From assembly GCF_002866925.1 (NCBI RefSeq), contig NZ_PKUQ01000031.1:372001-436000 (forward strand): a DNA stretch of 64,000 nucleotides. The letters are read 5' to 3'. Source of the stretch: Cohaesibacter celericrescens (lineage in GTDB: Bacteria; Pseudomonadota; Alphaproteobacteria; Rhizobiales; Cohaesibacteraceae). A program made the translations under genes and the position numbers. This document shows, piece by piece, positions 1 to 64,000 of the stretch (the stretch's first letter is position 1; the number at the start of each line of letters is the position of its first letter). The notes beneath the pieces were generated by a model that saw only the letters and a list, made by a program, of their open reading frames with translations, was not told the DNA's origin and searched no databases.

Positions 1-773
1 ACATCGAGGCGGTTGCCGAAGAAACGCCTGAGAAAATCCTGACGGTACCTATTGATCCTGATAAGGGTGTGACGGTTGATGACGCGCGTCAGATTTGTGA
101 TGCGCTTGGTCTCGCCGATGCGGCCCGCGATGATGGCATTCATTTGTTCCCTCTTCTCTACAAGGCTTTCGTTGAGAAGGACATGGCTCTGCTTGAGATC
201 AACCCGTTGATTGTCATGGAAAATGGCCGTTTGCGTGTGCTTGATGCCAAAATGTCTTTCGATGGCAACGCTTTGTTCCGTCACGCCGACATCATGAAGC
301 TTCGTGATTTGACGGAAGAAGACGGCAAAGAGATCGAAGCCTCCAAATATGATCTGGCTTATGTGGCGCTCGATGGCAATATTGGGTGCATGGTGAACGG
401 TGCAGGTCTTGCGATGGCGACGATGGACATCATCAAGCTTTATGGTGCAGAGCCTGCCAACTTCCTTGATGTGGGTGGCGGTGCGACCACAGAGAAAGTG
501 ACCGCGGCGTTTAAGATCATAACGTCAGATCCAAACGTCAAAGGCATTCTGGTCAACATCTTTGGCGGCATCATGCGTTGCGACATCATTGCGCAGGGTG
601 TTTTGTCCGCTGTTAAAGAAGTCGGCCTTAGCGTGCCTCTTGTGGTGCGCCTCGAAGGTACGCGTGTTGAAGAAGGCAAGAAGCTCATTGATGAGAGTGA
701 TCTCAACGTGATCCCTGCCGATGATCTGAACGACGCAGCGCAGAAAATTGTTGCTGCTGTGAAGGGGGCGTAA
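1..773 (+). CDS. sucC: Succinyl-CoA ligase (ADP-forming) subunit beta, C-terminal part
   Basis: This is the 3' part of the beta subunit of succinyl-CoA synthetase, which converts succinyl-CoA to succinate with nucleotide phosphorylation in the TCA cycle. The frame is open from base 3, so the gene starts before the window. The end of the ATP-grasp domain is visible ([26 protein letters not shown]), followed by the CoA-ligase domain with [18 protein letters not shown] and FLDVGGGA. It ends 4 bases before sucD, with which it forms the alpha-beta enzyme. Identity is certain from the motifs and from the neighbour. Confidence 0.97.
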
Positions 774-777
774 TTCG

Positions 778-1689
778 ATGTCCATTCTTGTAGACAAAGA
801 TACCAAAATCATCGTTCAGGGCCTGACCGGCAAAACCGGCACCTTCCATACGGAACAGGCTCTTGACTATTTCGGCACACAGATGGTTGCTGGTGTTCAT
901 CCTAAAAAGGGTGGCGAAACCTGGACCAGCGGTGTTGAAAGCGCTGCTCAGCTGCCGATCTTTGCCACCGTAAAGGAAGCGAAAGCGGCCACTGGTGCCA
1001 ATGCTTCGGTTGTTTATGTGCCGCCTGCAGGGGCTGGTGCGGCAATCATCGAAGCGATTGAGGCTGACATTCCTTTCATCGTTTGCATCACCGAAGGTAT
1101 TCCGGTTGTTGATATGGTGAAAGTGAAACGTCGCCTTGAGACGTCAAACTCTCGCCTGCTGGGCCCCAACTGCCCCGGTGTTATGACCCCTGATGAATGT
1201 AAAATCGGTATTATGCCCGGTTCAATTTTCAAAAAGGGTTCTGTCGGCATTGTCTCCCGGTCGGGTACTTTGACCTATGAAGCTGTGTTCCAGACCACCA
1301 ACGAAGGTTTGGGGCAATCCACGGCTGTCGGTATTGGTGGCGATCCGGTCAAGGGTACGGAATTTATTGATGTGCTTGATATGTTCCTAGATGACCCTGA
1401 AACGGAATCAATCATTATGATTGGTGAAATCGGTGGTTCTGCTGAAGAAGAAGCGGCTGAGTGGCTCAAAGAACAAGCTGCCAAGGGCCGTAAAAAACCA
1501 ATGGTTGGCTTTATTGCTGGTCGGACTGCGCCTCCTGGCCGTACAATGGGTCATGCGGGTGCCGTGATTTCTGGCGGTAAAGGCGGTGCCGAAGACAAAA
1601 TCGCAGCTATGGAAAACGCAGGAATTCGCGTTTCTCCATCCCCGGCGAGCTTGGGTACCACTTTGGTTGACTTGCTCAGCGGTAAATAA
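778..1689 (+). CDS. sucD: Succinyl-CoA ligase subunit alpha
   Basis: Alpha subunit of succinyl-CoA synthetase, 303 residues, the usual length. It has the N-terminal CoA-binding Rossmann domain ([13 protein letters not shown] near residue 12), SRSGTLTYE in the ligase domain, and the phosphohistidine loop [13 protein letters not shown] near residue 258, where the histidine carries the phosphate during catalysis. The start codon lies just after the sucC stop, with the purine-rich sucC end (gaaggggg) as ribosome binding site, so the two are co-translated. A strong hairpin terminator follows. Confidence 0.98.
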
Positions 1690-1709
1690 AAGCGCGACAC
1701 TATGACACT

Positions 1710-1747
1710 GCCGCGAGGTAAAGTCCGAACTTTACCTCGCGGCTTTC
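1710..1747 (+). terminator. Rho-independent terminator after sucCD
   Basis: A perfect 15-bp stem (arms 1710-1724 and 1729-1743, GCCGCGAGGTAAAGT and its complement) with a 4-nt loop, followed by a short T run. It separates sucCD from sucAB, implying partial or independent expression of the dehydrogenase genes. Confidence 0.8.
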
Positions 1748-1804
1748 CCCTTCCTCCGGCAATGGTGCCGGCGACGAGAAAGAGTGCCGGACGAAGGTTC
1801 GGCT

Positions 1805-4795
1805 ATGGTGGCGATGGCACGTCAGGATGCAAATGAAGCGTTCGCGTTATCTTCCTTTTTGTATGGTGGTAATGCGTCCTATATTGAAGATCTTTATGCC
1901 CGTTATCAGCAAAATCCCGGGTCGGTAAAAGAAGAATGGCAAGTCTTCTTCAGGGATTTACATGATAATCAGGGTGATGTTCTTGCAAGCGCCCGTGGCG
2001 CCTCGTGGGGCCGGGCTGATTGGCCGCTTCCTGCGTCTGGTGACATGGTTTCTGCGTTGGGAGACTTTGGTGTTGACGAGCAGGCGCTTAGCGCAAAGCT
2101 GAAAGGCAAGGCTCAATCGCAAGGTGTTGAGCTCAGCGATGAAGCGGTGCAACAGGCGACTCGCGACTCGGTTCGGGCCCTGATGATGATTCGCGCCTAT
2201 CGTATGCGCGGCCATTTTCATGCCGATCTTGACCCGCTCAAGATCGCGGAGCGGCAAGATCACGAAGAATTGCATCCGACCTCATACGGCTTCACCGAGG
2301 CGGACTATAGCCGCAAGATTTTCATTGACCATGTGTTGGGCCTTGAATTTGCAACCATTCCCGAAATGCTCGAAATTCTGCGGCGGACTTATTGTTCGAC
2401 GTTGGGTGTCGAGTTTATGCATATTTCCGATCCGGCCGAAAAAAGCTGGATTCAGGAGCGCATCGAAGGGCCGGACAAGCATATTGAATTTACCCATGAG
2501 GGTAAAAAAGCCATTCTCTACAAACTTGTCGAAGCTGAAGGCTTTGAGAAGTTTCTTGATCTTAAATACACTGGCACCAAGCGGTTTGGCCTTGATGGTG
2601 GTGAAGCGCTGATCCCTGCACTGGAGCAAATCATCAAACGTGGCGGTGCTATGGGGGTGCAAGAGATTGTGCTCGGTATGGCCCACCGTGGTCGTTTGAA
2701 TGTGCTTAGCCAAGTGATGGGCAAGCCGCATCGCGCCATTTTCCACGAATTCAAAGGCGGGTCTTATACCCCTGATGATGTGGAAGGATCGGGCGATGTG
2801 AAATATCATTTGGGCGCATCTTCGGATCGCTCGTTCGATGATAACAATGTGCATTTGTCACTGACTGCCAACCCCTCTCACCTTGAGATCGTCAATCCGG
2901 TTGTTTTGGGCAAAGCGCGCGCCAAGCAAGATCAGATTGCCGCCGGTGACGGGCCCTTTATCGATACCACCGAAGTGGGCCGCACAACGGTGCTGCCGTT
3001 GTTGTTGCACGGAGATGCAGCCTTTGCAGGGCAAGGTGTTGTCGCTGAATGTTTGGGGCTTTCGGGCCTGCGTGGCCATAAAACTGGTGGATCGATCCAC
3101 TTTATTATCAACAACCAGATTGGCTTTACGACCAATCCGCGTTTTTCGCGCTCTTCGCCCTATCCTTCCGATCTGGCCAAGATGATCGAAGCACCAATTT
3201 TGCATTGTAACGGGGATGACCCCGAATCTGTGGTGTTTGCCGCCAAGATCGCGACGGAGTTCCGTCAATTGTTTGGCAAACCCGTCGTTATCGACATGTT
3301 CTGTTATCGCCGGTTTGGGCACAATGAGGGTGATGAGCCTGCGTTTACCCAGCCGTTGATGTATAAGCAGATCCGTCAGCATCCAACCAGCCTGCAGCTT
3401 TACGCAGACAAGCTGATTGCGGACGGGGTGATCACGGCTGAAGATCTCGAAGGCATGCGTGCGGATGTGCGCAAAGTCCTGGACGAAGAGTTCGAAGCTG
3501 GGCAGTCTTTCTCGCCGAACAAAGCCGATTGGTTCGATGGCAAATGGGCTGGCCTTACGACTGCCAGTGCCGAGGATGATCGTCGGTCCGGAGATACCGG
3601 TGTTGAAGTGGAAGACTTGCGGGCCATTGGCGCCAAGCTGACAGGCATTCCGGAAGACTTCAATGTGCATCGTACGATCAAACGGTTCCTGACCAACCGC
3701 GCAACAATGATGGAAACCGGTGACGGTATCGATTGGGCAACGGCTGAATCTCTGGCCTTTGGATCGTTGGTCAAAGAAGGGCATCCGGTTCGTTTGTCCG
3801 GACAGGATTGTGAACGTGGGACTTTCTCCCAGCGTCACACGGTGCTGTATGATCAACAGGACGAAAGTCGCTACATTCCGCTCAACCATATTGCCGATGG
3901 GCAAGAGCGTTATGAAGTGATCAACTCTATGTTGTCCGAAGAAGCTGTGCTTGGCTTTGAATATGGCTATACGCTGGCTGAACCGAATGGTTTGACCTTG
4001 TGGGAAGGCCAGTTCGGTGACTTTGCCAATGGCGCGCAGGTGGTGTTTGACCAATTCCTGACGTCGGGCGAACGAAAATGGTTGCGCGCATCTGCTCTGA
4101 CCGTTCTGTTGCCTCATGGTTATGAAGGCCAGGGCCCTGAACATAGTTCTGCACGACTTGAGCGCTTCTTACAGTCCTGCGCGGAAGACAATATTCAGGT
4201 AGCAAACTGCACCACACCTGCTAACTATTTCCACATTCTGCGGCGTCAAGTGAAGCGGTCATTCCGTAAACCACTTATTTTGATGACACCCAAAAGCCTG
4301 TTGCGTCACAAGCGTGCGGTTTCCAATTTAGCCGAACTGGGTGCTGGCAGTACATTCCACCGTGTTTTGTGGGATGATGCAGAGATCCGCCCGAAGCAGG
4401 AAATCAAGCTGGCATCGGATGACAAGATCCGTCGTGTCATTCTGTGTACTGGTAAAGTCTATTACGATCTGTATGAAGAGCGTGAGAAGCGCGGCATCAA
4501 TGATGTCTATTTGATGCGCATCGAACAGCTTTATCCATTCCCTGCCAAAACACTGATCAAAGAACTGTCGCGCTTTAAGCAGGCAGACATGGTTTGGTGT
4601 CAGGAAGAGCCGAAAAACCAGGGTGCCTGGTTCTTCATTGAGCCTTATATGGAATGGGTGCTGAACCAGATTGAGGCGAAGATCAAACGGCCTTCCTACG
4701 TGGGCCGTCCTGCTTCCGCTGCAACCGCTACCGGCCTCATGAGCAAGCATCTTGCTCAATTGCAGGCCTTCCTTGATGATGCGTTCGCCGAGTAA
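1805..4795 (+). CDS. sucA: 2-oxoglutarate dehydrogenase E1 component
   Basis: Thiamine-diphosphate-dependent E1 of the 2-oxoglutarate dehydrogenase complex, about 996 residues. It decarboxylates 2-oxoglutarate and passes the succinyl group to the lipoyl arm of E2 (sucB). The N-terminal E2-binding segment (FLYGGNASYIEDLY), the E1 core (MAHRGRLNVL, SLTANPSHLE, HGDAAFAGQG) and the transketolase-like C-terminal half (EGQFGDFANGAQ, LPHGYEGQGPEHSSAR) are all present. I prefer the ATG at 1805, preceded by GAAGG at 7-nt spacing. A GTG at 1784 and an ATG at 1814 are alternatives; family proteins usually begin close to the MARQ at 1814. Confidence 0.97.
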   Translation: MVAMARQDANEAFALSSFLYGGNASYIEDLYARYQQNPGSVKEEWQVFFRDLHDNQGDVLASARGASWGRADWPLPASGDMVSALGDFGVDEQALSAKLKGKAQSQGVELSDEAVQQATRDSVRALMMIRAYRMRGHFHADLDPLKIAERQDHEELHPTSYGFTEADYSRKIFIDHVLGLEFATIPEMLEILRRTYCSTLGVEFMHISDPAEKSWIQERIEGPDKHIEFTHEGKKAILYKLVEAEGFEKFLDLKYTGTKRFGLDGGEALIPALEQIIKRGGAMGVQEIVLGMAHRGRLNVLSQVMGKPHRAIFHEFKGGSYTPDDVEGSGDVKYHLGASSDRSFDDNNVHLSLTANPSHLEIVNPVVLGKARAKQDQIAAGDGPFIDTTEVGRTTVLPLLLHGDAAFAGQGVVAECLGLSGLRGHKTGGSIHFIINNQIGFTTNPRFSRSSPYPSDLAKMIEAPILHCNGDDPESVVFAAKIATEFRQLFGKPVVIDMFCYRRFGHNEGDEPAFTQPLMYKQIRQHPTSLQLYADKLIADGVITAEDLEGMRADVRKVLDEEFEAGQSFSPNKADWFDGKWAGLTTASAEDDRRSGDTGVEVEDLRAIGAKLTGIPEDFNVHRTIKRFLTNRATMMETGDGIDWATAESLAFGSLVKEGHPVRLSGQDCERGTFSQRHTVLYDQQDESRYIPLNHIADGQERYEVINSMLSEEAVLGFEYGYTLAEPNGLTLWEGQFGDFANGAQVVFDQFLTSGERKWLRASALTVLLPHGYEGQGPEHSSARLERFLQSCAEDNIQVANCTTPANYFHILRRQVKRSFRKPLILMTPKSLLRHKRAVSNLAELGAGSTFHRVLWDDAEIRPKQEIKLASDDKIRRVILCTGKVYYDLYEEREKRGINDVYLMRIEQLYPFPAKTLIKELSRFKQADMVWCQEEPKNQGAWFFIEPYMEWVLNQIEAKIKRPSYVGRPASAATATGLMSKHLAQLQAFLDDAFAE

Positions 4796-4833
4796 CCGGC
4801 TGACCTAGACGATACAAATGTGAGAAATAACAA

Positions 4834-6060
4834 ATGGCTACGGAAATCAAAGTCCCAACTTTGGGCGAGTCTGTGACCGAAGCAACCATCGGTCAGTGGT
4901 TTAAGAAAACAGGTGAAGCGGTGCAGGCCGATGAGCCTCTTGTGGAACTGGAAACCGATAAAGTGACCATCGAAGTGCCAGCTCCTGTGGCTGGTACTAT
5001 GGGTGACATTGTTGCTGCGGAAGGTGAAACTGTCGAAGTTGGCTCTCTGCTTGCGATGTTGATGGAAGGTGCTGGCGCAGCCGCACCTGCGCCGGCCGCT
5101 GCTGCTAAGCCGTCCGACGCTGAACCAACGGCCCCAGCTGCTGCTGCACCTGTAGCACCAAGCTCAATGCCTCCTGCTCCAGCTGCTGCCAAAATGCTTG
5201 CCGAGAAAAAAGTTGACGCATCCGCTGTTGCTGGTTCGGGTGTGCGCGGTCAAGTTCTTAAAGGCGATGTAATCAACGCAATTGCAGCTGGTGCTACTGC
5301 ACCTGCCGCCGCTGTTGCTGCTCCTGTCGCTAGCCGACCGGCATCTGTCGCAGAAGACGCTGTGCGAGAAGAGCGTGTTCGCATGACAAAATTGCGTCAG
5401 ACTATTGCGCGCCGTTTGAAAGATGCTCAGAACACTGCTGCCATGCTGACTACGTTTAATGACGTTGACATGTCCGCAGTGATGAATCTGCGCAAAGAAT
5501 ACAAAGATCTGTTCGAGAAAAAACACGGTGTACGTCTTGGCTTCATGGGATTTTTCGCCAAGGCTGTCTGTCAGGCCCTGAAAGAAATTCCGGCTGTTAA
5601 TGCCGAGATCGACGGCACAGATCTTGTTTACAAGAATTTTGTGCATTTGGGTGTTGCGGTTGGTTCGCCACGTGGTCTTGTTGTACCTGTAGTGCGTGAT
5701 GCGGACCAAATGTCTATCGCCGAAATCGAGAAGTCCATTGGAGAGTTCGGACGTCGTGCGCGTGACGGTCAATTGACCATTGCAGAAATGCAGGGCGGTA
5801 CCTTCACCGTTTCCAACGGGGGTGTCTATGGCTCTATGATGTCGACGCCTATCCTCAACGCACCGCAGTCCGGTATTCTGGGTATGCATCGCATTGAAGA
5901 TCGTCCTGTTGTGCGGAATGGTGAAATAGTCATTCGTCCCATGATGTATCTGGCTTTGTCCTATGATCACCGGGTCGTTGATGGCAAAGAAGCCGTGACG
6001 TTCCTCGTTCGGATCAAAGAAGGTCTAGAAGATCCTCAGCGTTTGGTGTTGGATCTTTAA
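4834..6060 (+). CDS. sucB: Dihydrolipoyllysine-residue succinyltransferase (E2 of 2-oxoglutarate dehydrogenase)
   Basis: E2 core of the 2-oxoglutarate dehydrogenase complex, 408 residues. One lipoyl domain (residues 1-77; lipoylated lysine in [13 protein letters not shown]) is followed by an Ala/Pro-rich linker and a peripheral E1/E3-binding domain (about 115-150, [11 protein letters not shown]). The C-terminal acyltransferase domain ends with the catalytic motif [10 protein letters not shown] (His and Asp). It lies 38 bases after sucA in the same orientation, and its E3 partner lpdA lies two genes on. A single lipoyl domain is typical of the succinyltransferase rather than the acetyltransferase. 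Confidence 0.97.
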
Positions 6061-6074
6061 GCTTTAATCATTCG

Positions 6075-6104
6075 AGACGGGGCAGTTGATGCCCCGTTTC
6101 TGTT
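6075..6104 (+). terminator. Probable terminator after sucB
   Basis: Stem ACGGGGC (6077-6083) / GCCCCGT (6091-6097) with a 7-nt loop, then TTCTGTTT. The T tract is imperfect, so readthrough into the membrane protein and lpdA is possible. Confidence 0.55.
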
Positions 6105-6121
6105 TGGTTCGATGGTGTGAT

Positions 6122-6571
6122 ATGGGGCGTTCTCAGACGCTTAAGAAAGGCGAGAGATTGGCCGTTTCTTTAAAAATTGGAAGTTGGCTTTGTGCCTTCT
6201 TCGTGATTTTTTCAGCCCTCGTTTGGCTGATTGGCGGATTTCTCGTTTCTAGTGCGATATCAAACAATGCTGCAACGGTGTCGGGATTGGAATTGATCCC
6301 CCAGATTTTCTGGCCTGTACGGGCGATTGTCTCGGCGCTGGGGGTTGTTGGTGCCATCATTCTTGTTTTGTCACGCCCGTCCTTTTTTCGGGTGTTGTCC
6401 GTCTGGTTTGCTTCCGAGTTGGCGCTCGTTGCGTGGCTTTATGCGACCGGTTTTCTTGTTTCTCAATTCGATAGTCTGGATAGCGTACGCAATTTGGTCA
6501 TTTTGCAGATATGCGGTTTCTGCGTTGTGCTGTTTGCGTGGGTGAAGCACAATGTGCTCTATCGATCTTAG
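6122..6571 (+). CDS. Small four-helix inner-membrane protein of unknown function
   Basis: I do not recognise this 149-residue protein. It has a basic N-terminus (GRSQTLKKGERL) and four hydrophobic segments (about residues 19-45, 60-82, 88-112 and 122-140), so it should be integral to the inner membrane. There are no conserved polar motifs. It sits between sucB and lpdA, with its 3' end 20 bases before lpdA, so it is probably co-transcribed with the dehydrogenase genes. The ATG at 6122 is chosen because the only upstream in-frame starts (TTG 6086, ATG 6089) fall in the preceding hairpin; its ribosome binding site is weak. Confidence 0.6.
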   Translation: MGRSQTLKKGERLAVSLKIGSWLCAFFVIFSALVWLIGGFLVSSAISNNAATVSGLELIPQIFWPVRAIVSALGVVGAIILVLSRPSFFRVLSVWFASELALVAWLYATGFLVSQFDSLDSVRNLVILQICGFCVVLFAWVKHNVLYRS

Positions 6572-6591
6572 TTCCCTCAGGAGTGAACAAA

Positions 6592-7992
6592 ATGTCTTAT
6601 GATCTTGTTGTGATTGGTACGGGCCCCGGCGGCTATGTTTGTGCTATCCGCGCCGCGCAGCTCGGCTTGAAAGTGGCTGTTGTTGAAAAACGAAAAACCC
6701 ACGGCGGCACTTGTTTGAATGTGGGGTGTATTCCTTCTAAGGCCTTATTGCATGCCTCTGAGCTGTTCGAAGAGGCTGGGCATGATTTTGCCAATATGGG
6801 CATCAAGGTTGGCACCCCTGAACTGGATCTCAAGGCCATGATGGGGCACAAAAATGAAGTCGTTGACAGCAATGTGACTGGCGTGAATTTTTTGCTCAAG
6901 AAAAACAAGATCGATGTTTTTCACGGTTTGGGTAAAATTCTTGCTGCTGGCAAAGTGCAAGTCACGCCGGATGAGGGCGATGAACAAACGCTTGATGCCA
7001 AGAATATCGTCATTGCGACTGGTTCTGACGTGGCCAATCTGCCCGGCATCGAAATAGATGAAAAACAGATTGTATCTTCCACTGGCGCGCTGGAGCTGGA
7101 CAAGGTGCCTGGCAAACTGATCGTGGTTGGTGCTGGCGTGATTGGGCTTGAGCTTGGCTCAGTCTGGCGTCGTTTGGGCTCTGAAGTGACGGTTGTTGAG
7201 TATTTGGATCGTATTTTGCCCGGTATGGATGGCGAGATCGTCAAAAATGCCCAGCGCATGTTTAAAAAGCAGGGCTTTGATTTCAAACTCGGCTCCAAGG
7301 TTACCGGCGTTAAAAAAGACAAAAAAGGCCTCAAGGTTACAATTGAGCCTGCTGCCGGTGGCGATGCATCGCAGTTAGACGCAGATGTGGTTTTGGTCGC
7401 GATTGGTCGCCGTCCTTACACCGACGGTCTGGGCCTTGAAGAGGTTGGTGTAGCTCTGGATGACCGCGGTCGCGTGGCGACGGACGGACATTTCAAAACC
7501 AATATAGACGGTATCTATGCAATTGGTGATGTGATCGTCGGACCAATGCTGGCACATAAGGCTGAAGATGACGGCGTTGCGCTGGCCGAAATTCTGGTCG
7601 GTCAGGCTGGGCATGTTGATTATAATCTTGTCCCGGGTGTTGTTTATACCATGCCGGAAATTGCGGTTATCGGTCAGACTGAAGAACAGCTGAAAGACGC
7701 TGGTATTGCCTACAATGTTGGCAAATTCCCCTTCACCGCCAATGGCCGCGCCAAAGCGCAGCGCCATACGGACGGGTTTGTTAAGATTTTGGCTGACAAG
7801 GCCAGTGACAAGGTTCTGGGTGTCCATATGATTGGCGCAGGGGTTGGCGAGTTGATCCACGAGACATCCGTGCTGATGGCCTTCTCTGGCTCTGCAGAGG
7901 ATTTGGCGCGCACCATCCATGCCCATCCAACGCTGTCAGAAGCCGTAAAAGAAGCGGCCTTCGCAGTCGACAAACGCGCAATCCATATGTGA
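6592..7992 (+). CDS. lpdA: Dihydrolipoyl dehydrogenase (E3)
   Basis: FAD-dependent E3 of the 2-oxo acid dehydrogenase complexes, about 466 residues. It reoxidises dihydrolipoamide and reduces NAD+. The FAD-binding motif GTGPGGYVCAIRAAQLG, the redox-active disulfide (GGTCLNVGCIPSKALL, two Cys four residues apart), the NAD-binding GAGVIGLELGSVW and the C-terminal dimerisation motif HAHPTLSEA are present. The ATG at 6592 follows CAGGAG; longer in-frame starts would overlap the upstream gene. A terminator follows directly. Confidence 0.97.
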   Translation: MSYDLVVIGTGPGGYVCAIRAAQLGLKVAVVEKRKTHGGTCLNVGCIPSKALLHASELFEEAGHDFANMGIKVGTPELDLKAMMGHKNEVVDSNVTGVNFLLKKNKIDVFHGLGKILAAGKVQVTPDEGDEQTLDAKNIVIATGSDVANLPGIEIDEKQIVSSTGALELDKVPGKLIVVGAGVIGLELGSVWRRLGSEVTVVEYLDRILPGMDGEIVKNAQRMFKKQGFDFKLGSKVTGVKKDKKGLKVTIEPAAGGDASQLDADVVLVAIGRRPYTDGLGLEEVGVALDDRGRVATDGHFKTNIDGIYAIGDVIVGPMLAHKAEDDGVALAEILVGQAGHVDYNLVPGVVYTMPEIAVIGQTEEQLKDAGIAYNVGKFPFTANGRAKAQRHTDGFVKILADKASDKVLGVHMIGAGVGELIHETSVLMAFSGSAEDLARTIHAHPTLSEAVKEAAFAVDKRAIHM

Positions 7993-8024
7993 GCCCGTTC
8001 AGGGGATGGCAATCAACCGTTAGG

Positions 8025-8054
8025 AAAAGGCTGCTGTTTGGCAGCCTTTTTTTC
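8025..8054 (+). terminator. Rho-independent terminator after lpdA
   Basis: Stem AGGCTGC (8028-8034) / GCAGCCT (8041-8047), 6-nt loop, followed by seven T. It closes the suc-lpd cluster, against the convergent gene at 8069. Confidence 0.85.
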
Positions 8055-8068
8055 AAACGGAGGGTCTT

Positions 8069-8479
8069 TTATTTTTTCCATAAAACGAAAGAGCGGTTGC
8101 CGTTTGGTTTCCGGGAATCGTGGAAGTCGTCCAAAACTTTGGCATCCATGCGTCGTCCGTTGATGGAGACTGTTACTGTGCGCTTGGCATAAAATGTGTT
8201 GTAGCTAACGGTCAGTCGATTGCCACTTGTCTCTTTGGCAATGGCGCGGCCCCAAGTGCAATCTCGTGGTGCGCAAGCGGTGTATGTTTTAACCTGAATA
8301 TGAGGCACTGTTTCGGCTGTGCAGATTTCCCGGATTTCCAGTTTGGTGATGTCCGATTTGTATCCGGCGAATGGGTTGACCCAAGTGCCTAGAGACAGGG
8401 ACTGGATACACCCTCCGGCTTGTCCGTTGGCAGTTGTTGCCAAAAGAGCGAAGAGTAATATTGCGGCCCGATACATCAT
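8069..8479 (-). CDS. Small secreted protein, unknown function
   Basis: A 136-residue protein I do not recognise. Residues 1-21 form a clear signal peptide (MMYRAAILLFALLATTANGQA), and the mature part has four cysteines (GGC, REICT, TACAP, RDCTW), which would suit two periplasmic disulfides. It ends in a basic segment (DSRKPNGNRSFVLWKK). Two adjacent ATG codons are preceded by CGGAGGAAA, a good ribosome binding site. It stands alone, convergent with lpdA. The 271 bases upstream (8480-8750) hold no gene; they presumably carry its promoter, but I see no convincing -10/-35. Confidence 0.65.
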   Translation of the reverse strand: MMYRAAILLFALLATTANGQAGGCIQSLSLGTWVNPFAGYKSDITKLEIREICTAETVPHIQVKTYTACAPRDCTWGRAIAKETSGNRLTVSYNTFYAKRTVTVSINGRRMDAKVLDDFHDSRKPNGNRSFVLWKK

Positions 8480-8750
8480 CAGTTTCCTCCGGAATTTCGA
8501 TTGTTGCTAGCCCGACAGTAGGACGGATGTCTTGGATGTGGGTGCAAGCAAAGGAATGGTTTGGGAACCGTTTAGTCTTTCATATAGTGATTTATTGATC
8601 CAATTTTTCTGCAAAAGATCCTCGTACAGCACCGTTCGCGGCACTTGGTAATGACCCTATCATAATTGTGTTACGGCGCTGTTAATAGAACCATAAGATT
8701 TGGTTTGTTTTGGATGAGTCTTTAATACCGAATTCCTCGCACTTCGTGGT

Positions 8751-9713
8751 TCAGGAACGAGGATGTGCTTTTTGGTAAATATCCATCAATTCGGACATTT
8801 CTACCTCGGTATAGCTTTGTGTGGTGGACAGGCTGGCGTGGCCCAGAAGCTCTTGGATGGTGCGCAGGTCGCCGCCATTGGCCAAAAGATGCGTGGCAAA
8901 AGAATGCCGCAAACCATGTGGCGTTGCGCTGTCGGGCAAACCAAGTGCCCCGCGCATTGTTTCGACGGTTTTTTGCACGATGCGTGGGCTGAGTGGACCG
9001 CCACGGACGCCTCGGAACATCGGCTCATCGGGTTTTAGCTCAAACGGGCAGAGCGAAACATAATGATCCAGAGCCTTTTGCACCACGGGCAAGACGGGAA
9101 GTCGGCGTTGCTTTCCTCCTTTGCCGGTGACCGTCAGGGCATCCTGTCCAGAGAAGGGGGCTGTCTTGAGGGTCAAGGCCAGCGCTTCGGAAATCCGCAA
9201 ACCAACTGCATAGAGCAATAACAGCACGGTGCTGTCACGGGCCGTGACCCATGCCTCGGTTGCTAGCGACTGGCTCGGGTCGACCAGCATTCTGGCTTTA
9301 TCCATTGTCAGGGGTTTGGGAAGAGATTTCGAATATTTGGGCGTTTGAATGGCATTGAAGGGTGCAGAGGTTGCTTGCCCGCGATCTTCTAGATGACGGA
9401 CGAAAGATCGGACGCCGGCCATGATGCGCGCAAGGGAGCGCGATGTGATACCTGTCTTGCGGCGCTTGGCCATGAAGGCGCGAATGTCAGCAGGGCGAAG
9501 CGATGGGAAATGAGATAAATCAGCAGGCTCGCCCATGTGTGCTGTTAGAAAGCTGAGGAACTGATCCAAGTCCCGATCATAGGCTTGCAATGTTGCTTGT
9601 GACAGACGGCGCTCATTTGCAAGGCTTTGCAGCCATGCTTGTTGAGATTGGCGCAAGGCTGGTGTGGCGATAATAAGCGGTGCATTGCCTGTTGCTGCCG
9701 TTTTGGGGGCCAT
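8751..9713 (-). CDS. xerC: Tyrosine site-specific recombinase XerC
   Basis: Chromosome-dimer resolving tyrosine recombinase, 320 residues. The N-terminal SAM-like core-binding domain (about 20-125) is followed by the catalytic domain with the expected residues: Arg in GLRISEAL, Lys in TGKGGKQRRLPV, His-x-x-Arg in HGLRHSFATHLL, His in LGHASLSTTQ and the Tyr nucleophile in QSYTEV. XerC rather than XerD is inferred from length and from the position near priA, common in Rhizobiales. It acts with XerD at dif. Confidence 0.9.
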   Translation of the reverse strand: MAPKTAATGNAPLIIATPALRQSQQAWLQSLANERRLSQATLQAYDRDLDQFLSFLTAHMGEPADLSHFPSLRPADIRAFMAKRRKTGITSRSLARIMAGVRSFVRHLEDRGQATSAPFNAIQTPKYSKSLPKPLTMDKARMLVDPSQSLATEAWVTARDSTVLLLLYAVGLRISEALALTLKTAPFSGQDALTVTGKGGKQRRLPVLPVVQKALDHYVSLCPFELKPDEPMFRGVRGGPLSPRIVQKTVETMRGALGLPDSATPHGLRHSFATHLLANGGDLRTIQELLGHASLSTTQSYTEVEMSELMDIYQKAHPRS

Positions 9714-9754
9714 GTTGGTCTCTATCCGGTCCGAATGGCGTTCAGGGTGTTGCG

Positions 9755-9790
9755 AATCAAAAACCCCGATGCCTTATTCAAACATCGGGG
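9755..9790 (-). terminator. Rho-independent terminator after the aldolase gene
   Basis: Read on the minus strand: CCCCGATG, 11-nt loop, CATCGGGG (plus-strand arms 9764-9771 and 9783-9790), then TTTTTGATT. It lies about 50 bases past the stop of the gene at 9838. Confidence 0.85.
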
Positions 9791-9837
9791 ATAAGCTTTA
9801 CTCAACATTTAAGGCGATAGCCTGATGGCTTTTGCCC

Positions 9838-10491
9838 TTAAACGATAGATTGGCCTGTTTTTGACCAATCAGCCAAGAAGGCTTCGAGACCTTTTTCAGT
9901 CAGAACATGGTTGGCAAGGCCCTTGATCACCCCTGGAGGGATGGTTGCAACATCAGCGCCGGCCAATGCGCATTCTTTTACATGGTTGGCTGTGCGGATG
10001 GATGCAGCCAGAATTTCTGTTTCAAAACCGTAATTGTCATAAATGGTGCGAATGTCTTCAATCAGTTCCATGCCATCGATGTTAAGGTCGTCGAGGCGGC
10101 CGATGAATGGGGAAATGAAGGTTGCACCAGCTTTGGCAGCCAGAAGGGCCTGATTGGCGGAGAAGCACAAGGTCACATTGACCTTATGGCCTTGGTCTGT
10201 CAGGGCTTTACAGGCTTTCAGGCCTTCAATCGTCAATGGCACCTTGATACAAACATTTTTGGCGATTTTTAGCAGTTCTGCAGCTTCGGCCAACATGGCT
10301 TCGCATTCCAGAGCGGTCACTTCGGCAGAAACGGGGCCATCGGTAAGCTCACAAATCTCTGCGATGACTTCTTTGAAATCACGGCCGGATTTTACGATCA
10401 AAGACGGGTTTGTGGTAACACCATCGATCAAGCCAGTAGCCGTCAGCTCGCGAATGTCGTTGGTATCAGCAGTATCTACGAAGAATTTCAT
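9838..10491 (-). CDS. fsa: Fructose-6-phosphate aldolase / small transaldolase
   Basis: A 217-residue TIM-barrel aldolase of the short transaldolase (TalC/FSA) family. It starts [13 protein letters not shown] and contains GVTTNPSLI and the Schiff-base lysine in NVCIKVPLT (about residue 83). The family includes both fructose-6-phosphate aldolases and true transaldolases; sequence alone does not separate them here. The internal ATG at 10491 is chosen because it gives the exact family length and N-terminus; the open frame continues 34 codons upstream without similarity. Transcribed divergently from priA. Confidence 0.9.
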
Positions 10492-10657
10492 TGTGCTCAG
10501 AGCTCCGTTTCCGTTAGCCATAGGTCCGTACAATTTTCCCGATTGGAAATGCTTGTCGGATTTGCTTATGTTCCTTAAACCAAAGTGGGGCAAAGGTCAG
10601 CCCCTAGTGTCCATACAGCCGTTTATTTAAGCGCAAAAAATAAACATAAGGATCATC

Positions 10658-12862
10658 GTGTCGTCAACATGCCAAATTGTGTCGGTTTTGGTGCCGGTTT
10701 ATGTGGACAGTAGCTACAGTTATCGGGTGCCAAATGGGCCATTGGATACTGAAGATGGGGCTGCGCCGTCAAAACTGGTTGCCGGACAGGTGGTCAAGGT
10801 GCCATTGGGGCCGCGATCCGTGCTGGGCGTGGTGTGGGATGATGACGTCGCGTTTACTGACAACAACCGCCTTAAAGATATAGAGCATGTTTATCACGGC
10901 ACGGTGTTGTCAGCGAATTTCCGCAAATTTGTTGATTGGATTGCGCAGTATACTCTGGCTCAAAGAGGCATGGTGCTGCGGATGGTGCTGCGTGGAGAAG
11001 AATCGCTGTTGCCACCCAAGCCGATAAAGGCCCTGCGTCTGGCAGGCCCTGTACCCGCGCGCATGACCAAGGCGCGCGAGCAGGTGCTATCGGTGATGGA
11101 AGGTGGTCTTGCACAGGTCAAAGCGGATATTGTGGAGCGCAGTGGGGTTTCTGCCTCGGTTGTTGATGGGTTGGTCAAGGCCGGTACGCTTGAGCCTTGC
11201 TTTTTGCCCGCACCAGCGTTGGTGGCGACACCTCAAGCTGATTTTGCCGCCCCTAGGTTGAGCGAACAGCAGGAAGTAGCCGCGCAGCAGTTGCGTCAGG
11301 CTGTTGCAGCTGACTGTTTTGCAGGCTTGCTGCTGGATGGTGTGACTGGGTCTGGTAAGACAGAAGTCTATTTTGAAGGTGTTGCCGAAGCCCTACGACA
11401 CGGTAAGCAGATTTTGATCATGGTGCCCGAAATTGCGCTGACCGGCGCGTTTCTGGATCGGTTTGAAGCGCGTTTTGGTGTAAGACCGGGCGAATGGCAT
11501 TCCGGTCAGTCGCAGCGCTATAAAAACTTGATATGGCGCGGTGTGGCGACGGGTGAAATTCAAGTTGTTGTCGGCGCACGATCCTCGCTGATGTTGCCGT
11601 TTCGTGATTTGGGGCTGATTGTGGTCGATGAGGAGCATGACGGCGCCTATAAACAAGAAGACCGTGTGATTTATAATGCACGGGACATGGCCGTCGTGCG
11701 GGGGCATTTGTCCGGGTTTCCTGTGGTGTTGGCAAGCGCAACGCCTTCGGTAGAGAGTCACAACAACGCACTTCAGGGGCGTTACAGTCGGATACATCTT
11801 CCGGATCGGTTTGGTGGCCAGTCGATGCCGGATATCGCGCTGATTGATATGCGGGCCAATCCGCCAGAGAAGGGCCACTGGCTGTCGCCTGTGCTGATTG
11901 AGGCGGTGAATGAGACGTTGGAGGCCGGTCAACAGAGTCTGTTGTTCCTCAATCGGCGTGGCTATGCCCCGTTGACCTTGTGTCGGACCTGTGGGCACCG
12001 ATTTCAATGTCCTTCCTGTTCCACTTGGTTGGTGGAGCATCGCTTCCGTAAGCAATTGGTCTGTCACCATTGTGGTCATTGCGAGCCCGTTCCGCCTGCG
12101 TGTCCTGCATGTGGCCAAGAAGACAGTCTCGTGGCATGCGGTCCCGGTGTCGAACGTATTGCGGAAGAGGCTGCCAGCTTGTGGCCGGACCGGCATATTG
12201 TGATTCTCTCCAGTGATCTGATCCATGGTGTGCAGCAATTGCGAACCGAACTGGAGCTGATCTCTTCAGGCAAGGCGGACATTGTCATCGGCACGCAGCT
12301 CGTGGCCAAAGGGCATAATTTCCCTGCGATGATGCTGGTTGGTGTGATTGATGCCGATCTGGGGTTGGCGCATGGAGATTTGCGGGCTGGGGAGAAGGTT
12401 TTTCAAACTTTGGCGCAAGTAACCGGTCGTGCGGGGCGGCACACGGGGCAGGGGCGCGGCTTATTGCAAAGCTACGCGCCCGATCATCCGGTGATTGCTG
12501 CACTCGCAAATGGGGATCGTGAGGGGTTTTACACATATGAACTTGAACAACGTCATAGAGCCATGATGCCGCCCTTTGGGCGATTGGCAGCCATCATCCT
12601 GTCGGCGGAAGATAGAGAGGCTGCTTTGTCTTATGGCCGACTGATGGTTCGGGCTGTGCCGCGCGAGAATGACGTGCGGGTATTGGGACCGGCAGAAGCG
12701 CCGCTTTCTGTGCTTCGTGGCCGCTATCGCTTTCGATTGCTGGTGGCGACTCCTCGGAGTTTTTCTCTTTCGCCATGGTTGCGGCTTTGGTTATCCCAAT
12801 GCCCGAAACCAAAAGGATCGCTGCGTGTGCAAATAGATGTCGATCCTGTGTCTTTCGTCTAA
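10658..12862 (+). CDS. priA: Primosomal replication protein N' (PriA helicase)
   Basis: Replication-restart 3'-5' DNA helicase, 734 residues, near the E. coli length. It has an N-terminal DNA-binding domain (1-105), Walker A GVTGSGKTEVYF (about residue 228), DEEH (VVDEEHDGAYKQ), the zinc-binding insertion with four CxxC pairs between about residues 440 and 490 (CRTCGHRFQCPSC, CHHCGHCEPVPPACPACG), and helicase motif VI (QVTGRAGR). GTG is the start, preceded by AAGGATC. No terminator is obvious before the ATP synthase operon. Confidence 0.97.
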   Translation: MSSTCQIVSVLVPVYVDSSYSYRVPNGPLDTEDGAAPSKLVAGQVVKVPLGPRSVLGVVWDDDVAFTDNNRLKDIEHVYHGTVLSANFRKFVDWIAQYTLAQRGMVLRMVLRGEESLLPPKPIKALRLAGPVPARMTKAREQVLSVMEGGLAQVKADIVERSGVSASVVDGLVKAGTLEPCFLPAPALVATPQADFAAPRLSEQQEVAAQQLRQAVAADCFAGLLLDGVTGSGKTEVYFEGVAEALRHGKQILIMVPEIALTGAFLDRFEARFGVRPGEWHSGQSQRYKNLIWRGVATGEIQVVVGARSSLMLPFRDLGLIVVDEEHDGAYKQEDRVIYNARDMAVVRGHLSGFPVVLASATPSVESHNNALQGRYSRIHLPDRFGGQSMPDIALIDMRANPPEKGHWLSPVLIEAVNETLEAGQQSLLFLNRRGYAPLTLCRTCGHRFQCPSCSTWLVEHRFRKQLVCHHCGHCEPVPPACPACGQEDSLVACGPGVERIAEEAASLWPDRHIVILSSDLIHGVQQLRTELELISSGKADIVIGTQLVAKGHNFPAMMLVGVIDADLGLAHGDLRAGEKVFQTLAQVTGRAGRHTGQGRGLLQSYAPDHPVIAALANGDREGFYTYELEQRHRAMMPPFGRLAAIILSAEDREAALSYGRLMVRAVPRENDVRVLGPAEAPLSVLRGRYRFRLLVATPRSFSLSPWLRLWLSQCPKPKGSLRVQIDVDPVSFV

Positions 12863-12943
12863 ATGGTCAGGGCTTTATTTATCAGTCTTTTGCATTAGAA
12901 AGGCGATTTACGACTTATGGCCTTTAAGGTAATGTTGCGCATG

Positions 12944-12962
12944 GTCTAGGCATGTGCTAGAC
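12944..12962. promoter_or_regulatory. Dyad upstream of the atp operon
   Basis: A near-perfect inverted repeat, GTCTAG-GCA-TG-TGC-TAGAC with one bulged base, lies 107 bases before the atpH start in the 206-bp priA-atpH gap. It may be an operator or an mRNA leader hairpin. TTGCGC just upstream could be a -35, but I see no good -10. Function unproven. Confidence 0.3.
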
Positions 12963-13068
12963 GAGCAACGGTTTTAGGGGTGATGCGATCCCAGACAGAT
13001 GAGGCGTACTCTCTCATGGCAGAGACACCAAAATGGGGTTACACTGTTGTGATGGGATCAATCTCCAA

Positions 13069-15176
<2,108 letters not shown>

Positions 15177-15208
15177 TTCGCTGGGACTGACGGGGAACGG
15201 AGGCTAAC

Positions 15209-17547
<2,339 letters not shown>

Positions 17548-17589
17548 GCGGCGTCTTACGCCTTTTTTTCCGGGAAGTAGGTATTCATC

Positions 17590-17994
17590 ATGGCCCAAGC
17601 TTTCAGTTTTGAACTGGTTTCGCCAGAGAGGCTCGTTCTTTCAGAATCCTGCACCTCAGTCGTGGTTCCAGGTCTGGACGGTTTCTTTACCGTATTGAAA
17701 GATCATTCGCCTGTGATCGCTTCTATTTCTCCTGGTGTTCTCGAAGCCGAGATGGAAGACGGCAGCAAACGCGACATTTATGTCCGTGGTGGTTTTGCCG
17801 ATGTTGCCAATTCAGGCTTGAAGGTGCTCGTCGAACAGGCGCTTCCGATCGATGAACTGGACCACGACAAGGTGGCTCAGTTGATTAAAGATGCGGAAGA
17901 AGATGTTGCGGACGCTCAAAGTGATGACGTCAGGAACGAAGCCGATCTTCGGCTCTCTCGACTGCATAAGTTGCAGGCCGCGGTTTCAAAGTAA
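17590..17994 (+). CDS. atpC: F1F0 ATP synthase subunit epsilon
   Basis: Epsilon subunit, 134 residues: an N-terminal beta-sandwich (ELVSPERLVLSE, VPGLDGFFTVLKDHSPVIASI) and a C-terminal helical hairpin. It couples rotor and F1 and can inhibit ATP hydrolysis. Last gene of the F1 operon. Confidence 0.97.
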   Translation: MAQAFSFELVSPERLVLSESCTSVVVPGLDGFFTVLKDHSPVIASISPGVLEAEMEDGSKRDIYVRGGFADVANSGLKVLVEQALPIDELDHDKVAQLIKDAEEDVADAQSDDVRNEADLRLSRLHKLQAAVSK

Positions 17995-18013
17995 GATCGC
18001 TGCAGAAACAAAG

Positions 18014-18056
18014 AAAAAGGCCGCAGAGAATTTCATCTCGCGGCCTTTTTTGTTTT
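18014..18056. terminator. Terminator between atpC and rppH, possibly bidirectional
   Basis: GGCCGCAGAGA (18019-18029) pairs with TCTCGCGGCC (18036-18045), with A-rich and T-rich flanks (AAGAAAAA / TTTTTTGTTTT). It ends the atp operon and, read the other way, could serve the convergent rppH. Confidence 0.85.
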
Positions 18057-18107
18057 AATGCGTGGGCTGAACAGGGCTATGCGCGGAGCCCAATATGTAT
18101 TGTTGGG

Positions 18108-18611
18108 CTATATAACAAGTTCGGAAAAAACGTTGGCGACTTGTGTATAGACGTCTCTTTTGAAGGGTACAATGAGGTTGGGAACAACGTGTAAAGACTC
18201 CCAACGCCAACCTTGAAATTCTTGATGTTGGTTGCCGTCACCGGGCGCGAGAACATTGATTTCCGACTCGTCGCCATCAAAGTGAAATGCAAACCATCGT
18301 TGGCGTTGGCCGCGAAACTTGCCTTTTAGGCCAATGCCGAGAAGATCGTCAGGTAAGTCGTAATAAAGCCAATCGGGCGCTTCTTTAAGCAAAGATATGG
18401 TTTGGATAGAGGTCTCTTCAAACAATTCTCTTTTTGCTGCGACCAGTGGATCCTCGCCCTTGTCGATGCCACCTTGCGGCATTTGCCATGTGTAGTTCGA
18501 TTTTTGGAGTTCGGTCGATCCCAAACGGTCTCCAAGCCAAACTTTCTTATCTTGGTTGATGACACAAATGCCAACGCAGTCGCGGTAGGGGAGCTTGTCG
18601 CGGGAGACCAT
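18108..18611 (-). CDS. rppH: RNA pyrophosphohydrolase (Nudix)
   Basis: A 167-residue Nudix hydrolase that removes pyrophosphate from 5'-triphosphorylated RNA to trigger decay. It starts with YRDCVGICVINQD, WQMPQGGIDKGEDP leads into the Nudix box, and the metal-binding helix contains KRELFEETSI; the glycine usual in EEXG is Thr, as in some relatives. The ATG at 18611 fits family length; the frame is open further upstream, but that part overlaps the deacetylase gene. Ten bases after that gene, so co-transcribed. Confidence 0.92.
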   Translation of the reverse strand: MVSRDKLPYRDCVGICVINQDKKVWLGDRLGSTELQKSNYTWQMPQGGIDKGEDPLVAAKRELFEETSIQTISLLKEAPDWLYYDLPDDLLGIGLKGKFRGQRQRWFAFHFDGDESEINVLAPGDGNQHQEFQGWRWESLHVVPNLIVPFKRDVYTQVANVFSELVI

Positions 18612-18621
18612 GAAAATCGCC

Positions 18622-19746
18622 TTATTGTTGCAAGAGAGTGGTGACAGGGACAAGAGCAAAGCCGCGTGAACGAAGGGTCTGCGTCCACTCCGAGATGCTG
18701 CGTACCGACGCTGGCAATGCAGAGGCAACGCCGAGCGCGACACCGTTTTCTTGTGCTATGGCTTCGAGCTGTATCAGCCGTGTTTCGATATCAGAAGCGC
18801 GCCCCCGAAAATCAACAACCAAATCAGCATGCAGGTTCGGTACGCTTAAATTGGTGGCGATGGCGTTAAGCCTGCTACGTCCTGACGCTCCTGTCTCGAC
18901 GTAGAGCAAACCATTCTTTCGCAATTCTCGCATAAAATCCGTACCGGCCAATTCATCAGATGAGAAACGGGCACCCATGTAGTTCATAACGCCGACATAA
19001 GACTCAAATCTTGCCAATACCCACTTCAAATTGGCTGTGTTCGCGTCAGTGTTGGCTGTTGTCAGCAGAGTATGTGGACCAGGATCATTGTTTGGGTAAT
19101 CAAACGGTTCCATGGGCACCTGAACCAGCAGCTCGTGCCCCTGACTGCGTGCCTTTTGGGTCCAGCGCGAGAGGCTGTTGCCATAAGGTGCAAAAGCCAA
19201 GGTGACATCTGGGGACAAGAGGCTGAGGGCTTCTTGGGTGGTTGTCTGTGATAGACCCAAACCATCAATGATCATCGCAATTTTTGGCAATCCTGCAATT
19301 GCATCGCTGTTGATTGGTCTGGAATATATCTTATAGGGCGCTTGTGGGTCGTCGTTGATTACGCTGTTCAATGACGGCGCTGACGGGTCAAGAATACGTA
19401 TTTGACCGTCTTGTAGGTCGTTTGGCTTGCCTGAATTGGGCTCTGGAAAAAGTGGAGCCTGTGCGTTGGCCTCTTGGTCCGGACGGGTTGTCTCGGGAAT
19501 GCCGGGTTTGATGCCTGGGCGAATGGCATCGACGCCAATTCTGGCTGTTTCGTTAAGAGAGCCGGTTAAATCGATGTGCTTTCTTGCGTATCCCCCATAG
19601 GGATCGTCAACGATGGCGACCCATGCAACAAGTCCTATAACCATTGCCGCGAGAGTGCCTACGGATCCAAGCATGAAGATCTGGCTGCCTCTTACGGGTG
19701 CCTTTTTATTTTGCCCCAAGGGCTGTTTCAGATCATTCGCCGCCAC
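18622..19746 (-). CDS. Divergent polysaccharide deacetylase family protein
   Basis: A 374-residue protein with an N-terminal membrane anchor (about residues 22-46), a low-complexity periplasmic linker (about 75-150) and a C-terminal domain of the divergent polysaccharide deacetylase family (KIAMIIDGLGLS, TLAFAPYG, HELLVQVPMEP, GVMNYMGARFSS, FVETGAS-like YVETGASG). The fold suggests sugar deacetylation, but the substrate is unknown. It starts at a GTG preceded by CAGGAGA. Location between ctpA/envC and rppH is the usual Rhizobiales order and hints at a role at the cell wall. Confidence 0.85.
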   Translation of the reverse strand: MAANDLKQPLGQNKKAPVRGSQIFMLGSVGTLAAMVIGLVAWVAIVDDPYGGYARKHIDLTGSLNETARIGVDAIRPGIKPGIPETTRPDQEANAQAPLFPEPNSGKPNDLQDGQIRILDPSAPSLNSVINDDPQAPYKIYSRPINSDAIAGLPKIAMIIDGLGLSQTTTQEALSLLSPDVTLAFAPYGNSLSRWTQKARSQGHELLVQVPMEPFDYPNNDPGPHTLLTTANTDANTANLKWVLARFESYVGVMNYMGARFSSDELAGTDFMRELRKNGLLYVETGASGRSRLNAIATNLSVPNLHADLVVDFRGRASDIETRLIQLEAIAQENGVALGVASALPASVRSISEWTQTLRSRGFALVPVTTLLQQ

Positions 19747-19764
19747 GATCCGTCTCCTGAAGAG

Positions 19765-19796
19765 ATAGAAATGAGGCGGACCCCTAAGGGCCCGCC
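19765..19796 (-). terminator. Probable terminator after ctpA
   Basis: GGCGGACCCC (19775-19784), TAA loop, GGGCCCGCC (19788-19796), one A-C mismatch; on the minus strand it is followed by a T-rich stretch (TCATTTCTATCTCTT). It separates envC-ctpA from the deacetylase-rppH pair. Confidence 0.55.
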
Positions 19797-19812
19797 GGTC
19801 TTTTGATAAAGT

Positions 19813-21177
19813 TTATTTTTCGGCCTTAACAGGATAAGCGACGTTGGTTTCTTCGCCACGCATCAGCTTAAGGGCATACTGCAACTGCGTGTCTTTTTCC
19901 AGTTCAGTCGGAACATAAGAAGGAGAATAGGTTTCCTTCTTCTTGTCTTCTGCGCCTTCTCCCTTGTTGGCATCATCTGTCGTTTCGCCTTCAGCCTCCA
20001 AATGACCCTTCAATTTTGCTTCAGTCGTGGAGGTTTGTGGGAACCGATCTTTCAGTTCGTCTGGCAGTTCCTGTTTGACAAAAATGTCTGGAACAATGCC
20101 CTTGGCCTGAATGGATGTGCCTGATGGGGTGTAGTAACGCGCTGTGGTCAAGCGAATTGCGCCGTTGTTTTCCAGAGGAATGATGGTCTGAACAGACCCC
20201 TTGCCGAAGCTTTTGGAGCCAATCAATGTCGCCCGTTTGTGGTCATACAACGCGCCAGCCACAATTTCTGAAGCACTGGCTGAGCCGCCGTTGATCAGGA
20301 CAATCAAAGGAAGTCCTTTTGTCAGGTCACCGGCGCGTGCGTAGAAGCGTTTGACTTCTTCTTTGTTACGGCCTCGGGTGGAGACAATCTCACCTTGATC
20401 TAGGAAGGTGTCTGAAATAGCGATCGATTGATCGAGTTGGCCACCGGGATTTGATCTCAAATCCAGAATGAAGCCTTTGATTTCTTTTTCGCCAATCTCT
20501 TTCTCGAGGTCAGCAATCGCATTCTTCAATCCTTCAAAAGCCTGGCCATTAAATTGGGTGATGCGAACATATCCGATTTTGCCGTAGGCCTTTGATTTAA
20601 CGGAAGAGATTTTGATAATTTCACGTGTAATCTCGACCTTAATTGGTTGTTCTACTTCCTTGCGGATGATCGTCAGCTGGATTTTGGTTCCAACCCGGCC
20701 GCGCATTCTGTCAACGGCATCACTGAGTGTCATGCCGCGCACGGGTTCATCATCAAGATGTGTGATCAGGTCATCGGCCAAAATCCCAGCCGCATGGGCG
20801 GGGGTATCGTCAATAGGGGATATGACTTTAACCAGACCATCTTCGAGTGTTACCTGAATGCCAAGGCCACCAAACTCACCTGATGTCTCGACGCTCATTT
20901 CCTCGAAGCTTTCCGGTGACATATAGCTGGAATGCGGATCGAGCGAGGTCAACATGCCGTTTAGGGCGGATGCGATGAGCTTTTTGTCTTCTGGTTCCTC
21001 AACATATTCGCGACGGATACGTTCAAATACATCCCCGAACAGATTCAGGTGACGATAAGTCTCGGCACCAGCGGCATTGGCGATGCCAGTCGCATTCCAT
21101 GGTGCCACTGACAGGGTCACGACAAGGCTTGCACCCATAAGGGCGCCAATAAGCAATAATGAGAGTTTACGGATCAT
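19813..21177 (-). CDS. ctpA: C-terminal processing peptidase (S41)
   Basis: Periplasmic tail-specific serine protease, 454 residues. A signal peptide/anchor (MIRKLSLLLIGALMGASLVV) is followed by a PDZ domain (about 90-170, GGLGIQVTLEDG, DLITHLDDEPV) and the S41 catalytic core: Ser in GSASASEIVAGAL and Lys in GSKSFGKGSVQT. The C-terminal 60 residues are Glu/Lys-rich. The ATG overlaps the stop of the upstream envC-like gene (ATGA), so the two are coupled. CtpA proteins trim cell-wall hydrolases and lipoproteins; pairing with an EnvC-type activator supports a cell-division or wall-remodelling role. Confidence 0.93.
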   Translation of the reverse strand: MIRKLSLLLIGALMGASLVVTLSVAPWNATGIANAAGAETYRHLNLFGDVFERIRREYVEEPEDKKLIASALNGMLTSLDPHSSYMSPESFEEMSVETSGEFGGLGIQVTLEDGLVKVISPIDDTPAHAAGILADDLITHLDDEPVRGMTLSDAVDRMRGRVGTKIQLTIIRKEVEQPIKVEITREIIKISSVKSKAYGKIGYVRITQFNGQAFEGLKNAIADLEKEIGEKEIKGFILDLRSNPGGQLDQSIAISDTFLDQGEIVSTRGRNKEEVKRFYARAGDLTKGLPLIVLINGGSASASEIVAGALYDHKRATLIGSKSFGKGSVQTIIPLENNGAIRLTTARYYTPSGTSIQAKGIVPDIFVKQELPDELKDRFPQTSTTEAKLKGHLEAEGETTDDANKGEGAEDKKKETYSPSYVPTELEKDTQLQYALKLMRGEETNVAYPVKAEK

Positions 21178-22700
21178 CCGTCTGCCTTTTCTTTCAAAGC
21201 TACTGTCCACCATGGTGCAGGATTGATCGCAACACCATCTTTTCTCAATTCAATATATAGCACCGGTTTAGACATTCCCGCATCCAAAAGATCCGTTGAT
21301 GCCAACCGAGCTTGTTGCATCGTTCCAACCGGTTCATTGGTTAAAACAAAACTGCCAACTTCCGCAAACACATCATCAAGGCCTGCCAGAACGACATGGT
21401 ACCCGTCTCCGGTGTTTATGATCAAGAGTTTACCGAAGGATCTGAACGGTCCTGCGTAAACTATCCATCCATCTGCCGGACTTGTCACTTGGGCTCCTGC
21501 GCGTGTTGCGATGGACAAACCTTTGGTTTGACCGCCGAACCCATCATTACTACCAAAATCTTTCAAAAGTGCTCCACGAGCGGGAAGTCGTAAAAGTCCC
21601 TTCATTTTATCAAAAGGTATGGCAGGAGAAAGGCGGGCGGCGTCTTTCAAGGCAGCAATTTTTTGTTTTTTGCTTTCAATCTTTTGTTCAAGACTGCGGC
21701 GCTCTGCTTCTTTGGCTTCTGAAACAGCCAAGCGAGCGGCTTCGATCTCTTGTTCCATGCCATTGATCAGGTCTTGGAGGGTTCTGGCTCTTGCGGCCAA
21801 TTCAATGGTTTTCTTTTCTTCGTCAATTGCTGCGCGCTTGGATTCTGCTTCCTGATTTTTCTTTTTGGCAACCAGAAGATCAAGGCGTTTTTGCTCTTCT
21901 GCCAGTTTTTGTAACCCACTTTGCAGTCCGGTTTTTTCGGTCTCGATTTTTGTATGCAGGCGCACAAGTTCATCCAGCTGGGCGGCAAGAGATTGTGCTT
22001 CTATGCGGATTTCTGGCACCAGTGTGCTGAGCAATATGGCGGATCGCACTGCATTGAGTGCTTCATTGGGCCGAATCACCAAAGCCGGGGGCGGGTTTCG
22101 TCCGATGCGTTGCAAGGCGGCCAGAACCTGCGACAATGAATCGCGTTGTTCTGCCAATGATACGCGTAGGGCTGTCTGATCGGCAAAAAGGATTTTCAGG
22201 CGGGTTTCCCGATCTGATAGCGAACTTTCCAATTCTTTGATTCGTTCTGCCGTGGCGATCAAGTCGGACTGTATGGTCTCTCGGTCCGACCGCAGTTGCT
22301 CCACTTCTTTCACCAGTTGACTCTGCTTCTCTTTCGACATTTCGATGGAAGCTTCGATGCGTGTGAGGGTGGCTTCTTGTTCTTTGCGCGCCTTTAGACG
22401 GGCTTCCAGAGCACGGGCTGCTTTTTGTTCGTCTTCGGATTGCTGTATCTCTCTCGCCGTCTTCGCGCCGTCGGTTATTGGAGGCTCGGTGATATTTGTC
22501 TGTTGTGCGTAAGCGGACGCTGCCCCAACCAAAATCAACAAACAAAATGTGACTTGGTAGAGCAGACGCGAACAAAAGGCTCGCAAAACGGATGGGAATA
22601 ATCCCGTTTTGACCGAGTGTTTCGCTGAGTTTTTATTGCTGCGCGGCACGTTGTGCACCCGAATCACCTGGTTTGTTTGCGTGCTGGCAATGTAGAGCAA
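21174..22700 (-). CDS. EnvC-like murein hydrolase activator (degenerate M23/LytM)
   Basis: About 508 residues. A signal peptide (hydrophobic VTFCLLILVGAASAYA, about residues 50-65) precedes a long coiled-coil region rich in Lys/Glu/Gln (about 80-365) and a C-terminal LytM domain (about 385-500). The LytM domain seems to lack the usual zinc ligands: the segment that should carry the first His reads TKGLSIATRAG and the HxH motif is replaced by YHVVLAGL. That fits EnvC-type activators, which have no peptidase activity but activate amidases at the septum. The first ATG is uncertain; a start nearer the signal peptide is possible. Confidence 0.82.
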   Translation of the reverse strand: MLYIASTQTNQVIRVHNVPRSNKNSAKHSVKTGLFPSVLRAFCSRLLYQVTFCLLILVGAASAYAQQTNITEPPITDGAKTAREIQQSEDEQKAARALEARLKARKEQEATLTRIEASIEMSKEKQSQLVKEVEQLRSDRETIQSDLIATAERIKELESSLSDRETRLKILFADQTALRVSLAEQRDSLSQVLAALQRIGRNPPPALVIRPNEALNAVRSAILLSTLVPEIRIEAQSLAAQLDELVRLHTKIETEKTGLQSGLQKLAEEQKRLDLLVAKKKNQEAESKRAAIDEEKKTIELAARARTLQDLINGMEQEIEAARLAVSEAKEAERRSLEQKIESKKQKIAALKDAARLSPAIPFDKMKGLLRLPARGALLKDFGSNDGFGGQTKGLSIATRAGAQVTSPADGWIVYAGPFRSFGKLLIINTGDGYHVVLAGLDDVFAEVGSFVLTNEPVGTMQQARLASTDLLDAGMSKPVLYIELRKDGVAINPAPWWTVALKEKADG

Positions 22701-22793
22701 GGTCGCGTCGGGTGGAATCGCTCGATGAGAAAAATGCGCCTATTACCGTGTGTTTGAGCCAACACATTGTCCAGACAATGGTGTGCGGCTTGG

Positions 22794-23276
22794 TTAAATA
22801 CGATGATAGGGATGGCCCGTCAAAATAGTGATTGCCCGATATATTTGTTCAGTGAGAAGAACTCTCGCAATCTGGTGCGGCCAAGTCATGGAACCTAACG
22901 CCAGTTTGACGTGGGCTTGGTCCAGCAGTGGCTGTCCGTGGCCATCGGGCCCGCCCAGAACAAATGCCATGGCGGGACTGCCGCCATTGCGATGTTTGTC
23001 GATGAGTTTTGCAAATGACTCGCTGGACATATTCTGTCCATGCTCGTCCAGTGCGACGATGATGCAGCCTGCGGGCAGTGCCTTTAAAAGCTGGTCCGCT
23101 TCCTGCGTTTTTCTTTCGCCCGTGCTGCGAGCACGGCTTTCGGAATACTCGACGATTTCAGGTCCGGCAAGGCCGAGGGTTCGTCCTGCTTTTTTTGCCC
23201 GATCCTGATAACGCAGGGCGAGTTCTGTCTCCGGCCCGGCTTTTTGCCGTCCGATAGCCGCTAGGATGAGCTTCAT
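22794..23276 (-). CDS. rlmH: 23S rRNA (pseudouridine-1915-N3)-methyltransferase
   Basis: SPOUT-fold methyltransferase that modifies helix 69 of 23S rRNA on the 70S ribosome, 160 residues. Conserved features: FVLGGPDGHG (SAM-binding knot) and the C-terminal LGSMTWPHQIARVLLTEQIYRA. Downstream of rsfS on the same strand, the common order. Confidence 0.95.
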   Translation of the reverse strand: MKLILAAIGRQKAGPETELALRYQDRAKKAGRTLGLAGPEIVEYSESRARSTGERKTQEADQLLKALPAGCIIVALDEHGQNMSSESFAKLIDKHRNGGSPAMAFVLGGPDGHGQPLLDQAHVKLALGSMTWPHQIARVLLTEQIYRAITILTGHPYHRI

Positions 23277-23348
23277 TTTCCAATCCTTCTGATCGCCATA
23301 TCTGTCCCGGTGGTGTGGGACAGGGGCTGGCGTTCAAATCCGGTTGGC

Positions 23349-23738
23349 TTATGCTTCGTCTTCAGACTCAGCAGTCCACATTTTCTCGATATTGTAGAAT
23401 TCGCGGACTTCAGGACGGAAGATATGCACAATATGGTCGCCTGTGTCGATAAGCACCCAATCGCAATTGGGCATACCTTCCACATGGGCGTTGCCAAGGC
23501 CGTTGTCTTTAAGGTCTCTGAGGAGACGATCGGCGACGGCACCGACGTGGCGATGGGAACGACCAGATGCAATAATCATATAGTCGGCAAGCGAAGACTT
23601 GCCGCGCAGGTCAATGGGCAGAATCTCTTCGGCCTTGGAATCATCCAGGCTTGTGAGGATCAGGTCAAGGGCCTGTTCAGGATCTTTGCGATCCAAAACT
23701 GGGCTAACGGGAGAAGGGCCTTCGGGCATGATCTCCAT
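23349..23738 (-). CDS. rsfS: Ribosomal silencing factor RsfS
   Basis: A 129-residue RsfS/Iojap protein, which binds L14 on the large subunit and blocks subunit joining under starvation. Typical segments: ADYMIIASGRSHRHVGAVADRL and DWVLIDTGDHIVHIFRPEVREFY. ATG at 23738; a second ATG three codons in is also possible. Confidence 0.94.
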   Translation of the reverse strand: MEIMPEGPSPVSPVLDRKDPEQALDLILTSLDDSKAEEILPIDLRGKSSLADYMIIASGRSHRHVGAVADRLLRDLKDNGLGNAHVEGMPNCDWVLIDTGDHIVHIFRPEVREFYNIEKMWTAESEDEA

Positions 23739-23903
23739 GTGTGTTGCGGTGGACAGGAATGCACCTCGTTTATCAAACTGAATTAACAGTTTCTCTGCCC
23801 GTACCGGACGCTTTAAAGCGTATGTACGGAATTGGACAGGCGAAAGAATGATTCGAAAATCGAACCGACGCCAAATTAAATTATGTCATGCTGTGTGACA
23901 TTT

Positions 23904-24548
23904 TCAAGGCACTTGCTTATCTGGCGTCAGCTGTATCTTCGCGCTTTGCCTTAAAGCGGTTGAAGACAAGTTTGAACGGGGTCCATAAAGGAACGTCCAA
24001 GCCGGACACGCCATTGTTGCCAATGCTTTTTCCCGATGACTGGGAATGCGGGCATGAGCGAAATGATGTGCCGCTGTCGCATAAAGCGGTGACAGACTGT
24101 ATCCGGGACGGTCGATAATGGCAACCGGGATTCGTGTCAAAATGTCTTGCCAACGCTGCCATTTGTGAAATTGTTTAAGATTATCTGCCCCCATAACCCA
24201 AACTAGGTCGATTCCTCGGGTTCGAAGCTGGATCCAATCAAGGGTTTCGGCAGTGTAACGCGTGCCAGCTTTCTTTTCTGCGCCGGTTATGTCGATCTTT
24301 GGATGGTTCATCACTTGCGCCGTGCCAGACAGGCGCGTCTCAAGTGTGGGTAGGGCGCTGATGTCTTTGAGCGGGTTGCCGGGTGTTACAAGGCACCAGA
24401 TGCGATCAAGGCCCAATCGCCTGAGCGCGGTAATAGCCACATGGCGGTGCCCATCGTGGGCAGGGTTGAAGCTGCCGCCGTAGAGGCCAACCTTCATCCC
24501 CGGTGATACGGGCGGCAAGCCAGAGCTGTAAATACGGGATCTCGTCAT
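23904..24548 (-). CDS. nadD: Nicotinate-nucleotide adenylyltransferase
   Basis: Makes deamido-NAD from nicotinate mononucleotide and ATP, 214 residues. The nucleotidyltransferase motif GLYGGSFNPAHDGHRH (HxGH) and the C-terminal SSTALRQ (ISSTxIR-like) are clear. The ATG at 18 codons in (MKVGLYGG) is an alternative start. The gap to rsfS (23739-23903) shows nothing distinctive. Confidence 0.95.
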   Translation of the reverse strand: MTRSRIYSSGLPPVSPGMKVGLYGGSFNPAHDGHRHVAITALRRLGLDRIWCLVTPGNPLKDISALPTLETRLSGTAQVMNHPKIDITGAEKKAGTRYTAETLDWIQLRTRGIDLVWVMGADNLKQFHKWQRWQDILTRIPVAIIDRPGYSLSPLYATAAHHFAHARIPSHREKALATMACPAWTFLYGPRSNLSSTALRQSAKIQLTPDKQVP

Positions 24549-24608
24549 CGCGCCTGCCGCATGGGTTGGAGATGGTGTGACAAAGGCTCAGGCCTTTAAT
24601 GGAGAGTT

Positions 24609-25883
24609 TTACGGTCGAATTTGGCCGGTGCCATGCACCCGATATTTGAAGCTGGTGAGTTGTTCAAGTCCTACCGGGCCGCGTGCATGCATGCGGCCGG
24701 TCGCAATGCCTATTTCTGCACCCATACCAAATTCGCCACCATCTGCAAACTGGGTAGATGCATTGTGCATGACAATTGCGCTATCGACCTCATTGAGGAA
24801 CTGGGTCGCAACCTCAAGATCCTCGGTGATGATGCTTTCCGTGTGGCTGGATCCGTAGGTGGCGATATGATCGATTGCTTCGGCCACACCATCAACCATT
24901 TTTGCTGAAATGATGGTATCAAGATATTCGGTCGACCAGTCTTCTTCATTGGCCAGTGTGGCGGCTGGCAGTAATGCGATGATTTCTTCTGTGCCGCGAA
25001 TGGCGCAACCCGCATCGGACAGGGCGCGCAACACGGCTTTGCCGCTCGTCTCAGCCACTGCGCGGTCGATCAATAGGGTTTCGGCAGATCCGCAAATGCC
25101 GGTACGACGCATTTTTGCGTTGACCACAATGGCTTTGGCTTTTTCCAAATCAGCGGCTTTGTCCACATACAAGTGGCAAATGCCTTCCAGATGGGAGAAG
25201 ACCGGCACGCGGGCTTCGGACTGCACACGACCAACCAATCCTTTGCCTCCGCGTGGAACGATCACATCGACATTGCCGCCCAAGCCCTTAAGCATTTCGC
25301 CTACCGCAGCGCGATCTGTGGTGGGGACCACCTGAATGGAATCCACTGGGAGACCCGCAGCTTGCAATCCTGACACCAAGCAGGCGTGAATCGCGCGCGA
25401 TGAATGATAACTATCCGAACCGCCGCGTAAAATGGAGGCGTTTCCTGCTTTAAGGCAGAGGGCCCCAGCATCGGCGGTTACATTGGGGCGGCTTTCATAG
25501 ATCACGCCAATGACACCCAAAGGGGTGCGGACGCGTTCGATATTGAGGCCATTTGGGCGGTCCCAGCTTGCCATAACTCCACCGACGGGATCTGCCAGTG
25601 CGACAATGGCGTCAAGGCCGGAGGCAATGGCTTCGATACGGTCATTATCTAGGGTCAAGCGATCCAAGAAGGCTTTGCTCATGCCGTCTTGTTCGCCTTT
25701 GGCGACGTCCTTGGCATTGGCTTCCAATATCGCATTGACGCTTGCGCGGACACTTTTTGCCGCTGCCTGCAAAGCGTTATTCTTTTGTTCTGTCGGGGCA
25801 TTGGCTAGCTGACGAGATGCGCGGCGCGCGCGGGCACCCAGGTCATTCATGATGTCTGCCACAGTGCTCGTCATGTTGTTCAT
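24609..25883 (-). CDS. proA: Gamma-glutamyl phosphate reductase
   Basis: Second step of proline synthesis, reducing glutamyl 5-phosphate to the semialdehyde with NADPH; 424 residues. The catalytic cysteine lies in [13 protein letters not shown] and the ALDH-fold motif in [14 protein letters not shown]. It is 73 bases downstream of proB. Start at the first ATG (an ATG three codons later is equally plausible). Confidence 0.97.
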
Positions 25884-25956
25884 GTCCGTCTCTTTTCGTC
25901 TATCTCGGATATAGATTTATTGCTTCGTTTGGGTCAAGCGGTCTTTGGGTTGCAGC

Positions 25957-28813
<2,857 letters not shown>

Positions 28814-28814
<1 letters not shown>

Positions 28815-29488
28815 CAGGCTGCTCCTTTCACCTCAAGAGGTTGGTTGGTTGGTTGATTTCTATATATCGGCATATGGCTGGCACCTGCCCAATGGCGAAT
28901 GGCTGTCCATATGCCTCTATCCAAATGGTAACGGTCTATCGGAATCATGCCGCGATAGTGTGGGGACTGGGCCATGCCGGTGCCGCTATATTGAAAGCCG
29001 CATTTTTCAACGATACGCCTCGATTTTCTGCAGGAAACGCGGCATTGTGCTGTCACGGTTTGTAGTTTGGGGTGGTTTTGGTTCGGGTTTGAGAATGCAA
29101 AATCTGCCAATGCCTGAATAGCGCGGGTGGCATAACCATTTTGCCATTTGTCGCGACAAATCATGATGCTGATTTCGGCTTGAGTTCTTTCTTCTTGTAA
29201 CATCAGGCAAGCCGTGCCGAGATAATTTCCCTTCATGTCGGTTAAAACAAAGGGGAAATCGGTCGGATTGGTCTCTTGGTTATGACTGGCAAACCAAAGG
29301 TCTGCTGCCCGCGATGATGTTGGCAACCAGTTGCTGCAGAGATTTTTGGCGAGGACCGGGTTTGTTGCTGATGCAACCAACATGTCCAAATCCGCTTGCG
29401 CAGGCTGGCGTAACAGAAAGTTCTTGTTTCCCAAACCCTCGCTACAGTCGGGTTCGGTTTGCTGAAGTTTTTTATCTATGTCCAACAT
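28814..29488 (-). CDS. GNAT family N-acetyltransferase, second of a pair
   Basis: A 224-residue GNAT protein: FLLRQPAQADLDML, AEISIMICRDKWQNGYATRAIQAL as the acetyl-CoA site, then RKSRRIVEKCGFQYSGTG. Only distantly like its neighbour, with which it is translationally coupled. It starts at ATG 29488 after CAGGAGAG. Substrate unknown. Confidence 0.82.
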
Positions 29489-29518
29489 GGGTCTCTCCTG
29501 GGGTGTTGCCCGGGTATT

Positions 29519-29557
29519 CCCCCCTTGGTTTTTCTGCTGTTCAACAGCAAGGAGGGG
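29519..29557. other. Imperfect stem-loop in the leader of the GNAT pair
   Basis: CCCCCCTTG (29519-29527) faces CAAGGAGGGG (29548-29557), with a smaller GCTGT/ACAGC stem inside. It sits between the rpmA terminator and the GNAT start codon. It could be an attenuator or part of a second terminator; no clear T run. Confidence 0.35.
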
Positions 29558-29573
29558 ATGCGGTGTGAAAGGT

Positions 29574-29618
29574 CAAAAGAAAAGGGGAGATGGTGTCCCA
29601 TCTCCCCTTTCAATCTTT
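29574..29618. terminator. Terminator after rplU-rpmA
   Basis: 13-bp perfect stem AAAGGGGAGATGG (29581-29593) / its complement (29598-29610), 4-nt loop. On the minus strand it is followed by CTTTTG, so it ends the rplU-rpmA transcript. Confidence 0.8.
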
Positions 29619-29696
29619 TGGCCCCTATCAGGAGGGGTGCCTTATCGATTTTCCGGGGTCTGGGACACCGGCAAATCGTATAAAATCATGCCAGTG

Positions 29697-29966
29697 TTAT
29701 TCTGCCGCTTCTGCCATCGGGGCCACGGACACGTAAGTTCGGCCGTTGGCTTTCTTGCGGAATTCGACATTGCCGTTGGAGGTCGCAAAGATGGTGTGAT
29801 CTTTACCCATGCCAACATTGTCGCCCGGATGCCACTTTGTGCCGCGTTGACGAATAATGATGTTGCCTGAAACCACAGTCTCACCACCGAATTTTTTCAC
29901 GCCTAGACGACGACCCGCTGTATCGCGACCGTTACGGGATGAACCGCCTGCTTTTTTATGTGCCAT
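29697..29966 (-). CDS. rpmA: 50S ribosomal protein L27
   Basis: 89 residues, typical [24 protein letters not shown] start. The N-terminal tail reaches the peptidyl-transferase centre. Preceded by GAGGAGA. It lies 114 bases after rplU, the usual pair. Confidence 0.98.
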
Positions 29967-30080
29967 TTTGGTATCTCCTCGTCTAAAACATGGCGCTTAT
30001 AAAGCGTGCGCATGTTTCAGTCTAAAAGTTGCGATCAACATATTTACCAAAGAAGTACCCTTGGTAGGTTGATCCAAAAA

Positions 30081-30725
30081 CTATTTTTCAGCAGCGAAAG
30101 CAGCAGCCTGCTCGAGCCAGTTATCACGTTCGATGCGGCCTTTGAAGCTCAGCGCGTCATCAAGCTTGGCGATGTCATCAGCAGAGAAAGCTGCGACCTG
30201 AGCGAATTGGGTCACACCCAGAGCGTTCAGTTTACCTTCAAGAACCGGTCCGACACCAGAGATTTTTTTCAAATCATCTGCGTCACCTGCCGGTGCTGTG
30301 AAAAGCGCTGCACCTTCGGCCGGAGCTTTTTTGGCTGGAGCCTTCTCTTCGGCAGGGGCTGCTTCTTTTTTAGCTGGTGTTGCTTTTTTCGCAGCTTTGG
30401 AAGGAGCTTTGCCACCCGTCAGGATCTCGGTGATCTTGACTGAAGTGAAGTGTTGACGATGACCGTTGCGGCGGCGTGAGTTTTGACGACGGCGTTTTTT
30501 GAAAATGATGATCTTGCGGCCGCGGCCTTGATCAACAATTTCTGCAGCAACCGTTGCGCCGTCCACGAGAGGAGCGCCTACTTGTGCGTCGCCTTCGCCG
30601 CCAACCAGCAGAACGCTGTCAAACACAACAGTGTCGCCAGCTTCGCCGTCAAGCTTTTCGATTTTCAGAATGTCATCGGGGGAAACAGTATACTGCTTAC
30701 CACCGGTTTTGATGACTGCGAACAT
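30081..30725 (-). CDS. rplU: 50S ribosomal protein L21 with C-terminal helix-hairpin-helix-like extension
   Basis: The first 103 residues are a standard L21 ([37 protein letters not shown]). They are followed by an Ala/Lys/Pro-rich linker and a 65-residue domain ([36 protein letters not shown]) resembling the small HhH-type domain often fused to other proteins in alphaproteobacteria. Total 214 residues, about twice normal L21. Such fusions are known in Rhizobiales; the role of the extension is unknown. Start at 30725 preceded by CGGAGA. Confidence 0.95.
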
Positions 30726-31149
30726 TTTTATCTCCGTTCCGTCCGGGCTCCTAGACATAATGTCAATGGGTCCGTCTTTTATCAGTCAGTGAATGGGATG
30801 CCAGATTTCGCTTTTCAATCAAATGGTTGTCGATTTCAAAGCGAACAAGCAAATAGGCGCGGGTTGCTTCCCCACGCCATGACTTGAGCCGCACTATAAT
30901 GAGACGTGATGCAGAGTCAAGAAAAAGCTGGGGCAAAAGGGCTATTTTCAGCCGTTCTCAACCGCAACTGGATGAGTGGATCTGGTTGCTTGCTTGGCGT
31001 TTGAAGTCGTCTACTCTGAATTTGAGCGTGCTATGTGCATTGGGCGGGGGATTTCTCTTCCTTGTGGCTTGAGCTTGCTGATGGGGCTGTGTATGGTCCG
31101 ACCACCTTTTTGGGCCTATGGATCACCACGGTTCCGCCCAAAAATATGC
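30726..31149. other. Gap between rplU and tRNA-Ser
   Basis: No convincing gene. It must carry the rplU-rpmA promoter on the minus strand and the tRNA-Ser promoter on the plus strand. The last 66 codons of the recombinase frame begin inside tRNA-Ser and run antisense through the right part of this gap to 31031. A plus-strand frame at 30884-31072 has no coding character. Confidence 0.4.
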
Positions 31150-32770
31150 GGAGAGGTGCCGGAGTGGTCGATCGGGGCGGTCTCGAAAACCGTTGAGCGT
31201 GCAAGCGTTCCGAGGGTTCGAATCCCTCTCTCTCCGCCATTTCTTTTTCAGATAGTGAAACACCCCCTAACACCTTGAATGGCAAGGTGGTTTTTGGGGT
31301 TCGAAAACCTTCGTTCCTGCAGAACTCTAATTTGTCCGCAAATGTGAGTCTCAAGACCAATTTTCTCACTCCCAATTGACCCGAAGCCCATAGTATTGCT
31401 GGGTTTTTTAGGAATTGCAGTGAGAGTTCGAAAATCTCCTCGAATGTACCCTGCGGCTTGCCTGCTTTTTGCGCCTTTTCTTCCAATACCAGTTTTTGAT
31501 TATGGAGTGCGGTGACGCGGTCTTCATATTTAGCAATGAGCGGCTTTGAATCCGTTTCGACGATACGATCCATGAAGTTCTCAATCTGGACATCAAGGCG
31601 CTTCACCTGCGTGACAAGCTGCTTCTTGATCTCATGGGCTTGCGCTAGCCGTTGATCCCAAATGCTCTTGAGCATGGCTCTGGTGAGCTTCACGAGCGAA
31701 GGTCCGGGCGAAAGCTCGGCGAGCAATTCTTCAAATTGTCCCTCGATGACATCGCGTCGAATGGATTTGCGATACTCAGGGCACCCTTTTGAGAAACAAA
31801 AATAATAGGCGTGTTTCTTACCTGTCTTGCTGGTAGACCAGCAAGAGGTCATAAGCTTCCCGCAACAGCCACAGGAAACCGTCCCGCGAAGCGCAAAGTC
31901 GGCGCGGATATCAGGGCGTGCGGCGGTCTTTGCGCCGCCCAACAAGCGATCTTGAATGCGTTGGAAGGTCTGAAAATCAATCAGCCCTTCATGCTGCCCC
32001 TTGTGCAGAGGAATATCCCACTCAGCTTTTCCAACATATCCCGCATATATGGGCTTGGTCAGAATGTCGTTGACCCGCTGATTGCGAACCTCGCCCTTTT
32101 TGTTTTTTGGGAAATCAGGCTGGCTTTCAAAAAACCGTTTCACTTCTGCTTGGGTCTGGAAGCGTCCTGAAGCGTACCCTTCTAGAGCTTCCTGAATGAT
32201 CGAAGCATAGGGTTCATCGCGTTTCAGCATTTTACCCCGACCGGGCACTAACTCAAACCTATAGCCAATGCAGTTGATAAATGGCCAATAGCCGTTGCTC
32301 AGCCTTGCCCGCATACGGCGCTCGGTTTGTTCACCGTTCTGCTCACGCTGATGCTGCATGATGGAAGCCATAAGGTTTTCGATAAGTTTGGCATTTGGGT
32401 CTTCTCCAAACTCCATCGTCGGACTTTCAAGCCGCCCTCCGGCCTTGCGGATAGCTTCATGTAGTTCGATATGTGTTTTTAGTTCACGCGCCAGTCGGGA
32501 GATGTGATCAATGATAATCACAACCTCACCGCCACGACTGTGTTTCTTGACAAAACGCAGCATATTTCTCACTTCGTGACGGTCTAGCAATTTGCCCGAA
32601 GTTGCCTTGTCTTCAAATGTGGCAATGACTTCATACCCATATAGGCGTGCATAGTCGTGGCAGGTTGTCTTTTGAGACTCAATGCCGTGCCCTTTTTTCA
32701 TCTGGGCTGGGGTAGATACACGGGCGTAAATGACGGCTTTTTGCGGCTTTGGCGCTTTTTGTTCATTCAT
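31031..32770 (-). CDS. int: Large serine recombinase (integrase), frame crossing the attachment site
   Basis: 579 residues as integrated. The N-terminal resolvase domain has the catalytic serine in VIYARVSTPAQ and VVIIIDHISRLAR. A recombinase domain (about 160-280), a zinc ribbon (SCGCCGKLM ... CFSKGCPEY) and a coiled-coil (about 370-460) follow. Residues up to about 513 are encoded by the element. The last 66 (REGFEPSERLHAQRFSRPPR onwards) are antisense tRNA-Ser and flanking chromosome, so the tail is an integration product. In the circle the frame would give a 545-residue protein. The start at 32770 overlaps the preceding small gene by 8 bases. Confidence 0.93.
   Translation of the reverse strand: MNEQKAPKPQKAVIYARVSTPAQMKKGHGIESQKTTCHDYARLYGYEVIATFEDKATSGKLLDRHEVRNMLRFVKKHSRGGEVVIIIDHISRLARELKTHIELHEAIRKAGGRLESPTMEFGEDPNAKLIENLMASIMQHQREQNGEQTERRMRARLSNGYWPFINCIGYRFELVPGRGKMLKRDEPYASIIQEALEGYASGRFQTQAEVKRFFESQPDFPKNKKGEVRNQRVNDILTKPIYAGYVGKAEWDIPLHKGQHEGLIDFQTFQRIQDRLLGGAKTAARPDIRADFALRGTVSCGCCGKLMTSCWSTSKTGKKHAYYFCFSKGCPEYRKSIRRDVIEGQFEELLAELSPGPSLVKLTRAMLKSIWDQRLAQAHEIKKQLVTQVKRLDVQIENFMDRIVETDSKPLIAKYEDRVTALHNQKLVLEEKAQKAGKPQGTFEEIFELSLQFLKNPAILWASGQLGVRKLVLRLTFADKLEFCRNEGFRTPKTTLPFKVLGGVSLSEKEMAEREGFEPSERLHAQRFSRPPRSTTPAPLRIFLGGTVVIHRPKKVVGPYTAPSASSSHKEEKSPAQCT
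31150..31239 (+). tRNA. tRNA-Ser (anticodon CGA)
   Basis: 90 nt including an encoded CCA. Acceptor stem GGAGAGG / TCTCTCC, a long variable arm typical of class II serine tRNAs, anticodon CGA within GGTCTCGAAAACC, T arm GGGTTCGAATCCC. Reads codon UCG. Its 3' end is the integration site of the mobile element, whose 13-bp core restores the last 10 tRNA bases, so the tRNA stays intact. Confidence 0.96.
31230..31242 (+). repeat. Left attachment core of the mobile element (attL)
   Basis: CTCTCCGCCATTT, the last 10 bases of tRNA-Ser plus TTT. The same 13 bases occur at 54181-54193 in the same orientation, next to the mobilization genes. The recombinase gene runs across this site. A reading-frame test of the joined ends (see findings) supports these as the true ends. 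Confidence 0.85.
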
Positions 32771-33041
32771 TGCTAGCTCCGTCCTCCTCATGTGCTTCAG
32801 CCATAGACAGCAATAGAATATCAAGAACTGAGGCTTTGTCGCCAGATGCTAATTGAAATGGATGTGTTCCGAAGCCAAAATCAGCGATTTGAACGAGGAG
32901 ATTCCAGTAACATTCAAGAAATTCTGCTACTTCGTGATCGGATAACTGGAACTCATCCAGATAATGCGCAAAAGCTTCGGCGTTGAATGTGATGGGTTGG
33001 GCGGTCGGGGTCGTGATGGTTGGGTCTGGCGTCTGGTCCAC
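32763..33041 (-). CDS. Small acidic protein upstream of the recombinase, unknown
   Basis: 92 residues, not recognised. Acidic (pattern DEFQLSDHEVAEFLECYWNLL), predicted helical, no membrane segment. It starts at GTG 33041 after GAGGAG, and its end overlaps the recombinase start by 8 bases, so the two are translationally coupled. It may be an accessory or directionality factor of the recombinase by position only. Confidence 0.6.
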   Translation of the reverse strand: MDQTPDPTITTPTAQPITFNAEAFAHYLDEFQLSDHEVAEFLECYWNLLVQIADFGFGTHPFQLASGDKASVLDILLLSMAEAHEEDGASNE

Positions 33042-33240
33042 TTGTTTTCTCCTCTATTTTTCGTTTCGGCTCCTTTTCTTAAAATGGAACATATAGAGAA
33101 CAAGCTAACGGATTACCGCACCAAAATGCAAAGTATTTCTGTGAAATTATTCGCTATGTACCGAACAAAGGAGTCAGATAAACAGTAACTAAGGGCTGTA
33201 GAGCAGACGAAGGTAAAATAGGTAATCTGGGTAATTCGAT

Positions 33241-34173
33241 ATGACTGATTTTGAGAACTTAACGCCTGCGGAAAGGACTTTGTTGCACCAAGTCATCAAG
33301 CGCTTTCTCAGAACAGACAAGCGACTTATTCGGGGCAATCGCCATTGGCAGACACTGTTTGAAGCAGCCTATAACGGAAGAGTCGTCGGCCAGGATGACT
33401 TCAAGAACCTTGGCAAGGGCACGCTTAGCAAAGAAAAGGCCTGCCTCGTTTACGAGTGGTTGTTGGAGCACCGCCCCAAGGTAATTGGTGATTTCAACGC
33501 GGAGTTGATGAAGTTAGCCGACGAAAAGGACGATCAGGAAAGGCGCGCCTCTCGGCTTCATTCACTCACCAACAATCGGTCCAATGGGTTGCCTCCCATC
33601 ACTTGGGATGGCCTTGTGCTGGACAAGGGCATTTTTGGCTCGGTTGATATCCGCTTGGTTCAACCGCAGGATATGGAACCAGAACAACTCGAAGAGGTTT
33701 TTCCGCTTCCTCTCAGAATGCCTGACCTATTGAGACCAGCGGAGTCAGCGGTTCCTTCCAAACTGGTAGATCACGACCCACTCTCTAAAACCGTGGTGCC
33801 TTTGAAGGAAGAGTTCTATTTCGAAATCAATTCTCCCGAGCCCTGTCATGTCATAGGCTTTCAGCGCATTACCCCACAATGGGAACCCTTGATACTGAAT
33901 ACCAACAACACCTTCATGTCGTTGTCACAAGGTTCCAATCTCGCTCCTGTAGATGATCAAGGATCGCTTGCGCCACTCATTGAGCGCGAACAAGCACGCC
34001 GCCATAAATTCGTGTTCGTCGTTTCAGCTGATGAGCTATTGTTCCGGTTTGGGCGGCAAGTTTCAGGAAAATGGCAGATTGACGACATGCTGATGGATGA
34101 GTTTGCGGTAGCATTGAACGAACTGCAATCGACATGGCAGATATTGCGGATCGACGTAATGTTTAAGGAATAG
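33241..34173 (+). CDS. Protein of unknown function, 310 aa
   Basis: Not recognised. The N-terminal third is helical and basic (LLHQVIKRFLRTDKRLIRGNRHW), the middle is a Pro/Glu-rich linker (about 125-190), and the C-terminal part looks like a beta-rich domain (EFYFEINSPEPCHVIGFQRI, ILNTNNTFMSLSQGSNLAP, KFVFVVSADELLFRF) with a faint pattern resemblance to DUF4384-type domains that I cannot verify. No signal peptide or membrane segment. It is divergent from the recombinase operon and upstream of the defense operon. No good ribosome binding site is seen before the ATG. Confidence 0.6.
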   Translation: MTDFENLTPAERTLLHQVIKRFLRTDKRLIRGNRHWQTLFEAAYNGRVVGQDDFKNLGKGTLSKEKACLVYEWLLEHRPKVIGDFNAELMKLADEKDDQERRASRLHSLTNNRSNGLPPITWDGLVLDKGIFGSVDIRLVQPQDMEPEQLEEVFPLPLRMPDLLRPAESAVPSKLVDHDPLSKTVVPLKEEFYFEINSPEPCHVIGFQRITPQWEPLILNTNNTFMSLSQGSNLAPVDDQGSLAPLIEREQARRHKFVFVVSADELLFRFGRQVSGKWQIDDMLMDEFAVALNELQSTWQILRIDVMFKE

Positions 34174-34644
34174 CCCCCGCCAACAATGTTGTCGGCCCTT
34201 TCACCCACCCGTGACGCTATTGCGTCAGGCAGGCCGGTGTAAAATTGAAGCATCAATCTGAATCGATGCTCGGCCTGCTAAAGGAATATGTGGAAAGTCC
34301 CGTTGCCGTGACTTGAATTTGGTATGTGCGGACAGGTTCATGAACCGTGGCTTGAACCGTGTCATAAAAGATCATTCTCAGCTTTTGATCAGCTTCGTGT
34401 GTTCTGCAAGATGTGTGTGGTAGTACCACACCTCTTGGCAAGGGGAACCCGCTGGCGCGTTCCCCGTTGCATCCCCTCCGGCCTCTTTGGTGTGACTATC
34501 GGCATTTAGCCTCACCCAGCCACACAATCGCATCGCCGATTGATTACTCACCAAGTGCGCATCCGTGGATATGAAAGCGTATTATGTACCGCTGGTGAAG
34601 GCTTTGGCCTTTCACTTTGTGGTCACATTGGATACACTGCCCTA
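34174..34644. promoter_or_regulatory. Leader/promoter region of the defense operon
   Basis: 471 bases without a supported gene. It contains a 17-base dyad GTGTGGTA-G-TACCACAC at 34415-34431 (perfect 8-bp arms), and about 20 bases further a hairpin GGGGAAC ... GTTCCCC. The dyad is a good candidate operator for the RHH protein encoded immediately downstream; this is inference from position and symmetry. Confidence 0.45.
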
Positions 34645-34833
34645 ATGACGGGAAAAGATGCTGGGTTTCGCATCCGAGTGGAGCGCGACCTTCGAGACAA
34701 GTTCATTGAAATGTGTCGGGCGAAAGACCGTCCTGCCGCTCAGGTTATTCGTGACTTCATGCGGCAATACATTGAAGAAAACACCGCTGCGAACGACACG
34801 GAGGCGGTCAATAAACAAAAGGGGCATTCGTGA
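34645..34833 (+). CDS. Ribbon-helix-helix-like small protein
   Basis: 62 residues: FRIRVERDLRDKFIEMCRAKDRPAAQVIRDFMRQYIEEN matches the beta-helix-helix pattern of Arc/CopG-like DNA-binding proteins. First gene of the defense operon; its TGA overlaps the GTG start of hsdM (GTGA). Likely an autoregulator controlling restriction-modification expression, acting on the dyad about 214 bases upstream. The ATG at 34645 is chosen because the RHH fold starts directly after it. Confidence 0.75.
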   Translation: MTGKDAGFRIRVERDLRDKFIEMCRAKDRPAAQVIRDFMRQYIEENTAANDTEAVNKQKGHS

Positions 34834-36842
34834 GCGACATTAAGAATCTGAGCGGCTTTGTTTGGTCGATTGCCGAAATTCTACGCGGTGATCTCAAGCA
34901 GTCTGAATACGGTAAGGTCATCCTGCCGTTCGTCGTGCTTCGTCGCCTTGATTGCCTCCTAGAGAACAGTAAGCAGGCCGTTCTTGAGGCCGAAAAAACG
35001 CTTCCTGAGAATGCCGACGAAGCAACCCGCGATATGATCCTTTTTGGTGCGGTCGGAGGCAACGTGAAAGTCTATAACCTCTCGCGCTTCACCTTTGAAA
35101 GCCTGAAGGGGCAGGACCCCGGACAGCTCCACCAGAACCTTATCGACTACATCATCAAGTTCTCTCCGAATGTACGCGATATCTTTTTGGACAAGTTCCG
35201 ATTCACCGATCAGCTCAAGCGCCTGAAAGACGGCGGCATACTCTGGAACGTATTCGAGCGTTTTTGCGAAGTAGATCTGCACCCTGAGATAATCTCGAAT
35301 ATTGAGATGGGGTATCTCTTCGAGGAGTTGATCCGTCGTTTTTCGGAAATCTCGAATGAGACAGCGGGGGAGCACTTCACCCCTCGCGAAGTCATTCGCC
35401 TGATTGTTGACCTGCTCATTGCCAACGACGACGCGAAGCTCACAGGGCGCGGCATCATTCGTCAGGTTTATGATCCTGCATGTGGAACAGGCGGCATGCT
35501 GGCACTTACTGAGGAGGCGCTGAAGGAATTCAACACCTCAATCCGCGTGGAACTGTTTGGTCAAGAGCTGAACGATGAATCCTTCGGCATCTGCAAATCT
35601 GACATGCTGGTGACAGGTCACGACCCCGAACAGATAGCCTTCGGCAATACGCTTACGCAGGATGCGCATGCGGGCAAGAAGTTTCACTACATGCTTTCCA
35701 ATCCGCCCTACGGTGTGGATTGGAAGAAATATCAAGACCCGATCAAGGCGGAAGCCGAGAACATGGGAATGGAGGGGCGCTTCGGCGCGGGTACGCCGCG
35801 TATCTCGGACGGCCAGCTTCTGTTCCTTCAGCACATGATTTCCAAGATGCGCGACGACGAATACGGTTCGCGTATCGGCATCGTCATGAATGGCTCCCCA
35901 CTCTTCACAGGCGGAGCACAATCAGGCGAGAGTGAAATCCGCCGCTGGATGCTGGAGAATGATTGGGTCGAGGCAATCGTCGCGCTGCCGACTGACCTTT
36001 TCTACAATACGGGAATACAAACCTATGTCTGGTTGTTGACCAATCTAAAGCCCAAGAACCGCCAAGGCAAAGTCCAGCTCATCGACGCATCTGGCGAGCG
36101 CTTCTGGAGGAGCATGCGCAAGTCCCTAGGCTCCAAACGTCGCGAAATTACTGACGAGGCGCGAGCGGAAATCGTCCGTCTCTACGCCGACTTCCTCAAT
36201 GGTGAGAGCGGTCAGAATGATGTTTCAAAGATTTTTGAGACCACCGACTTCGGCTACCGAGAAATTCGCGTCGAGCGTCCATTGACGCTAAATTTTCAGG
36301 TGTCGAACGAACGGCTGGCACGCCTGAGTGACTTCAAGCCCTACACAAAGTTGAACGAGGTCGACCAGAACACCATTCAGGCTGCACTTAAAGCGATGGG
36401 CGACGAGCTATTCACCAATCGGAATGTCTTCGAGAAAGCTTTGACCAAAGCGTTAAAAACGACGGGAATGAAGATCGGCGCACCGATCAAGAAAGCGATC
36501 CTATCCGCGCTTTCGGAGCGTGACGAAGATGCCGACATTTGTACTGATAAGAAGGGTAATCCCGAACCTGACACCGATCTGCGGGATCACGAACTGGTAC
36601 CTCTCGCGGAAGACTGGCGAGAGTACATGGAACGAGAGGTGAAGCCTTTCGTGCCGGATGCCTGGGTCGATGAAAGCTACAAGGATGCCCGCGACGGCGA
36701 GATTGGGCGCGTCGGCTATGGAATCAACTTCAACCGGTATTTCTACCAGTACATCCCGCCACGCCCGCTCGAACAAATCGACGCCGAACTGAAAGCGCTC
36801 GAAGCGGAGATCGCTGGGCTTTTGAAGGAGGTGGCAGCGTGA
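34830..36842 (+). CDS. hsdM: Type I restriction-modification methyltransferase HsdM
   Basis: 670 residues. The HsdM N-terminal helical domain (about 1-150) is followed by an N6-adenine methyltransferase with SAM motif VYDPACGTGGML (about residue 213) and catalytic NPPY (MLSNPPYGVDWKK, about 290). A long C-terminal extension (about 480-670) ends in a coiled coil likely to contact HsdS. GTG start in a GTGA overlap with the RHH gene; its own stop overlaps the hsdS GTG. Methylates host DNA at the site chosen by HsdS. Confidence 0.95.
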   Translation: MSDIKNLSGFVWSIAEILRGDLKQSEYGKVILPFVVLRRLDCLLENSKQAVLEAEKTLPENADEATRDMILFGAVGGNVKVYNLSRFTFESLKGQDPGQLHQNLIDYIIKFSPNVRDIFLDKFRFTDQLKRLKDGGILWNVFERFCEVDLHPEIISNIEMGYLFEELIRRFSEISNETAGEHFTPREVIRLIVDLLIANDDAKLTGRGIIRQVYDPACGTGGMLALTEEALKEFNTSIRVELFGQELNDESFGICKSDMLVTGHDPEQIAFGNTLTQDAHAGKKFHYMLSNPPYGVDWKKYQDPIKAEAENMGMEGRFGAGTPRISDGQLLFLQHMISKMRDDEYGSRIGIVMNGSPLFTGGAQSGESEIRRWMLENDWVEAIVALPTDLFYNTGIQTYVWLLTNLKPKNRQGKVQLIDASGERFWRSMRKSLGSKRREITDEARAEIVRLYADFLNGESGQNDVSKIFETTDFGYREIRVERPLTLNFQVSNERLARLSDFKPYTKLNEVDQNTIQAALKAMGDELFTNRNVFEKALTKALKTTGMKIGAPIKKAILSALSERDEDADICTDKKGNPEPDTDLRDHELVPLAEDWREYMEREVKPFVPDAWVDESYKDARDGEIGRVGYGINFNRYFYQYIPPRPLEQIDAELKALEAEIAGLLKEVAA

Positions 36843-38209
36843 TCACCCTTCAGGAACGTGTCCACTCGTCACCACCGCCCGCTGAATGGAGCCTGAACAA
36901 GCTGCACCGCGTTCTTCGGGTGCGGAAGGGTTTCAAGAACATTGGAATGCAGGAAGACAATCTGCTTTCGCTGAGCTACGGCAGGATTATCCCGAAAAGC
37001 ATTGATGCGGCTGAAGGGCTCTTGCCTGAGAGTTTCGAGACCTACCAAATCGTTGAGCCGGGCAACATCGTCATGCGACTCACCGACCTTCAGAACGACA
37101 AGCGCAGCCTTCGACAAGGTTTGGTGAAAGAACGCGGGATCATTACGTCAGCATATGATGCTTTGGAGCTTGAGAAGGGACATGATCCTCGCTTCTGGGC
37201 CTACGCGTTTCTCGCTCTCGATCTGGCAAAATACTATTATTCTCTGGGCGGGGGCGTTCGGCAGTCGATCAAGTTTTCAGACTTTCCGAATGATTGGATT
37301 TCAACGCCAGAATCAGGCACCCAGAAAGCCATCGCGGATTTTCTCGACCGCGAAACTGCTCGCACCGACCAACTGATCAAGAAGAAGCAGAAATTGGTGG
37401 GGCTTTTAGCGGAGCAAAAGTCAGGAGTAATCTCCAAGGCTGTCACTGTTGGGTTGCCTGAACGATTCGACCTTGATCAGACCTCATCGCGCTTCCTGCC
37501 GCGCGTTCCTGTCGGCTGGAAAGTAACGCGGCTCAAGCATCTAGGAAGAATTAGAGGTGGGCTCACTCTAGGTCGGACTATACCCGAGGATACGCCAACG
37601 CAGGCGACACCTTATCTGCGCGTCGCAAACGTACAGGCAGGCTGGGTCGATCTTTCCGATGTAGCAGAGATTGAAGCAACGCAAAGTGAAGTTTCGCGCT
37701 ATTCACTGTGCGCAGGTGATATTCTTATGAATGAGGGAGGTGACAACGACAAGCTTGGGCGGGGGGCTGTATGGCATGCACCTTTCAAACCCTGCCTTAA
37801 TCAAAATCATGTCTTTGCGGTAGCGCCATTTGTCGCGAAACAGGCGGAATGGATTTCTTTGGCAACAAACGCAAAATACGCGAGAGACTTCTTTTATTTC
37901 TACAGCAATCAGAGCACGAACCTTGCGTCGATTTCAAAAACGAACCTTTCTGAGTTTCCGGTGGCAATGCCACCAGAAAGCGAAATGAATAAGATTCTTA
38001 AATGTACAAAAGAACGCCTTTCGAAACTTGAGCTGCTTACGGACACAACCACAAAGTCAATCAACGGTCTCCGTGAGTTCCGCACAGCCCTGGTCACCGC
38101 CGCCGTCACGGGCCAAATCGATATGGCGACCTGGGGTAAGCAAGGGCAGACCGACCGTCGCCTTGATCAGATCGAAGAAGAAATGTCTCTTCGGGAGGCG
38201 CGCGCATGA
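36839..38209 (+). CDS. hsdS: Type I restriction-modification specificity subunit HsdS
   Basis: 456 residues with two target-recognition domains (about 1-165 and 215-385), each followed by a conserved helix: AIADFLDRETARTDQLIKKK and KCTKERLSKLELLTDTTTK. Complete, with both half-specificities. GTG start overlapping the hsdM stop; the stop overlaps the next gene (ATGA). The recognition sequence cannot be read from the protein. Confidence 0.93.
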   Translation: MITLQERVHSSPPPAEWSLNKLHRVLRVRKGFKNIGMQEDNLLSLSYGRIIPKSIDAAEGLLPESFETYQIVEPGNIVMRLTDLQNDKRSLRQGLVKERGIITSAYDALELEKGHDPRFWAYAFLALDLAKYYYSLGGGVRQSIKFSDFPNDWISTPESGTQKAIADFLDRETARTDQLIKKKQKLVGLLAEQKSGVISKAVTVGLPERFDLDQTSSRFLPRVPVGWKVTRLKHLGRIRGGLTLGRTIPEDTPTQATPYLRVANVQAGWVDLSDVAEIEATQSEVSRYSLCAGDILMNEGGDNDKLGRGAVWHAPFKPCLNQNHVFAVAPFVAKQAEWISLATNAKYARDFFYFYSNQSTNLASISKTNLSEFPVAMPPESEMNKILKCTKERLSKLELLTDTTTKSINGLREFRTALVTAAVTGQIDMATWGKQGQTDRRLDQIEEEMSLREARA

Positions 38210-40053
38210 GAAAAATTCTCGGAAACGCGAAGACTGTTCGTGAGCTCTTGAAGGGCGTTAAATATTCGATTGATTATTATCAGCGAGAGTACAAATGGGG
38301 CGAGAAGCAAGCTGCTGAGCTTGTGAATGACGTCGTCACGAAATTCCTTGAAGAGTACGACGAGTCGCACGAACGAAAGAAAGTGGCCGACTATCCCCAC
38401 TACTTCCTTGGTTCGATCATCATTAGCAAGAAAGAAAGCGCAAATTACATTGTTGATGGCCAGCAACGGCTAACGAGCCTTTCCCTGTTTCTAATCTTAC
38501 TGCACAACCTCCAGCGTGGTCGTGAAGACAAAGTTCAGATCGACGAACTCATTTTTTCAGAACGCTTTGGCGAAAAGTCTTTCAATCTCGATGTTGCTGA
38601 GCGGTCGCCATGTATGGAGGCATTATTTGAAGGAGAGGCGTTCGACACCACCGACGCGCTGGAGTCTGTCCAGAATCTCTATGACCGGTATCAGGACATT
38701 GATGCGGCGTTCCCCGAAGAATTGCGCGACAAGGCGTTGCCTTATTTTATCGATTGGATGCTAGAGAACGTCCACTTGGTCGAGATCACCGCTTACTCCG
38801 ATGACGATGCCTATACGATATTCGAGACAATGAATGATCGAGGGCTTTCTCTTAGCCCGACCGACATGCTGAAAGGTTACCTTCTGGCGAATATCGATGA
38901 AGATGCTCGTGTCGATGTGAATAGCCGCTGGAAGGCTCGCATTCGCGACCTTGTGGATTGGGACAAGGAGGGAGATGCCGATTTCTTTAAGGCATGGCTT
39001 CGCAGTCAATACGCAACGAAAATTCGCGAGCGCAAGAAGGGCGCAAGGCAGGAGGATTTCGACCGTATTGGTACAGAATATCACCGCTGGCTGAGGGATT
39101 CACGCCGTCAGGTAGGTTTAGAAAAGCCGTCTGACTTTCTGAAATTCGTGAATACTGATTTCGATTTCTACTCGAAACAGTATCTCCGCTTGTTGAATGC
39201 ATCGGCCAAGATTACGTCAGGGCTTGAGCACGTTTGCTACAATGCTAGGAACGGCTTCACTCAGCAGTATCAGATTCTGCTGGCACCACTAAGACCGACC
39301 GATACGACAGCAGAGATTGATCGCAAAATCCGCATCACCGCGAAATTTCTCGATATTCTGCTCACTTGGCGACAGTGGAATTTCCGGAGCATTGCCTACT
39401 CGACAATGCAGTATGCAATGTTCCTCGTCATGCGCGATATTCGAGGGCTGAATTCAGCAGAGCTTGCTGAACTTCTTTACCAGAAGCTGCAAACCGAAGA
39501 AGAGAATTTTGACGTAAGTAGCGAATACCATCGCCAAGGGATTGGCCTCTATTTGCATCAACAGAACCGGAAGGTTCTCCACCGCATGCTTGCCAGAATG
39601 ACCGACTACATCGAAGTGGAATCTGGCATGGCGTCACGTTTTGAAGAATATATCGGAGGTGGTGGGGTTACTTATGAAGTCGAGCATATCTGGGCCGACC
39701 ATTTTGCGCGCCATACGGATGAGTTTGAACACCCCGCTGATTTTGCCGAACATCGGAACCGGATTGGCGGCCTGTTACTCCTGCCAAAGTCTTTTAATGC
39801 CAGCTACGGCGACAAAGCCTATGTAGACAAGCTGGGGCACTATTTTTCGCAGAACCTTTTGGCGAAATCACTTAATCCCAATTGCTATAAGCATAATCCC
39901 GGCTTTATGCGTTTTGTCGGCGAACGCGAACTACCGTTTGAACCAATAACTGAATTTAAGAAGACGAGCATTGATGCACGGGGGGAACTTTACCGCCAGA
40001 TTGCAAAGTGTGTTTGGAACCCGGCCAGTTTGCTGGAGGAGGTGTCCCAATGA
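38206..40053 (+). CDS. DUF262 / DUF1524 (GmrSD-like) protein
   Basis: 615 residues. The N-terminal DUF262 domain carries YSIDYYQREYKWGEKQ and the ParB-like catalytic motif IVDGQQRLTSL (about residue 85); IFETMNDRGLSLSPTDMLKG is also typical. The C-terminal DUF1524 region holds an HNH-like nuclease motif (EVEHIWADH ... HRNRIGGLLLLPKSFN, about 485-525). This is the architecture of GmrSD-type NTP-dependent, modified-DNA endonucleases, here inserted between hsdS and hsdR with ATGA overlaps on both sides. It could extend the type I system with restriction of modified phage DNA. Confidence 0.85.
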   Translation: MRKILGNAKTVRELLKGVKYSIDYYQREYKWGEKQAAELVNDVVTKFLEEYDESHERKKVADYPHYFLGSIIISKKESANYIVDGQQRLTSLSLFLILLHNLQRGREDKVQIDELIFSERFGEKSFNLDVAERSPCMEALFEGEAFDTTDALESVQNLYDRYQDIDAAFPEELRDKALPYFIDWMLENVHLVEITAYSDDDAYTIFETMNDRGLSLSPTDMLKGYLLANIDEDARVDVNSRWKARIRDLVDWDKEGDADFFKAWLRSQYATKIRERKKGARQEDFDRIGTEYHRWLRDSRRQVGLEKPSDFLKFVNTDFDFYSKQYLRLLNASAKITSGLEHVCYNARNGFTQQYQILLAPLRPTDTTAEIDRKIRITAKFLDILLTWRQWNFRSIAYSTMQYAMFLVMRDIRGLNSAELAELLYQKLQTEEENFDVSSEYHRQGIGLYLHQQNRKVLHRMLARMTDYIEVESGMASRFEEYIGGGGVTYEVEHIWADHFARHTDEFEHPADFAEHRNRIGGLLLLPKSFNASYGDKAYVDKLGHYFSQNLLAKSLNPNCYKHNPGFMRFVGERELPFEPITEFKKTSIDARGELYRQIAKCVWNPASLLEEVSQ

Positions 40054-43000
40054 TCCAACATACTGCATCGAACGTTCATAAAGAAGACGTACTTCAGGAG
40101 CATTTAATCGAATGCCTTGTTTCAACCCAAGGCTATCTTCGTCGCATCGGTTCCGAGAAAAGCCGTGGCTATGCAGGTGAAATCCACTTCGACAAGCCGC
40201 TGGCGATGGACCGTGAACTTGTCGTTCGATTTCTTAAAGAGACGCAGGCGGAATCATGGGAAAAGCTTGAGCAGCACTATTCGGGTTCAGCCGAAGATGT
40301 TCTGTTTAAACAGCTCGACAAGGCGCTCAAGGATCGGGGGCTGCTGGATGTACTACGTCAGGGCTTAAAGATTGTTCCAGGGATTCCCTTCGTGTTTTGC
40401 TATTTTCGTCCAGCGAGCGGATTGGAGCCCAAACGCATAGATGAGTATGAAGCGAATATTCTCAGTGTGATGGATGAGGTCGTCTATAGCCAGAGGCACG
40501 GCAACCGAATTGATGTCGTACTTTGCCTAAACGGGCTGCCCGTTGCAACGATTGAAGCCAAAAACCTTCTGACAGGCACGACGTTCAGGCATGCAGAAAA
40601 GCAATATCGCACTGATCGCTCGCCTGCGAATGAGCCGTTGCTGACGTTCAAGCGGGGCGCACTCGTTCACTTCGCTATCGATGAAGACAATGTGTCGATG
40701 ACCACGCGTCTGCAAAACGGCAAAACTCGTTTTCTTCCGTTCAATCGGGGCCGTAACGGTGGCGCAGGCAATCCCGATGTCGAGGGAGAACACCGCATCG
40801 CCTATCTCTATACCGATGGCGATTGGGGGTCGGCCATCTACTCCCGCTCGGTCCTGATCGACATCATCGGCCAGTTCATAACGTTGGAGGTGAGCGGCAA
40901 GAACGAAGTGATGATCTTCCCGCGTTTTCAGCAGCTCGACGCGGTCAGGAAAATCATGGTTCGTGCCCGTGCGAACGGCGCAGGGCAGAACTATCTTGTT
41001 CAGCACTCGGCGGGTTCCGGTAAGTCCAACACGATTGGTTGGCTTGCTCACCATGCGATCAATCTGCACGATGTAGATGACGCTCAAGTGTTCCACACTG
41101 CGATCATCGTCACGGATCGCATCGTTCTCGACCGCCAGCTTCAAAGCACGGTTTCGCAGTTCGAACAGACGCAAGGCGTCGTGAAGAAGATCGACGGTAC
41201 ATCCCGTCAGCTTAAGGACGCTATCGCCAAAGGTGCGCGGATCATCGTCACGACCATCCAGAAGTTTTCGACCGATCACCTCAAGGCTCTCTCGGGTCAG
41301 AGCAAGCGAAACTTTGCTGTCATCATCGACGAAGCCCATTCAAGCCAGTCCGGCAAGGCTGCGCAGTCAATGACAGATGCGCTTACGCGCGAAGCTTCAT
41401 CGAGCGACGATATCGAGGACTTGATTGCAGAATATCAGCAGTCTCGCGGGCCACAGTCCAATATCAGCTTCTTCGCTTTCACGGCTACGCCCCGCAACGT
41501 CACGCTTGAACGGTTCGGTGTGAAAGGCCCTGACGGACTGCCTCACCCGTTCCATCTGTATTCGATGCGGCAGGCTATCGAAGAGGACTTCATTCTGGAC
41601 GTGCTCCAGAACTACATGACCTACAAAGCCTACTTTCAGCTTGAAAAGACCATCGAAGATGATCCCGAGCTGAGCGGGCGGCACGGCCAACGGAAAGTTG
41701 CGCGATACGCAAACCTTCACGCGACGGCCATTGGCCAGAAGGTCGAGATTATTGTTGAGCACTTCCGTCGCCATGTCTTGGGTATGCTTGGCGGTCAGGC
41801 CAAAGCCATGATTGTCACCCAAAGCCGCGAGCACGCATTACGCTATTATTTTGGGGTGAAGAAGTATATCCGCGAGCAGGGCTACGGAGAGCTGAAAGCA
41901 CTCGTTGCATTCTCTGGCGATCTTGAACTCGACGGAGAGACTTACACGGAAGCTGATCTGAACGACTTCTCTGAAACTGAGCTTCCTGGACGCTTCAACG
42001 GGTTTAAGCCAGACGGCACGCCTTACCCCGAGACTTATCAAATCCTGATTGTCGCCGAGAAATATCAGACGGGATTCGATCAACCCAAGCTTTGCGCCAT
42101 GTATGTAGATCGCAAGCTCGCGGGCCTACAGGCCGTGCAGACACTATCTCGGCTGAACCGCACCCGAGCAGACAAGGATCAGACATTCGTTCTCGATTTT
42201 CAGAATACGATTGAAGACATTCAGGCCGCATTCAAACCATTCTTCGAAGCGACAACCGTCGAGGCCATGTCCGATCCGAACATGGTATACGATCTCGAAG
42301 GGCGGCTCTATCGCTTTGGTTACCTTGATAAGGAAGAGATCGAGCGTTTCGCGCAGACCTACTTCAAAGGGCCGCTTAGTGGCATTGACCGCGCTCAACT
42401 CGAAGGCCTCGTCAAGCATGCTGTCGCGCGCTTCGAAGCAGATGACGATGAGGGGCGGCAAGAAGAGTTCCGCCAGCTCCTTAAGAGCTTTGGACGCTTC
42501 TACAGCTTCATCGCTCAGATCATGCGTTTGCAAGACACAAGTCTTGAGAAGCTTGCCAACTATGGCAATTGGCTGGCTCGACTTCTGCCCAACCGCGAGG
42601 TGCCGCCCGAGATCGAGATTACAGATGAGATGCTCCGACTTCAGGCTTTCAAAGTTGTAGAGAAAGAAGCAGGCAGTGCATCGCTCAGCGCGGGCGACAC
42701 CGAGGCTTTGAAAGCCATCAGCGAGTTCGGAGCTAAGCCGTATACAGAAGACGAGAAGAAGGAACTGTCTGAAATCGTTCGGGCCTTCAACGACCGCCAC
42801 GGCACAGATTTTTCAGAAGCTGACATGATCCGTTTCGAGCAGGTCAATCGCGATATCATGGACGAGGATATGACGGAAATGCTGCGAAACAATCCGCCTG
42901 ATGTAGTTTATGCGGCGTTTCGAGACGCATTCTTTCAAGGCGCGATCCGCATGTTCCAGCGCGACAACGAGATGAAGAACATCGTGCTCACTGACGCTGA

Positions 43001-43061
43001 GGCGCGGGATAAGGCAACGCGGCACTTCTTTAATCGAGCCTTAAGAGAAGCGCGGTCCTGA
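40050..43061 (+). CDS. hsdR: Type I restriction endonuclease subunit HsdR
   Basis: 1003 residues from ATG 40050 (preceded by GGAGGAGG). The N-terminal HsdR nuclease domain has a PD-(D/E)xK motif (IDVVLCLNGLPVATIEAKN, about 154-172), followed by the SF2 translocase with Walker A HSAGSGKSNTIGW (about 320), DEAH (VIIDEAHSSQSG), TATPRN and motif VI (QTLSRLNRTR). ATP-driven translocation and cleavage of unmethylated DNA with HsdM and HsdS. Its TGA overlaps the ATG of the HamA-like gene. Confidence 0.94.
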   Translation: MIQHTASNVHKEDVLQEHLIECLVSTQGYLRRIGSEKSRGYAGEIHFDKPLAMDRELVVRFLKETQAESWEKLEQHYSGSAEDVLFKQLDKALKDRGLLDVLRQGLKIVPGIPFVFCYFRPASGLEPKRIDEYEANILSVMDEVVYSQRHGNRIDVVLCLNGLPVATIEAKNLLTGTTFRHAEKQYRTDRSPANEPLLTFKRGALVHFAIDEDNVSMTTRLQNGKTRFLPFNRGRNGGAGNPDVEGEHRIAYLYTDGDWGSAIYSRSVLIDIIGQFITLEVSGKNEVMIFPRFQQLDAVRKIMVRARANGAGQNYLVQHSAGSGKSNTIGWLAHHAINLHDVDDAQVFHTAIIVTDRIVLDRQLQSTVSQFEQTQGVVKKIDGTSRQLKDAIAKGARIIVTTIQKFSTDHLKALSGQSKRNFAVIIDEAHSSQSGKAAQSMTDALTREASSSDDIEDLIAEYQQSRGPQSNISFFAFTATPRNVTLERFGVKGPDGLPHPFHLYSMRQAIEEDFILDVLQNYMTYKAYFQLEKTIEDDPELSGRHGQRKVARYANLHATAIGQKVEIIVEHFRRHVLGMLGGQAKAMIVTQSREHALRYYFGVKKYIREQGYGELKALVAFSGDLELDGETYTEADLNDFSETELPGRFNGFKPDGTPYPETYQILIVAEKYQTGFDQPKLCAMYVDRKLAGLQAVQTLSRLNRTRADKDQTFVLDFQNTIEDIQAAFKPFFEATTVEAMSDPNMVYDLEGRLYRFGYLDKEEIERFAQTYFKGPLSGIDRAQLEGLVKHAVARFEADDDEGRQEEFRQLLKSFGRFYSFIAQIMRLQDTSLEKLANYGNWLARLLPNREVPPEIEITDEMLRLQAFKVVEKEAGSASLSAGDTEALKAISEFGAKPYTEDEKKELSEIVRAFNDRHGTDFSEADMIRFEQVNRDIMDEDMTEMLRNNPPDVVYAAFRDAFFQGAIRMFQRDNEMKNIVLTDAEARDKATRHFFNRALREARS

Positions 43062-43948
43062 TGAAAATGGAAGTTGATGGAAGCGAAGTTGAACAGCCCC
43101 ATCATGCATCAGTGCTTCCGCTCGCCACAGGGGCGTGCCCGATCAATAAAGATTGTACCGGCGAACGTTGGCGGGTTCTTGATGATGAACAACTCGCGCG
43201 ATTGATCGCTATCATCGCAATGGGGCAAGCCGCACAAGCAAGCCACATTCTCTCCGAACTACTCCCAGCGACGCCAGCTTTCACCATTCCCGAACTAAGG
43301 GCTGAAGGCAAAATTAGGCTGACGGTCCAAGAAAAGAAGCAAGAGCCGCGAATTGGCTATCCCCGTTGGCAGCGGGATGGGTTCATGTTCGAAGCGATCT
43401 CGTGGGTTGCTGCGCGTCAGGTCTACGGAAAAGCGGCGTACATGAAAGATCCCCACGTGAGCGCCACCTCTCAGGGACTCGATGGACTAATGCTCGAATT
43501 GTCGATCGATAAGACTCAGATCGACAGAACCACAGTCTTCGAAGACAAGTGTAGCGATGATCCCGTTTCGACTTTCAAGAACAAGGTGATCCCCGCTTTT
43601 CGTGATCGTCATGAAAACAAAAGAAGCGCCGAGATCGTCGCCGCAGCGACCGTTTTGCTCGGCAAGGCAGGTATTGATGAGGGCGCGGCAGCCAAGCTTG
43701 CCGCAGCTGTCACAGATCGAACCAAGAGGCGTTACCGTGCCGCTTTTGCGATCACGAACGAACTTGATAGTGTCGATGGCCGAAACAAGTTGTTCGCTGG
43801 GTACGATGAAATTAGCGATATTGAGCAGGCCCAACGATTGGGCGCATGTCTAGTCGTTTCCCCTAAACTCAGAGGCTGGTTCGACCAGTTAGCGGAAAAG
43901 GCCGTCGCCTATCTCGAAGCTCTCAACGACGGAGACGCTAATGTTTGA
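43061..43948 (+). CDS. HamA-like (DUF1837-type) nuclease of a Hachiman-like pair
   Basis: 295 residues. The core looks like a PD-(D/E)xK nuclease: Glu in GFMFEAISWVAARQVYGKA, Asp in SQGLDGLMLEL, and the E-D-K triad in TTVFEDKCSDDP (about residues 108-168). Spacing and neighbours fit HamA/AbpA proteins. The N-terminal 100 residues are unassigned. It is joined to hsdR by a TGATG overlap and to the helicase gene by an 8-base overlap. The family assignment rests on motif pattern and gene pairing, not on a search; it might be a related but distinct nuclease. Confidence 0.6.
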   Translation: MKMEVDGSEVEQPHHASVLPLATGACPINKDCTGERWRVLDDEQLARLIAIIAMGQAAQASHILSELLPATPAFTIPELRAEGKIRLTVQEKKQEPRIGYPRWQRDGFMFEAISWVAARQVYGKAAYMKDPHVSATSQGLDGLMLELSIDKTQIDRTTVFEDKCSDDPVSTFKNKVIPAFRDRHENKRSAEIVAAATVLLGKAGIDEGAAAKLAAAVTDRTKRRYRAAFAITNELDSVDGRNKLFAGYDEISDIEQAQRLGACLVVSPKLRGWFDQLAEKAVAYLEALNDGDANV

Positions 43949-46900
43949 TGCAGCTACAGCCAATTTTCTGAGATCAGCACCAGAGCTGCCGGGCCTAAAC
44001 CCCAATGAGCTGCCTGCCATTCTTACTAGGCACTATGCTGAACTGGCGTCGATGCGTCTCAGGGGTGCCGGAGTGGAAACCGGTCACGAAGAGGACGATT
44101 GGAGTCTCGAACGAATTGCTGATACCTATGAACTTGTCGCTTCGCTGCAGCCGGAAGATTCGGCACGCGCGGCGGCAGCGTTTGTTGCAGCTACGGCGCA
44201 ACAAATCCTCGCCAGACGCCAATTGGTAACGAACGCCGAAGAGGAGTTGCCGTCCAATATTGATCGGGATCGGCTTGACCCTAGTCTGGCCGCAGCAATT
44301 TTGTTTCTCGCATCAGAGCAATATGCCGATGCCAATGAGGCCGCCGCCAATATCCAGACAGGTCGAGTAGGACAAATCTATGAGGCCACTATACTTTCGG
44401 AGCATATCGTAGACCTCGCAAAAGGACGTTTGACTCAAATCTTGGAACGTGCCGCACGATGGCGTCGGCCTATCACTTATGTCGATTTGGACTTCCGGGC
44501 ACTTGCAGCGCTCCTTGAAGCACTCTCCACTGGAATTGAAATGCTGGCGGCGCAGATGCTTCGCGTGGCCACTCCCGAACAAACAGGTCTCCGGTTTGAT
44601 ACACCCCAGAACGCCTTCGAGCGTGTACTCGCGATTTCATCATCCGCCGACGGTATCGTCAGCGATGCCCCTGACGGGCTGATTATTTCATATGCGGGAC
44701 CATATCATCTCGCCTCTCTGCTGCTAGCAGTGGCGAGGTCGGTACCTGAGGCAAGCCTACTCAACACGCCAGTCCCGTCCGGCTCTAATTCTGAGGTCTG
44801 GGAACAGTGGCTCCGGTTCCGAGCCGCGGAGTTCCCATACCTTTGGTCAAATCATCGCCAGGCTATCGACCAAGAATTCCATCAGACCGGAGTTTCTTCC
44901 GTTGTGATCCTCCCCACGGGCGCTGGTAAGACGACCGTCTCATCACTAAAAATTGCCGGTGTCCTGGCCAGAGGCAAGAAGGTTGCTTTCCTCGCTCCCA
45001 CACATGCTCTCGTTGATCAACTAACCGAAGATTTGCAGGAAATGTTCCCCAGCGAACTACTCGGATCAGTAGTTTCAAGCGATTTCGATCTGCTGATGCA
45101 AGAGGACGCAGTATTTCGGGACATCGAGGTTATGACGCCCGAACGGTGTTTGGCCATGCTCTCGTTTGCCGCTGATGCGTTCAAGGATGTAGGCCTACTT
45201 GTATTTGACGAGTGCCATCTTCTCAGCCCCGAGACGGGAAAAATACGCCGCGCTCTCGATGCGATGCTGTGCGTTTTGGGATTTAGTCACGTCGCGCCGG
45301 ACGCTGATATTCTCTTCCTGTCTGCCATGCTCAAGAATGGCGAAGAGTTAGCTCAATGGCTTGGAGAACTCACCGGACGCAAGGCAGTAGCCGTCGATCT
45401 GCTGTGGAAGCCGAGTCGCCAGGCACGCGGCGTTATTATATATGACGACAGTCAGCTTACTGAATCCCGCAATCGCGCACTTGAAGTTCAGGCTGCGGAA
45501 AACAAGAAAAAGAAGAAGGAGGCAAAAGATTTACGAGCACCCGCCAAAAGGCAGCTCACAGCAAACCCCTATGCCATTTGGGGACTTCAACATAATTGGT
45601 TGTCTCTGGAAGAATCGATAGCTCATTGCATAACGACACAGCTTCTTGAACGCCGAGTTACGCTCAGTGGTCATATTAAATATGGCTCACTCCAACTCAC
45701 GCCTAACGCCAATCAGGTAGCTATCGATCTCGCGGCTGCTGCAGCCCAGCACAGTCTTAAGACAATCGTCTTCGTCAACACCAAGCGAGATGCGGTTTCT
45801 GTCGCAAATGAAGTGTCAGACCTGCTTTCCCAGAAAGTCGATATTAGCCTAGACGAGCAGGCCCGGTGGGATGCGCTTGAAGCCGAGCTTGGCAATCTGA
45901 AACATTCTCTTCTATCTGGACCAACGTCGGCAGTACCTCACAATTCGGCTATGCTCAGACTTGAGCGCGATATTGCAGAGCGTATGTTTAAGCGCCCTAA
46001 CGGCGCGCAGGTAATTGTCGCAACACCAACTTTGGCGCAGGGGCTCAACTTGCCAGCACAACTCGCAATCTTGGCTGGCGATAAGCGTGCTGACACAGTC
46101 AAAGGTGGCCGCGAAGACCTCGAAGCCCATGAAATTCTGAATGCGGCGGCTAGGGCTGGCCGAGCAGGCCATCTCGCTAATGGACTGGTATTACTGATTC
46201 CCGAACCAATCATCTCCTTTAAGCAGGGAGAGCCCCTGGACGGTAACGTGGTCCAAAAGCTTCAAGCCGTTTTGCCTGAAAATGATCATTGTGTGACGGT
46301 TGCTGATCCTCTCGAAATCGTTCTAGACCGCCTAATGGAAGGTCAAGCGATTGATCCCGATGTCAGTTACACAATCAATCGAATGGCGATCCTTCGGAGC
46401 ATGGATGAGGTCAGCGACGCGACGCATCTTTTTGATTTGCGGAAGTCGTTGGGCGCGTTTGCCGCCAAGCGCAGAAAGGACGCACAAGCGTTTGATGCTA
46501 AAGTTGAGACTTTAAGGCAAGCTATCACAGGTGAAGAAGTCGAAGATGTCGATCAGAATGTCGCGCTTCTATCCTCACAGAGCGGATTATCCGCCAAATT
46601 GCTGATTGATCTGAAGCTTCGAATTACAAACGACATCGGCTCTCTTCCTACGAATGTCACCGACTGGCTCGAATGGATGATCAGATGGCTGCAAGAGGAC
46701 GAAAACGCGCGGGCAGCAATCCTCGGCGACATTAAAGCAAGAATTTTGTCTTCCTGCGGTAAATCTAAGACTGCCGAACTTCAGAAAGAAGACTTGGCAG
46801 TCCTAAAGGAGGCCTTGATTGCATGGGTCAGCGGAAAGCCGCTCCGGGAGATAGAGGCAATTCTCGGAGGTGAACCAGAGGCGGATCCAGCTACGAAAAA

Positions 46901-47180
46901 AGCGTGCCCGCGCGCGCGCGAAATTGTTGGTACGATTATCCCGCGTGGCATTTCGTTCGCTGTCGGACTAATTGCGCATATGGTTGAGGATGTAGACCCG
47001 TTCGAGCAGCAATCGAATCTGGATCGCCAGTTAGTGGAATGCCTCGGCACGGCAGTACGAAGGGGCTTCAATGATGTGCAGATGCTATTTTTTTCCTCGG
47101 AGAGAAGAGAGCTACTTAGTCGCGTCCAAATACATGAAGCTTGGAAGCACCGGCTAGATGGCGTCTTTGACGAAATATGA
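43941..47180 (+). CDS. Ski2-like superfamily 2 helicase (HamB-like)
   Basis: 1079 residues. A 300-residue N-terminal region without recognised motifs is followed by a helicase core: Walker A ILPTGAGKTTVSS (about 325), DECH box VFDECHLL (about 420), FVNTKRDAV, ATPTLAQGLNLPAQ (about 695) and motif VI AARAGRAGH (about 735). The DExH form with TLAQGLNLPA is characteristic of Ski2/Hel308-like enzymes. A 300-residue C-terminal domain follows. Paired with the HamA-like nuclease, it fits the Hachiman sensor helicase that releases HamA on damaged or phage DNA. It is the last gene of the seven-gene defense operon. Confidence 0.75.
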   Translation: MFDAATANFLRSAPELPGLNPNELPAILTRHYAELASMRLRGAGVETGHEEDDWSLERIADTYELVASLQPEDSARAAAAFVAATAQQILARRQLVTNAEEELPSNIDRDRLDPSLAAAILFLASEQYADANEAAANIQTGRVGQIYEATILSEHIVDLAKGRLTQILERAARWRRPITYVDLDFRALAALLEALSTGIEMLAAQMLRVATPEQTGLRFDTPQNAFERVLAISSSADGIVSDAPDGLIISYAGPYHLASLLLAVARSVPEASLLNTPVPSGSNSEVWEQWLRFRAAEFPYLWSNHRQAIDQEFHQTGVSSVVILPTGAGKTTVSSLKIAGVLARGKKVAFLAPTHALVDQLTEDLQEMFPSELLGSVVSSDFDLLMQEDAVFRDIEVMTPERCLAMLSFAADAFKDVGLLVFDECHLLSPETGKIRRALDAMLCVLGFSHVAPDADILFLSAMLKNGEELAQWLGELTGRKAVAVDLLWKPSRQARGVIIYDDSQLTESRNRALEVQAAENKKKKKEAKDLRAPAKRQLTANPYAIWGLQHNWLSLEESIAHCITTQLLERRVTLSGHIKYGSLQLTPNANQVAIDLAAAAAQHSLKTIVFVNTKRDAVSVANEVSDLLSQKVDISLDEQARWDALEAELGNLKHSLLSGPTSAVPHNSAMLRLERDIAERMFKRPNGAQVIVATPTLAQGLNLPAQLAILAGDKRADTVKGGREDLEAHEILNAAARAGRAGHLANGLVLLIPEPIISFKQGEPLDGNVVQKLQAVLPENDHCVTVADPLEIVLDRLMEGQAIDPDVSYTINRMAILRSMDEVSDATHLFDLRKSLGAFAAKRRKDAQAFDAKVETLRQAITGEEVEDVDQNVALLSSQSGLSAKLLIDLKLRITNDIGSLPTNVTDWLEWMIRWLQEDENARAAILGDIKARILSSCGKSKTAELQKEDLAVLKEALIAWVSGKPLREIEAILGGEPEADPATKKACPRAREIVGTIIPRGISFAVGLIAHMVEDVDPFEQQSNLDRQLVECLGTAVRRGFNDVQMLFFSSERRELLSRVQIHEAWKHRLDGVFDEI

Positions 47181-47370
47181 TGCTAGCTCTGCCTTGGTTC
47201 AATCCCGAAGAAGCCCGCGAAGCACGAACTATGCTGTCCACAGTTCAGTAAGGCCTGATAACTCGGCGCATCCTTCGGTCCGGGCTCTCGTGAACCGAAC
47301 CTGTAGTTTCGGCCATTCGGCTTCGATCCCTTGCGTGCAGGCTTAGGGCTTTGCCCTCAGCGCACTTCGA

Positions 47371-47484
47371 CAAAAATAGATGGTCTCCCGAGGCTCAGGG
47401 TTAACCCTTGCGCCCGCCATCGATTTTTGCCTCCGTTTGCACACCCACCCTCGCCGGAAGGCAGGGGTTGCATGAGCAACCCTT
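47371..47484. promoter_or_regulatory. Nested inverted repeats upstream of ardA
   Basis: The 328-base gap 47181-47508 holds no gene but much dyad structure. CAAAAATAGATGG (47371-47383) faces CCATCGATTTTTG (47417-47429), 12 of 13 paired. Between them lies the perfect palindrome AGGGTTAACCCT (47397-47408). A second hairpin GGGTTGC-ATGA-GCAACCC (47465-47482) is just before the ardA ribosome binding site. It may terminate the defense operon, or act as a single-strand promoter or transfer origin element. Confidence 0.5.
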
Positions 47485-47508
47485 ATCTTCACGGAAGGAA
47501 CAACGGAG

Positions 47509-48015
47509 ATGAACAGTTTTTACGCCCAACCTTATGATATTTCAGCAAACGGCTTCTATTTTGAAACGGAAGAGGAATTCCGCACAAAGAGCGCAGCACT
47601 TCGTAATGACTACGGCGATCCGGTCGAGGAATTTGAAATCCAATTTATCGACGGAGAAATGATCGATGCGGAAGTGTGTAAAGCCATCGGCATCAATCAG
47701 GCCAATATCTTCACAGTCATCGAAAAGCTGGATGAATGGGATGAAGACGACAAGCGGACAATCATCATTGCCGTGGGTGAAGGTGGATATAGTTTTGATC
47801 TGAATGCCAGCGATCCATCGATTTTTGACATTGAGATTTATAAACTAGATTCCATGCGTGAATTGGCCGAACAATTTGTTGATGAAGGGCTGTTCGGGGA
47901 AATCCCTGATCGTTTGGCCTATTATCTGGACTATGATGCTATCGCCCGTGATCTGGCCATAGATTATTGCGAAACGACAATCGATGGTCAGAACCTCATC
48001 TACCGGATGGACTGA
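47509..48015 (+). CDS. ardA: Antirestriction protein ArdA
   Basis: 168 residues, strongly acidic, a DNA mimic that inhibits type I restriction enzymes. Diagnostic segment LAEQFVDEGLFGEIPDRLAYYLDYDAIARDL (shown here only as LAEQFVDEGLFGEIP and YLDYDAIARDL) and a C-terminal EFDL-like acidic face. Preceded by ACGGAG. It protects incoming DNA during transfer, so its place beside a type I restriction operon on the same element is notable. Convergent with the resolvase gene, 3 bases away. Confidence 0.9.
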   Translation: MNSFYAQPYDISANGFYFETEEEFRTKSAALRNDYGDPVEEFEIQFIDGEMIDAEVCKAIGINQANIFTVIEKLDEWDEDDKRTIIIAVGEGGYSFDLNASDPSIFDIEIYKLDSMRELAEQFVDEGLFGEIPDRLAYYLDYDAIARDLAIDYCETTIDGQNLIYRMD

Positions 48016-48018
48016 TCG

Positions 48019-48567
48019 TTATTTCGATAATGCTCTACTTAATGTAGCTGTCGCCACGCCGAAAAGCTTGGCCATCGACGAGATGGTTTCGCCGCTCTCA
48101 ATTGAATCTCGCGAATGTTCGACCTGCGCTCTGGTCAGTTTAAGCGGACGGCCAATATGCACGCCGCGCCGCCGTGCGGCTTCCATTCCCGCCTTTGTGC
48201 GCTCACGGATTTGCTCGCGCTCAAATTCGGCAAACACCGCCAACTGACCATAGACCATGCGGCCAATGGCCGTTGTTGTGTCGATCCCTTGTGTGAGGGC
48301 AATGAAGTCCACATTGCGTTTGCGTAGCTCGTCAAGTAGCAGGAGCAAATGCACTGTGGATCGCCCAAGGCGATCAATCTTCCAAACCACCAGAGTATCG
48401 CCGCTGTTTAGGGAAGCCAGGAGCTCATCTAGCCCTTTGCGTTTTATCACACGACCAGAAACGCCATGATCGCCATAGATGACAGTGCAACCGACTGCTT
48501 TCAGAGCATCAATTTGTAAATCCTCAGTCTGATCAAAATCCGAAACTCGCACATATCCAACCTTCAT
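48019..48567 (-). CDS. Serine resolvase/invertase
   Basis: 182 residues of the Tn3-resolvase/Hin class: catalytic serine in GYVRVSDFDQ, VVWKIDRLGRS, FAEFEREQIRERTKAGMEAARRRG, and a C-terminal helix-turn-helix (ETISSMAKLFGVATATLSRAL). The dyads at 48660-48685 and 48775-48800, just upstream of its start, look like its binding sites. It could resolve element dimers or invert the DNA between them. Confidence 0.9.
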   Translation of the reverse strand: MKVGYVRVSDFDQTEDLQIDALKAVGCTVIYGDHGVSGRVIKRKGLDELLASLNSGDTLVVWKIDRLGRSTVHLLLLLDELRKRNVDFIALTQGIDTTTAIGRMVYGQLAVFAEFEREQIRERTKAGMEAARRRGVHIGRPLKLTRAQVEHSRDSIESGETISSMAKLFGVATATLSRALSK

Positions 48568-48659
48568 GCGTAAAGTCTGGGCTGCGCGTCGAAGAATGAC
48601 CTAGAGTTTTCGCCTTGATCAACTAAGCTAATTGTGGACGAAATATCGTGAATTTTTCT

Positions 48660-48685
48660 CATGCAAAAGGGTTCCCTTTTGCATG
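48660..48685. repeat. hix-like 26-bp recombination site 1 (TT core)
   Basis: Perfect 12-bp arms CATGCAAAAGGG and its complement around a TT dinucleotide. A 26-bp dyad with a 2-bp core is the layout of serine-invertase crossover sites. It lies 93 bases upstream of the resolvase start. Confidence 0.6.
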
Positions 48686-48774
48686 GGCTGATTTCCTTGA
48701 GCTAGAGACGGATATGCCTGATCTACAGCGTTGTGTTATGGTAAATTCAAGCGTAATTCGAAATTACAGCAGTA

Positions 48775-48800
48775 GCAACAAAAGGGAACCCTTTCGTTTC
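48775..48800. repeat. hix-like 26-bp recombination site 2 (AA core)
   Basis: Arms GCAACAAAAGGG and CCCTTTCGTTTC (10 of 12 symmetric) around AA. The inner 8 bases CAAAAGGG match site 1, but the core is AA rather than TT, so the two sites are in inverted orientation with 89 bases between. A smaller dyad GTAATT-CGA-AATTAC lies at about 48752-48767. Confidence 0.5.
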
Positions 48801-49153
48801 TTTGCCGAACCCGCACGATTCATGATTCTCTAAAAACCTTTAGCACGCTGTTCTTATTCACAGCGCTTTCAGGCTGTTCAGGCAGCGGCCCTACGGAAAC
48901 TGAGATTGCCGAATTGGCCGCTACAGCGAACGCGCGATATGCCAAGGTCATGTCAAATGCCACTGGCCGTGAACAAAAGCCAGATAAGGTGCAGGTCAAA
49001 AAACATGATTGCACGCCAGTCGAGGGGAACCGATTCCGTTGTAGGTTTCAGGTGACACTGGTTAATGCCGATACAAATGAGGTCAAATCGCAAAGCGATC
49101 AATCATTGTTATTCGAAAAAACTGGATCGAAGTGGCAGGCCGTTGAGCAATAG
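48776..49153 (+). pseudogene. Putative small lipoprotein, start codon lost or frame shifted
   Basis: The open frame encodes SLKTFSTLFLFTALSGCSGSG, a signal peptide with the lipobox LSGC (Cys at about 48875), then a mature domain of about 90 residues ending KTGSKWQAVEQ. There is no ATG, GTG or TTG before the signal peptide. An ATG at 48822 is one base out of frame, and a single inserted base after it would give a normal lipoprotein start. Either a one-base deletion (or sequencing error) or an unusual start such as ATT 48818 or CTG 48848. A TTG at 48914 would remove the signal peptide. It stands directly upstream of the ArdC-like gene. Confidence 0.5.
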
Positions 49154-49155
49154 GT

Positions 49156-49833
49156 TTGTCAAAAATTGATCTGAATGCTCTTTGCCTGCATAGCCTCACT
49201 GCCGTGACCTATTTGTTGAACGGTGAGCGTGGCGTTTCTCAGGCTGTTATTCCTATTCGATTTAGGCAAATTATCGAAAAACTGCTCACCCAACCTGTTC
49301 CGCATTATGACCCAGATTTTTGGGGCATCGGTCGGACTAGAATGCGTCTGATTGATAATCCGCCTCGCTGGGAGGTGTTAAGCCGTGCTGTTGATTTTGG
49401 TCCTATTCGACGGAATGAAGACGCAGATCAGTTCGTTGCAAAGACTGGTGCGGTGATCCGACATGACGGTGAACAGCCTGAATATGATGCGAACCAAGAC
49501 ATCATAGTTATGCCACCAGATGGGCTGTTCTTCGATACGCCAAATATGACCCGTGAACAGGCCTATTACAGAACACTGTTCCATGAACTCATTCATTGGA
49601 CAGGGGCAGCACACAGACTGGATAGATTGAGTGAATGCTTTTCCGATCCAATTACGCAACGAATTGAAGAAGTTATCGCAGAGCTCGGTGCTGCATTTTT
49701 AATGCACGAGTTCTGGCAAAGTCATGAGCCAATACCCGCACATGCAGTCTATATTCAGCGCGAAATGTCATTGCTACGTTCTCACACCATTTTACCCATA
49801 ATTACCCGAGAACTACCATTGCCCTCCAGATAG
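49156..49833 (+). CDS. ArdC-like zincin metallopeptidase
   Basis: 225 residues. The zinc motif HELIHWTGAAHRLDR (HExxH) with the downstream glutamate in EEVIAELGAAFL is the signature of the metallopeptidase domain of ArdC and polyvalent mobile-element proteins. The N-terminal 80 residues are shorter than the usual ArdC DNA-binding part (DUF1738), and whether they bind DNA is unclear. It starts at TTG 49156, three bases after the lipoprotein frame. ArdC proteins protect incoming single strands from restriction; the role here is inferred. Confidence 0.8.
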   Translation: MSKIDLNALCLHSLTAVTYLLNGERGVSQAVIPIRFRQIIEKLLTQPVPHYDPDFWGIGRTRMRLIDNPPRWEVLSRAVDFGPIRRNEDADQFVAKTGAVIRHDGEQPEYDANQDIIVMPPDGLFFDTPNMTREQAYYRTLFHELIHWTGAAHRLDRLSECFSDPITQRIEEVIAELGAAFLMHEFWQSHEPIPAHAVYIQREMSLLRSHTILPIITRELPLPSR

Positions 49834-49872
49834 AATAATCCTCTCTGTTTCAAGCACAGGAGGCCATAGAAG

Positions 49873-50196
49873 ATGGCTGAGGGGAATGGATCAAACGGAC
49901 CGGGCAAGGCTGATCTGTCATTTTTGCGCGTTGCGTTTCAACGCGGCAAGACATCTCAAACGCCGCTGGATCGACAACCACAAAAAGTTGAATCTCCGCA
50001 TATCTTGCGCAATATCAGGCGGCATAAGCACGTACCTATTCTCGCGCCGAAAGGCGCGATGCGCCAAGGGCCGGATCGGCAAGCTTTCTTACATTATGAG
50101 GGACTGGATCGTGTCGAGGCCATTAAACGCCGCAAGGCGATGGATCGCTCTGCTCAGTTCAATAAAACCAAGTCTGACAAGGATCACGAACTGTAA
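49873..50196 (+). CDS. Small basic protein, unknown
   Basis: 107 residues, basic and low in hydrophobics (KADLSFLRVAFQRGKTSQTP, HILRNIRRHKHVPILAPKG). No domain recognised. A good ribosome binding site (CAGGAGG) precedes ATG 49873 after a 39-base gap from the ArdC-like gene, so it is probably co-transcribed. A nucleic-acid partner is plausible from charge only. Confidence 0.6.
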   Translation: MAEGNGSNGPGKADLSFLRVAFQRGKTSQTPLDRQPQKVESPHILRNIRRHKHVPILAPKGAMRQGPDRQAFLHYEGLDRVEAIKRRKAMDRSAQFNKTKSDKDHEL

Positions 50197-50224
50197 AACC
50201 CGACTGAGTTTCAGTCGGGTTTTA
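50195..50224. terminator. Bidirectional terminator between cargo and mobilization genes
   Basis: Perfect 13-bp stem AAAACCCGACTGA (50195-50207) / its complement (50211-50223) with a 3-nt loop. The A/T ends make it work on both strands for the convergent genes 49873 and 50235. Confidence 0.85.
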
Positions 50225-50234
50225 TGTGACGGAC

Positions 50235-52403
50235 TTATTGGTCGAAGACGCGCTTTTCAATGCGAGATTTGAGAGTGGCACGGTGCTTCCATGTCTGACC
50301 TATTCCGATGAACAGCATGACGACAGACCCAATCCAGATAAGCGCAGGCATCCCCGTCACCAAATGACCCCACATTGCCCGTAAATCCGTGACAGGTAAT
50401 TGTAGCAATGCCTGCACAGGGTTGAGATGCTTTGGCGCTGTTTGCAAAAACCCAATGGCCGATCCAAGCAGTAAGACCCCAAACCCTGATCCCCATGCGG
50501 CAGTGGTCAGGATTGCGACCTTGATCCTATGCTTAATTTTGTTGATGCGTTCTTTATTCCACTTTTCCCATTCAAGCCGCTTCGCGCGCCTGTCTGCTGC
50601 GCTTATATCGTTGATGAGTTTTTGTGTTTCACGCGCCAAAGCCTCATTACGTTCCACTTGCTGCACATAAAGGGTTTTGGGCTTCTTGTGATCCGGATGC
50701 GGATCAAATTTACCAGCAAAAACTGGGTCAGAATAATACGCACAGCGTTTGAGCAGCAAGGGCTGCTCTCCAGATAAGAGTGCAACCGCCCTTGGGTTTT
50801 CTCGGGTTCCAAATGCCCGCCCGATCTCGTCCGGTGTCAGCAAGGGTCGTTTATGGATATTTTCAGTTTCGCCCTGACTGGTGGTTCTGGTTGTCGAGTC
50901 ATTTCTGGAGGTGGTCGTGGTCATCGTTCTTGTAGTGGTCGAACTGGTGCTGTGACCACGTTGTGAACTTCCCTGCATTCCCGGCCCCCATGTGGAACTG
51001 GAGTTTTCGCCATATCCCTTGCTGGTACTGAACCCTTCCGAGAATGAGCTGCCTGTTCCGTATGTATATCCGTTGGAGCGGCTATTGTTTTTTGCGGTAC
51101 GGATCACTTCATGCTCCCCAATCAGTTTTGACACATAATCGCGGGTGAAGTGGTCATCATTGCCGAAGAATAATCGCACACCAGAATTGGCCAGAAATGT
51201 CTCCCAATTATCCTTATAGACGGATTTGAGCTGCACGAGCGTTTGCGTCACAAACATCATCTTCACGCCAAACCCTGCAATCTGGGCCGCTGCATTCTCA
51301 ATCGTTGGCATACGATCCAGCCCTGCAAATTCATCCAGCACCATCAACACAGCATGCCCGCAGGCGGGTTGCTGTTTAATCCGTTCCATCTCAGTAATGA
51401 CCATGCTGGTCATCATTCGCAACCAACGATGATGCGTGGTCATAAAGCGTTGCGGGAGACTGAGGTAAAGGGTCACGCCGTTGGGGTTGAGCTTAAGTTC
51501 CGACAGATCAAAATCAGATCGGGTCAGAACTTCCTGCATGGCTGGGCTATCCAAAAACTCCGTATTGGTGGATGCGACCTGCATAAGCGAAGCCAAGGTT
51601 TTAGGGGATTGATCGGAAAGATTGGCGAGTTGCTCCCCACTACTGGCAACAATACCGCCAAAGGCCGGATTACGGCGCATGCCTTCGAACAGAAGTTCAA
51701 ATCCACTCGGAATATGATCGGCGGCATCATTCTCCAACATGCGGCGCATATCCGCTTCGCCAGCGAGCAAAAGCCTGCGCAGTGTGATGAGGTTGCGTTG
51801 ATGAGGTTCATAGTCTTGTGCACTGACCACATGCAAGATCACAGCCTTAATGAGGGTGCGTGCTGCATCTTCCCAAAACGGATCACCGCTACTCGCCTTG
51901 ATGATCATGGCATCTGCAATACGTGCCGCATCATCGATGGATTCCGGAATATCTGGATGCAGCATATCCAGCGGATTAAACGCAGCCTTCAAGTCCCCAA
52001 ACTGATCACCGTCGCGGTGCACTGTGTGAAACGGATCAAGTATAAGTATTTTTTGCCCAAGTCCGGTGCAATAGGCTGACCCATCGCCGCGCCGTCTGGC
52101 AGTTACGATGGCATTTTCCCCCTTTGGATCGATCACCACCGCCGATCCCTGCCAAACAGATAAATTGGGAATAATAACGGACGCCCCTTTGCCGCCACGA
52201 GCGCCACCATTGACGAAGATGTGACGACCATCCCTGATCCCGATGGGACGATCCTGATCATCCCGCATCAGCCAGAAATCGCCGTCACTAAAACGCGGAC
52301 AGGCATTGGCTGGAAAGCGGTGCCATGCAGCAGTTCCAAGCGGGCGCTCTCGCAATTCCTCAAGACCAGTCATCAATTCAGCCATCCAGTTTGTATCAGG
52401 CAT
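50235..52403 (-). CDS. VirD4/TraG-like type IV coupling protein
   Basis: 722 residues. Walker A NGGARGGKGASVIIPNL (about 70-86), VVIDPKGEN, Walker B VLMVLDEFAGLDRMPTIE (about 365), and FVTQTLVQLKSVY are typical coupling-protein motifs. A Ser/Thr-rich segment (about 450-520) follows. No transmembrane helix is seen at the N-terminus, where coupling proteins normally have two; instead two hydrophobic segments lie near the C-terminus (VAILTTAAWGSGFGVLLLG and ALIWIGSVVMLFIGIG). It starts at ATG 52403 after AAGGAGGAAA, 16 bases after the relaxase. Confidence 0.92.
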   Translation of the reverse strand: MPDTNWMAELMTGLEELRERPLGTAAWHRFPANACPRFSDGDFWLMRDDQDRPIGIRDGRHIFVNGGARGGKGASVIIPNLSVWQGSAVVIDPKGENAIVTARRRGDGSAYCTGLGQKILILDPFHTVHRDGDQFGDLKAAFNPLDMLHPDIPESIDDAARIADAMIIKASSGDPFWEDAARTLIKAVILHVVSAQDYEPHQRNLITLRRLLLAGEADMRRMLENDAADHIPSGFELLFEGMRRNPAFGGIVASSGEQLANLSDQSPKTLASLMQVASTNTEFLDSPAMQEVLTRSDFDLSELKLNPNGVTLYLSLPQRFMTTHHRWLRMMTSMVITEMERIKQQPACGHAVLMVLDEFAGLDRMPTIENAAAQIAGFGVKMMFVTQTLVQLKSVYKDNWETFLANSGVRLFFGNDDHFTRDYVSKLIGEHEVIRTAKNNSRSNGYTYGTGSSFSEGFSTSKGYGENSSSTWGPGMQGSSQRGHSTSSTTTRTMTTTTSRNDSTTRTTSQGETENIHKRPLLTPDEIGRAFGTRENPRAVALLSGEQPLLLKRCAYYSDPVFAGKFDPHPDHKKPKTLYVQQVERNEALARETQKLINDISAADRRAKRLEWEKWNKERINKIKHRIKVAILTTAAWGSGFGVLLLGSAIGFLQTAPKHLNPVQALLQLPVTDLRAMWGHLVTGMPALIWIGSVVMLFIGIGQTWKHRATLKSRIEKRVFDQ

Positions 52404-52419
52404 AGCTTTTCCTCCTTGT

Positions 52420-53703
52420 TTATCGACCGATGTTCGGTGATTGGGATTGATCACGGGCGCGTTGCCGTTGTTCATGGCGAACAGAGATCATCTCATTGCG
52501 TTGCAATATGCCGATGATCCGACTGCGCAGATCAGCGCGTTCGCTCCGATGGACAGAGCGTTTCTGCTCGAACTGCCGTTGTAGGTCTCGGCGCTCTCTC
52601 AATTGTTGTTTGAACAGGTTCTCGCGCTGTGCCTTGTCGCGAGTGAAACAGCGGTAAGCTTCACTCTCATTCTGCTTGCGTATATCCGCCGCACGGCCTG
52701 TCAGCTTGTCCCAGACCCCCATCAAACCTGTACGCAGTCGATCAACGCGCTCTTTATGTTCGCGCTTTTGCCGCTGTTCTTGTCTTGATTGCAACAGCGC
52801 ACGCTCTTTGCGGTGCGCTTTCACCATTTCTCGTTTGTGCGCGATGAGAGGTTCAAGCTCTGTGTGTTGTTGATCGCGTATGCCGTTCGCATAACCCTGC
52901 ATCTTGTCAGAGATACGGGCGCGCATTTGCGCCCTCACTTCATCGAGTGAAGGAATATCTTCGGGCGATCTAAGCTTGGCTTTGATTTCCTTGGTTTTGA
53001 CACCAGACCAGCGAGCGACGGAATAAATTTCACCTTGCAGATCAATGGCGACAAAGCCTCGCCGATCACCCCGTGCAAGGAAATAGCCATGCTCGGCCAA
53101 GGCAGAGGCATAGGCTTTTAATCCATCTGATCGTTCCCAGCATGAGTGAAAGACTTGTTTAATTTCTCTCGGATCGAGATCAATGCGTTTGGCTTGTTGC
53201 CATTCTGCGAGCGTAAAGTTGAGCGGATCACGCCAACCATTGGTTTTATGGCCATCCGGCAATTCCCAGCCATGGTCGAGATAGAGCTCCTTTGAAAGCC
53301 CAGCCAGCTTGGTTTTGAAATGCGGCAGATTGATTGCCTTCATCTCGCTCACATCAATGCGCGACCACACCGCATGAGCATGGCGGCGACCTTCTTTTTC
53401 ATGAATGACGATGGCGCGGGGCTGATCATCTAGCCCCAATGCCTGTTCTGCCCGATCCGCAGCATCGACCAGATCGTCAATACTGGCGTAGGCATTTTTT
53501 GGAGGGTTGAGGCTCAGGGAAAATAAAAACTGTTTGCAGCGTGTGCCTTTGGACACGGCATGGGCTTCATCCAGTGCGCCATGCAGATCATCGGCCATGA
53601 AACCGCGTAACTCGTATGTGGTGACATGGTCGTTGTCATAGGCATTCATCAGATGTGCAGATAGCTGCGCTGCGCCGGAGCGTTGCGAACCTTTCAGGAT
53701 CAT
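52420..53703 (-). CDS. Relaxase / mobilization nuclease
   Basis: 427 residues. The histidine-triad motif HAHAVWSRID (HxHxxW form) in a MobA/VirD2-like relaxase domain (about 1-180; catalytic Tyr probably in the first 35 residues, e.g. NAYDNDHVT). The C-terminal half is a very basic coiled coil (RKERALLQSRQEQRQKREHK). It nicks oriT and pilots the strand. Starts 3 bases after the mobC stop. The exact MOB family is not decided. Confidence 0.9.
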   Translation of the reverse strand: MILKGSQRSGAAQLSAHLMNAYDNDHVTTYELRGFMADDLHGALDEAHAVSKGTRCKQFLFSLSLNPPKNAYASIDDLVDAADRAEQALGLDDQPRAIVIHEKEGRRHAHAVWSRIDVSEMKAINLPHFKTKLAGLSKELYLDHGWELPDGHKTNGWRDPLNFTLAEWQQAKRIDLDPREIKQVFHSCWERSDGLKAYASALAEHGYFLARGDRRGFVAIDLQGEIYSVARWSGVKTKEIKAKLRSPEDIPSLDEVRAQMRARISDKMQGYANGIRDQQHTELEPLIAHKREMVKAHRKERALLQSRQEQRQKREHKERVDRLRTGLMGVWDKLTGRAADIRKQNESEAYRCFTRDKAQRENLFKQQLRERRDLQRQFEQKRSVHRSERADLRSRIIGILQRNEMISVRHEQRQRARDQSQSPNIGR

Positions 53704-53706
53704 TGA

Positions 53707-54087
53707 TCAACCCCTCTTGCCAAGAGCATGGAGAAGTTGGTTCCGCATTTCATGAATATCGGCACATGCGTTTAACAGACGGGATTTTGTCTCATCATCG
53801 AAATAGAGATTGCCTATTTGCGCAGCCGCCGACAGCTCGGCCAAGTTGCGCGCAATTCCAGTCCGACCCATGACACCCAAAACACCAGCAATCGCCTTGC
53901 GATCAAAGGTGATGGTTTTGGGCGTGGCTCTATACTGTACGGCATTGTCGGAAAACAACACCGACTTCACATAGGTGGATAATGGCAACCCGCCCGAACG
54001 CTGCGTGAGACTATCCCGCTCTTGATCGGTCAAACGGATGGAGAGCGGTGAGAGACGTTTTGAAGGAATTGGATTGGAATTGGTCAT
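53707..54087 (-). CDS. mobC: MobC-like relaxosome accessory protein
   Basis: 126 residues: an N-terminal ribbon-helix-helix segment (LSIRLTDQERDSLTQRSGGLPLSTYVK) and a MobC C-terminal region (RNLAELSAAAQIGNL). It helps open oriT for the relaxase. As integrated, its upstream DNA is the element end and then foreign chromosome. In the joined circle its ATG overlaps the stop of the recombinase frame (ATGA). Confidence 0.85.
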   Translation of the reverse strand: MTNSNPIPSKRLSPLSIRLTDQERDSLTQRSGGLPLSTYVKSVLFSDNAVQYRATPKTITFDRKAIAGVLGVMGRTGIARNLAELSAAAQIGNLYFDDETKSRLLNACADIHEMRNQLLHALGKRG

Positions 54088-54180
54088 TTGCCCAACTCCT
54101 CAAAATCAATATCAGCGTGCTTTAATTGATGTTCCCAATCGGCCAAAACCTCGAAAATAGCGTTCGAACTATCCCCCGAG

Positions 54181-54193
54181 CTCTCCGCCATTT
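54181..54193 (+). repeat. Right attachment core (attR)
   Basis: CTCTCCGCCATTT, an exact copy of the tRNA-Ser end at 31230-31242, 94 bases upstream of the mobC start. It marks the right end of the element; chromosome resumes after it. Confidence 0.85.
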
Positions 54194-54413
54194 GTCAATG
54201 CTTGCGTGATCTAGATTAAATCTCAAAGCTGGCCAAAGGCTCGGGCGGGTTACCTGATGATATCCGTGATATAGATGGCGTCAGTGTCCAGTGGCTGAAT
54301 ATACTTTAGAGATAACAACAGCATTGGCTGCGAGCAAACCTCGCTATCGAAACAACAACATAGAAGGACGGCACACGACCCTGCACCGCCCATCTCAAAT
54401 GGAACGATAAAGC
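54194..54413. other. Chromosomal gap beyond the element
   Basis: 220 bases with no supported gene; originally the DNA just downstream of tRNA-Ser. I see no clear terminator for the convergent operon ending at 54414. Confidence 0.4.
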
Positions 54414-55235
54414 TTATTGCGCCAACCCCAGTGCCTCTAGGCGGGCGACCGTTTCGGGCAGTTTATCCTGACGGTCACGCACTTCGAGAATAAGACGCGG
54501 ATCGGCTTCAATCTCGGCCAAGGCCTTGAATACGCCCCCCCAAGGAATGGTGCCTTCACCCGGGTGCCAGTGTCGGTCTGCGTAGCCATCTGCATCCTGC
54601 AAATGGACATGGCCCAACTGGGTACCTGCCATATAAACAAAGTCGGCTACGGGTGGGGCTTTGAATTGCCCATGGGCAAAATGGGCGTGACCGGTATCAA
54701 TAGAAACCTTGAAACTAGAGCTGTTGATCGCCGAGACCAGTGCACTGCGCAAAGTGGGGTCTACATCGCCAACATTCTCCAGCATCAAACAACAGCCAAT
54801 TTCCTCGGCCCGCTTAACAGCAGGGACGAGAATGGCCTCCGCAGCTTCAAATATCGCTGCACGCATATAGGCGAAATTCACAAAGTTCAGGCTATGGAAC
54901 ATGTTGAACGGGCTATGCACAACCATATGGGTGGCGCCCAGTTTCTCGCATTTGCCCAAGGCATCAAGCAGCCGCTTGGTCACCACTGGCTGGATTAGCG
55001 GATCATCAGAGGCAACATCGAGCCCGAAAAACGGGCCATGAATGCCAAAAGTCCCGTCGTATCCATCAAGCAATGCTTTGTAAGCAGCAATCAGCTCGGT
55101 TTGATCCTCGTCCTGAACGGTGACGGGAACAAAATCTTGCAGTTCTAATGTGCGGTCTTTCTCAAAGATCCAGTCTTTGAGGGCAACGACGTCATCGTAC
55201 TTCAGGGCGGCGCCCAGAATTGGCAAAGAGGACAT
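54414..55235 (-). CDS. Sugar phosphate isomerase/epimerase-like TIM-barrel protein
   Basis: 273 residues of the AP-endonuclease-2-like TIM-barrel superfamily: GTFGIHGPFFGLD, HMVVHSPFNMFH, LMLENVGD, FKVSIDTGHAHFA, HVHLQDADG, ILEVRD supply the metal ligands (His, Glu, Asp). The substrate is unknown. As the last gene of an importer operon it probably acts on the imported compound. Confidence 0.85.
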   Translation of the reverse strand: MSSLPILGAALKYDDVVALKDWIFEKDRTLELQDFVPVTVQDEDQTELIAAYKALLDGYDGTFGIHGPFFGLDVASDDPLIQPVVTKRLLDALGKCEKLGATHMVVHSPFNMFHSLNFVNFAYMRAAIFEAAEAILVPAVKRAEEIGCCLMLENVGDVDPTLRSALVSAINSSSFKVSIDTGHAHFAHGQFKAPPVADFVYMAGTQLGHVHLQDADGYADRHWHPGEGTIPWGGVFKALAEIEADPRLILEVRDRQDKLPETVARLEALGLAQ

Positions 55236-55301
55236 GAAAGGTTCCTTTGAATGTGGCTATGGGAGCGTTGCCCCGAGATGAGCCTGAGGCGAGATATCTT
55301 G

Positions 55302-56135
55302 CTATTTAATACCGGCGCGCATGAAGCTTTGAACAAACTGGCGCTGGAAAAGCAAAAATCCGATCAGTAATGGCGCAGATGTTAGCAAGGTTGCTGCGTT
55401 GATCACTGACCACTGAATGCCGGAGTCGGTCGATGAAAACACTGACAACCCAACGGTTAGAGGCCGAGTTTCAACCGAATTGGTAATGATCAGCGGCCAG
55501 ACGAAATTGTTCCAGTGAGCCGAGACTGAAACCAGCCCGAACGCCAGATAGGTCGGTTTGGCCAGCGGAACATAAACCCGCCATAGCGTGCCAAAGACTC
55601 CCTCTCCTTCGATACGCGCAGCGTCATCCAGTTCCTTGGGGATGGTCATGAAGGTTTGACGCAGCAGAAATATACAAAAGCCGGACGCCATATAGGGCAG
55701 GCCGATAGCGACAATGGTATCCACCAGTCCCAACATGCGCATGGTCTGATAATTCTCTACTAGCAAAATGTCCGGCATCACCATCAATTGCACCAACACC
55801 AGCGCAAACAGAAAATTTCGACCGGGGAATTTGAGCCGAGCAAATGCATAGGCGGCACATGTGCCAAGGATCAGTTGGCCTATTAAAATCATCGTCACCA
55901 GAAGAATGGTATTGAGGAAATAGCGTGCGAAGGGTGCCTGCACCCAAGCTTTGGGGAAATTCTCCAGCGTCAAGGGCGCCAACAGATCAAAATTGACCTC
56001 ATATTCCGCCGGATGAAAAGCCGTCCAAATGGCATAGGCCAAAGGCAATATCCAAATGAGCGCCAGCGCCCACGCGGCTGTTGTGATCAGGACACGGTCA
56101 ATACGTGCTGACAAGGTTGCGTTTGTGCCGGTCAT
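55302..56135 (-). CDS. ABC transporter permease (UgpE/MalG type)
   Basis: 277 residues, six hydrophobic segments, EAA loop ELDDAARIEGEGVFGTLWRVYVPLAKP (as EAA motif near residue 185). Second inner-membrane permease of a carbohydrate- or glycerol-phosphate-type importer. ATG overlaps the stop of the other permease by 4 bases. Confidence 0.9.
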   Translation of the reverse strand: MTGTNATLSARIDRVLITTAAWALALIWILPLAYAIWTAFHPAEYEVNFDLLAPLTLENFPKAWVQAPFARYFLNTILLVTMILIGQLILGTCAAYAFARLKFPGRNFLFALVLVQLMVMPDILLVENYQTMRMLGLVDTIVAIGLPYMASGFCIFLLRQTFMTIPKELDDAARIEGEGVFGTLWRVYVPLAKPTYLAFGLVSVSAHWNNFVWPLIITNSVETRPLTVGLSVFSSTDSGIQWSVINAATLLTSAPLLIGFLLFQRQFVQSFMRAGIK

Positions 56136-57001
56136 TTGTAATGCACCCTGCGGTCAAGGAAGAAGAACTGGCCGACTGCCAGCAAGGATAACAGTCCCAA
56201 AATTACTACGGTCAATGTGCTGGCGTAAGCGGTGTCCCAGTATCTGAAGGCCACCTCATAGATATAATAGAGCAGCAGTTTGGACGCGTTGTTCGGGCCA
56301 CCTTCGGTCATGACGAAAATATGGTCTACAAGGCGCACCGAATTGATCACCGCATTGACCGATATGAACAAGGTCGTCGGCATGATCAGAGGAAGGGTGA
56401 CCCGGTGAAAAAAGGTCCAACGGCCGGCTCCTTCCAGCTTGGCCGCTTCGCGCAATTGTTTCGGGATTGTTTGCAGTGCAGCCAAATAGAAGATCATGAA
56501 AAAACCTGCCTCTTTCCAGACCGCAACCGCAATCATGGTGTAGAGCGCTGTGTTGGTCTGCCCGATCCAGTTTTGTGGTGGCAGATCAAACAGCGAGCGG
56601 ATCTGGTCAATCAGACCAAACCCCGGCGTATAGAAAAACATCCAGATATTGGCGACCGCGATCAATGGCAGTACCGTGGGGGTGAAATAAGCCATGCGCA
56701 GAAAGGAAATGCCCGACAGCTTGCCATGCACAAATATCGCCATGCCGAGGGAAATAAGTATGGAGGCGGGAATGGTCACAGCTGCATAAATCAGGTTGTT
56801 TGTGAAGGCGCGGATAAACACCTCATCTTCGAACAGCCGCTTGTAATTGTCCCATTCTATAAAGGCCGAGGGGCGGCGACCACGTGGTGTCGAGAAAAAG
56901 CTGTCAATCAGCGTTTCTATCGCCGGAATATGGGTAAATCCCAGCAATAGAACCATGGCTGGCAAAAGCAGAAGCAGAGCATATATCCAGTCGCGTCGCA
57001 T
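56132..57001 (-). CDS. ABC transporter permease (UgpA/MalF type)
   Basis: 289 residues, six hydrophobic segments. EAA loop LREAAKLEGAGRWTFFHRV (about 190-208) contacts the ATPase. Pairs with the permease at 55302. Confidence 0.9.
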   Translation of the reverse strand: MRRDWIYALLLLLPAMVLLLGFTHIPAIETLIDSFFSTPRGRRPSAFIEWDNYKRLFEDEVFIRAFTNNLIYAAVTIPASILISLGMAIFVHGKLSGISFLRMAYFTPTVLPLIAVANIWMFFYTPGFGLIDQIRSLFDLPPQNWIGQTNTALYTMIAVAVWKEAGFFMIFYLAALQTIPKQLREAAKLEGAGRWTFFHRVTLPLIMPTTLFISVNAVINSVRLVDHIFVMTEGGPNNASKLLLYYIYEVAFRYWDTAYASTLTVVILGLLSLLAVGQFFFLDRRVHYK

Positions 57002-57023
57002 GGTCTCGCCTTAATAGGGAAGA

Positions 57024-57049
57024 GTGCGAGGGACACTTGTCCCTCGCAC
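57024..57049. other. Stem-loop between binding-protein and permease genes
   Basis: Perfect 11-bp stem GTGCGAGGGAC (57024-57034) / complement (57039-57049), 4-nt loop, no T run. In importer operons such a structure after the binding-protein gene often stabilises its mRNA, giving more binding protein than permease. Confidence 0.6.
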
Positions 57050-57113
57050 AGGGTGTGGAGATACAAGATCTGGACTGACTGAACGAATGTCAGCCAGCCC
57101 GTTCCTGCTGTTG

Positions 57114-58394
57114 TTAGCGGTAGTTTTTGAGAACGGCTTCTGCTTTTTCCTGCGCTTCTTTGAGGGCAGGTGCAGCTTCTTTATCTCCAGCCAGCGTTGC
57201 GGCAATGGCATCATTAAGGAAGGAAGTGACGCGCTGGTTTTCATAAGTGGAAAGCTCGGCAACCGCATATTCTAGCTGGTCGCGAGCAACCAGAGCCTGT
57301 GGTACCGTTTTGACATAATCCTTCATGGCATCGGTTTCCCAGGCATCAGCGCGAGGGGCAACATAACCGGTGGCCATGGACCATTTAGCTGCCTGTTCTG
57401 GCTCTGTAATCCATTTTACGAAATCAACGGCAGCCTTTTTCTGTTCGTCAGAGGCATCCTTGAACAGATAGAAGTTACCGCCGCCTGTTGGTGCTCCGAA
57501 GCGTTCTTTTTTAGGAAGGAAGCCAACACCAAATTCAAACGGTGCGTTGGCGACCATGTTGGTCAGATTGCCCGTGGTGGTCCAGACGATCGCGGCTTCA
57601 TGTTCGAAGAAGGCTTTCGGAGTTGCGCCCCAATCTATGGAGCCACCCTGCATAACGCCATGTTTGTTAGACAGGTCATACATATATTGAAGGGCTTCAA
57701 CGACTTTGGGGTCGTCGAACTGTGTCTTGTTGCCATCCGCGTTGGCAAGGATCGCACCGGCAGGTGTGGACAGGCCCTGGAAAAGCCAGTATGGGAAACC
57801 GGCCGAAGGAATACGCACGCCCCATTGGGTTACATTGCCGCTGGCATCTTTTTTGACCAGCTTTTTGGACATCTCAACCAGTTCTTCCCAATTTTCCGGC
57901 GCATGCTCTGGGTCGAGGCCCGCTTCTTTGAAGGCTTCCTTGTTCCAGTACATCACTGGTGTGGAGCGCTGGAATGGAATGCCCCAGGTCTTGCCGCCGG
58001 TCTGGCTGTTTTGCATGAAAGCTGGATAGAAAGCACCGATCCAGCTCTTTTTTTCGTCTTCCGAAACGTAACCATCGAACGGTTCAATCAAGTCTTCATC
58101 GATCAAAGTGAACATGTCGGTGGAGAGAAGCACTGAGATCTGGGGGGCGTTGCCACCACGTGCTGCGGTGATTGCTTTGGTCAGTGTGTCAGTGTAGGAA
58201 CCGGCATAAATCGCATCGATTTTTACATCCGGATGGGCTTTGACATAATCAGCGGTCAAAGTCGAAATGGTGTCAGCTGCTTTGCCGCCAACGGCCACTG
58301 GAAAATAGAACTCCAGATCAACAGCCAGTGCAGGCAACGATACAGCCGAGAGCAGAGCAGCAACAATGCTGGATTTCAGAAAATTGGAAGCCAT
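57114..58394 (-). CDS. ABC transporter substrate-binding protein (UgpB-like)
   Basis: 426 residues. Signal peptide (FLKSSIVAALLSAVSLPALA), then a family-1 solute-binding fold: DLEFYFPVAVGGKAADTI, APQISVLLSTDMFTLIDED, TWGIPFQRSTPVMYWNKEAF, GGGNFYLFKDASDEQ. It resembles UgpB-like proteins for glycerol-phosphate or sugars, but the ligand is not certain. ATG 58394 gives a normal signal peptide. Confidence 0.9.
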   Translation of the reverse strand: MASNFLKSSIVAALLSAVSLPALAVDLEFYFPVAVGGKAADTISTLTADYVKAHPDVKIDAIYAGSYTDTLTKAITAARGGNAPQISVLLSTDMFTLIDEDLIEPFDGYVSEDEKKSWIGAFYPAFMQNSQTGGKTWGIPFQRSTPVMYWNKEAFKEAGLDPEHAPENWEELVEMSKKLVKKDASGNVTQWGVRIPSAGFPYWLFQGLSTPAGAILANADGNKTQFDDPKVVEALQYMYDLSNKHGVMQGGSIDWGATPKAFFEHEAAIVWTTTGNLTNMVANAPFEFGVGFLPKKERFGAPTGGGNFYLFKDASDEQKKAAVDFVKWITEPEQAAKWSMATGYVAPRADAWETDAMKDYVKTVPQALVARDQLEYAVAELSTYENQRVTSFLNDAIAATLAGDKEAAPALKEAQEKAEAVLKNYR

Positions 58395-58447
58395 GAGAAT
58401 GGACCTTTTAAATCTGTCTGAATGGAACAAAATTGAGAGATGAAGGG

Positions 58448-59533
58448 TTAAGGCTGAAGCGCCTCGACCGGGTTTTGTGGCTTTTTGATGCGTGCACCTG
58501 TCACCTTATCGAACAAGGCCAGATCCTCAGATGCGAAGGAGAGGGTGATCGGCGTGCCGGGTGTGAAATCACTGCGCCCCGAGGCCCGCACGGTGATGGT
58601 TTCATCGGCGATCAGACAGTCGAGCATGGTGTCAGCGCCTAGAAATTCGACAGAAGAAATCGTGGCCTTCAGAGCCCCGTCTTCAGCCAGGTTGATAGCC
58701 TCGGGCCGCAGTCCGACAAGCAGAGTGCTGCTCGAACGTGATTGCAGATTTTGGCCCAGCGCGCCAAGAGCCGACGCGTCAAACAGGCTCATCGGTGGCG
58801 TGCCAATGAAACGCGCAGCAAATAGGGTACTTGGTTTGTCATAAAGCGCGCGCGGACTATCGACCTGTTCAACTTTTCCTTCGTTGAGTAGCACCACCTG
58901 ATCGGCCATCGTAATGGCTTCGGCCTGATCGTGCGTCACATAAACCATGGTAAAACCGAGCTTTTGCTGCAAGGCGCGCAACTCAAGGCGCATTTCATGA
59001 CGCAGCTTGGCATCCAGATTGGAGAGAGGTTCGTCCATTAAGCAGATTGAGCGCTCGGCGATCACCGCTCGCGCCAATGCGACGCGTTGTTGCTGGCCGC
59101 CGGACAATTCAGCAGGCTTGCGGCCCAGCAGCTTTTCCAGCCCCATCAGTTCGGCCACCGCCAGTAGTTTTTCTCCACGAGTGCGTTTGGGCTCTTTGCG
59201 GGTACGCAGCCCAAAAATGATATTTTCGGCCACATCTAGATGCGGAAACAATGCATAGGATTGGAAGACCATCGACAAGTAGCGCTTGTCTGGTGAGCGG
59301 TGGGTGACATCCTCGTCACCGATATGCACCTTGCCTTCGGTTGCTTGCTCAAGCCCAGCGATGATGCGGAGTAAGGTGGACTTGCCACAACCAGAAGGCC
59401 CGAGCAAAGCGGTGAAAGAACCCGCCGGAATGGTGATGTCGACATTATCCAGAGCGCGGGTCTGTTCCCAGACCTTACTGATGCCATGCAACGCGATGGA
59501 GCGCCCATGATGGACCGGATGGATGATGCTCAT
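58448..59533 (-). CDS. ABC transporter ATP-binding protein (UgpC/MalK type)
   Basis: 361 residues: Walker A LLGPSGCGKST, signature LSGGQQQRVALARA, Walker B CLMDEPLSNLDAKL, then a C-terminal TOBE/OB domain (about 240-350). Start overlaps the stop of the regulator gene (ATGA). Confidence 0.93.
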   Translation of the reverse strand: MSIIHPVHHGRSIALHGISKVWEQTRALDNVDITIPAGSFTALLGPSGCGKSTLLRIIAGLEQATEGKVHIGDEDVTHRSPDKRYLSMVFQSYALFPHLDVAENIIFGLRTRKEPKRTRGEKLLAVAELMGLEKLLGRKPAELSGGQQQRVALARAVIAERSICLMDEPLSNLDAKLRHEMRLELRALQQKLGFTMVYVTHDQAEAITMADQVVLLNEGKVEQVDSPRALYDKPSTLFAARFIGTPPMSLFDASALGALGQNLQSRSSSTLLVGLRPEAINLAEDGALKATISSVEFLGADTMLDCLIADETITVRASGRSDFTPGTPITLSFASEDLALFDKVTGARIKKPQNPVEALQP

Positions 59534-60321
59534 AACGCCTGCTCCTCTACCACCTTGCTTGGCACGGCAACGCTAACGCTGGCCAAGCCAAGCTTGTCTA
59601 AAAATTGTTGGGGAATGGCTTGGTCACAAAAAATATGGTCGACATCGGACAGGTGCCCGCCGCGTACGTCGGCCGTGCGGCCAAATTTGCTGTGGTCCAT
59701 GACCAAATAGGACGTACGGCAATTTTTCAGAATGGCCCGCCGACTGCCGACTTCAGCTTCGGAAAAATCAAGTAAGCCGCCGTCCTGACTGACCCCCGCC
59801 ACACCAAAAATACCAAAATCCACCTCGAAACGTTCAAAGAAAGCCTCCACCTCGGCCCCCAGAATGTCGCGGTCGCCAGAGCGAACCGAACCACCCGCTA
59901 TGGTCACAGACCAGTCGTGGCGTCCACTTGCCTGCATGGCGATATTGAGATTGTTGGTGAAAATCTTGAGATTGGTCTTTTCCTGAAGCGCAGCAATGGC
60001 CATTTCCGGTGTCGTACCAATCGACAGGGCAATCGAGCTGCCGTCAGGGATATGCGCAGCCACTTGCAGCGCGATTTTGCGCTTGGCTGCCACATTCATA
60101 ATTCGGCGCTTGGCATAAAGCAGGTTGCCGCTGATTGGAGGGGCCTCTACACCACCCCAAACCCGGCGCAATTCCCCTTGCTCACACAGCGCATTCACAT
60201 CGCGGCGAATGGTCTGGGTGGAGACACTGAAATGCTCCGACAGAGCGTCGATGGCACAAAAACCTGTCTCGGACACCGTCTTGATGATCTGCAACTGCCT
60301 GTCGCTATAGGTATCAATCAT
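59530..60321 (-). CDS. DeoR-family transcriptional regulator
   Basis: 263 residues. N-terminal winged helix (ALSEHFSVSTQTIRRDVNALCEQG, about 22-45) and a DeoRC sugar-phosphate sensor domain (SSIALSIGTTPEMA, LKIFTNNLNIAMQ, FGIFGVAGVSQDGGLLD). It heads the importer operon and probably represses it, responding to a phosphorylated intermediate. This fits a sugar-phosphate or glycerol-phosphate pathway. The inverted repeat at 60440 is its likely operator. Confidence 0.92.
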   Translation of the reverse strand: MIDTYSDRQLQIIKTVSETGFCAIDALSEHFSVSTQTIRRDVNALCEQGELRRVWGGVEAPPISGNLLYAKRRIMNVAAKRKIALQVAAHIPDGSSIALSIGTTPEMAIAALQEKTNLKIFTNNLNIAMQASGRHDWSVTIAGGSVRSGDRDILGAEVEAFFERFEVDFGIFGVAGVSQDGGLLDFSEAEVGSRRAILKNCRTSYLVMDHSKFGRTADVRGGHLSDVDHIFCDQAIPQQFLDKLGLASVSVAVPSKVVEEQAL

Positions 60322-60439
60322 CCCGCCACCAACTCACCTGCATTCGAACCATTCGCTGCAAGGTTTGCGCTTTGTCGAAGGCGGAAAATCTCAATCGCCT
60401 TCAGTGTTTGGCGGGAGACTAGGCGTGGATTGTTTCAGT

Positions 60440-60467
60440 CATTTGAATGTTTTGTGACATTCAAATG
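60440..60467. promoter_or_regulatory. Candidate DeoR operator
   Basis: Perfect 10-bp inverted repeat CATTTGAATG (60440-60449) / CATTCAAATG (60458-60467) with an 8-nt spacer, 119 bases upstream of the regulator start. It lies in the 420-base gap 60322-60741, which otherwise shows no gene. Confidence 0.55.
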
Positions 60468-60664
60468 AAATCGGTTTTTAGGCGAGGGAGCAACGGGGGC
60501 GAATAATATTTGGCTGAAACCTGCGGTTCATACCGATCCCTGATATAAGGATAGGAGCGAAGTTGCTTGCTGATGTTGAAATGAACATTAATAAATGAAC
60601 GCAAAATAGTCGGCTTGAAAATCTGGAGACCTCTGATGCCGATGGTGTCTGGCTATGAAGTTGC

Positions 60665-60708
60665 AACGCACTCAAATCCGCGCTTTTATCCGGCGGTTTG
60701 AGTGCGTT
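60665..60708 (-). terminator. Possible terminator of fbp
   Basis: 12-bp arms AACGCACTCAAA (60665-60676) / TTTGAGTGCGTT (60697-60708), 20-nt GC-rich loop. No T run follows on the minus strand, so termination is uncertain. Confidence 0.45.
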
Positions 60709-60741
60709 TGAACAGTTCGAACAGGGGCAGGGCTTTGTTGA

Positions 60742-61743
60742 CTATTTGAAGTAGCTTTCGGCCATTTCTACTTCAGTTTTGCTGCCCAGGATGACGGGGG
60801 ATCTTTGATGCAGCGTCTTGGGTTCAATATCAAGAATACGCTCAGTACCCGTTGAGGCTTTGCCTCCGGCTTGTTCGATGATGAATGCCATTGGGCTGAC
60901 CTCATAGAGAAGGCGCAAGCGTCCGCCCAGTTCTCTATTGTTTGAGTCCACCGGATAAAGGAAAACACCACCTCGAACGAGAATGCGGTGTATTTCCGCC
61001 ACCATCGAGGCAATCCAACGCATATTGAAGGGCCGCCCCCTTGGGCCATCTTTGCCTGCTATCAAGTCTTCAAAATAAAGCCGCACCGGATCGTCCCAAA
61101 GTTTGTAGCGGGATGCGTTGATCGCAAACTCACTGGTGTCCTCAGGGATGCGCAAGTCGGGATAGGTGAGGCGGAACTCGCCAGTTCCGGTCTGATGGGT
61201 GAAGCCATTCACACCTTGACCGAAGGTGAAGACAAAAGAGATGGACGGGCCATAAAGCGAGTAACCGGCGCAGATTTGTTCCGAGCCCTTGCGTAGCACC
61301 TGGGTTTCGTTGGTCTGATCGATGTCTTCTTTCAGTTCTATGATCGAAAAAATTGATCCGACCGATAAATTGACATCCAGATTTGATGAGCCGTCCAAGG
61401 GATCAAAATAAATCAGATAGTCGCCTTTTCTGGGATTTTCCTTGATCCAAATGACTTCGTCAACTTCTTCGGAAATGAGTGCGGCGACGCGAGAGCAATT
61501 GGTGCAATGATTGATAAAGGCATCATTGGCGATCACATCAAGTTTCTTTTGGGTTTCCCCTTGGATGTTTGTACTGCTCATTGCTCCAAGGTTTTGAAAC
61601 AACGCGCCTCTTCTAACTTGATGAGACACGATGCGGCAGGTTGTTGCTAAATCTTCCAGCAACAACACCAAGTCCAGATCCAATCCATGAAGCTTGGCTT
61701 CATTGAGGAGAAACTGTCGCAAAGTGATGTGTGAAACGTTCAT
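60742..61743 (-). CDS. fbp: Class I fructose-1,6-bisphosphatase
   Basis: 333 residues. Signature YFDPLDGSSNLDVNLSVGS (metal and phosphate site, about 120), GAMSST-like entry and RGGVFLYPVDSNN near residue 260. Hydrolyses fructose 1,6-bisphosphate in gluconeogenesis. ATG 61743 follows AGAAAGAAG; a longer frame exists but lacks family similarity. Confidence 0.95.
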   Translation of the reverse strand: MNVSHITLRQFLLNEAKLHGLDLDLVLLLEDLATTCRIVSHQVRRGALFQNLGAMSSTNIQGETQKKLDVIANDAFINHCTNCSRVAALISEEVDEVIWIKENPRKGDYLIYFDPLDGSSNLDVNLSVGSIFSIIELKEDIDQTNETQVLRKGSEQICAGYSLYGPSISFVFTFGQGVNGFTHQTGTGEFRLTYPDLRIPEDTSEFAINASRYKLWDDPVRLYFEDLIAGKDGPRGRPFNMRWIASMVAEIHRILVRGGVFLYPVDSNNRELGGRLRLLYEVSPMAFIIEQAGGKASTGTERILDIEPKTLHQRSPVILGSKTEVEMAESYFK

Positions 61744-62156
61744 TTTAATCTTCTTTCTGGATATCCAATTGTTGGGTTCTGATTGGCTCGCAGATTTCAA
61801 GATTCAGCGCGTCAAGGTTCCTTTTACATAGCCTATGTTAGAACAACAAAGGATCGAAATGTAAGCAGGAACAGGCGAAATAACGCGAAGCGGAAACTAA
61901 AGTTGAATTTTTTTCTTTGTTTCAGGCACTTTAGAGGCGGTTGGAAGCCAGGGGTTGATTTTATTGGTTGCTGTTTACTAAGCGCATCAACTGTTGCGGA
62001 TGATGATGGCAAAAGCGCTTGGTGACAGGCACACCTGAGATCTGTCTGAGCAATCATGCGCTGCAATAAGCACGGAAAAATAAGGCTGATGGGGCCTCAA
62101 ATCAGGTATATTGGACATTGCCACTGAATGCGGCAATGTCCATTTGAAGAGATATC
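61744..62156. other. Intergenic region between fbp and the chemoreceptor
   Basis: About 413 bases with no convincing gene; a plus-strand frame at 61783-62025 has no coding character. It should hold the fbp promoter. An 11-bp perfect stem TGGACATTGCC / GGCAATGTCCA (62112-62122 and 62132-62142) lies 15 bases past the chemoreceptor stop and may end its transcript, though it lacks a T run. Confidence 0.45.
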
Positions 62157-64000
62157 TTAGCCAACGGCCTTAACATTACTCAAGAATGCCTGTACGCCAG
62201 CCTTGAGGTTTTGGGCTTCTTGTTGCAGTTCCTGCGCCGATTTGTTGACCTGTCGTGCGGCTCCCCCTGTCTCACGTGCTGACGTTGACACGCCGGTAAT
62301 ATTGTCCGTCACTTCTTGTGTTCCGGAAGAGGCTTCTTGGATGTTATGAGCGATTTCTTTTGTCGCTTGACCCTGCTGTTGCACGGCGTCAGAGATCGCA
62401 TTGGATATCTGGTTCATTTTATCAATGGTCGCCGCGATTGTCCGAATTGCTGCTACGGCACCGTTGGTTTCCGTTTGCACAGCTTGAATTTGCTGCGAGA
62501 TTTCATCGGTTGCTTTTGAGGTTTGCGTCGCCAGTTCTTTAACCTCTGCTGCAACAACGGCAAATCCCCGGCCCGCCTCGCCAGCACGTGCCGCCTCGAT
62601 GGTGGCGTTCAGCGCCAACAAGTTGGTTTGTTCTGCGATATCAGTAATCAATCGCACTACTTCGCCGATGCGACCGGCTGCAGCTGTCAAACCTTCAATC
62701 TTATCATTTGTCTCGCGGGCCTGCTCAACTGCATCAACGGCAATTTTGTTGGAGTCCGAGACTTGTCGGTCAATCTCATTGACGGATGTGAACAATTCTT
62801 CGGCAGCTGCAGCAACGGTTCGCACATTGGCCGAAGCTTGTTCAGAAGCAGCCGCAACCGCATTGCTTCGTTCGGAGGTGTTATCGGCACCCAGAGAAAG
62901 CGTCTCTGCCGTTTGATTGAGATCGGTGACCAGTTTGGATACCGAGTCGAGCAATCCTGATACCGTGTGATCAAAGTCACTGGTAAAGATTTGCATTTGA
63001 TCGGCTCGTTTGATGCGGTCATTTTGTTCTTGTTCTTGAATGCGTGAAAGATTTTCAGCTTGCTGTGATTTTTCTCTGAACACTTCAAGGGCTTTGTTTA
63101 TTTCACCGACCTCATCATTGCGGTCAAGGTAACTTAAGGGTTCGTCATATTTGCGAGCAATCAAGGCCTTGATGCTTTCGATGGTGGTGGCCATCGGTTT
63201 GCGAATGACGGAACGACCAACAAGGTAGAGCGCTGCAGCAACTGCAAGCAGCAAGCAAAGCCCAACCAGAGCGACCGTAAGAATCATATCATTGCTGGCT
63301 GCAGATAGAGTGGAAACTGGCACATTAACAACAATTGCTAACGCCGAGCCGCTGTCGCCAAAATGAACCGGTTGAATGATGCGCAGCACGTCAGTTTGTA
63401 AGCTGTTTGAGTAGCCATAATATTCGTAATTGGTGCCTGCCTTAACTGCGGCCAAAAGATCGGATTTGTGGGCAAGGTCAATCTCTGAGCGGGCTGTGTC
63501 CCAGTCTTTCCCCAACAGCTTGGCATCGCTATGGGCCAGCCATTTGCCCCCTTGGGAGATCAAGTGAATGGATCCTGTCTCCAGTGGTTTAATAGCAGCC
63601 AAATCATTGGAAAGAGAGTTCAGGATAAGATCACTCCCGGCAACCCCAATTGTTTTGCCACTCGCATCTTTGATTGGGATAGACATTGAAATACCAAGAA
63701 CGGTTTTGTCACCCATCGCCCAGCTATATGGTTCACCTATAAAATCTCTACCCGTTTCATAGGCAGTCTGAAACCATGCTTCAGGTTTGTCTTTGATGTC
63801 GACTTTGGTTGTGGCCTGAGCTCCAATGCTGCCGTCTGGATTTCGGAAGTAATAAGGGCGCCATTGCCCTGTTTCGTCATGTGTCTCGGTGTTGACGTAT
63901 TCTGCATCTTTGCCATCAACCTGATCATTGAGAACGACCCCCCAGGTTCCTGATAATTTTGTGTCTTCAACAAGGGTGTTGTGCAGGATCCTTGACCAGA
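62157..64000 (-). CDS. Methyl-accepting chemotaxis protein (dCache sensor), 5' end beyond window
   Basis: At least 614 residues; the frame stays open to the window end, so the N-terminus is missing. The periplasmic part is a dCache-type sensor ([31 protein letters not shown]). A membrane helix ([20 protein letters not shown]), a HAMP domain and the cytoplasmic signalling hairpin follow, with the invariant tip [19 protein letters not shown] and [15 protein letters not shown]. It signals ligand binding to CheA. No C-terminal NWETF-like tether for CheR is seen. Confidence 0.93.

Follow-up and report, generated by a model that had tools for sequence, protein, structure and literature searches.

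A serine integrase gene that appears to be completed and joined to DNA-transfer genes when a mobilizable element closes into a circle

We analysed a 64,000-nt stretch of Cohaesibacter celericrescens DNA (the window), in which an element of about 23 kb sits in a tRNA-Ser(CGA) gene (Table 1). Judged by its gene content, the element is an integrative mobilizable element (IME). Pfam, ARAGORN and the 13-bp repeats revealed that it has its own integrase and a site-specific insertion bounded by short direct repeats, and it encodes its own relaxase (PF03432). A coupling protein is present, and Pfam analysis of the 16 larger element ORFs found no mating-pore (T4SS) families. The integrase contains the Resolvase catalytic, Recombinase and zinc-ribbon domains of large serine integrases (PF00239, PF07508 and PF13408), all above the cut-off. 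The essential part of the core is probably the antisense of the tRNA CCA end, TGGYG.

Table 1. Features of the element and its junctions in the window
Feature	Coordinates	Strand	Basis
tRNA-Ser(CGA), integration target, 3' end within attL	31150..31239	+	ARAGORN
attL core CTCTCCGCCATTT, 13 bp	31230..31242		Sequence repeat; boundary evidence from relatives
attR core CTCTCCGCCATTT	54181..54193		Sequence repeat
Large serine integrase frame, integrated state	31031..32824	-	ORF and Pfam Resolvase, Zn_ribbon_recom, Recombinase
Integrase C-terminus from host, integrated state (antisense tRNA-Ser and chromosome)	31031..31229	-	Sequence; same kind in relatives
Small conserved ORF, 92 aa, upstream of int	32763..33041	-	ORF; tblastn in relatives
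Presumed promoter region of orf-int(-mob) operon	33042..33240	-	Divergent gene arrangement
Cargo	33241..50196		Type I restriction-modification, GmrSD-like, helicase, ArdA, small resolvase, PolyVal zincin, unnamed ORFs
Coupling protein (T4SS-DNA_transf / TraG-D)	50235..52475	-	Pfam
MobA/VirD2-like relaxase	52420..53703	-	Pfam
MobC/NikA-like accessory gene; start on tail-ending ATGA	53707..54087	-	ORF, profile match
Detached 3' part of integrase gene, tail MAESSGDSSNAIFEVLADWEHQLKHADIDFEELGK then stop, core to TGA 54086-54084	54084..54191	-	Sequence; conserved in relatives

The small ORF overlaps the likely int start by 8 nt (ATGAATGA), and a tblastn match to it was found at 52 of 87 integrase loci at E<=1 (48 at <1e-3). 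A consensus promoter scan of the presumed promoter region gave no minus-strand site. The NikA-like match of the window MobC/NikA-like protein is weak (E 0.12); two of six scanned relatives passed the MobC cut-off, one of which also passed the NikA-like cut-off.

Counted from a mechanically assigned TTG at 32824 on the minus strand, the integrated integrase frame spans 597 aa (the likely start is the ATG at 32770-32768). The frame crosses the core into the antisense strand of the tRNA gene and then the chromosome, where it stops at 31031. The first-pass annotation had proposed that int runs through the attP core and, in the circle, ends on mobC; the cores, the ARAGORN tRNA and an in silico join confirmed its coordinates. 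The joined circle encodes a protein ending in SLSEKEMAESSGDSSNAIFEVLADWEHQLKHADIDFEELGK, whose TGA overlaps the mobC ATG at 54087-54085. The argument that such an overlap is very unlikely by chance was overstated, since any frame entering mobC in the matching register must end at its ATGA. In a simulation, 80 of 1,110 random joins reached the mobC ATGA without meeting a stop. When ORFs that begin with ATG and encode at least 100 aa were counted, an ATGA start preceded by at least 35 open codons in register was found for 9 of 92 in the window and for 235 of 1,382 in 80 named loci. Coincidence would account for a single junction such as that in the window at a rate of about 7-17%. With so many random joins succeeding, the window junction is weak alone, and it is the comparative data that establish its reality.

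Among relatives, we found no stop before the tRNA CCA end in 93 of 94 distinct integrase genes lying beside an antisense tRNA; these were taken from 120 loci examined, and the exception stops before the core. As read from these loci, the gene in this integrase family almost never stops inside the element. Counts over relatives, here and below, include related elements and are not numbers of independent events. Circles of relatives were joined in silico at the tRNA 3' end, and the frame was kept in 33 of 36 elements. This tRNA-anchored search is the one relied upon; a core search by the longest common word alone, also reported here, gave 28 of 36 in frame and picked wrong words in several pairs. 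L058 and L055 were dropped before the 36 because the integrase C-terminus or core was not found, and the 36 include integrases that are not complete or that contain a stop (L054 and L180). With cores of at least 6 nt, 32 of 33 joins were in frame, int and tail agreeing in two frame classes of 28 and 4 (Fisher p 1.2e-4). One of the 33 in-frame pairs, L202/L138, has only 4 matching nt, and L182/L085 has a 7-nt core and is out of frame. At L065, a full-length, stop-free integrase match abuts the tail directly and out of frame (L066 is similar but decayed). We read L065 as a probable mixed tandem because its integrase most closely resembles those of the other frame class. The locus may alternatively be taken as a case against strict frame keeping.

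The detached tail carries the motif SNxLFEELxxWNxxLK, which was present at the far element end, directly before mobC, in 58 of 80 named relaxase relatives and fell below the threshold in 22. At 45 of the 58 loci the tail stop overlaps, as ATGA, the ATG of an ORF of mobC length. Pooled over 37 overlapping close pairs, pS was 0.49 and pN 0.14 in the tail codons, and one L and one W were invariant in an alignment of 30 rows. Measured in 19 named elements, the tail is 33 to 69 codons long, and that of the window has 35; many tails end in RGPxP, and the window tail in LGK. Where the genome has a strong match to the family integrase (E<1e-60), 52 of 57 loci carry the tail; where it has none, 2 of 9 do (Fisher p 3e-5). 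Five loci with only a decayed integrase were kept out of this test, and the association table covers 71 of the 80 loci (L068, L078, L096, L103, L105, L110, L119, L120 and L137 were excluded). Pfam analysis of 30 tail members gave no convincing family (two families, E 0.048 in two members and 0.067 in one). A predicted structure of the integrase C-terminus plus tail of L064 (mean pLDDT 55.8, pTM 0.32) was too poor to place the tail; it has a helix at residues 84-102 that coincides with the conserved motif (block pLDDT about 68-73). By its conservation pattern, the tail is a conserved protein segment.

Both junction states, integrase into antisense tRNA and integrase into tail-mobC, occur in nature. 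Two integrases from the same genus (G009 and G005) are identical at 495 of 520 nt, at 130 of 130 through the core and at 19 of 90 beyond it, where one continues into tail-mobC and the other into an antisense tRNA-Arg(ccg). A tandem array was found in which an int C-terminus is fused in frame to tail-mobC-relaxase and a second integrase ends in a tRNA-Thr. In 13 close pairs of tail loci, the shared DNA starts at the core TGG in 7, 1-3 nt earlier in 4 and 9 nt earlier in 1. The first-pass annotation had suggested that relatives might contain an integrase ending in the tail. Three natural in-frame fusions bear this out (L063, L064 and L108), but the integrase is truncated or damaged upstream in all of them: L063 and L108 are without the N-terminal part, and L064 is cut off where its contig ends and is also interrupted by a frameshift and a stop within the gene. 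No intact full-length integrase was found at a natural in-frame junction among relatives. Taken with the in-frame circles and the ATGA overlaps, the native junctions mark the int-to-mobC join as a conserved design of the family.

A scan for the fused C-terminus in 397 genomes of the order, with up to 11 candidates scored per genome, gave one full match, G009:C132. A partial match in G279 was rejected, being a tRNA-Thr read-through instead. None of the three queries MobC, fused C-terminus and Int had a match in IMG/VR. Against plasmid records, none of the best 20 of 55 integrase rows reached 60% identity, and one of the 14 relaxase rows did, over 53% of the query; no natural plasmid form of the element was found among the plasmid-record matches listed. 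Counting the genome from which the window comes, 14 of 18 genomes of the genus contain a match to the right flank (54194-55300). Matches other than the window itself have 68-71% identity and never start before query base 219, and none of 15 fetched loci had a tRNA there. Ten relatives in the genus were inspected for an empty site and none showed one: the DNA after the tRNA-Ser(CGA) CCA differs in all of them and in none equals the right flank of the window.

We consider it highly probable, from these comparisons of loci, that the window element belongs to a widespread IME family with attP inside the integrase gene, in which the circle completes the gene and rebuilds an orf-int-mobC-relaxase-coupling-protein operon. 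At the end of the element where int lies, its frame meets no stop codon; the conserved last part of the gene lies at the opposite end. In the excised circle, the two parts would meet at TGGYG. Int would then acquire its conserved C-terminus, and the genes from orf to coupling protein would form one operon behind the int promoter. Integration would swap this C-terminus for a host-encoded antisense-tRNA peptide and part the mobilization genes from the int promoter. The earlier reading of the window overlooked the swap of the integrase C-terminus by the same event, and the tail as a conserved protein segment. The gene split, the common frame, the conservation of the tail, the boundary and both natural junction types can be read in the DNA itself, and from the split gene, conserved tail, in-frame joins and natural junctions, excision is predicted to give Int the conserved C-terminus and to rebuild the operon.

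A single transcript in the circle and low expression of the mobilization genes when integrated would be expected from this arrangement. The tail would function in the circular or recipient state, most likely in integration rather than excision, because the template of the excising enzyme is without it. More tentatively, recombination might act as a state switch by editing the Int C-terminus, such that the tailed circular form, present in the donor once excised and in the recipient once transferred, favours integration or prevents re-excision and the host-tailed form permits excision, the mobilization operon being switched too. We regard this extension as possible but somewhat doubtful. If it is true, one DNA joint sets the direction of the integrase, its form and the transfer genes.

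Other explanations were weighed against this reading. The window junction could be a coincidence between an integrase frame that ordinarily runs on into a tRNA gene and an open frame ahead of mobC that has no relation to int, and the frequencies of open random joins and of ATGA starts given above lend this some weight. The arrangement, however, recurs over tRNA targets and many taxa, and the natural G009/G005 junction, with the 33/36 in-frame joins and 93/94 read-throughs, is so strongly contrary that coincidence is hardly credible. It is also very improbable that the tail forms a small gene of its own, which begins at an NTG in the core and is driven by the host when integrated, its frame agreement with int being incidental. 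An NTG codon does lie in the core in the common frame, and 6 of 32 host flanks have a suitably spaced SD-like motif; the corresponding figures are 8% when stretches are drawn at random and 2 of 32 at the end that carries int. Yet the start context would come from host DNA, and 26 of the 32 flanks have no such motif; moreover, a stop before the core in a single int gene, the agreement of frame classes in all but one of the 33 pairs and the natural int-tail fusions all argue against a separate gene.

A mere translational leader, which moves ribosomes from int to mobC and whose peptide sequence has no function, would account for the ATGA overlaps, the mobC-length ORFs that begin there and an SD-like GAGGAG within the window tail. 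The amino acid conservation of the tail (low pN relative to pS, invariant L and W) exceeds what a leader needs, and the helix over the motif in the low-confidence model also speaks against it; we judge a leader unlikely. Somewhat less unlikely is expression of the mobilization genes whether the element is integrated or excised, driven by host or internal promoters, in which case operon assembly would add only the coupling to Int. Host promoters could read in, and when 53900-54420 was scanned the chromosomal flank yielded a single promoter-like match on the minus strand (54284-54257), as many as chance would give (0.8 per shuffle). Against this, the tail itself contained no promoter-like site, the flank had two terminator-like sites on the same strand (0.5 expected), and the analogous transfer genes of Tn916 require circularization (PMC11658703). 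The completed gene and rebuilt operon remain our preferred reading, in which the mobilization genes would be silent before excision.

Several known systems resemble the element in part. In archaeal SSV-type suicidal integrases, attP lies in the integrase gene and integration splits the gene between the element ends; the review cited here states that self-disrupting recombinases are exclusive to archaea (PMC8371274). The element likewise has its att site within the integrase gene. The archaeal enzymes, however, are described there as tyrosine recombinases that are divided into an N-terminal and a C-terminal piece, both inactive, whereas Pfam identifies serine recombinase domains here, and this bacterial integrase would lose its C-terminal tail only, receive a host-made one and have its tail joined to mobC. 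In BPs-type integration-dependent immunity, attP lies in a coding sequence, the circular form encodes a protein longer by 33 residues, integration alters the C-terminus, and a mixed tandem is said to be possible only with different frames (PMC4557955; PMC9934374). The gene concerned is a repressor and the extra tail of its viral form an ssrA-like degradation tag ending in AA (PMC4557955; PMC9934374), whereas the gene here is an integrase and the window tail ends in LGK.

In Tn916, a promoter at one end drives the transfer genes at the other in the circle only (PMC11658703), and the arrangement of the element fits such circularization-dependent transcription of transfer genes across the joint. 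That account describes transcription across the joint with antitermination (PMC11658703); in the element, a reading frame spans the joint, and coupled translation is probable. Synthetic serine integrase-RDF fusions indicate that a fused protein part alters the direction of recombination; these are man-made with a full RDF, unlike the natural tail of the element (PMC5737554). The XacF1 filamentous phage also has attP in an ORF split by integration, but this phage depends on XerC/D, and the ORF that is interrupted may encode a phage regulator (PMC5666396).

The element may be a bacterial serine-integrase counterpart of the self-splitting archaeal integrases, in which the piece exchanged is a conserved tail at the C-terminus that also links the reading frame to the mobilization genes. 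Such a design would explain how small mobilizable elements could sense their integration state. It would also provide a natural system in which to study the steering of serine integrases, enzymes used as tools in biotechnology, by their C-terminal parts, and direct testing is possible in culturable marine Alphaproteobacteria. GFEP-type C-termini read from integrated copies of the family are host antisense-tRNA sequence and not the enzyme's own end.

The first-pass annotation had placed a 13-bp core repeat at each end of the element in the window, and both copies are present in the sequence. We also confirmed that the integrase (int) frame runs antisense through tRNA-Ser(CGA) and that, when the excised circle is joined in silico at the cores, the frame ends on the mobC start codon as ATGA. 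The accompanying argument that such a junction could hardly arise by chance was overstated. Any frame arriving in that register stops there because mobC itself begins ATGA, and 80 of 1,110 simulated combinations of join point and frame arrived open at this site. An ATGA start preceded in the same register by at least 35 open codons occurred in 9 of the window's 92 ORFs (ATG start, 100 aa or longer) and in 235 of 1,382 such ORFs at 80 relaxase loci from relatives. The single-junction claim needed comparison with relatives.

Pfam analysis of the window's integrase revealed a large serine recombinase with Resolvase, Recombinase and zinc-ribbon domains. The far end of the element encodes MobC, a MobA/VirD2-like relaxase and a coupling protein, with defence-type cargo between. 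No mating-pore genes were found by Pfam among the 16 element ORFs scanned, and the element is therefore classed as an integrative mobilizable element. The small protein upstream of int gave tblastn matches (E<=1) in 52 of 87 integrase loci and matched no family in Pfam or NCBIfam at E<=0.001; it is a candidate directionality or regulatory factor.

Features of the element in the window
Feature	Position	Strand	Remark
Core, int end	31230-31242		13 bp
Integrative mobilizable element	31243-54193		~23 kb
Small protein upstream of int	32763-33041	-	DLSDxxKREFIETLWSIVVxFVDLGFG-type in relatives
Cargo	33241-48015		resembles a defence cluster: a GmrSD/HEC-06-like gene lies embedded among type I restriction-modification genes; a HamB-like helicase and ArdA (antirestriction) are also encoded
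Second, small serine recombinase inside element	48019-48567	-	resolvase catalytic domain only
Core, mobC end	54181-54193		13 bp

Integrase relatives were drawn from 61 genomes, from genomes with relaxase relatives and from a scan of 397 genomes of the order. From 120 loci we omitted 7 duplicates, 7 that lack the integrase C-terminus, 2 whose frame breaks close to its end and 10 for which the nearest 150 nt contain no tRNA. This left 94 distinct genes with an adjacent antisense tRNA, covering 22 anticodon types (Ser, Arg, Leu, Thr, Val, Phe, Tyr, Ala, Gln and Met). All but one (93/94) read past the CCA end of the tRNA with no stop codon, 84 of the 93 in the frame NTG|G. The C-termini of integrated copies are therefore antisense-tRNA peptides, e.g., MAERxGFEP, and they vary with the target tRNA. 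GFEP-type motifs in the C-termini of integrated copies are antisense tRNA, so database entries for this family are likely to have host-derived ends.

Inspection of the relaxase relatives revealed a conserved peptide, SNxLFEELxxWNxxLK, in a short open frame upstream of mobC, here called the tail. A profile built on 17 hand-picked seeds found it in 58 of the 80 relaxase loci, themselves the best 80 of at least 580 relatives. The tail-bearing loci belong to Rhodobacteraceae, Hyphomicrobiales and other Alphaproteobacteria; the tail also occurs in records whose titles name Gammaproteobacteria, Nitrosospira, Nitrospira and Nitrospinae, several of them MAGs. Its stop codon shares an ATGA with the start codon of a mobC-length ORF in 45/58, and 19 named elements have 33 to 69 codons from core to stop. 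Pooling 37 close pairs, with some sequences in several pairs, gave a pS of 0.49 and a pN of 0.14; choosing tails by profile and pairs by divergence (<0.30) biases these values mildly toward conserved tails, but one pair (L075/L064) combines a pS of 0.89 with 85% amino-acid identity. Judged by these substitution patterns, the tail peptide is under purifying selection. The predicted structure of an integrase C-terminus plus tail (L064) places a helix over the motif at low confidence (mean pLDDT, 55.8). The integrase search covered 71 of the 80 loci, 5 with only a decayed integrase being kept out of the test. The tail was present at 52/57 loci whose genome has a strong family integrase and at 2/9 without one (p 3e-5); its occurrence goes with the integrase.

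Both junction states were found in nature. On contig G009:C132 the integrase C-terminus leads directly into the tail, mobC and the relaxase, whereas a same-genus integrase on G005:C6 runs into antisense tRNA-Arg(ccg). The two genes are identical at 495/520 nt (95%). They agree at 130/130 nt in the stretch that ends with the core GAAATGGCGC, but at only 19 of the 90 nt beyond it. Contig NVUX02000118 carries a tandem array: one integrase C-terminus continues in frame into tail-mobC-relaxase, and ~19 kb downstream lies another integrase, which ends in tRNA-Thr(cgt). Roseobacter cerasinus (L108) provides a third in-frame fusion. None of the three is a working full-length case, because each fused integrase is damaged or incomplete farther upstream. 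Comparison of tail loci in 13 close pairs put the start of shared DNA at the core TGG in 7, 1 to 3 nt earlier in 4 and 9 nt earlier in 1; the remaining pair is the L065/L066 tandem. By these start points the element boundary, and hence the crossover, lies at the tRNA's antisense CCA end or very close to it.

In silico joining, anchored on the tRNA 3' end, was applied to 36 elements whose two ends share a contig. The best join was in frame for 33/36, one of them on only 4 nt; an unanchored longest-word search gave 28/36. With cores of at least 6 nt, 32/33 joins were in frame: 28/29 for integrases reading NTG|G and 4/4 for those in the neighbouring frame (Fisher p 1.2e-4). Agreement in both classes indicates that the tail frame follows the integrase frame. 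The exception is the element with ends L182/L085, which joins out of frame. Two loci have an integrase that adjoins the tail on its upstream side, out of frame; it is full-length and stop-free at L065 and decayed at L066. Both are probably mixed tandems, L065 because its integrase is closest to those of the other frame class. They suggest that frame class affects the compatibility of neighbouring elements; a similar frame requirement is described for Mycobacterium prophages in tandem whose attP lies within a repressor gene (PMC9934374).

In the circle, int would continue across attP into the tail and end on mobC. The proposal that the circle carries small ORF-int-mobC-relaxase-coupling protein as one coupled operon is borne out in sequence terms: the conserved small ORF shares 8 nt with the likely start of int, and mobC, relaxase and coupling protein follow closely. 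Integration would remove the tail from int, supply a host-made end and leave the mobilization genes without the int promoter. That promoter is itself presumed, since no consensus promoter was found upstream of int on the minus strand. Consensus scans found no promoter-like site in the tail; the flank next to it has one, at chance level, and two terminator-like sites on the same strand. By analogy with Tn916, described as expressing its transfer genes after circularization (PMC11658703), we infer that the mobilization genes are off when integrated.

The tail could instead be a separate gene started at the core NTG. An SD-like motif does precede it in 6/32 flanks, against an 8% background and 2/32 at the int end, but the other 26/32 have none, and the upstream context of such a gene would be host DNA. 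This is unlikely as a general explanation, and a separate start may contribute in a few hosts. With the tail as the detached end of int, the excising integrase is made from a gene lacking it and the integrating integrase from the circle. Conservation of the tail although the excising enzyme's gene lacks it leads us to hypothesize that it acts in integration or in the circular state. In synthetic constructs, joining a directionality factor to a serine integrase is reported to be able to steer the enzyme (PMC5737554).

Among known systems, the closest are phages with attP in the repressor gene (PMC4557955), Tn916 and the suicidal integrases of archaea, a type said to occur exclusively there (PMC8371274). 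An IME review mentions serine-integrase IMEs for Clostridia and other Firmicutes (PMC5704250). Titles and abstract openings among the open-access matches listed contained no description of this arrangement. At the tRNA-Ser(CGA) locus, the DNA directly after the CCA differs in each of 10/10 genus relatives, and this locus is likely an insertion hotspot.
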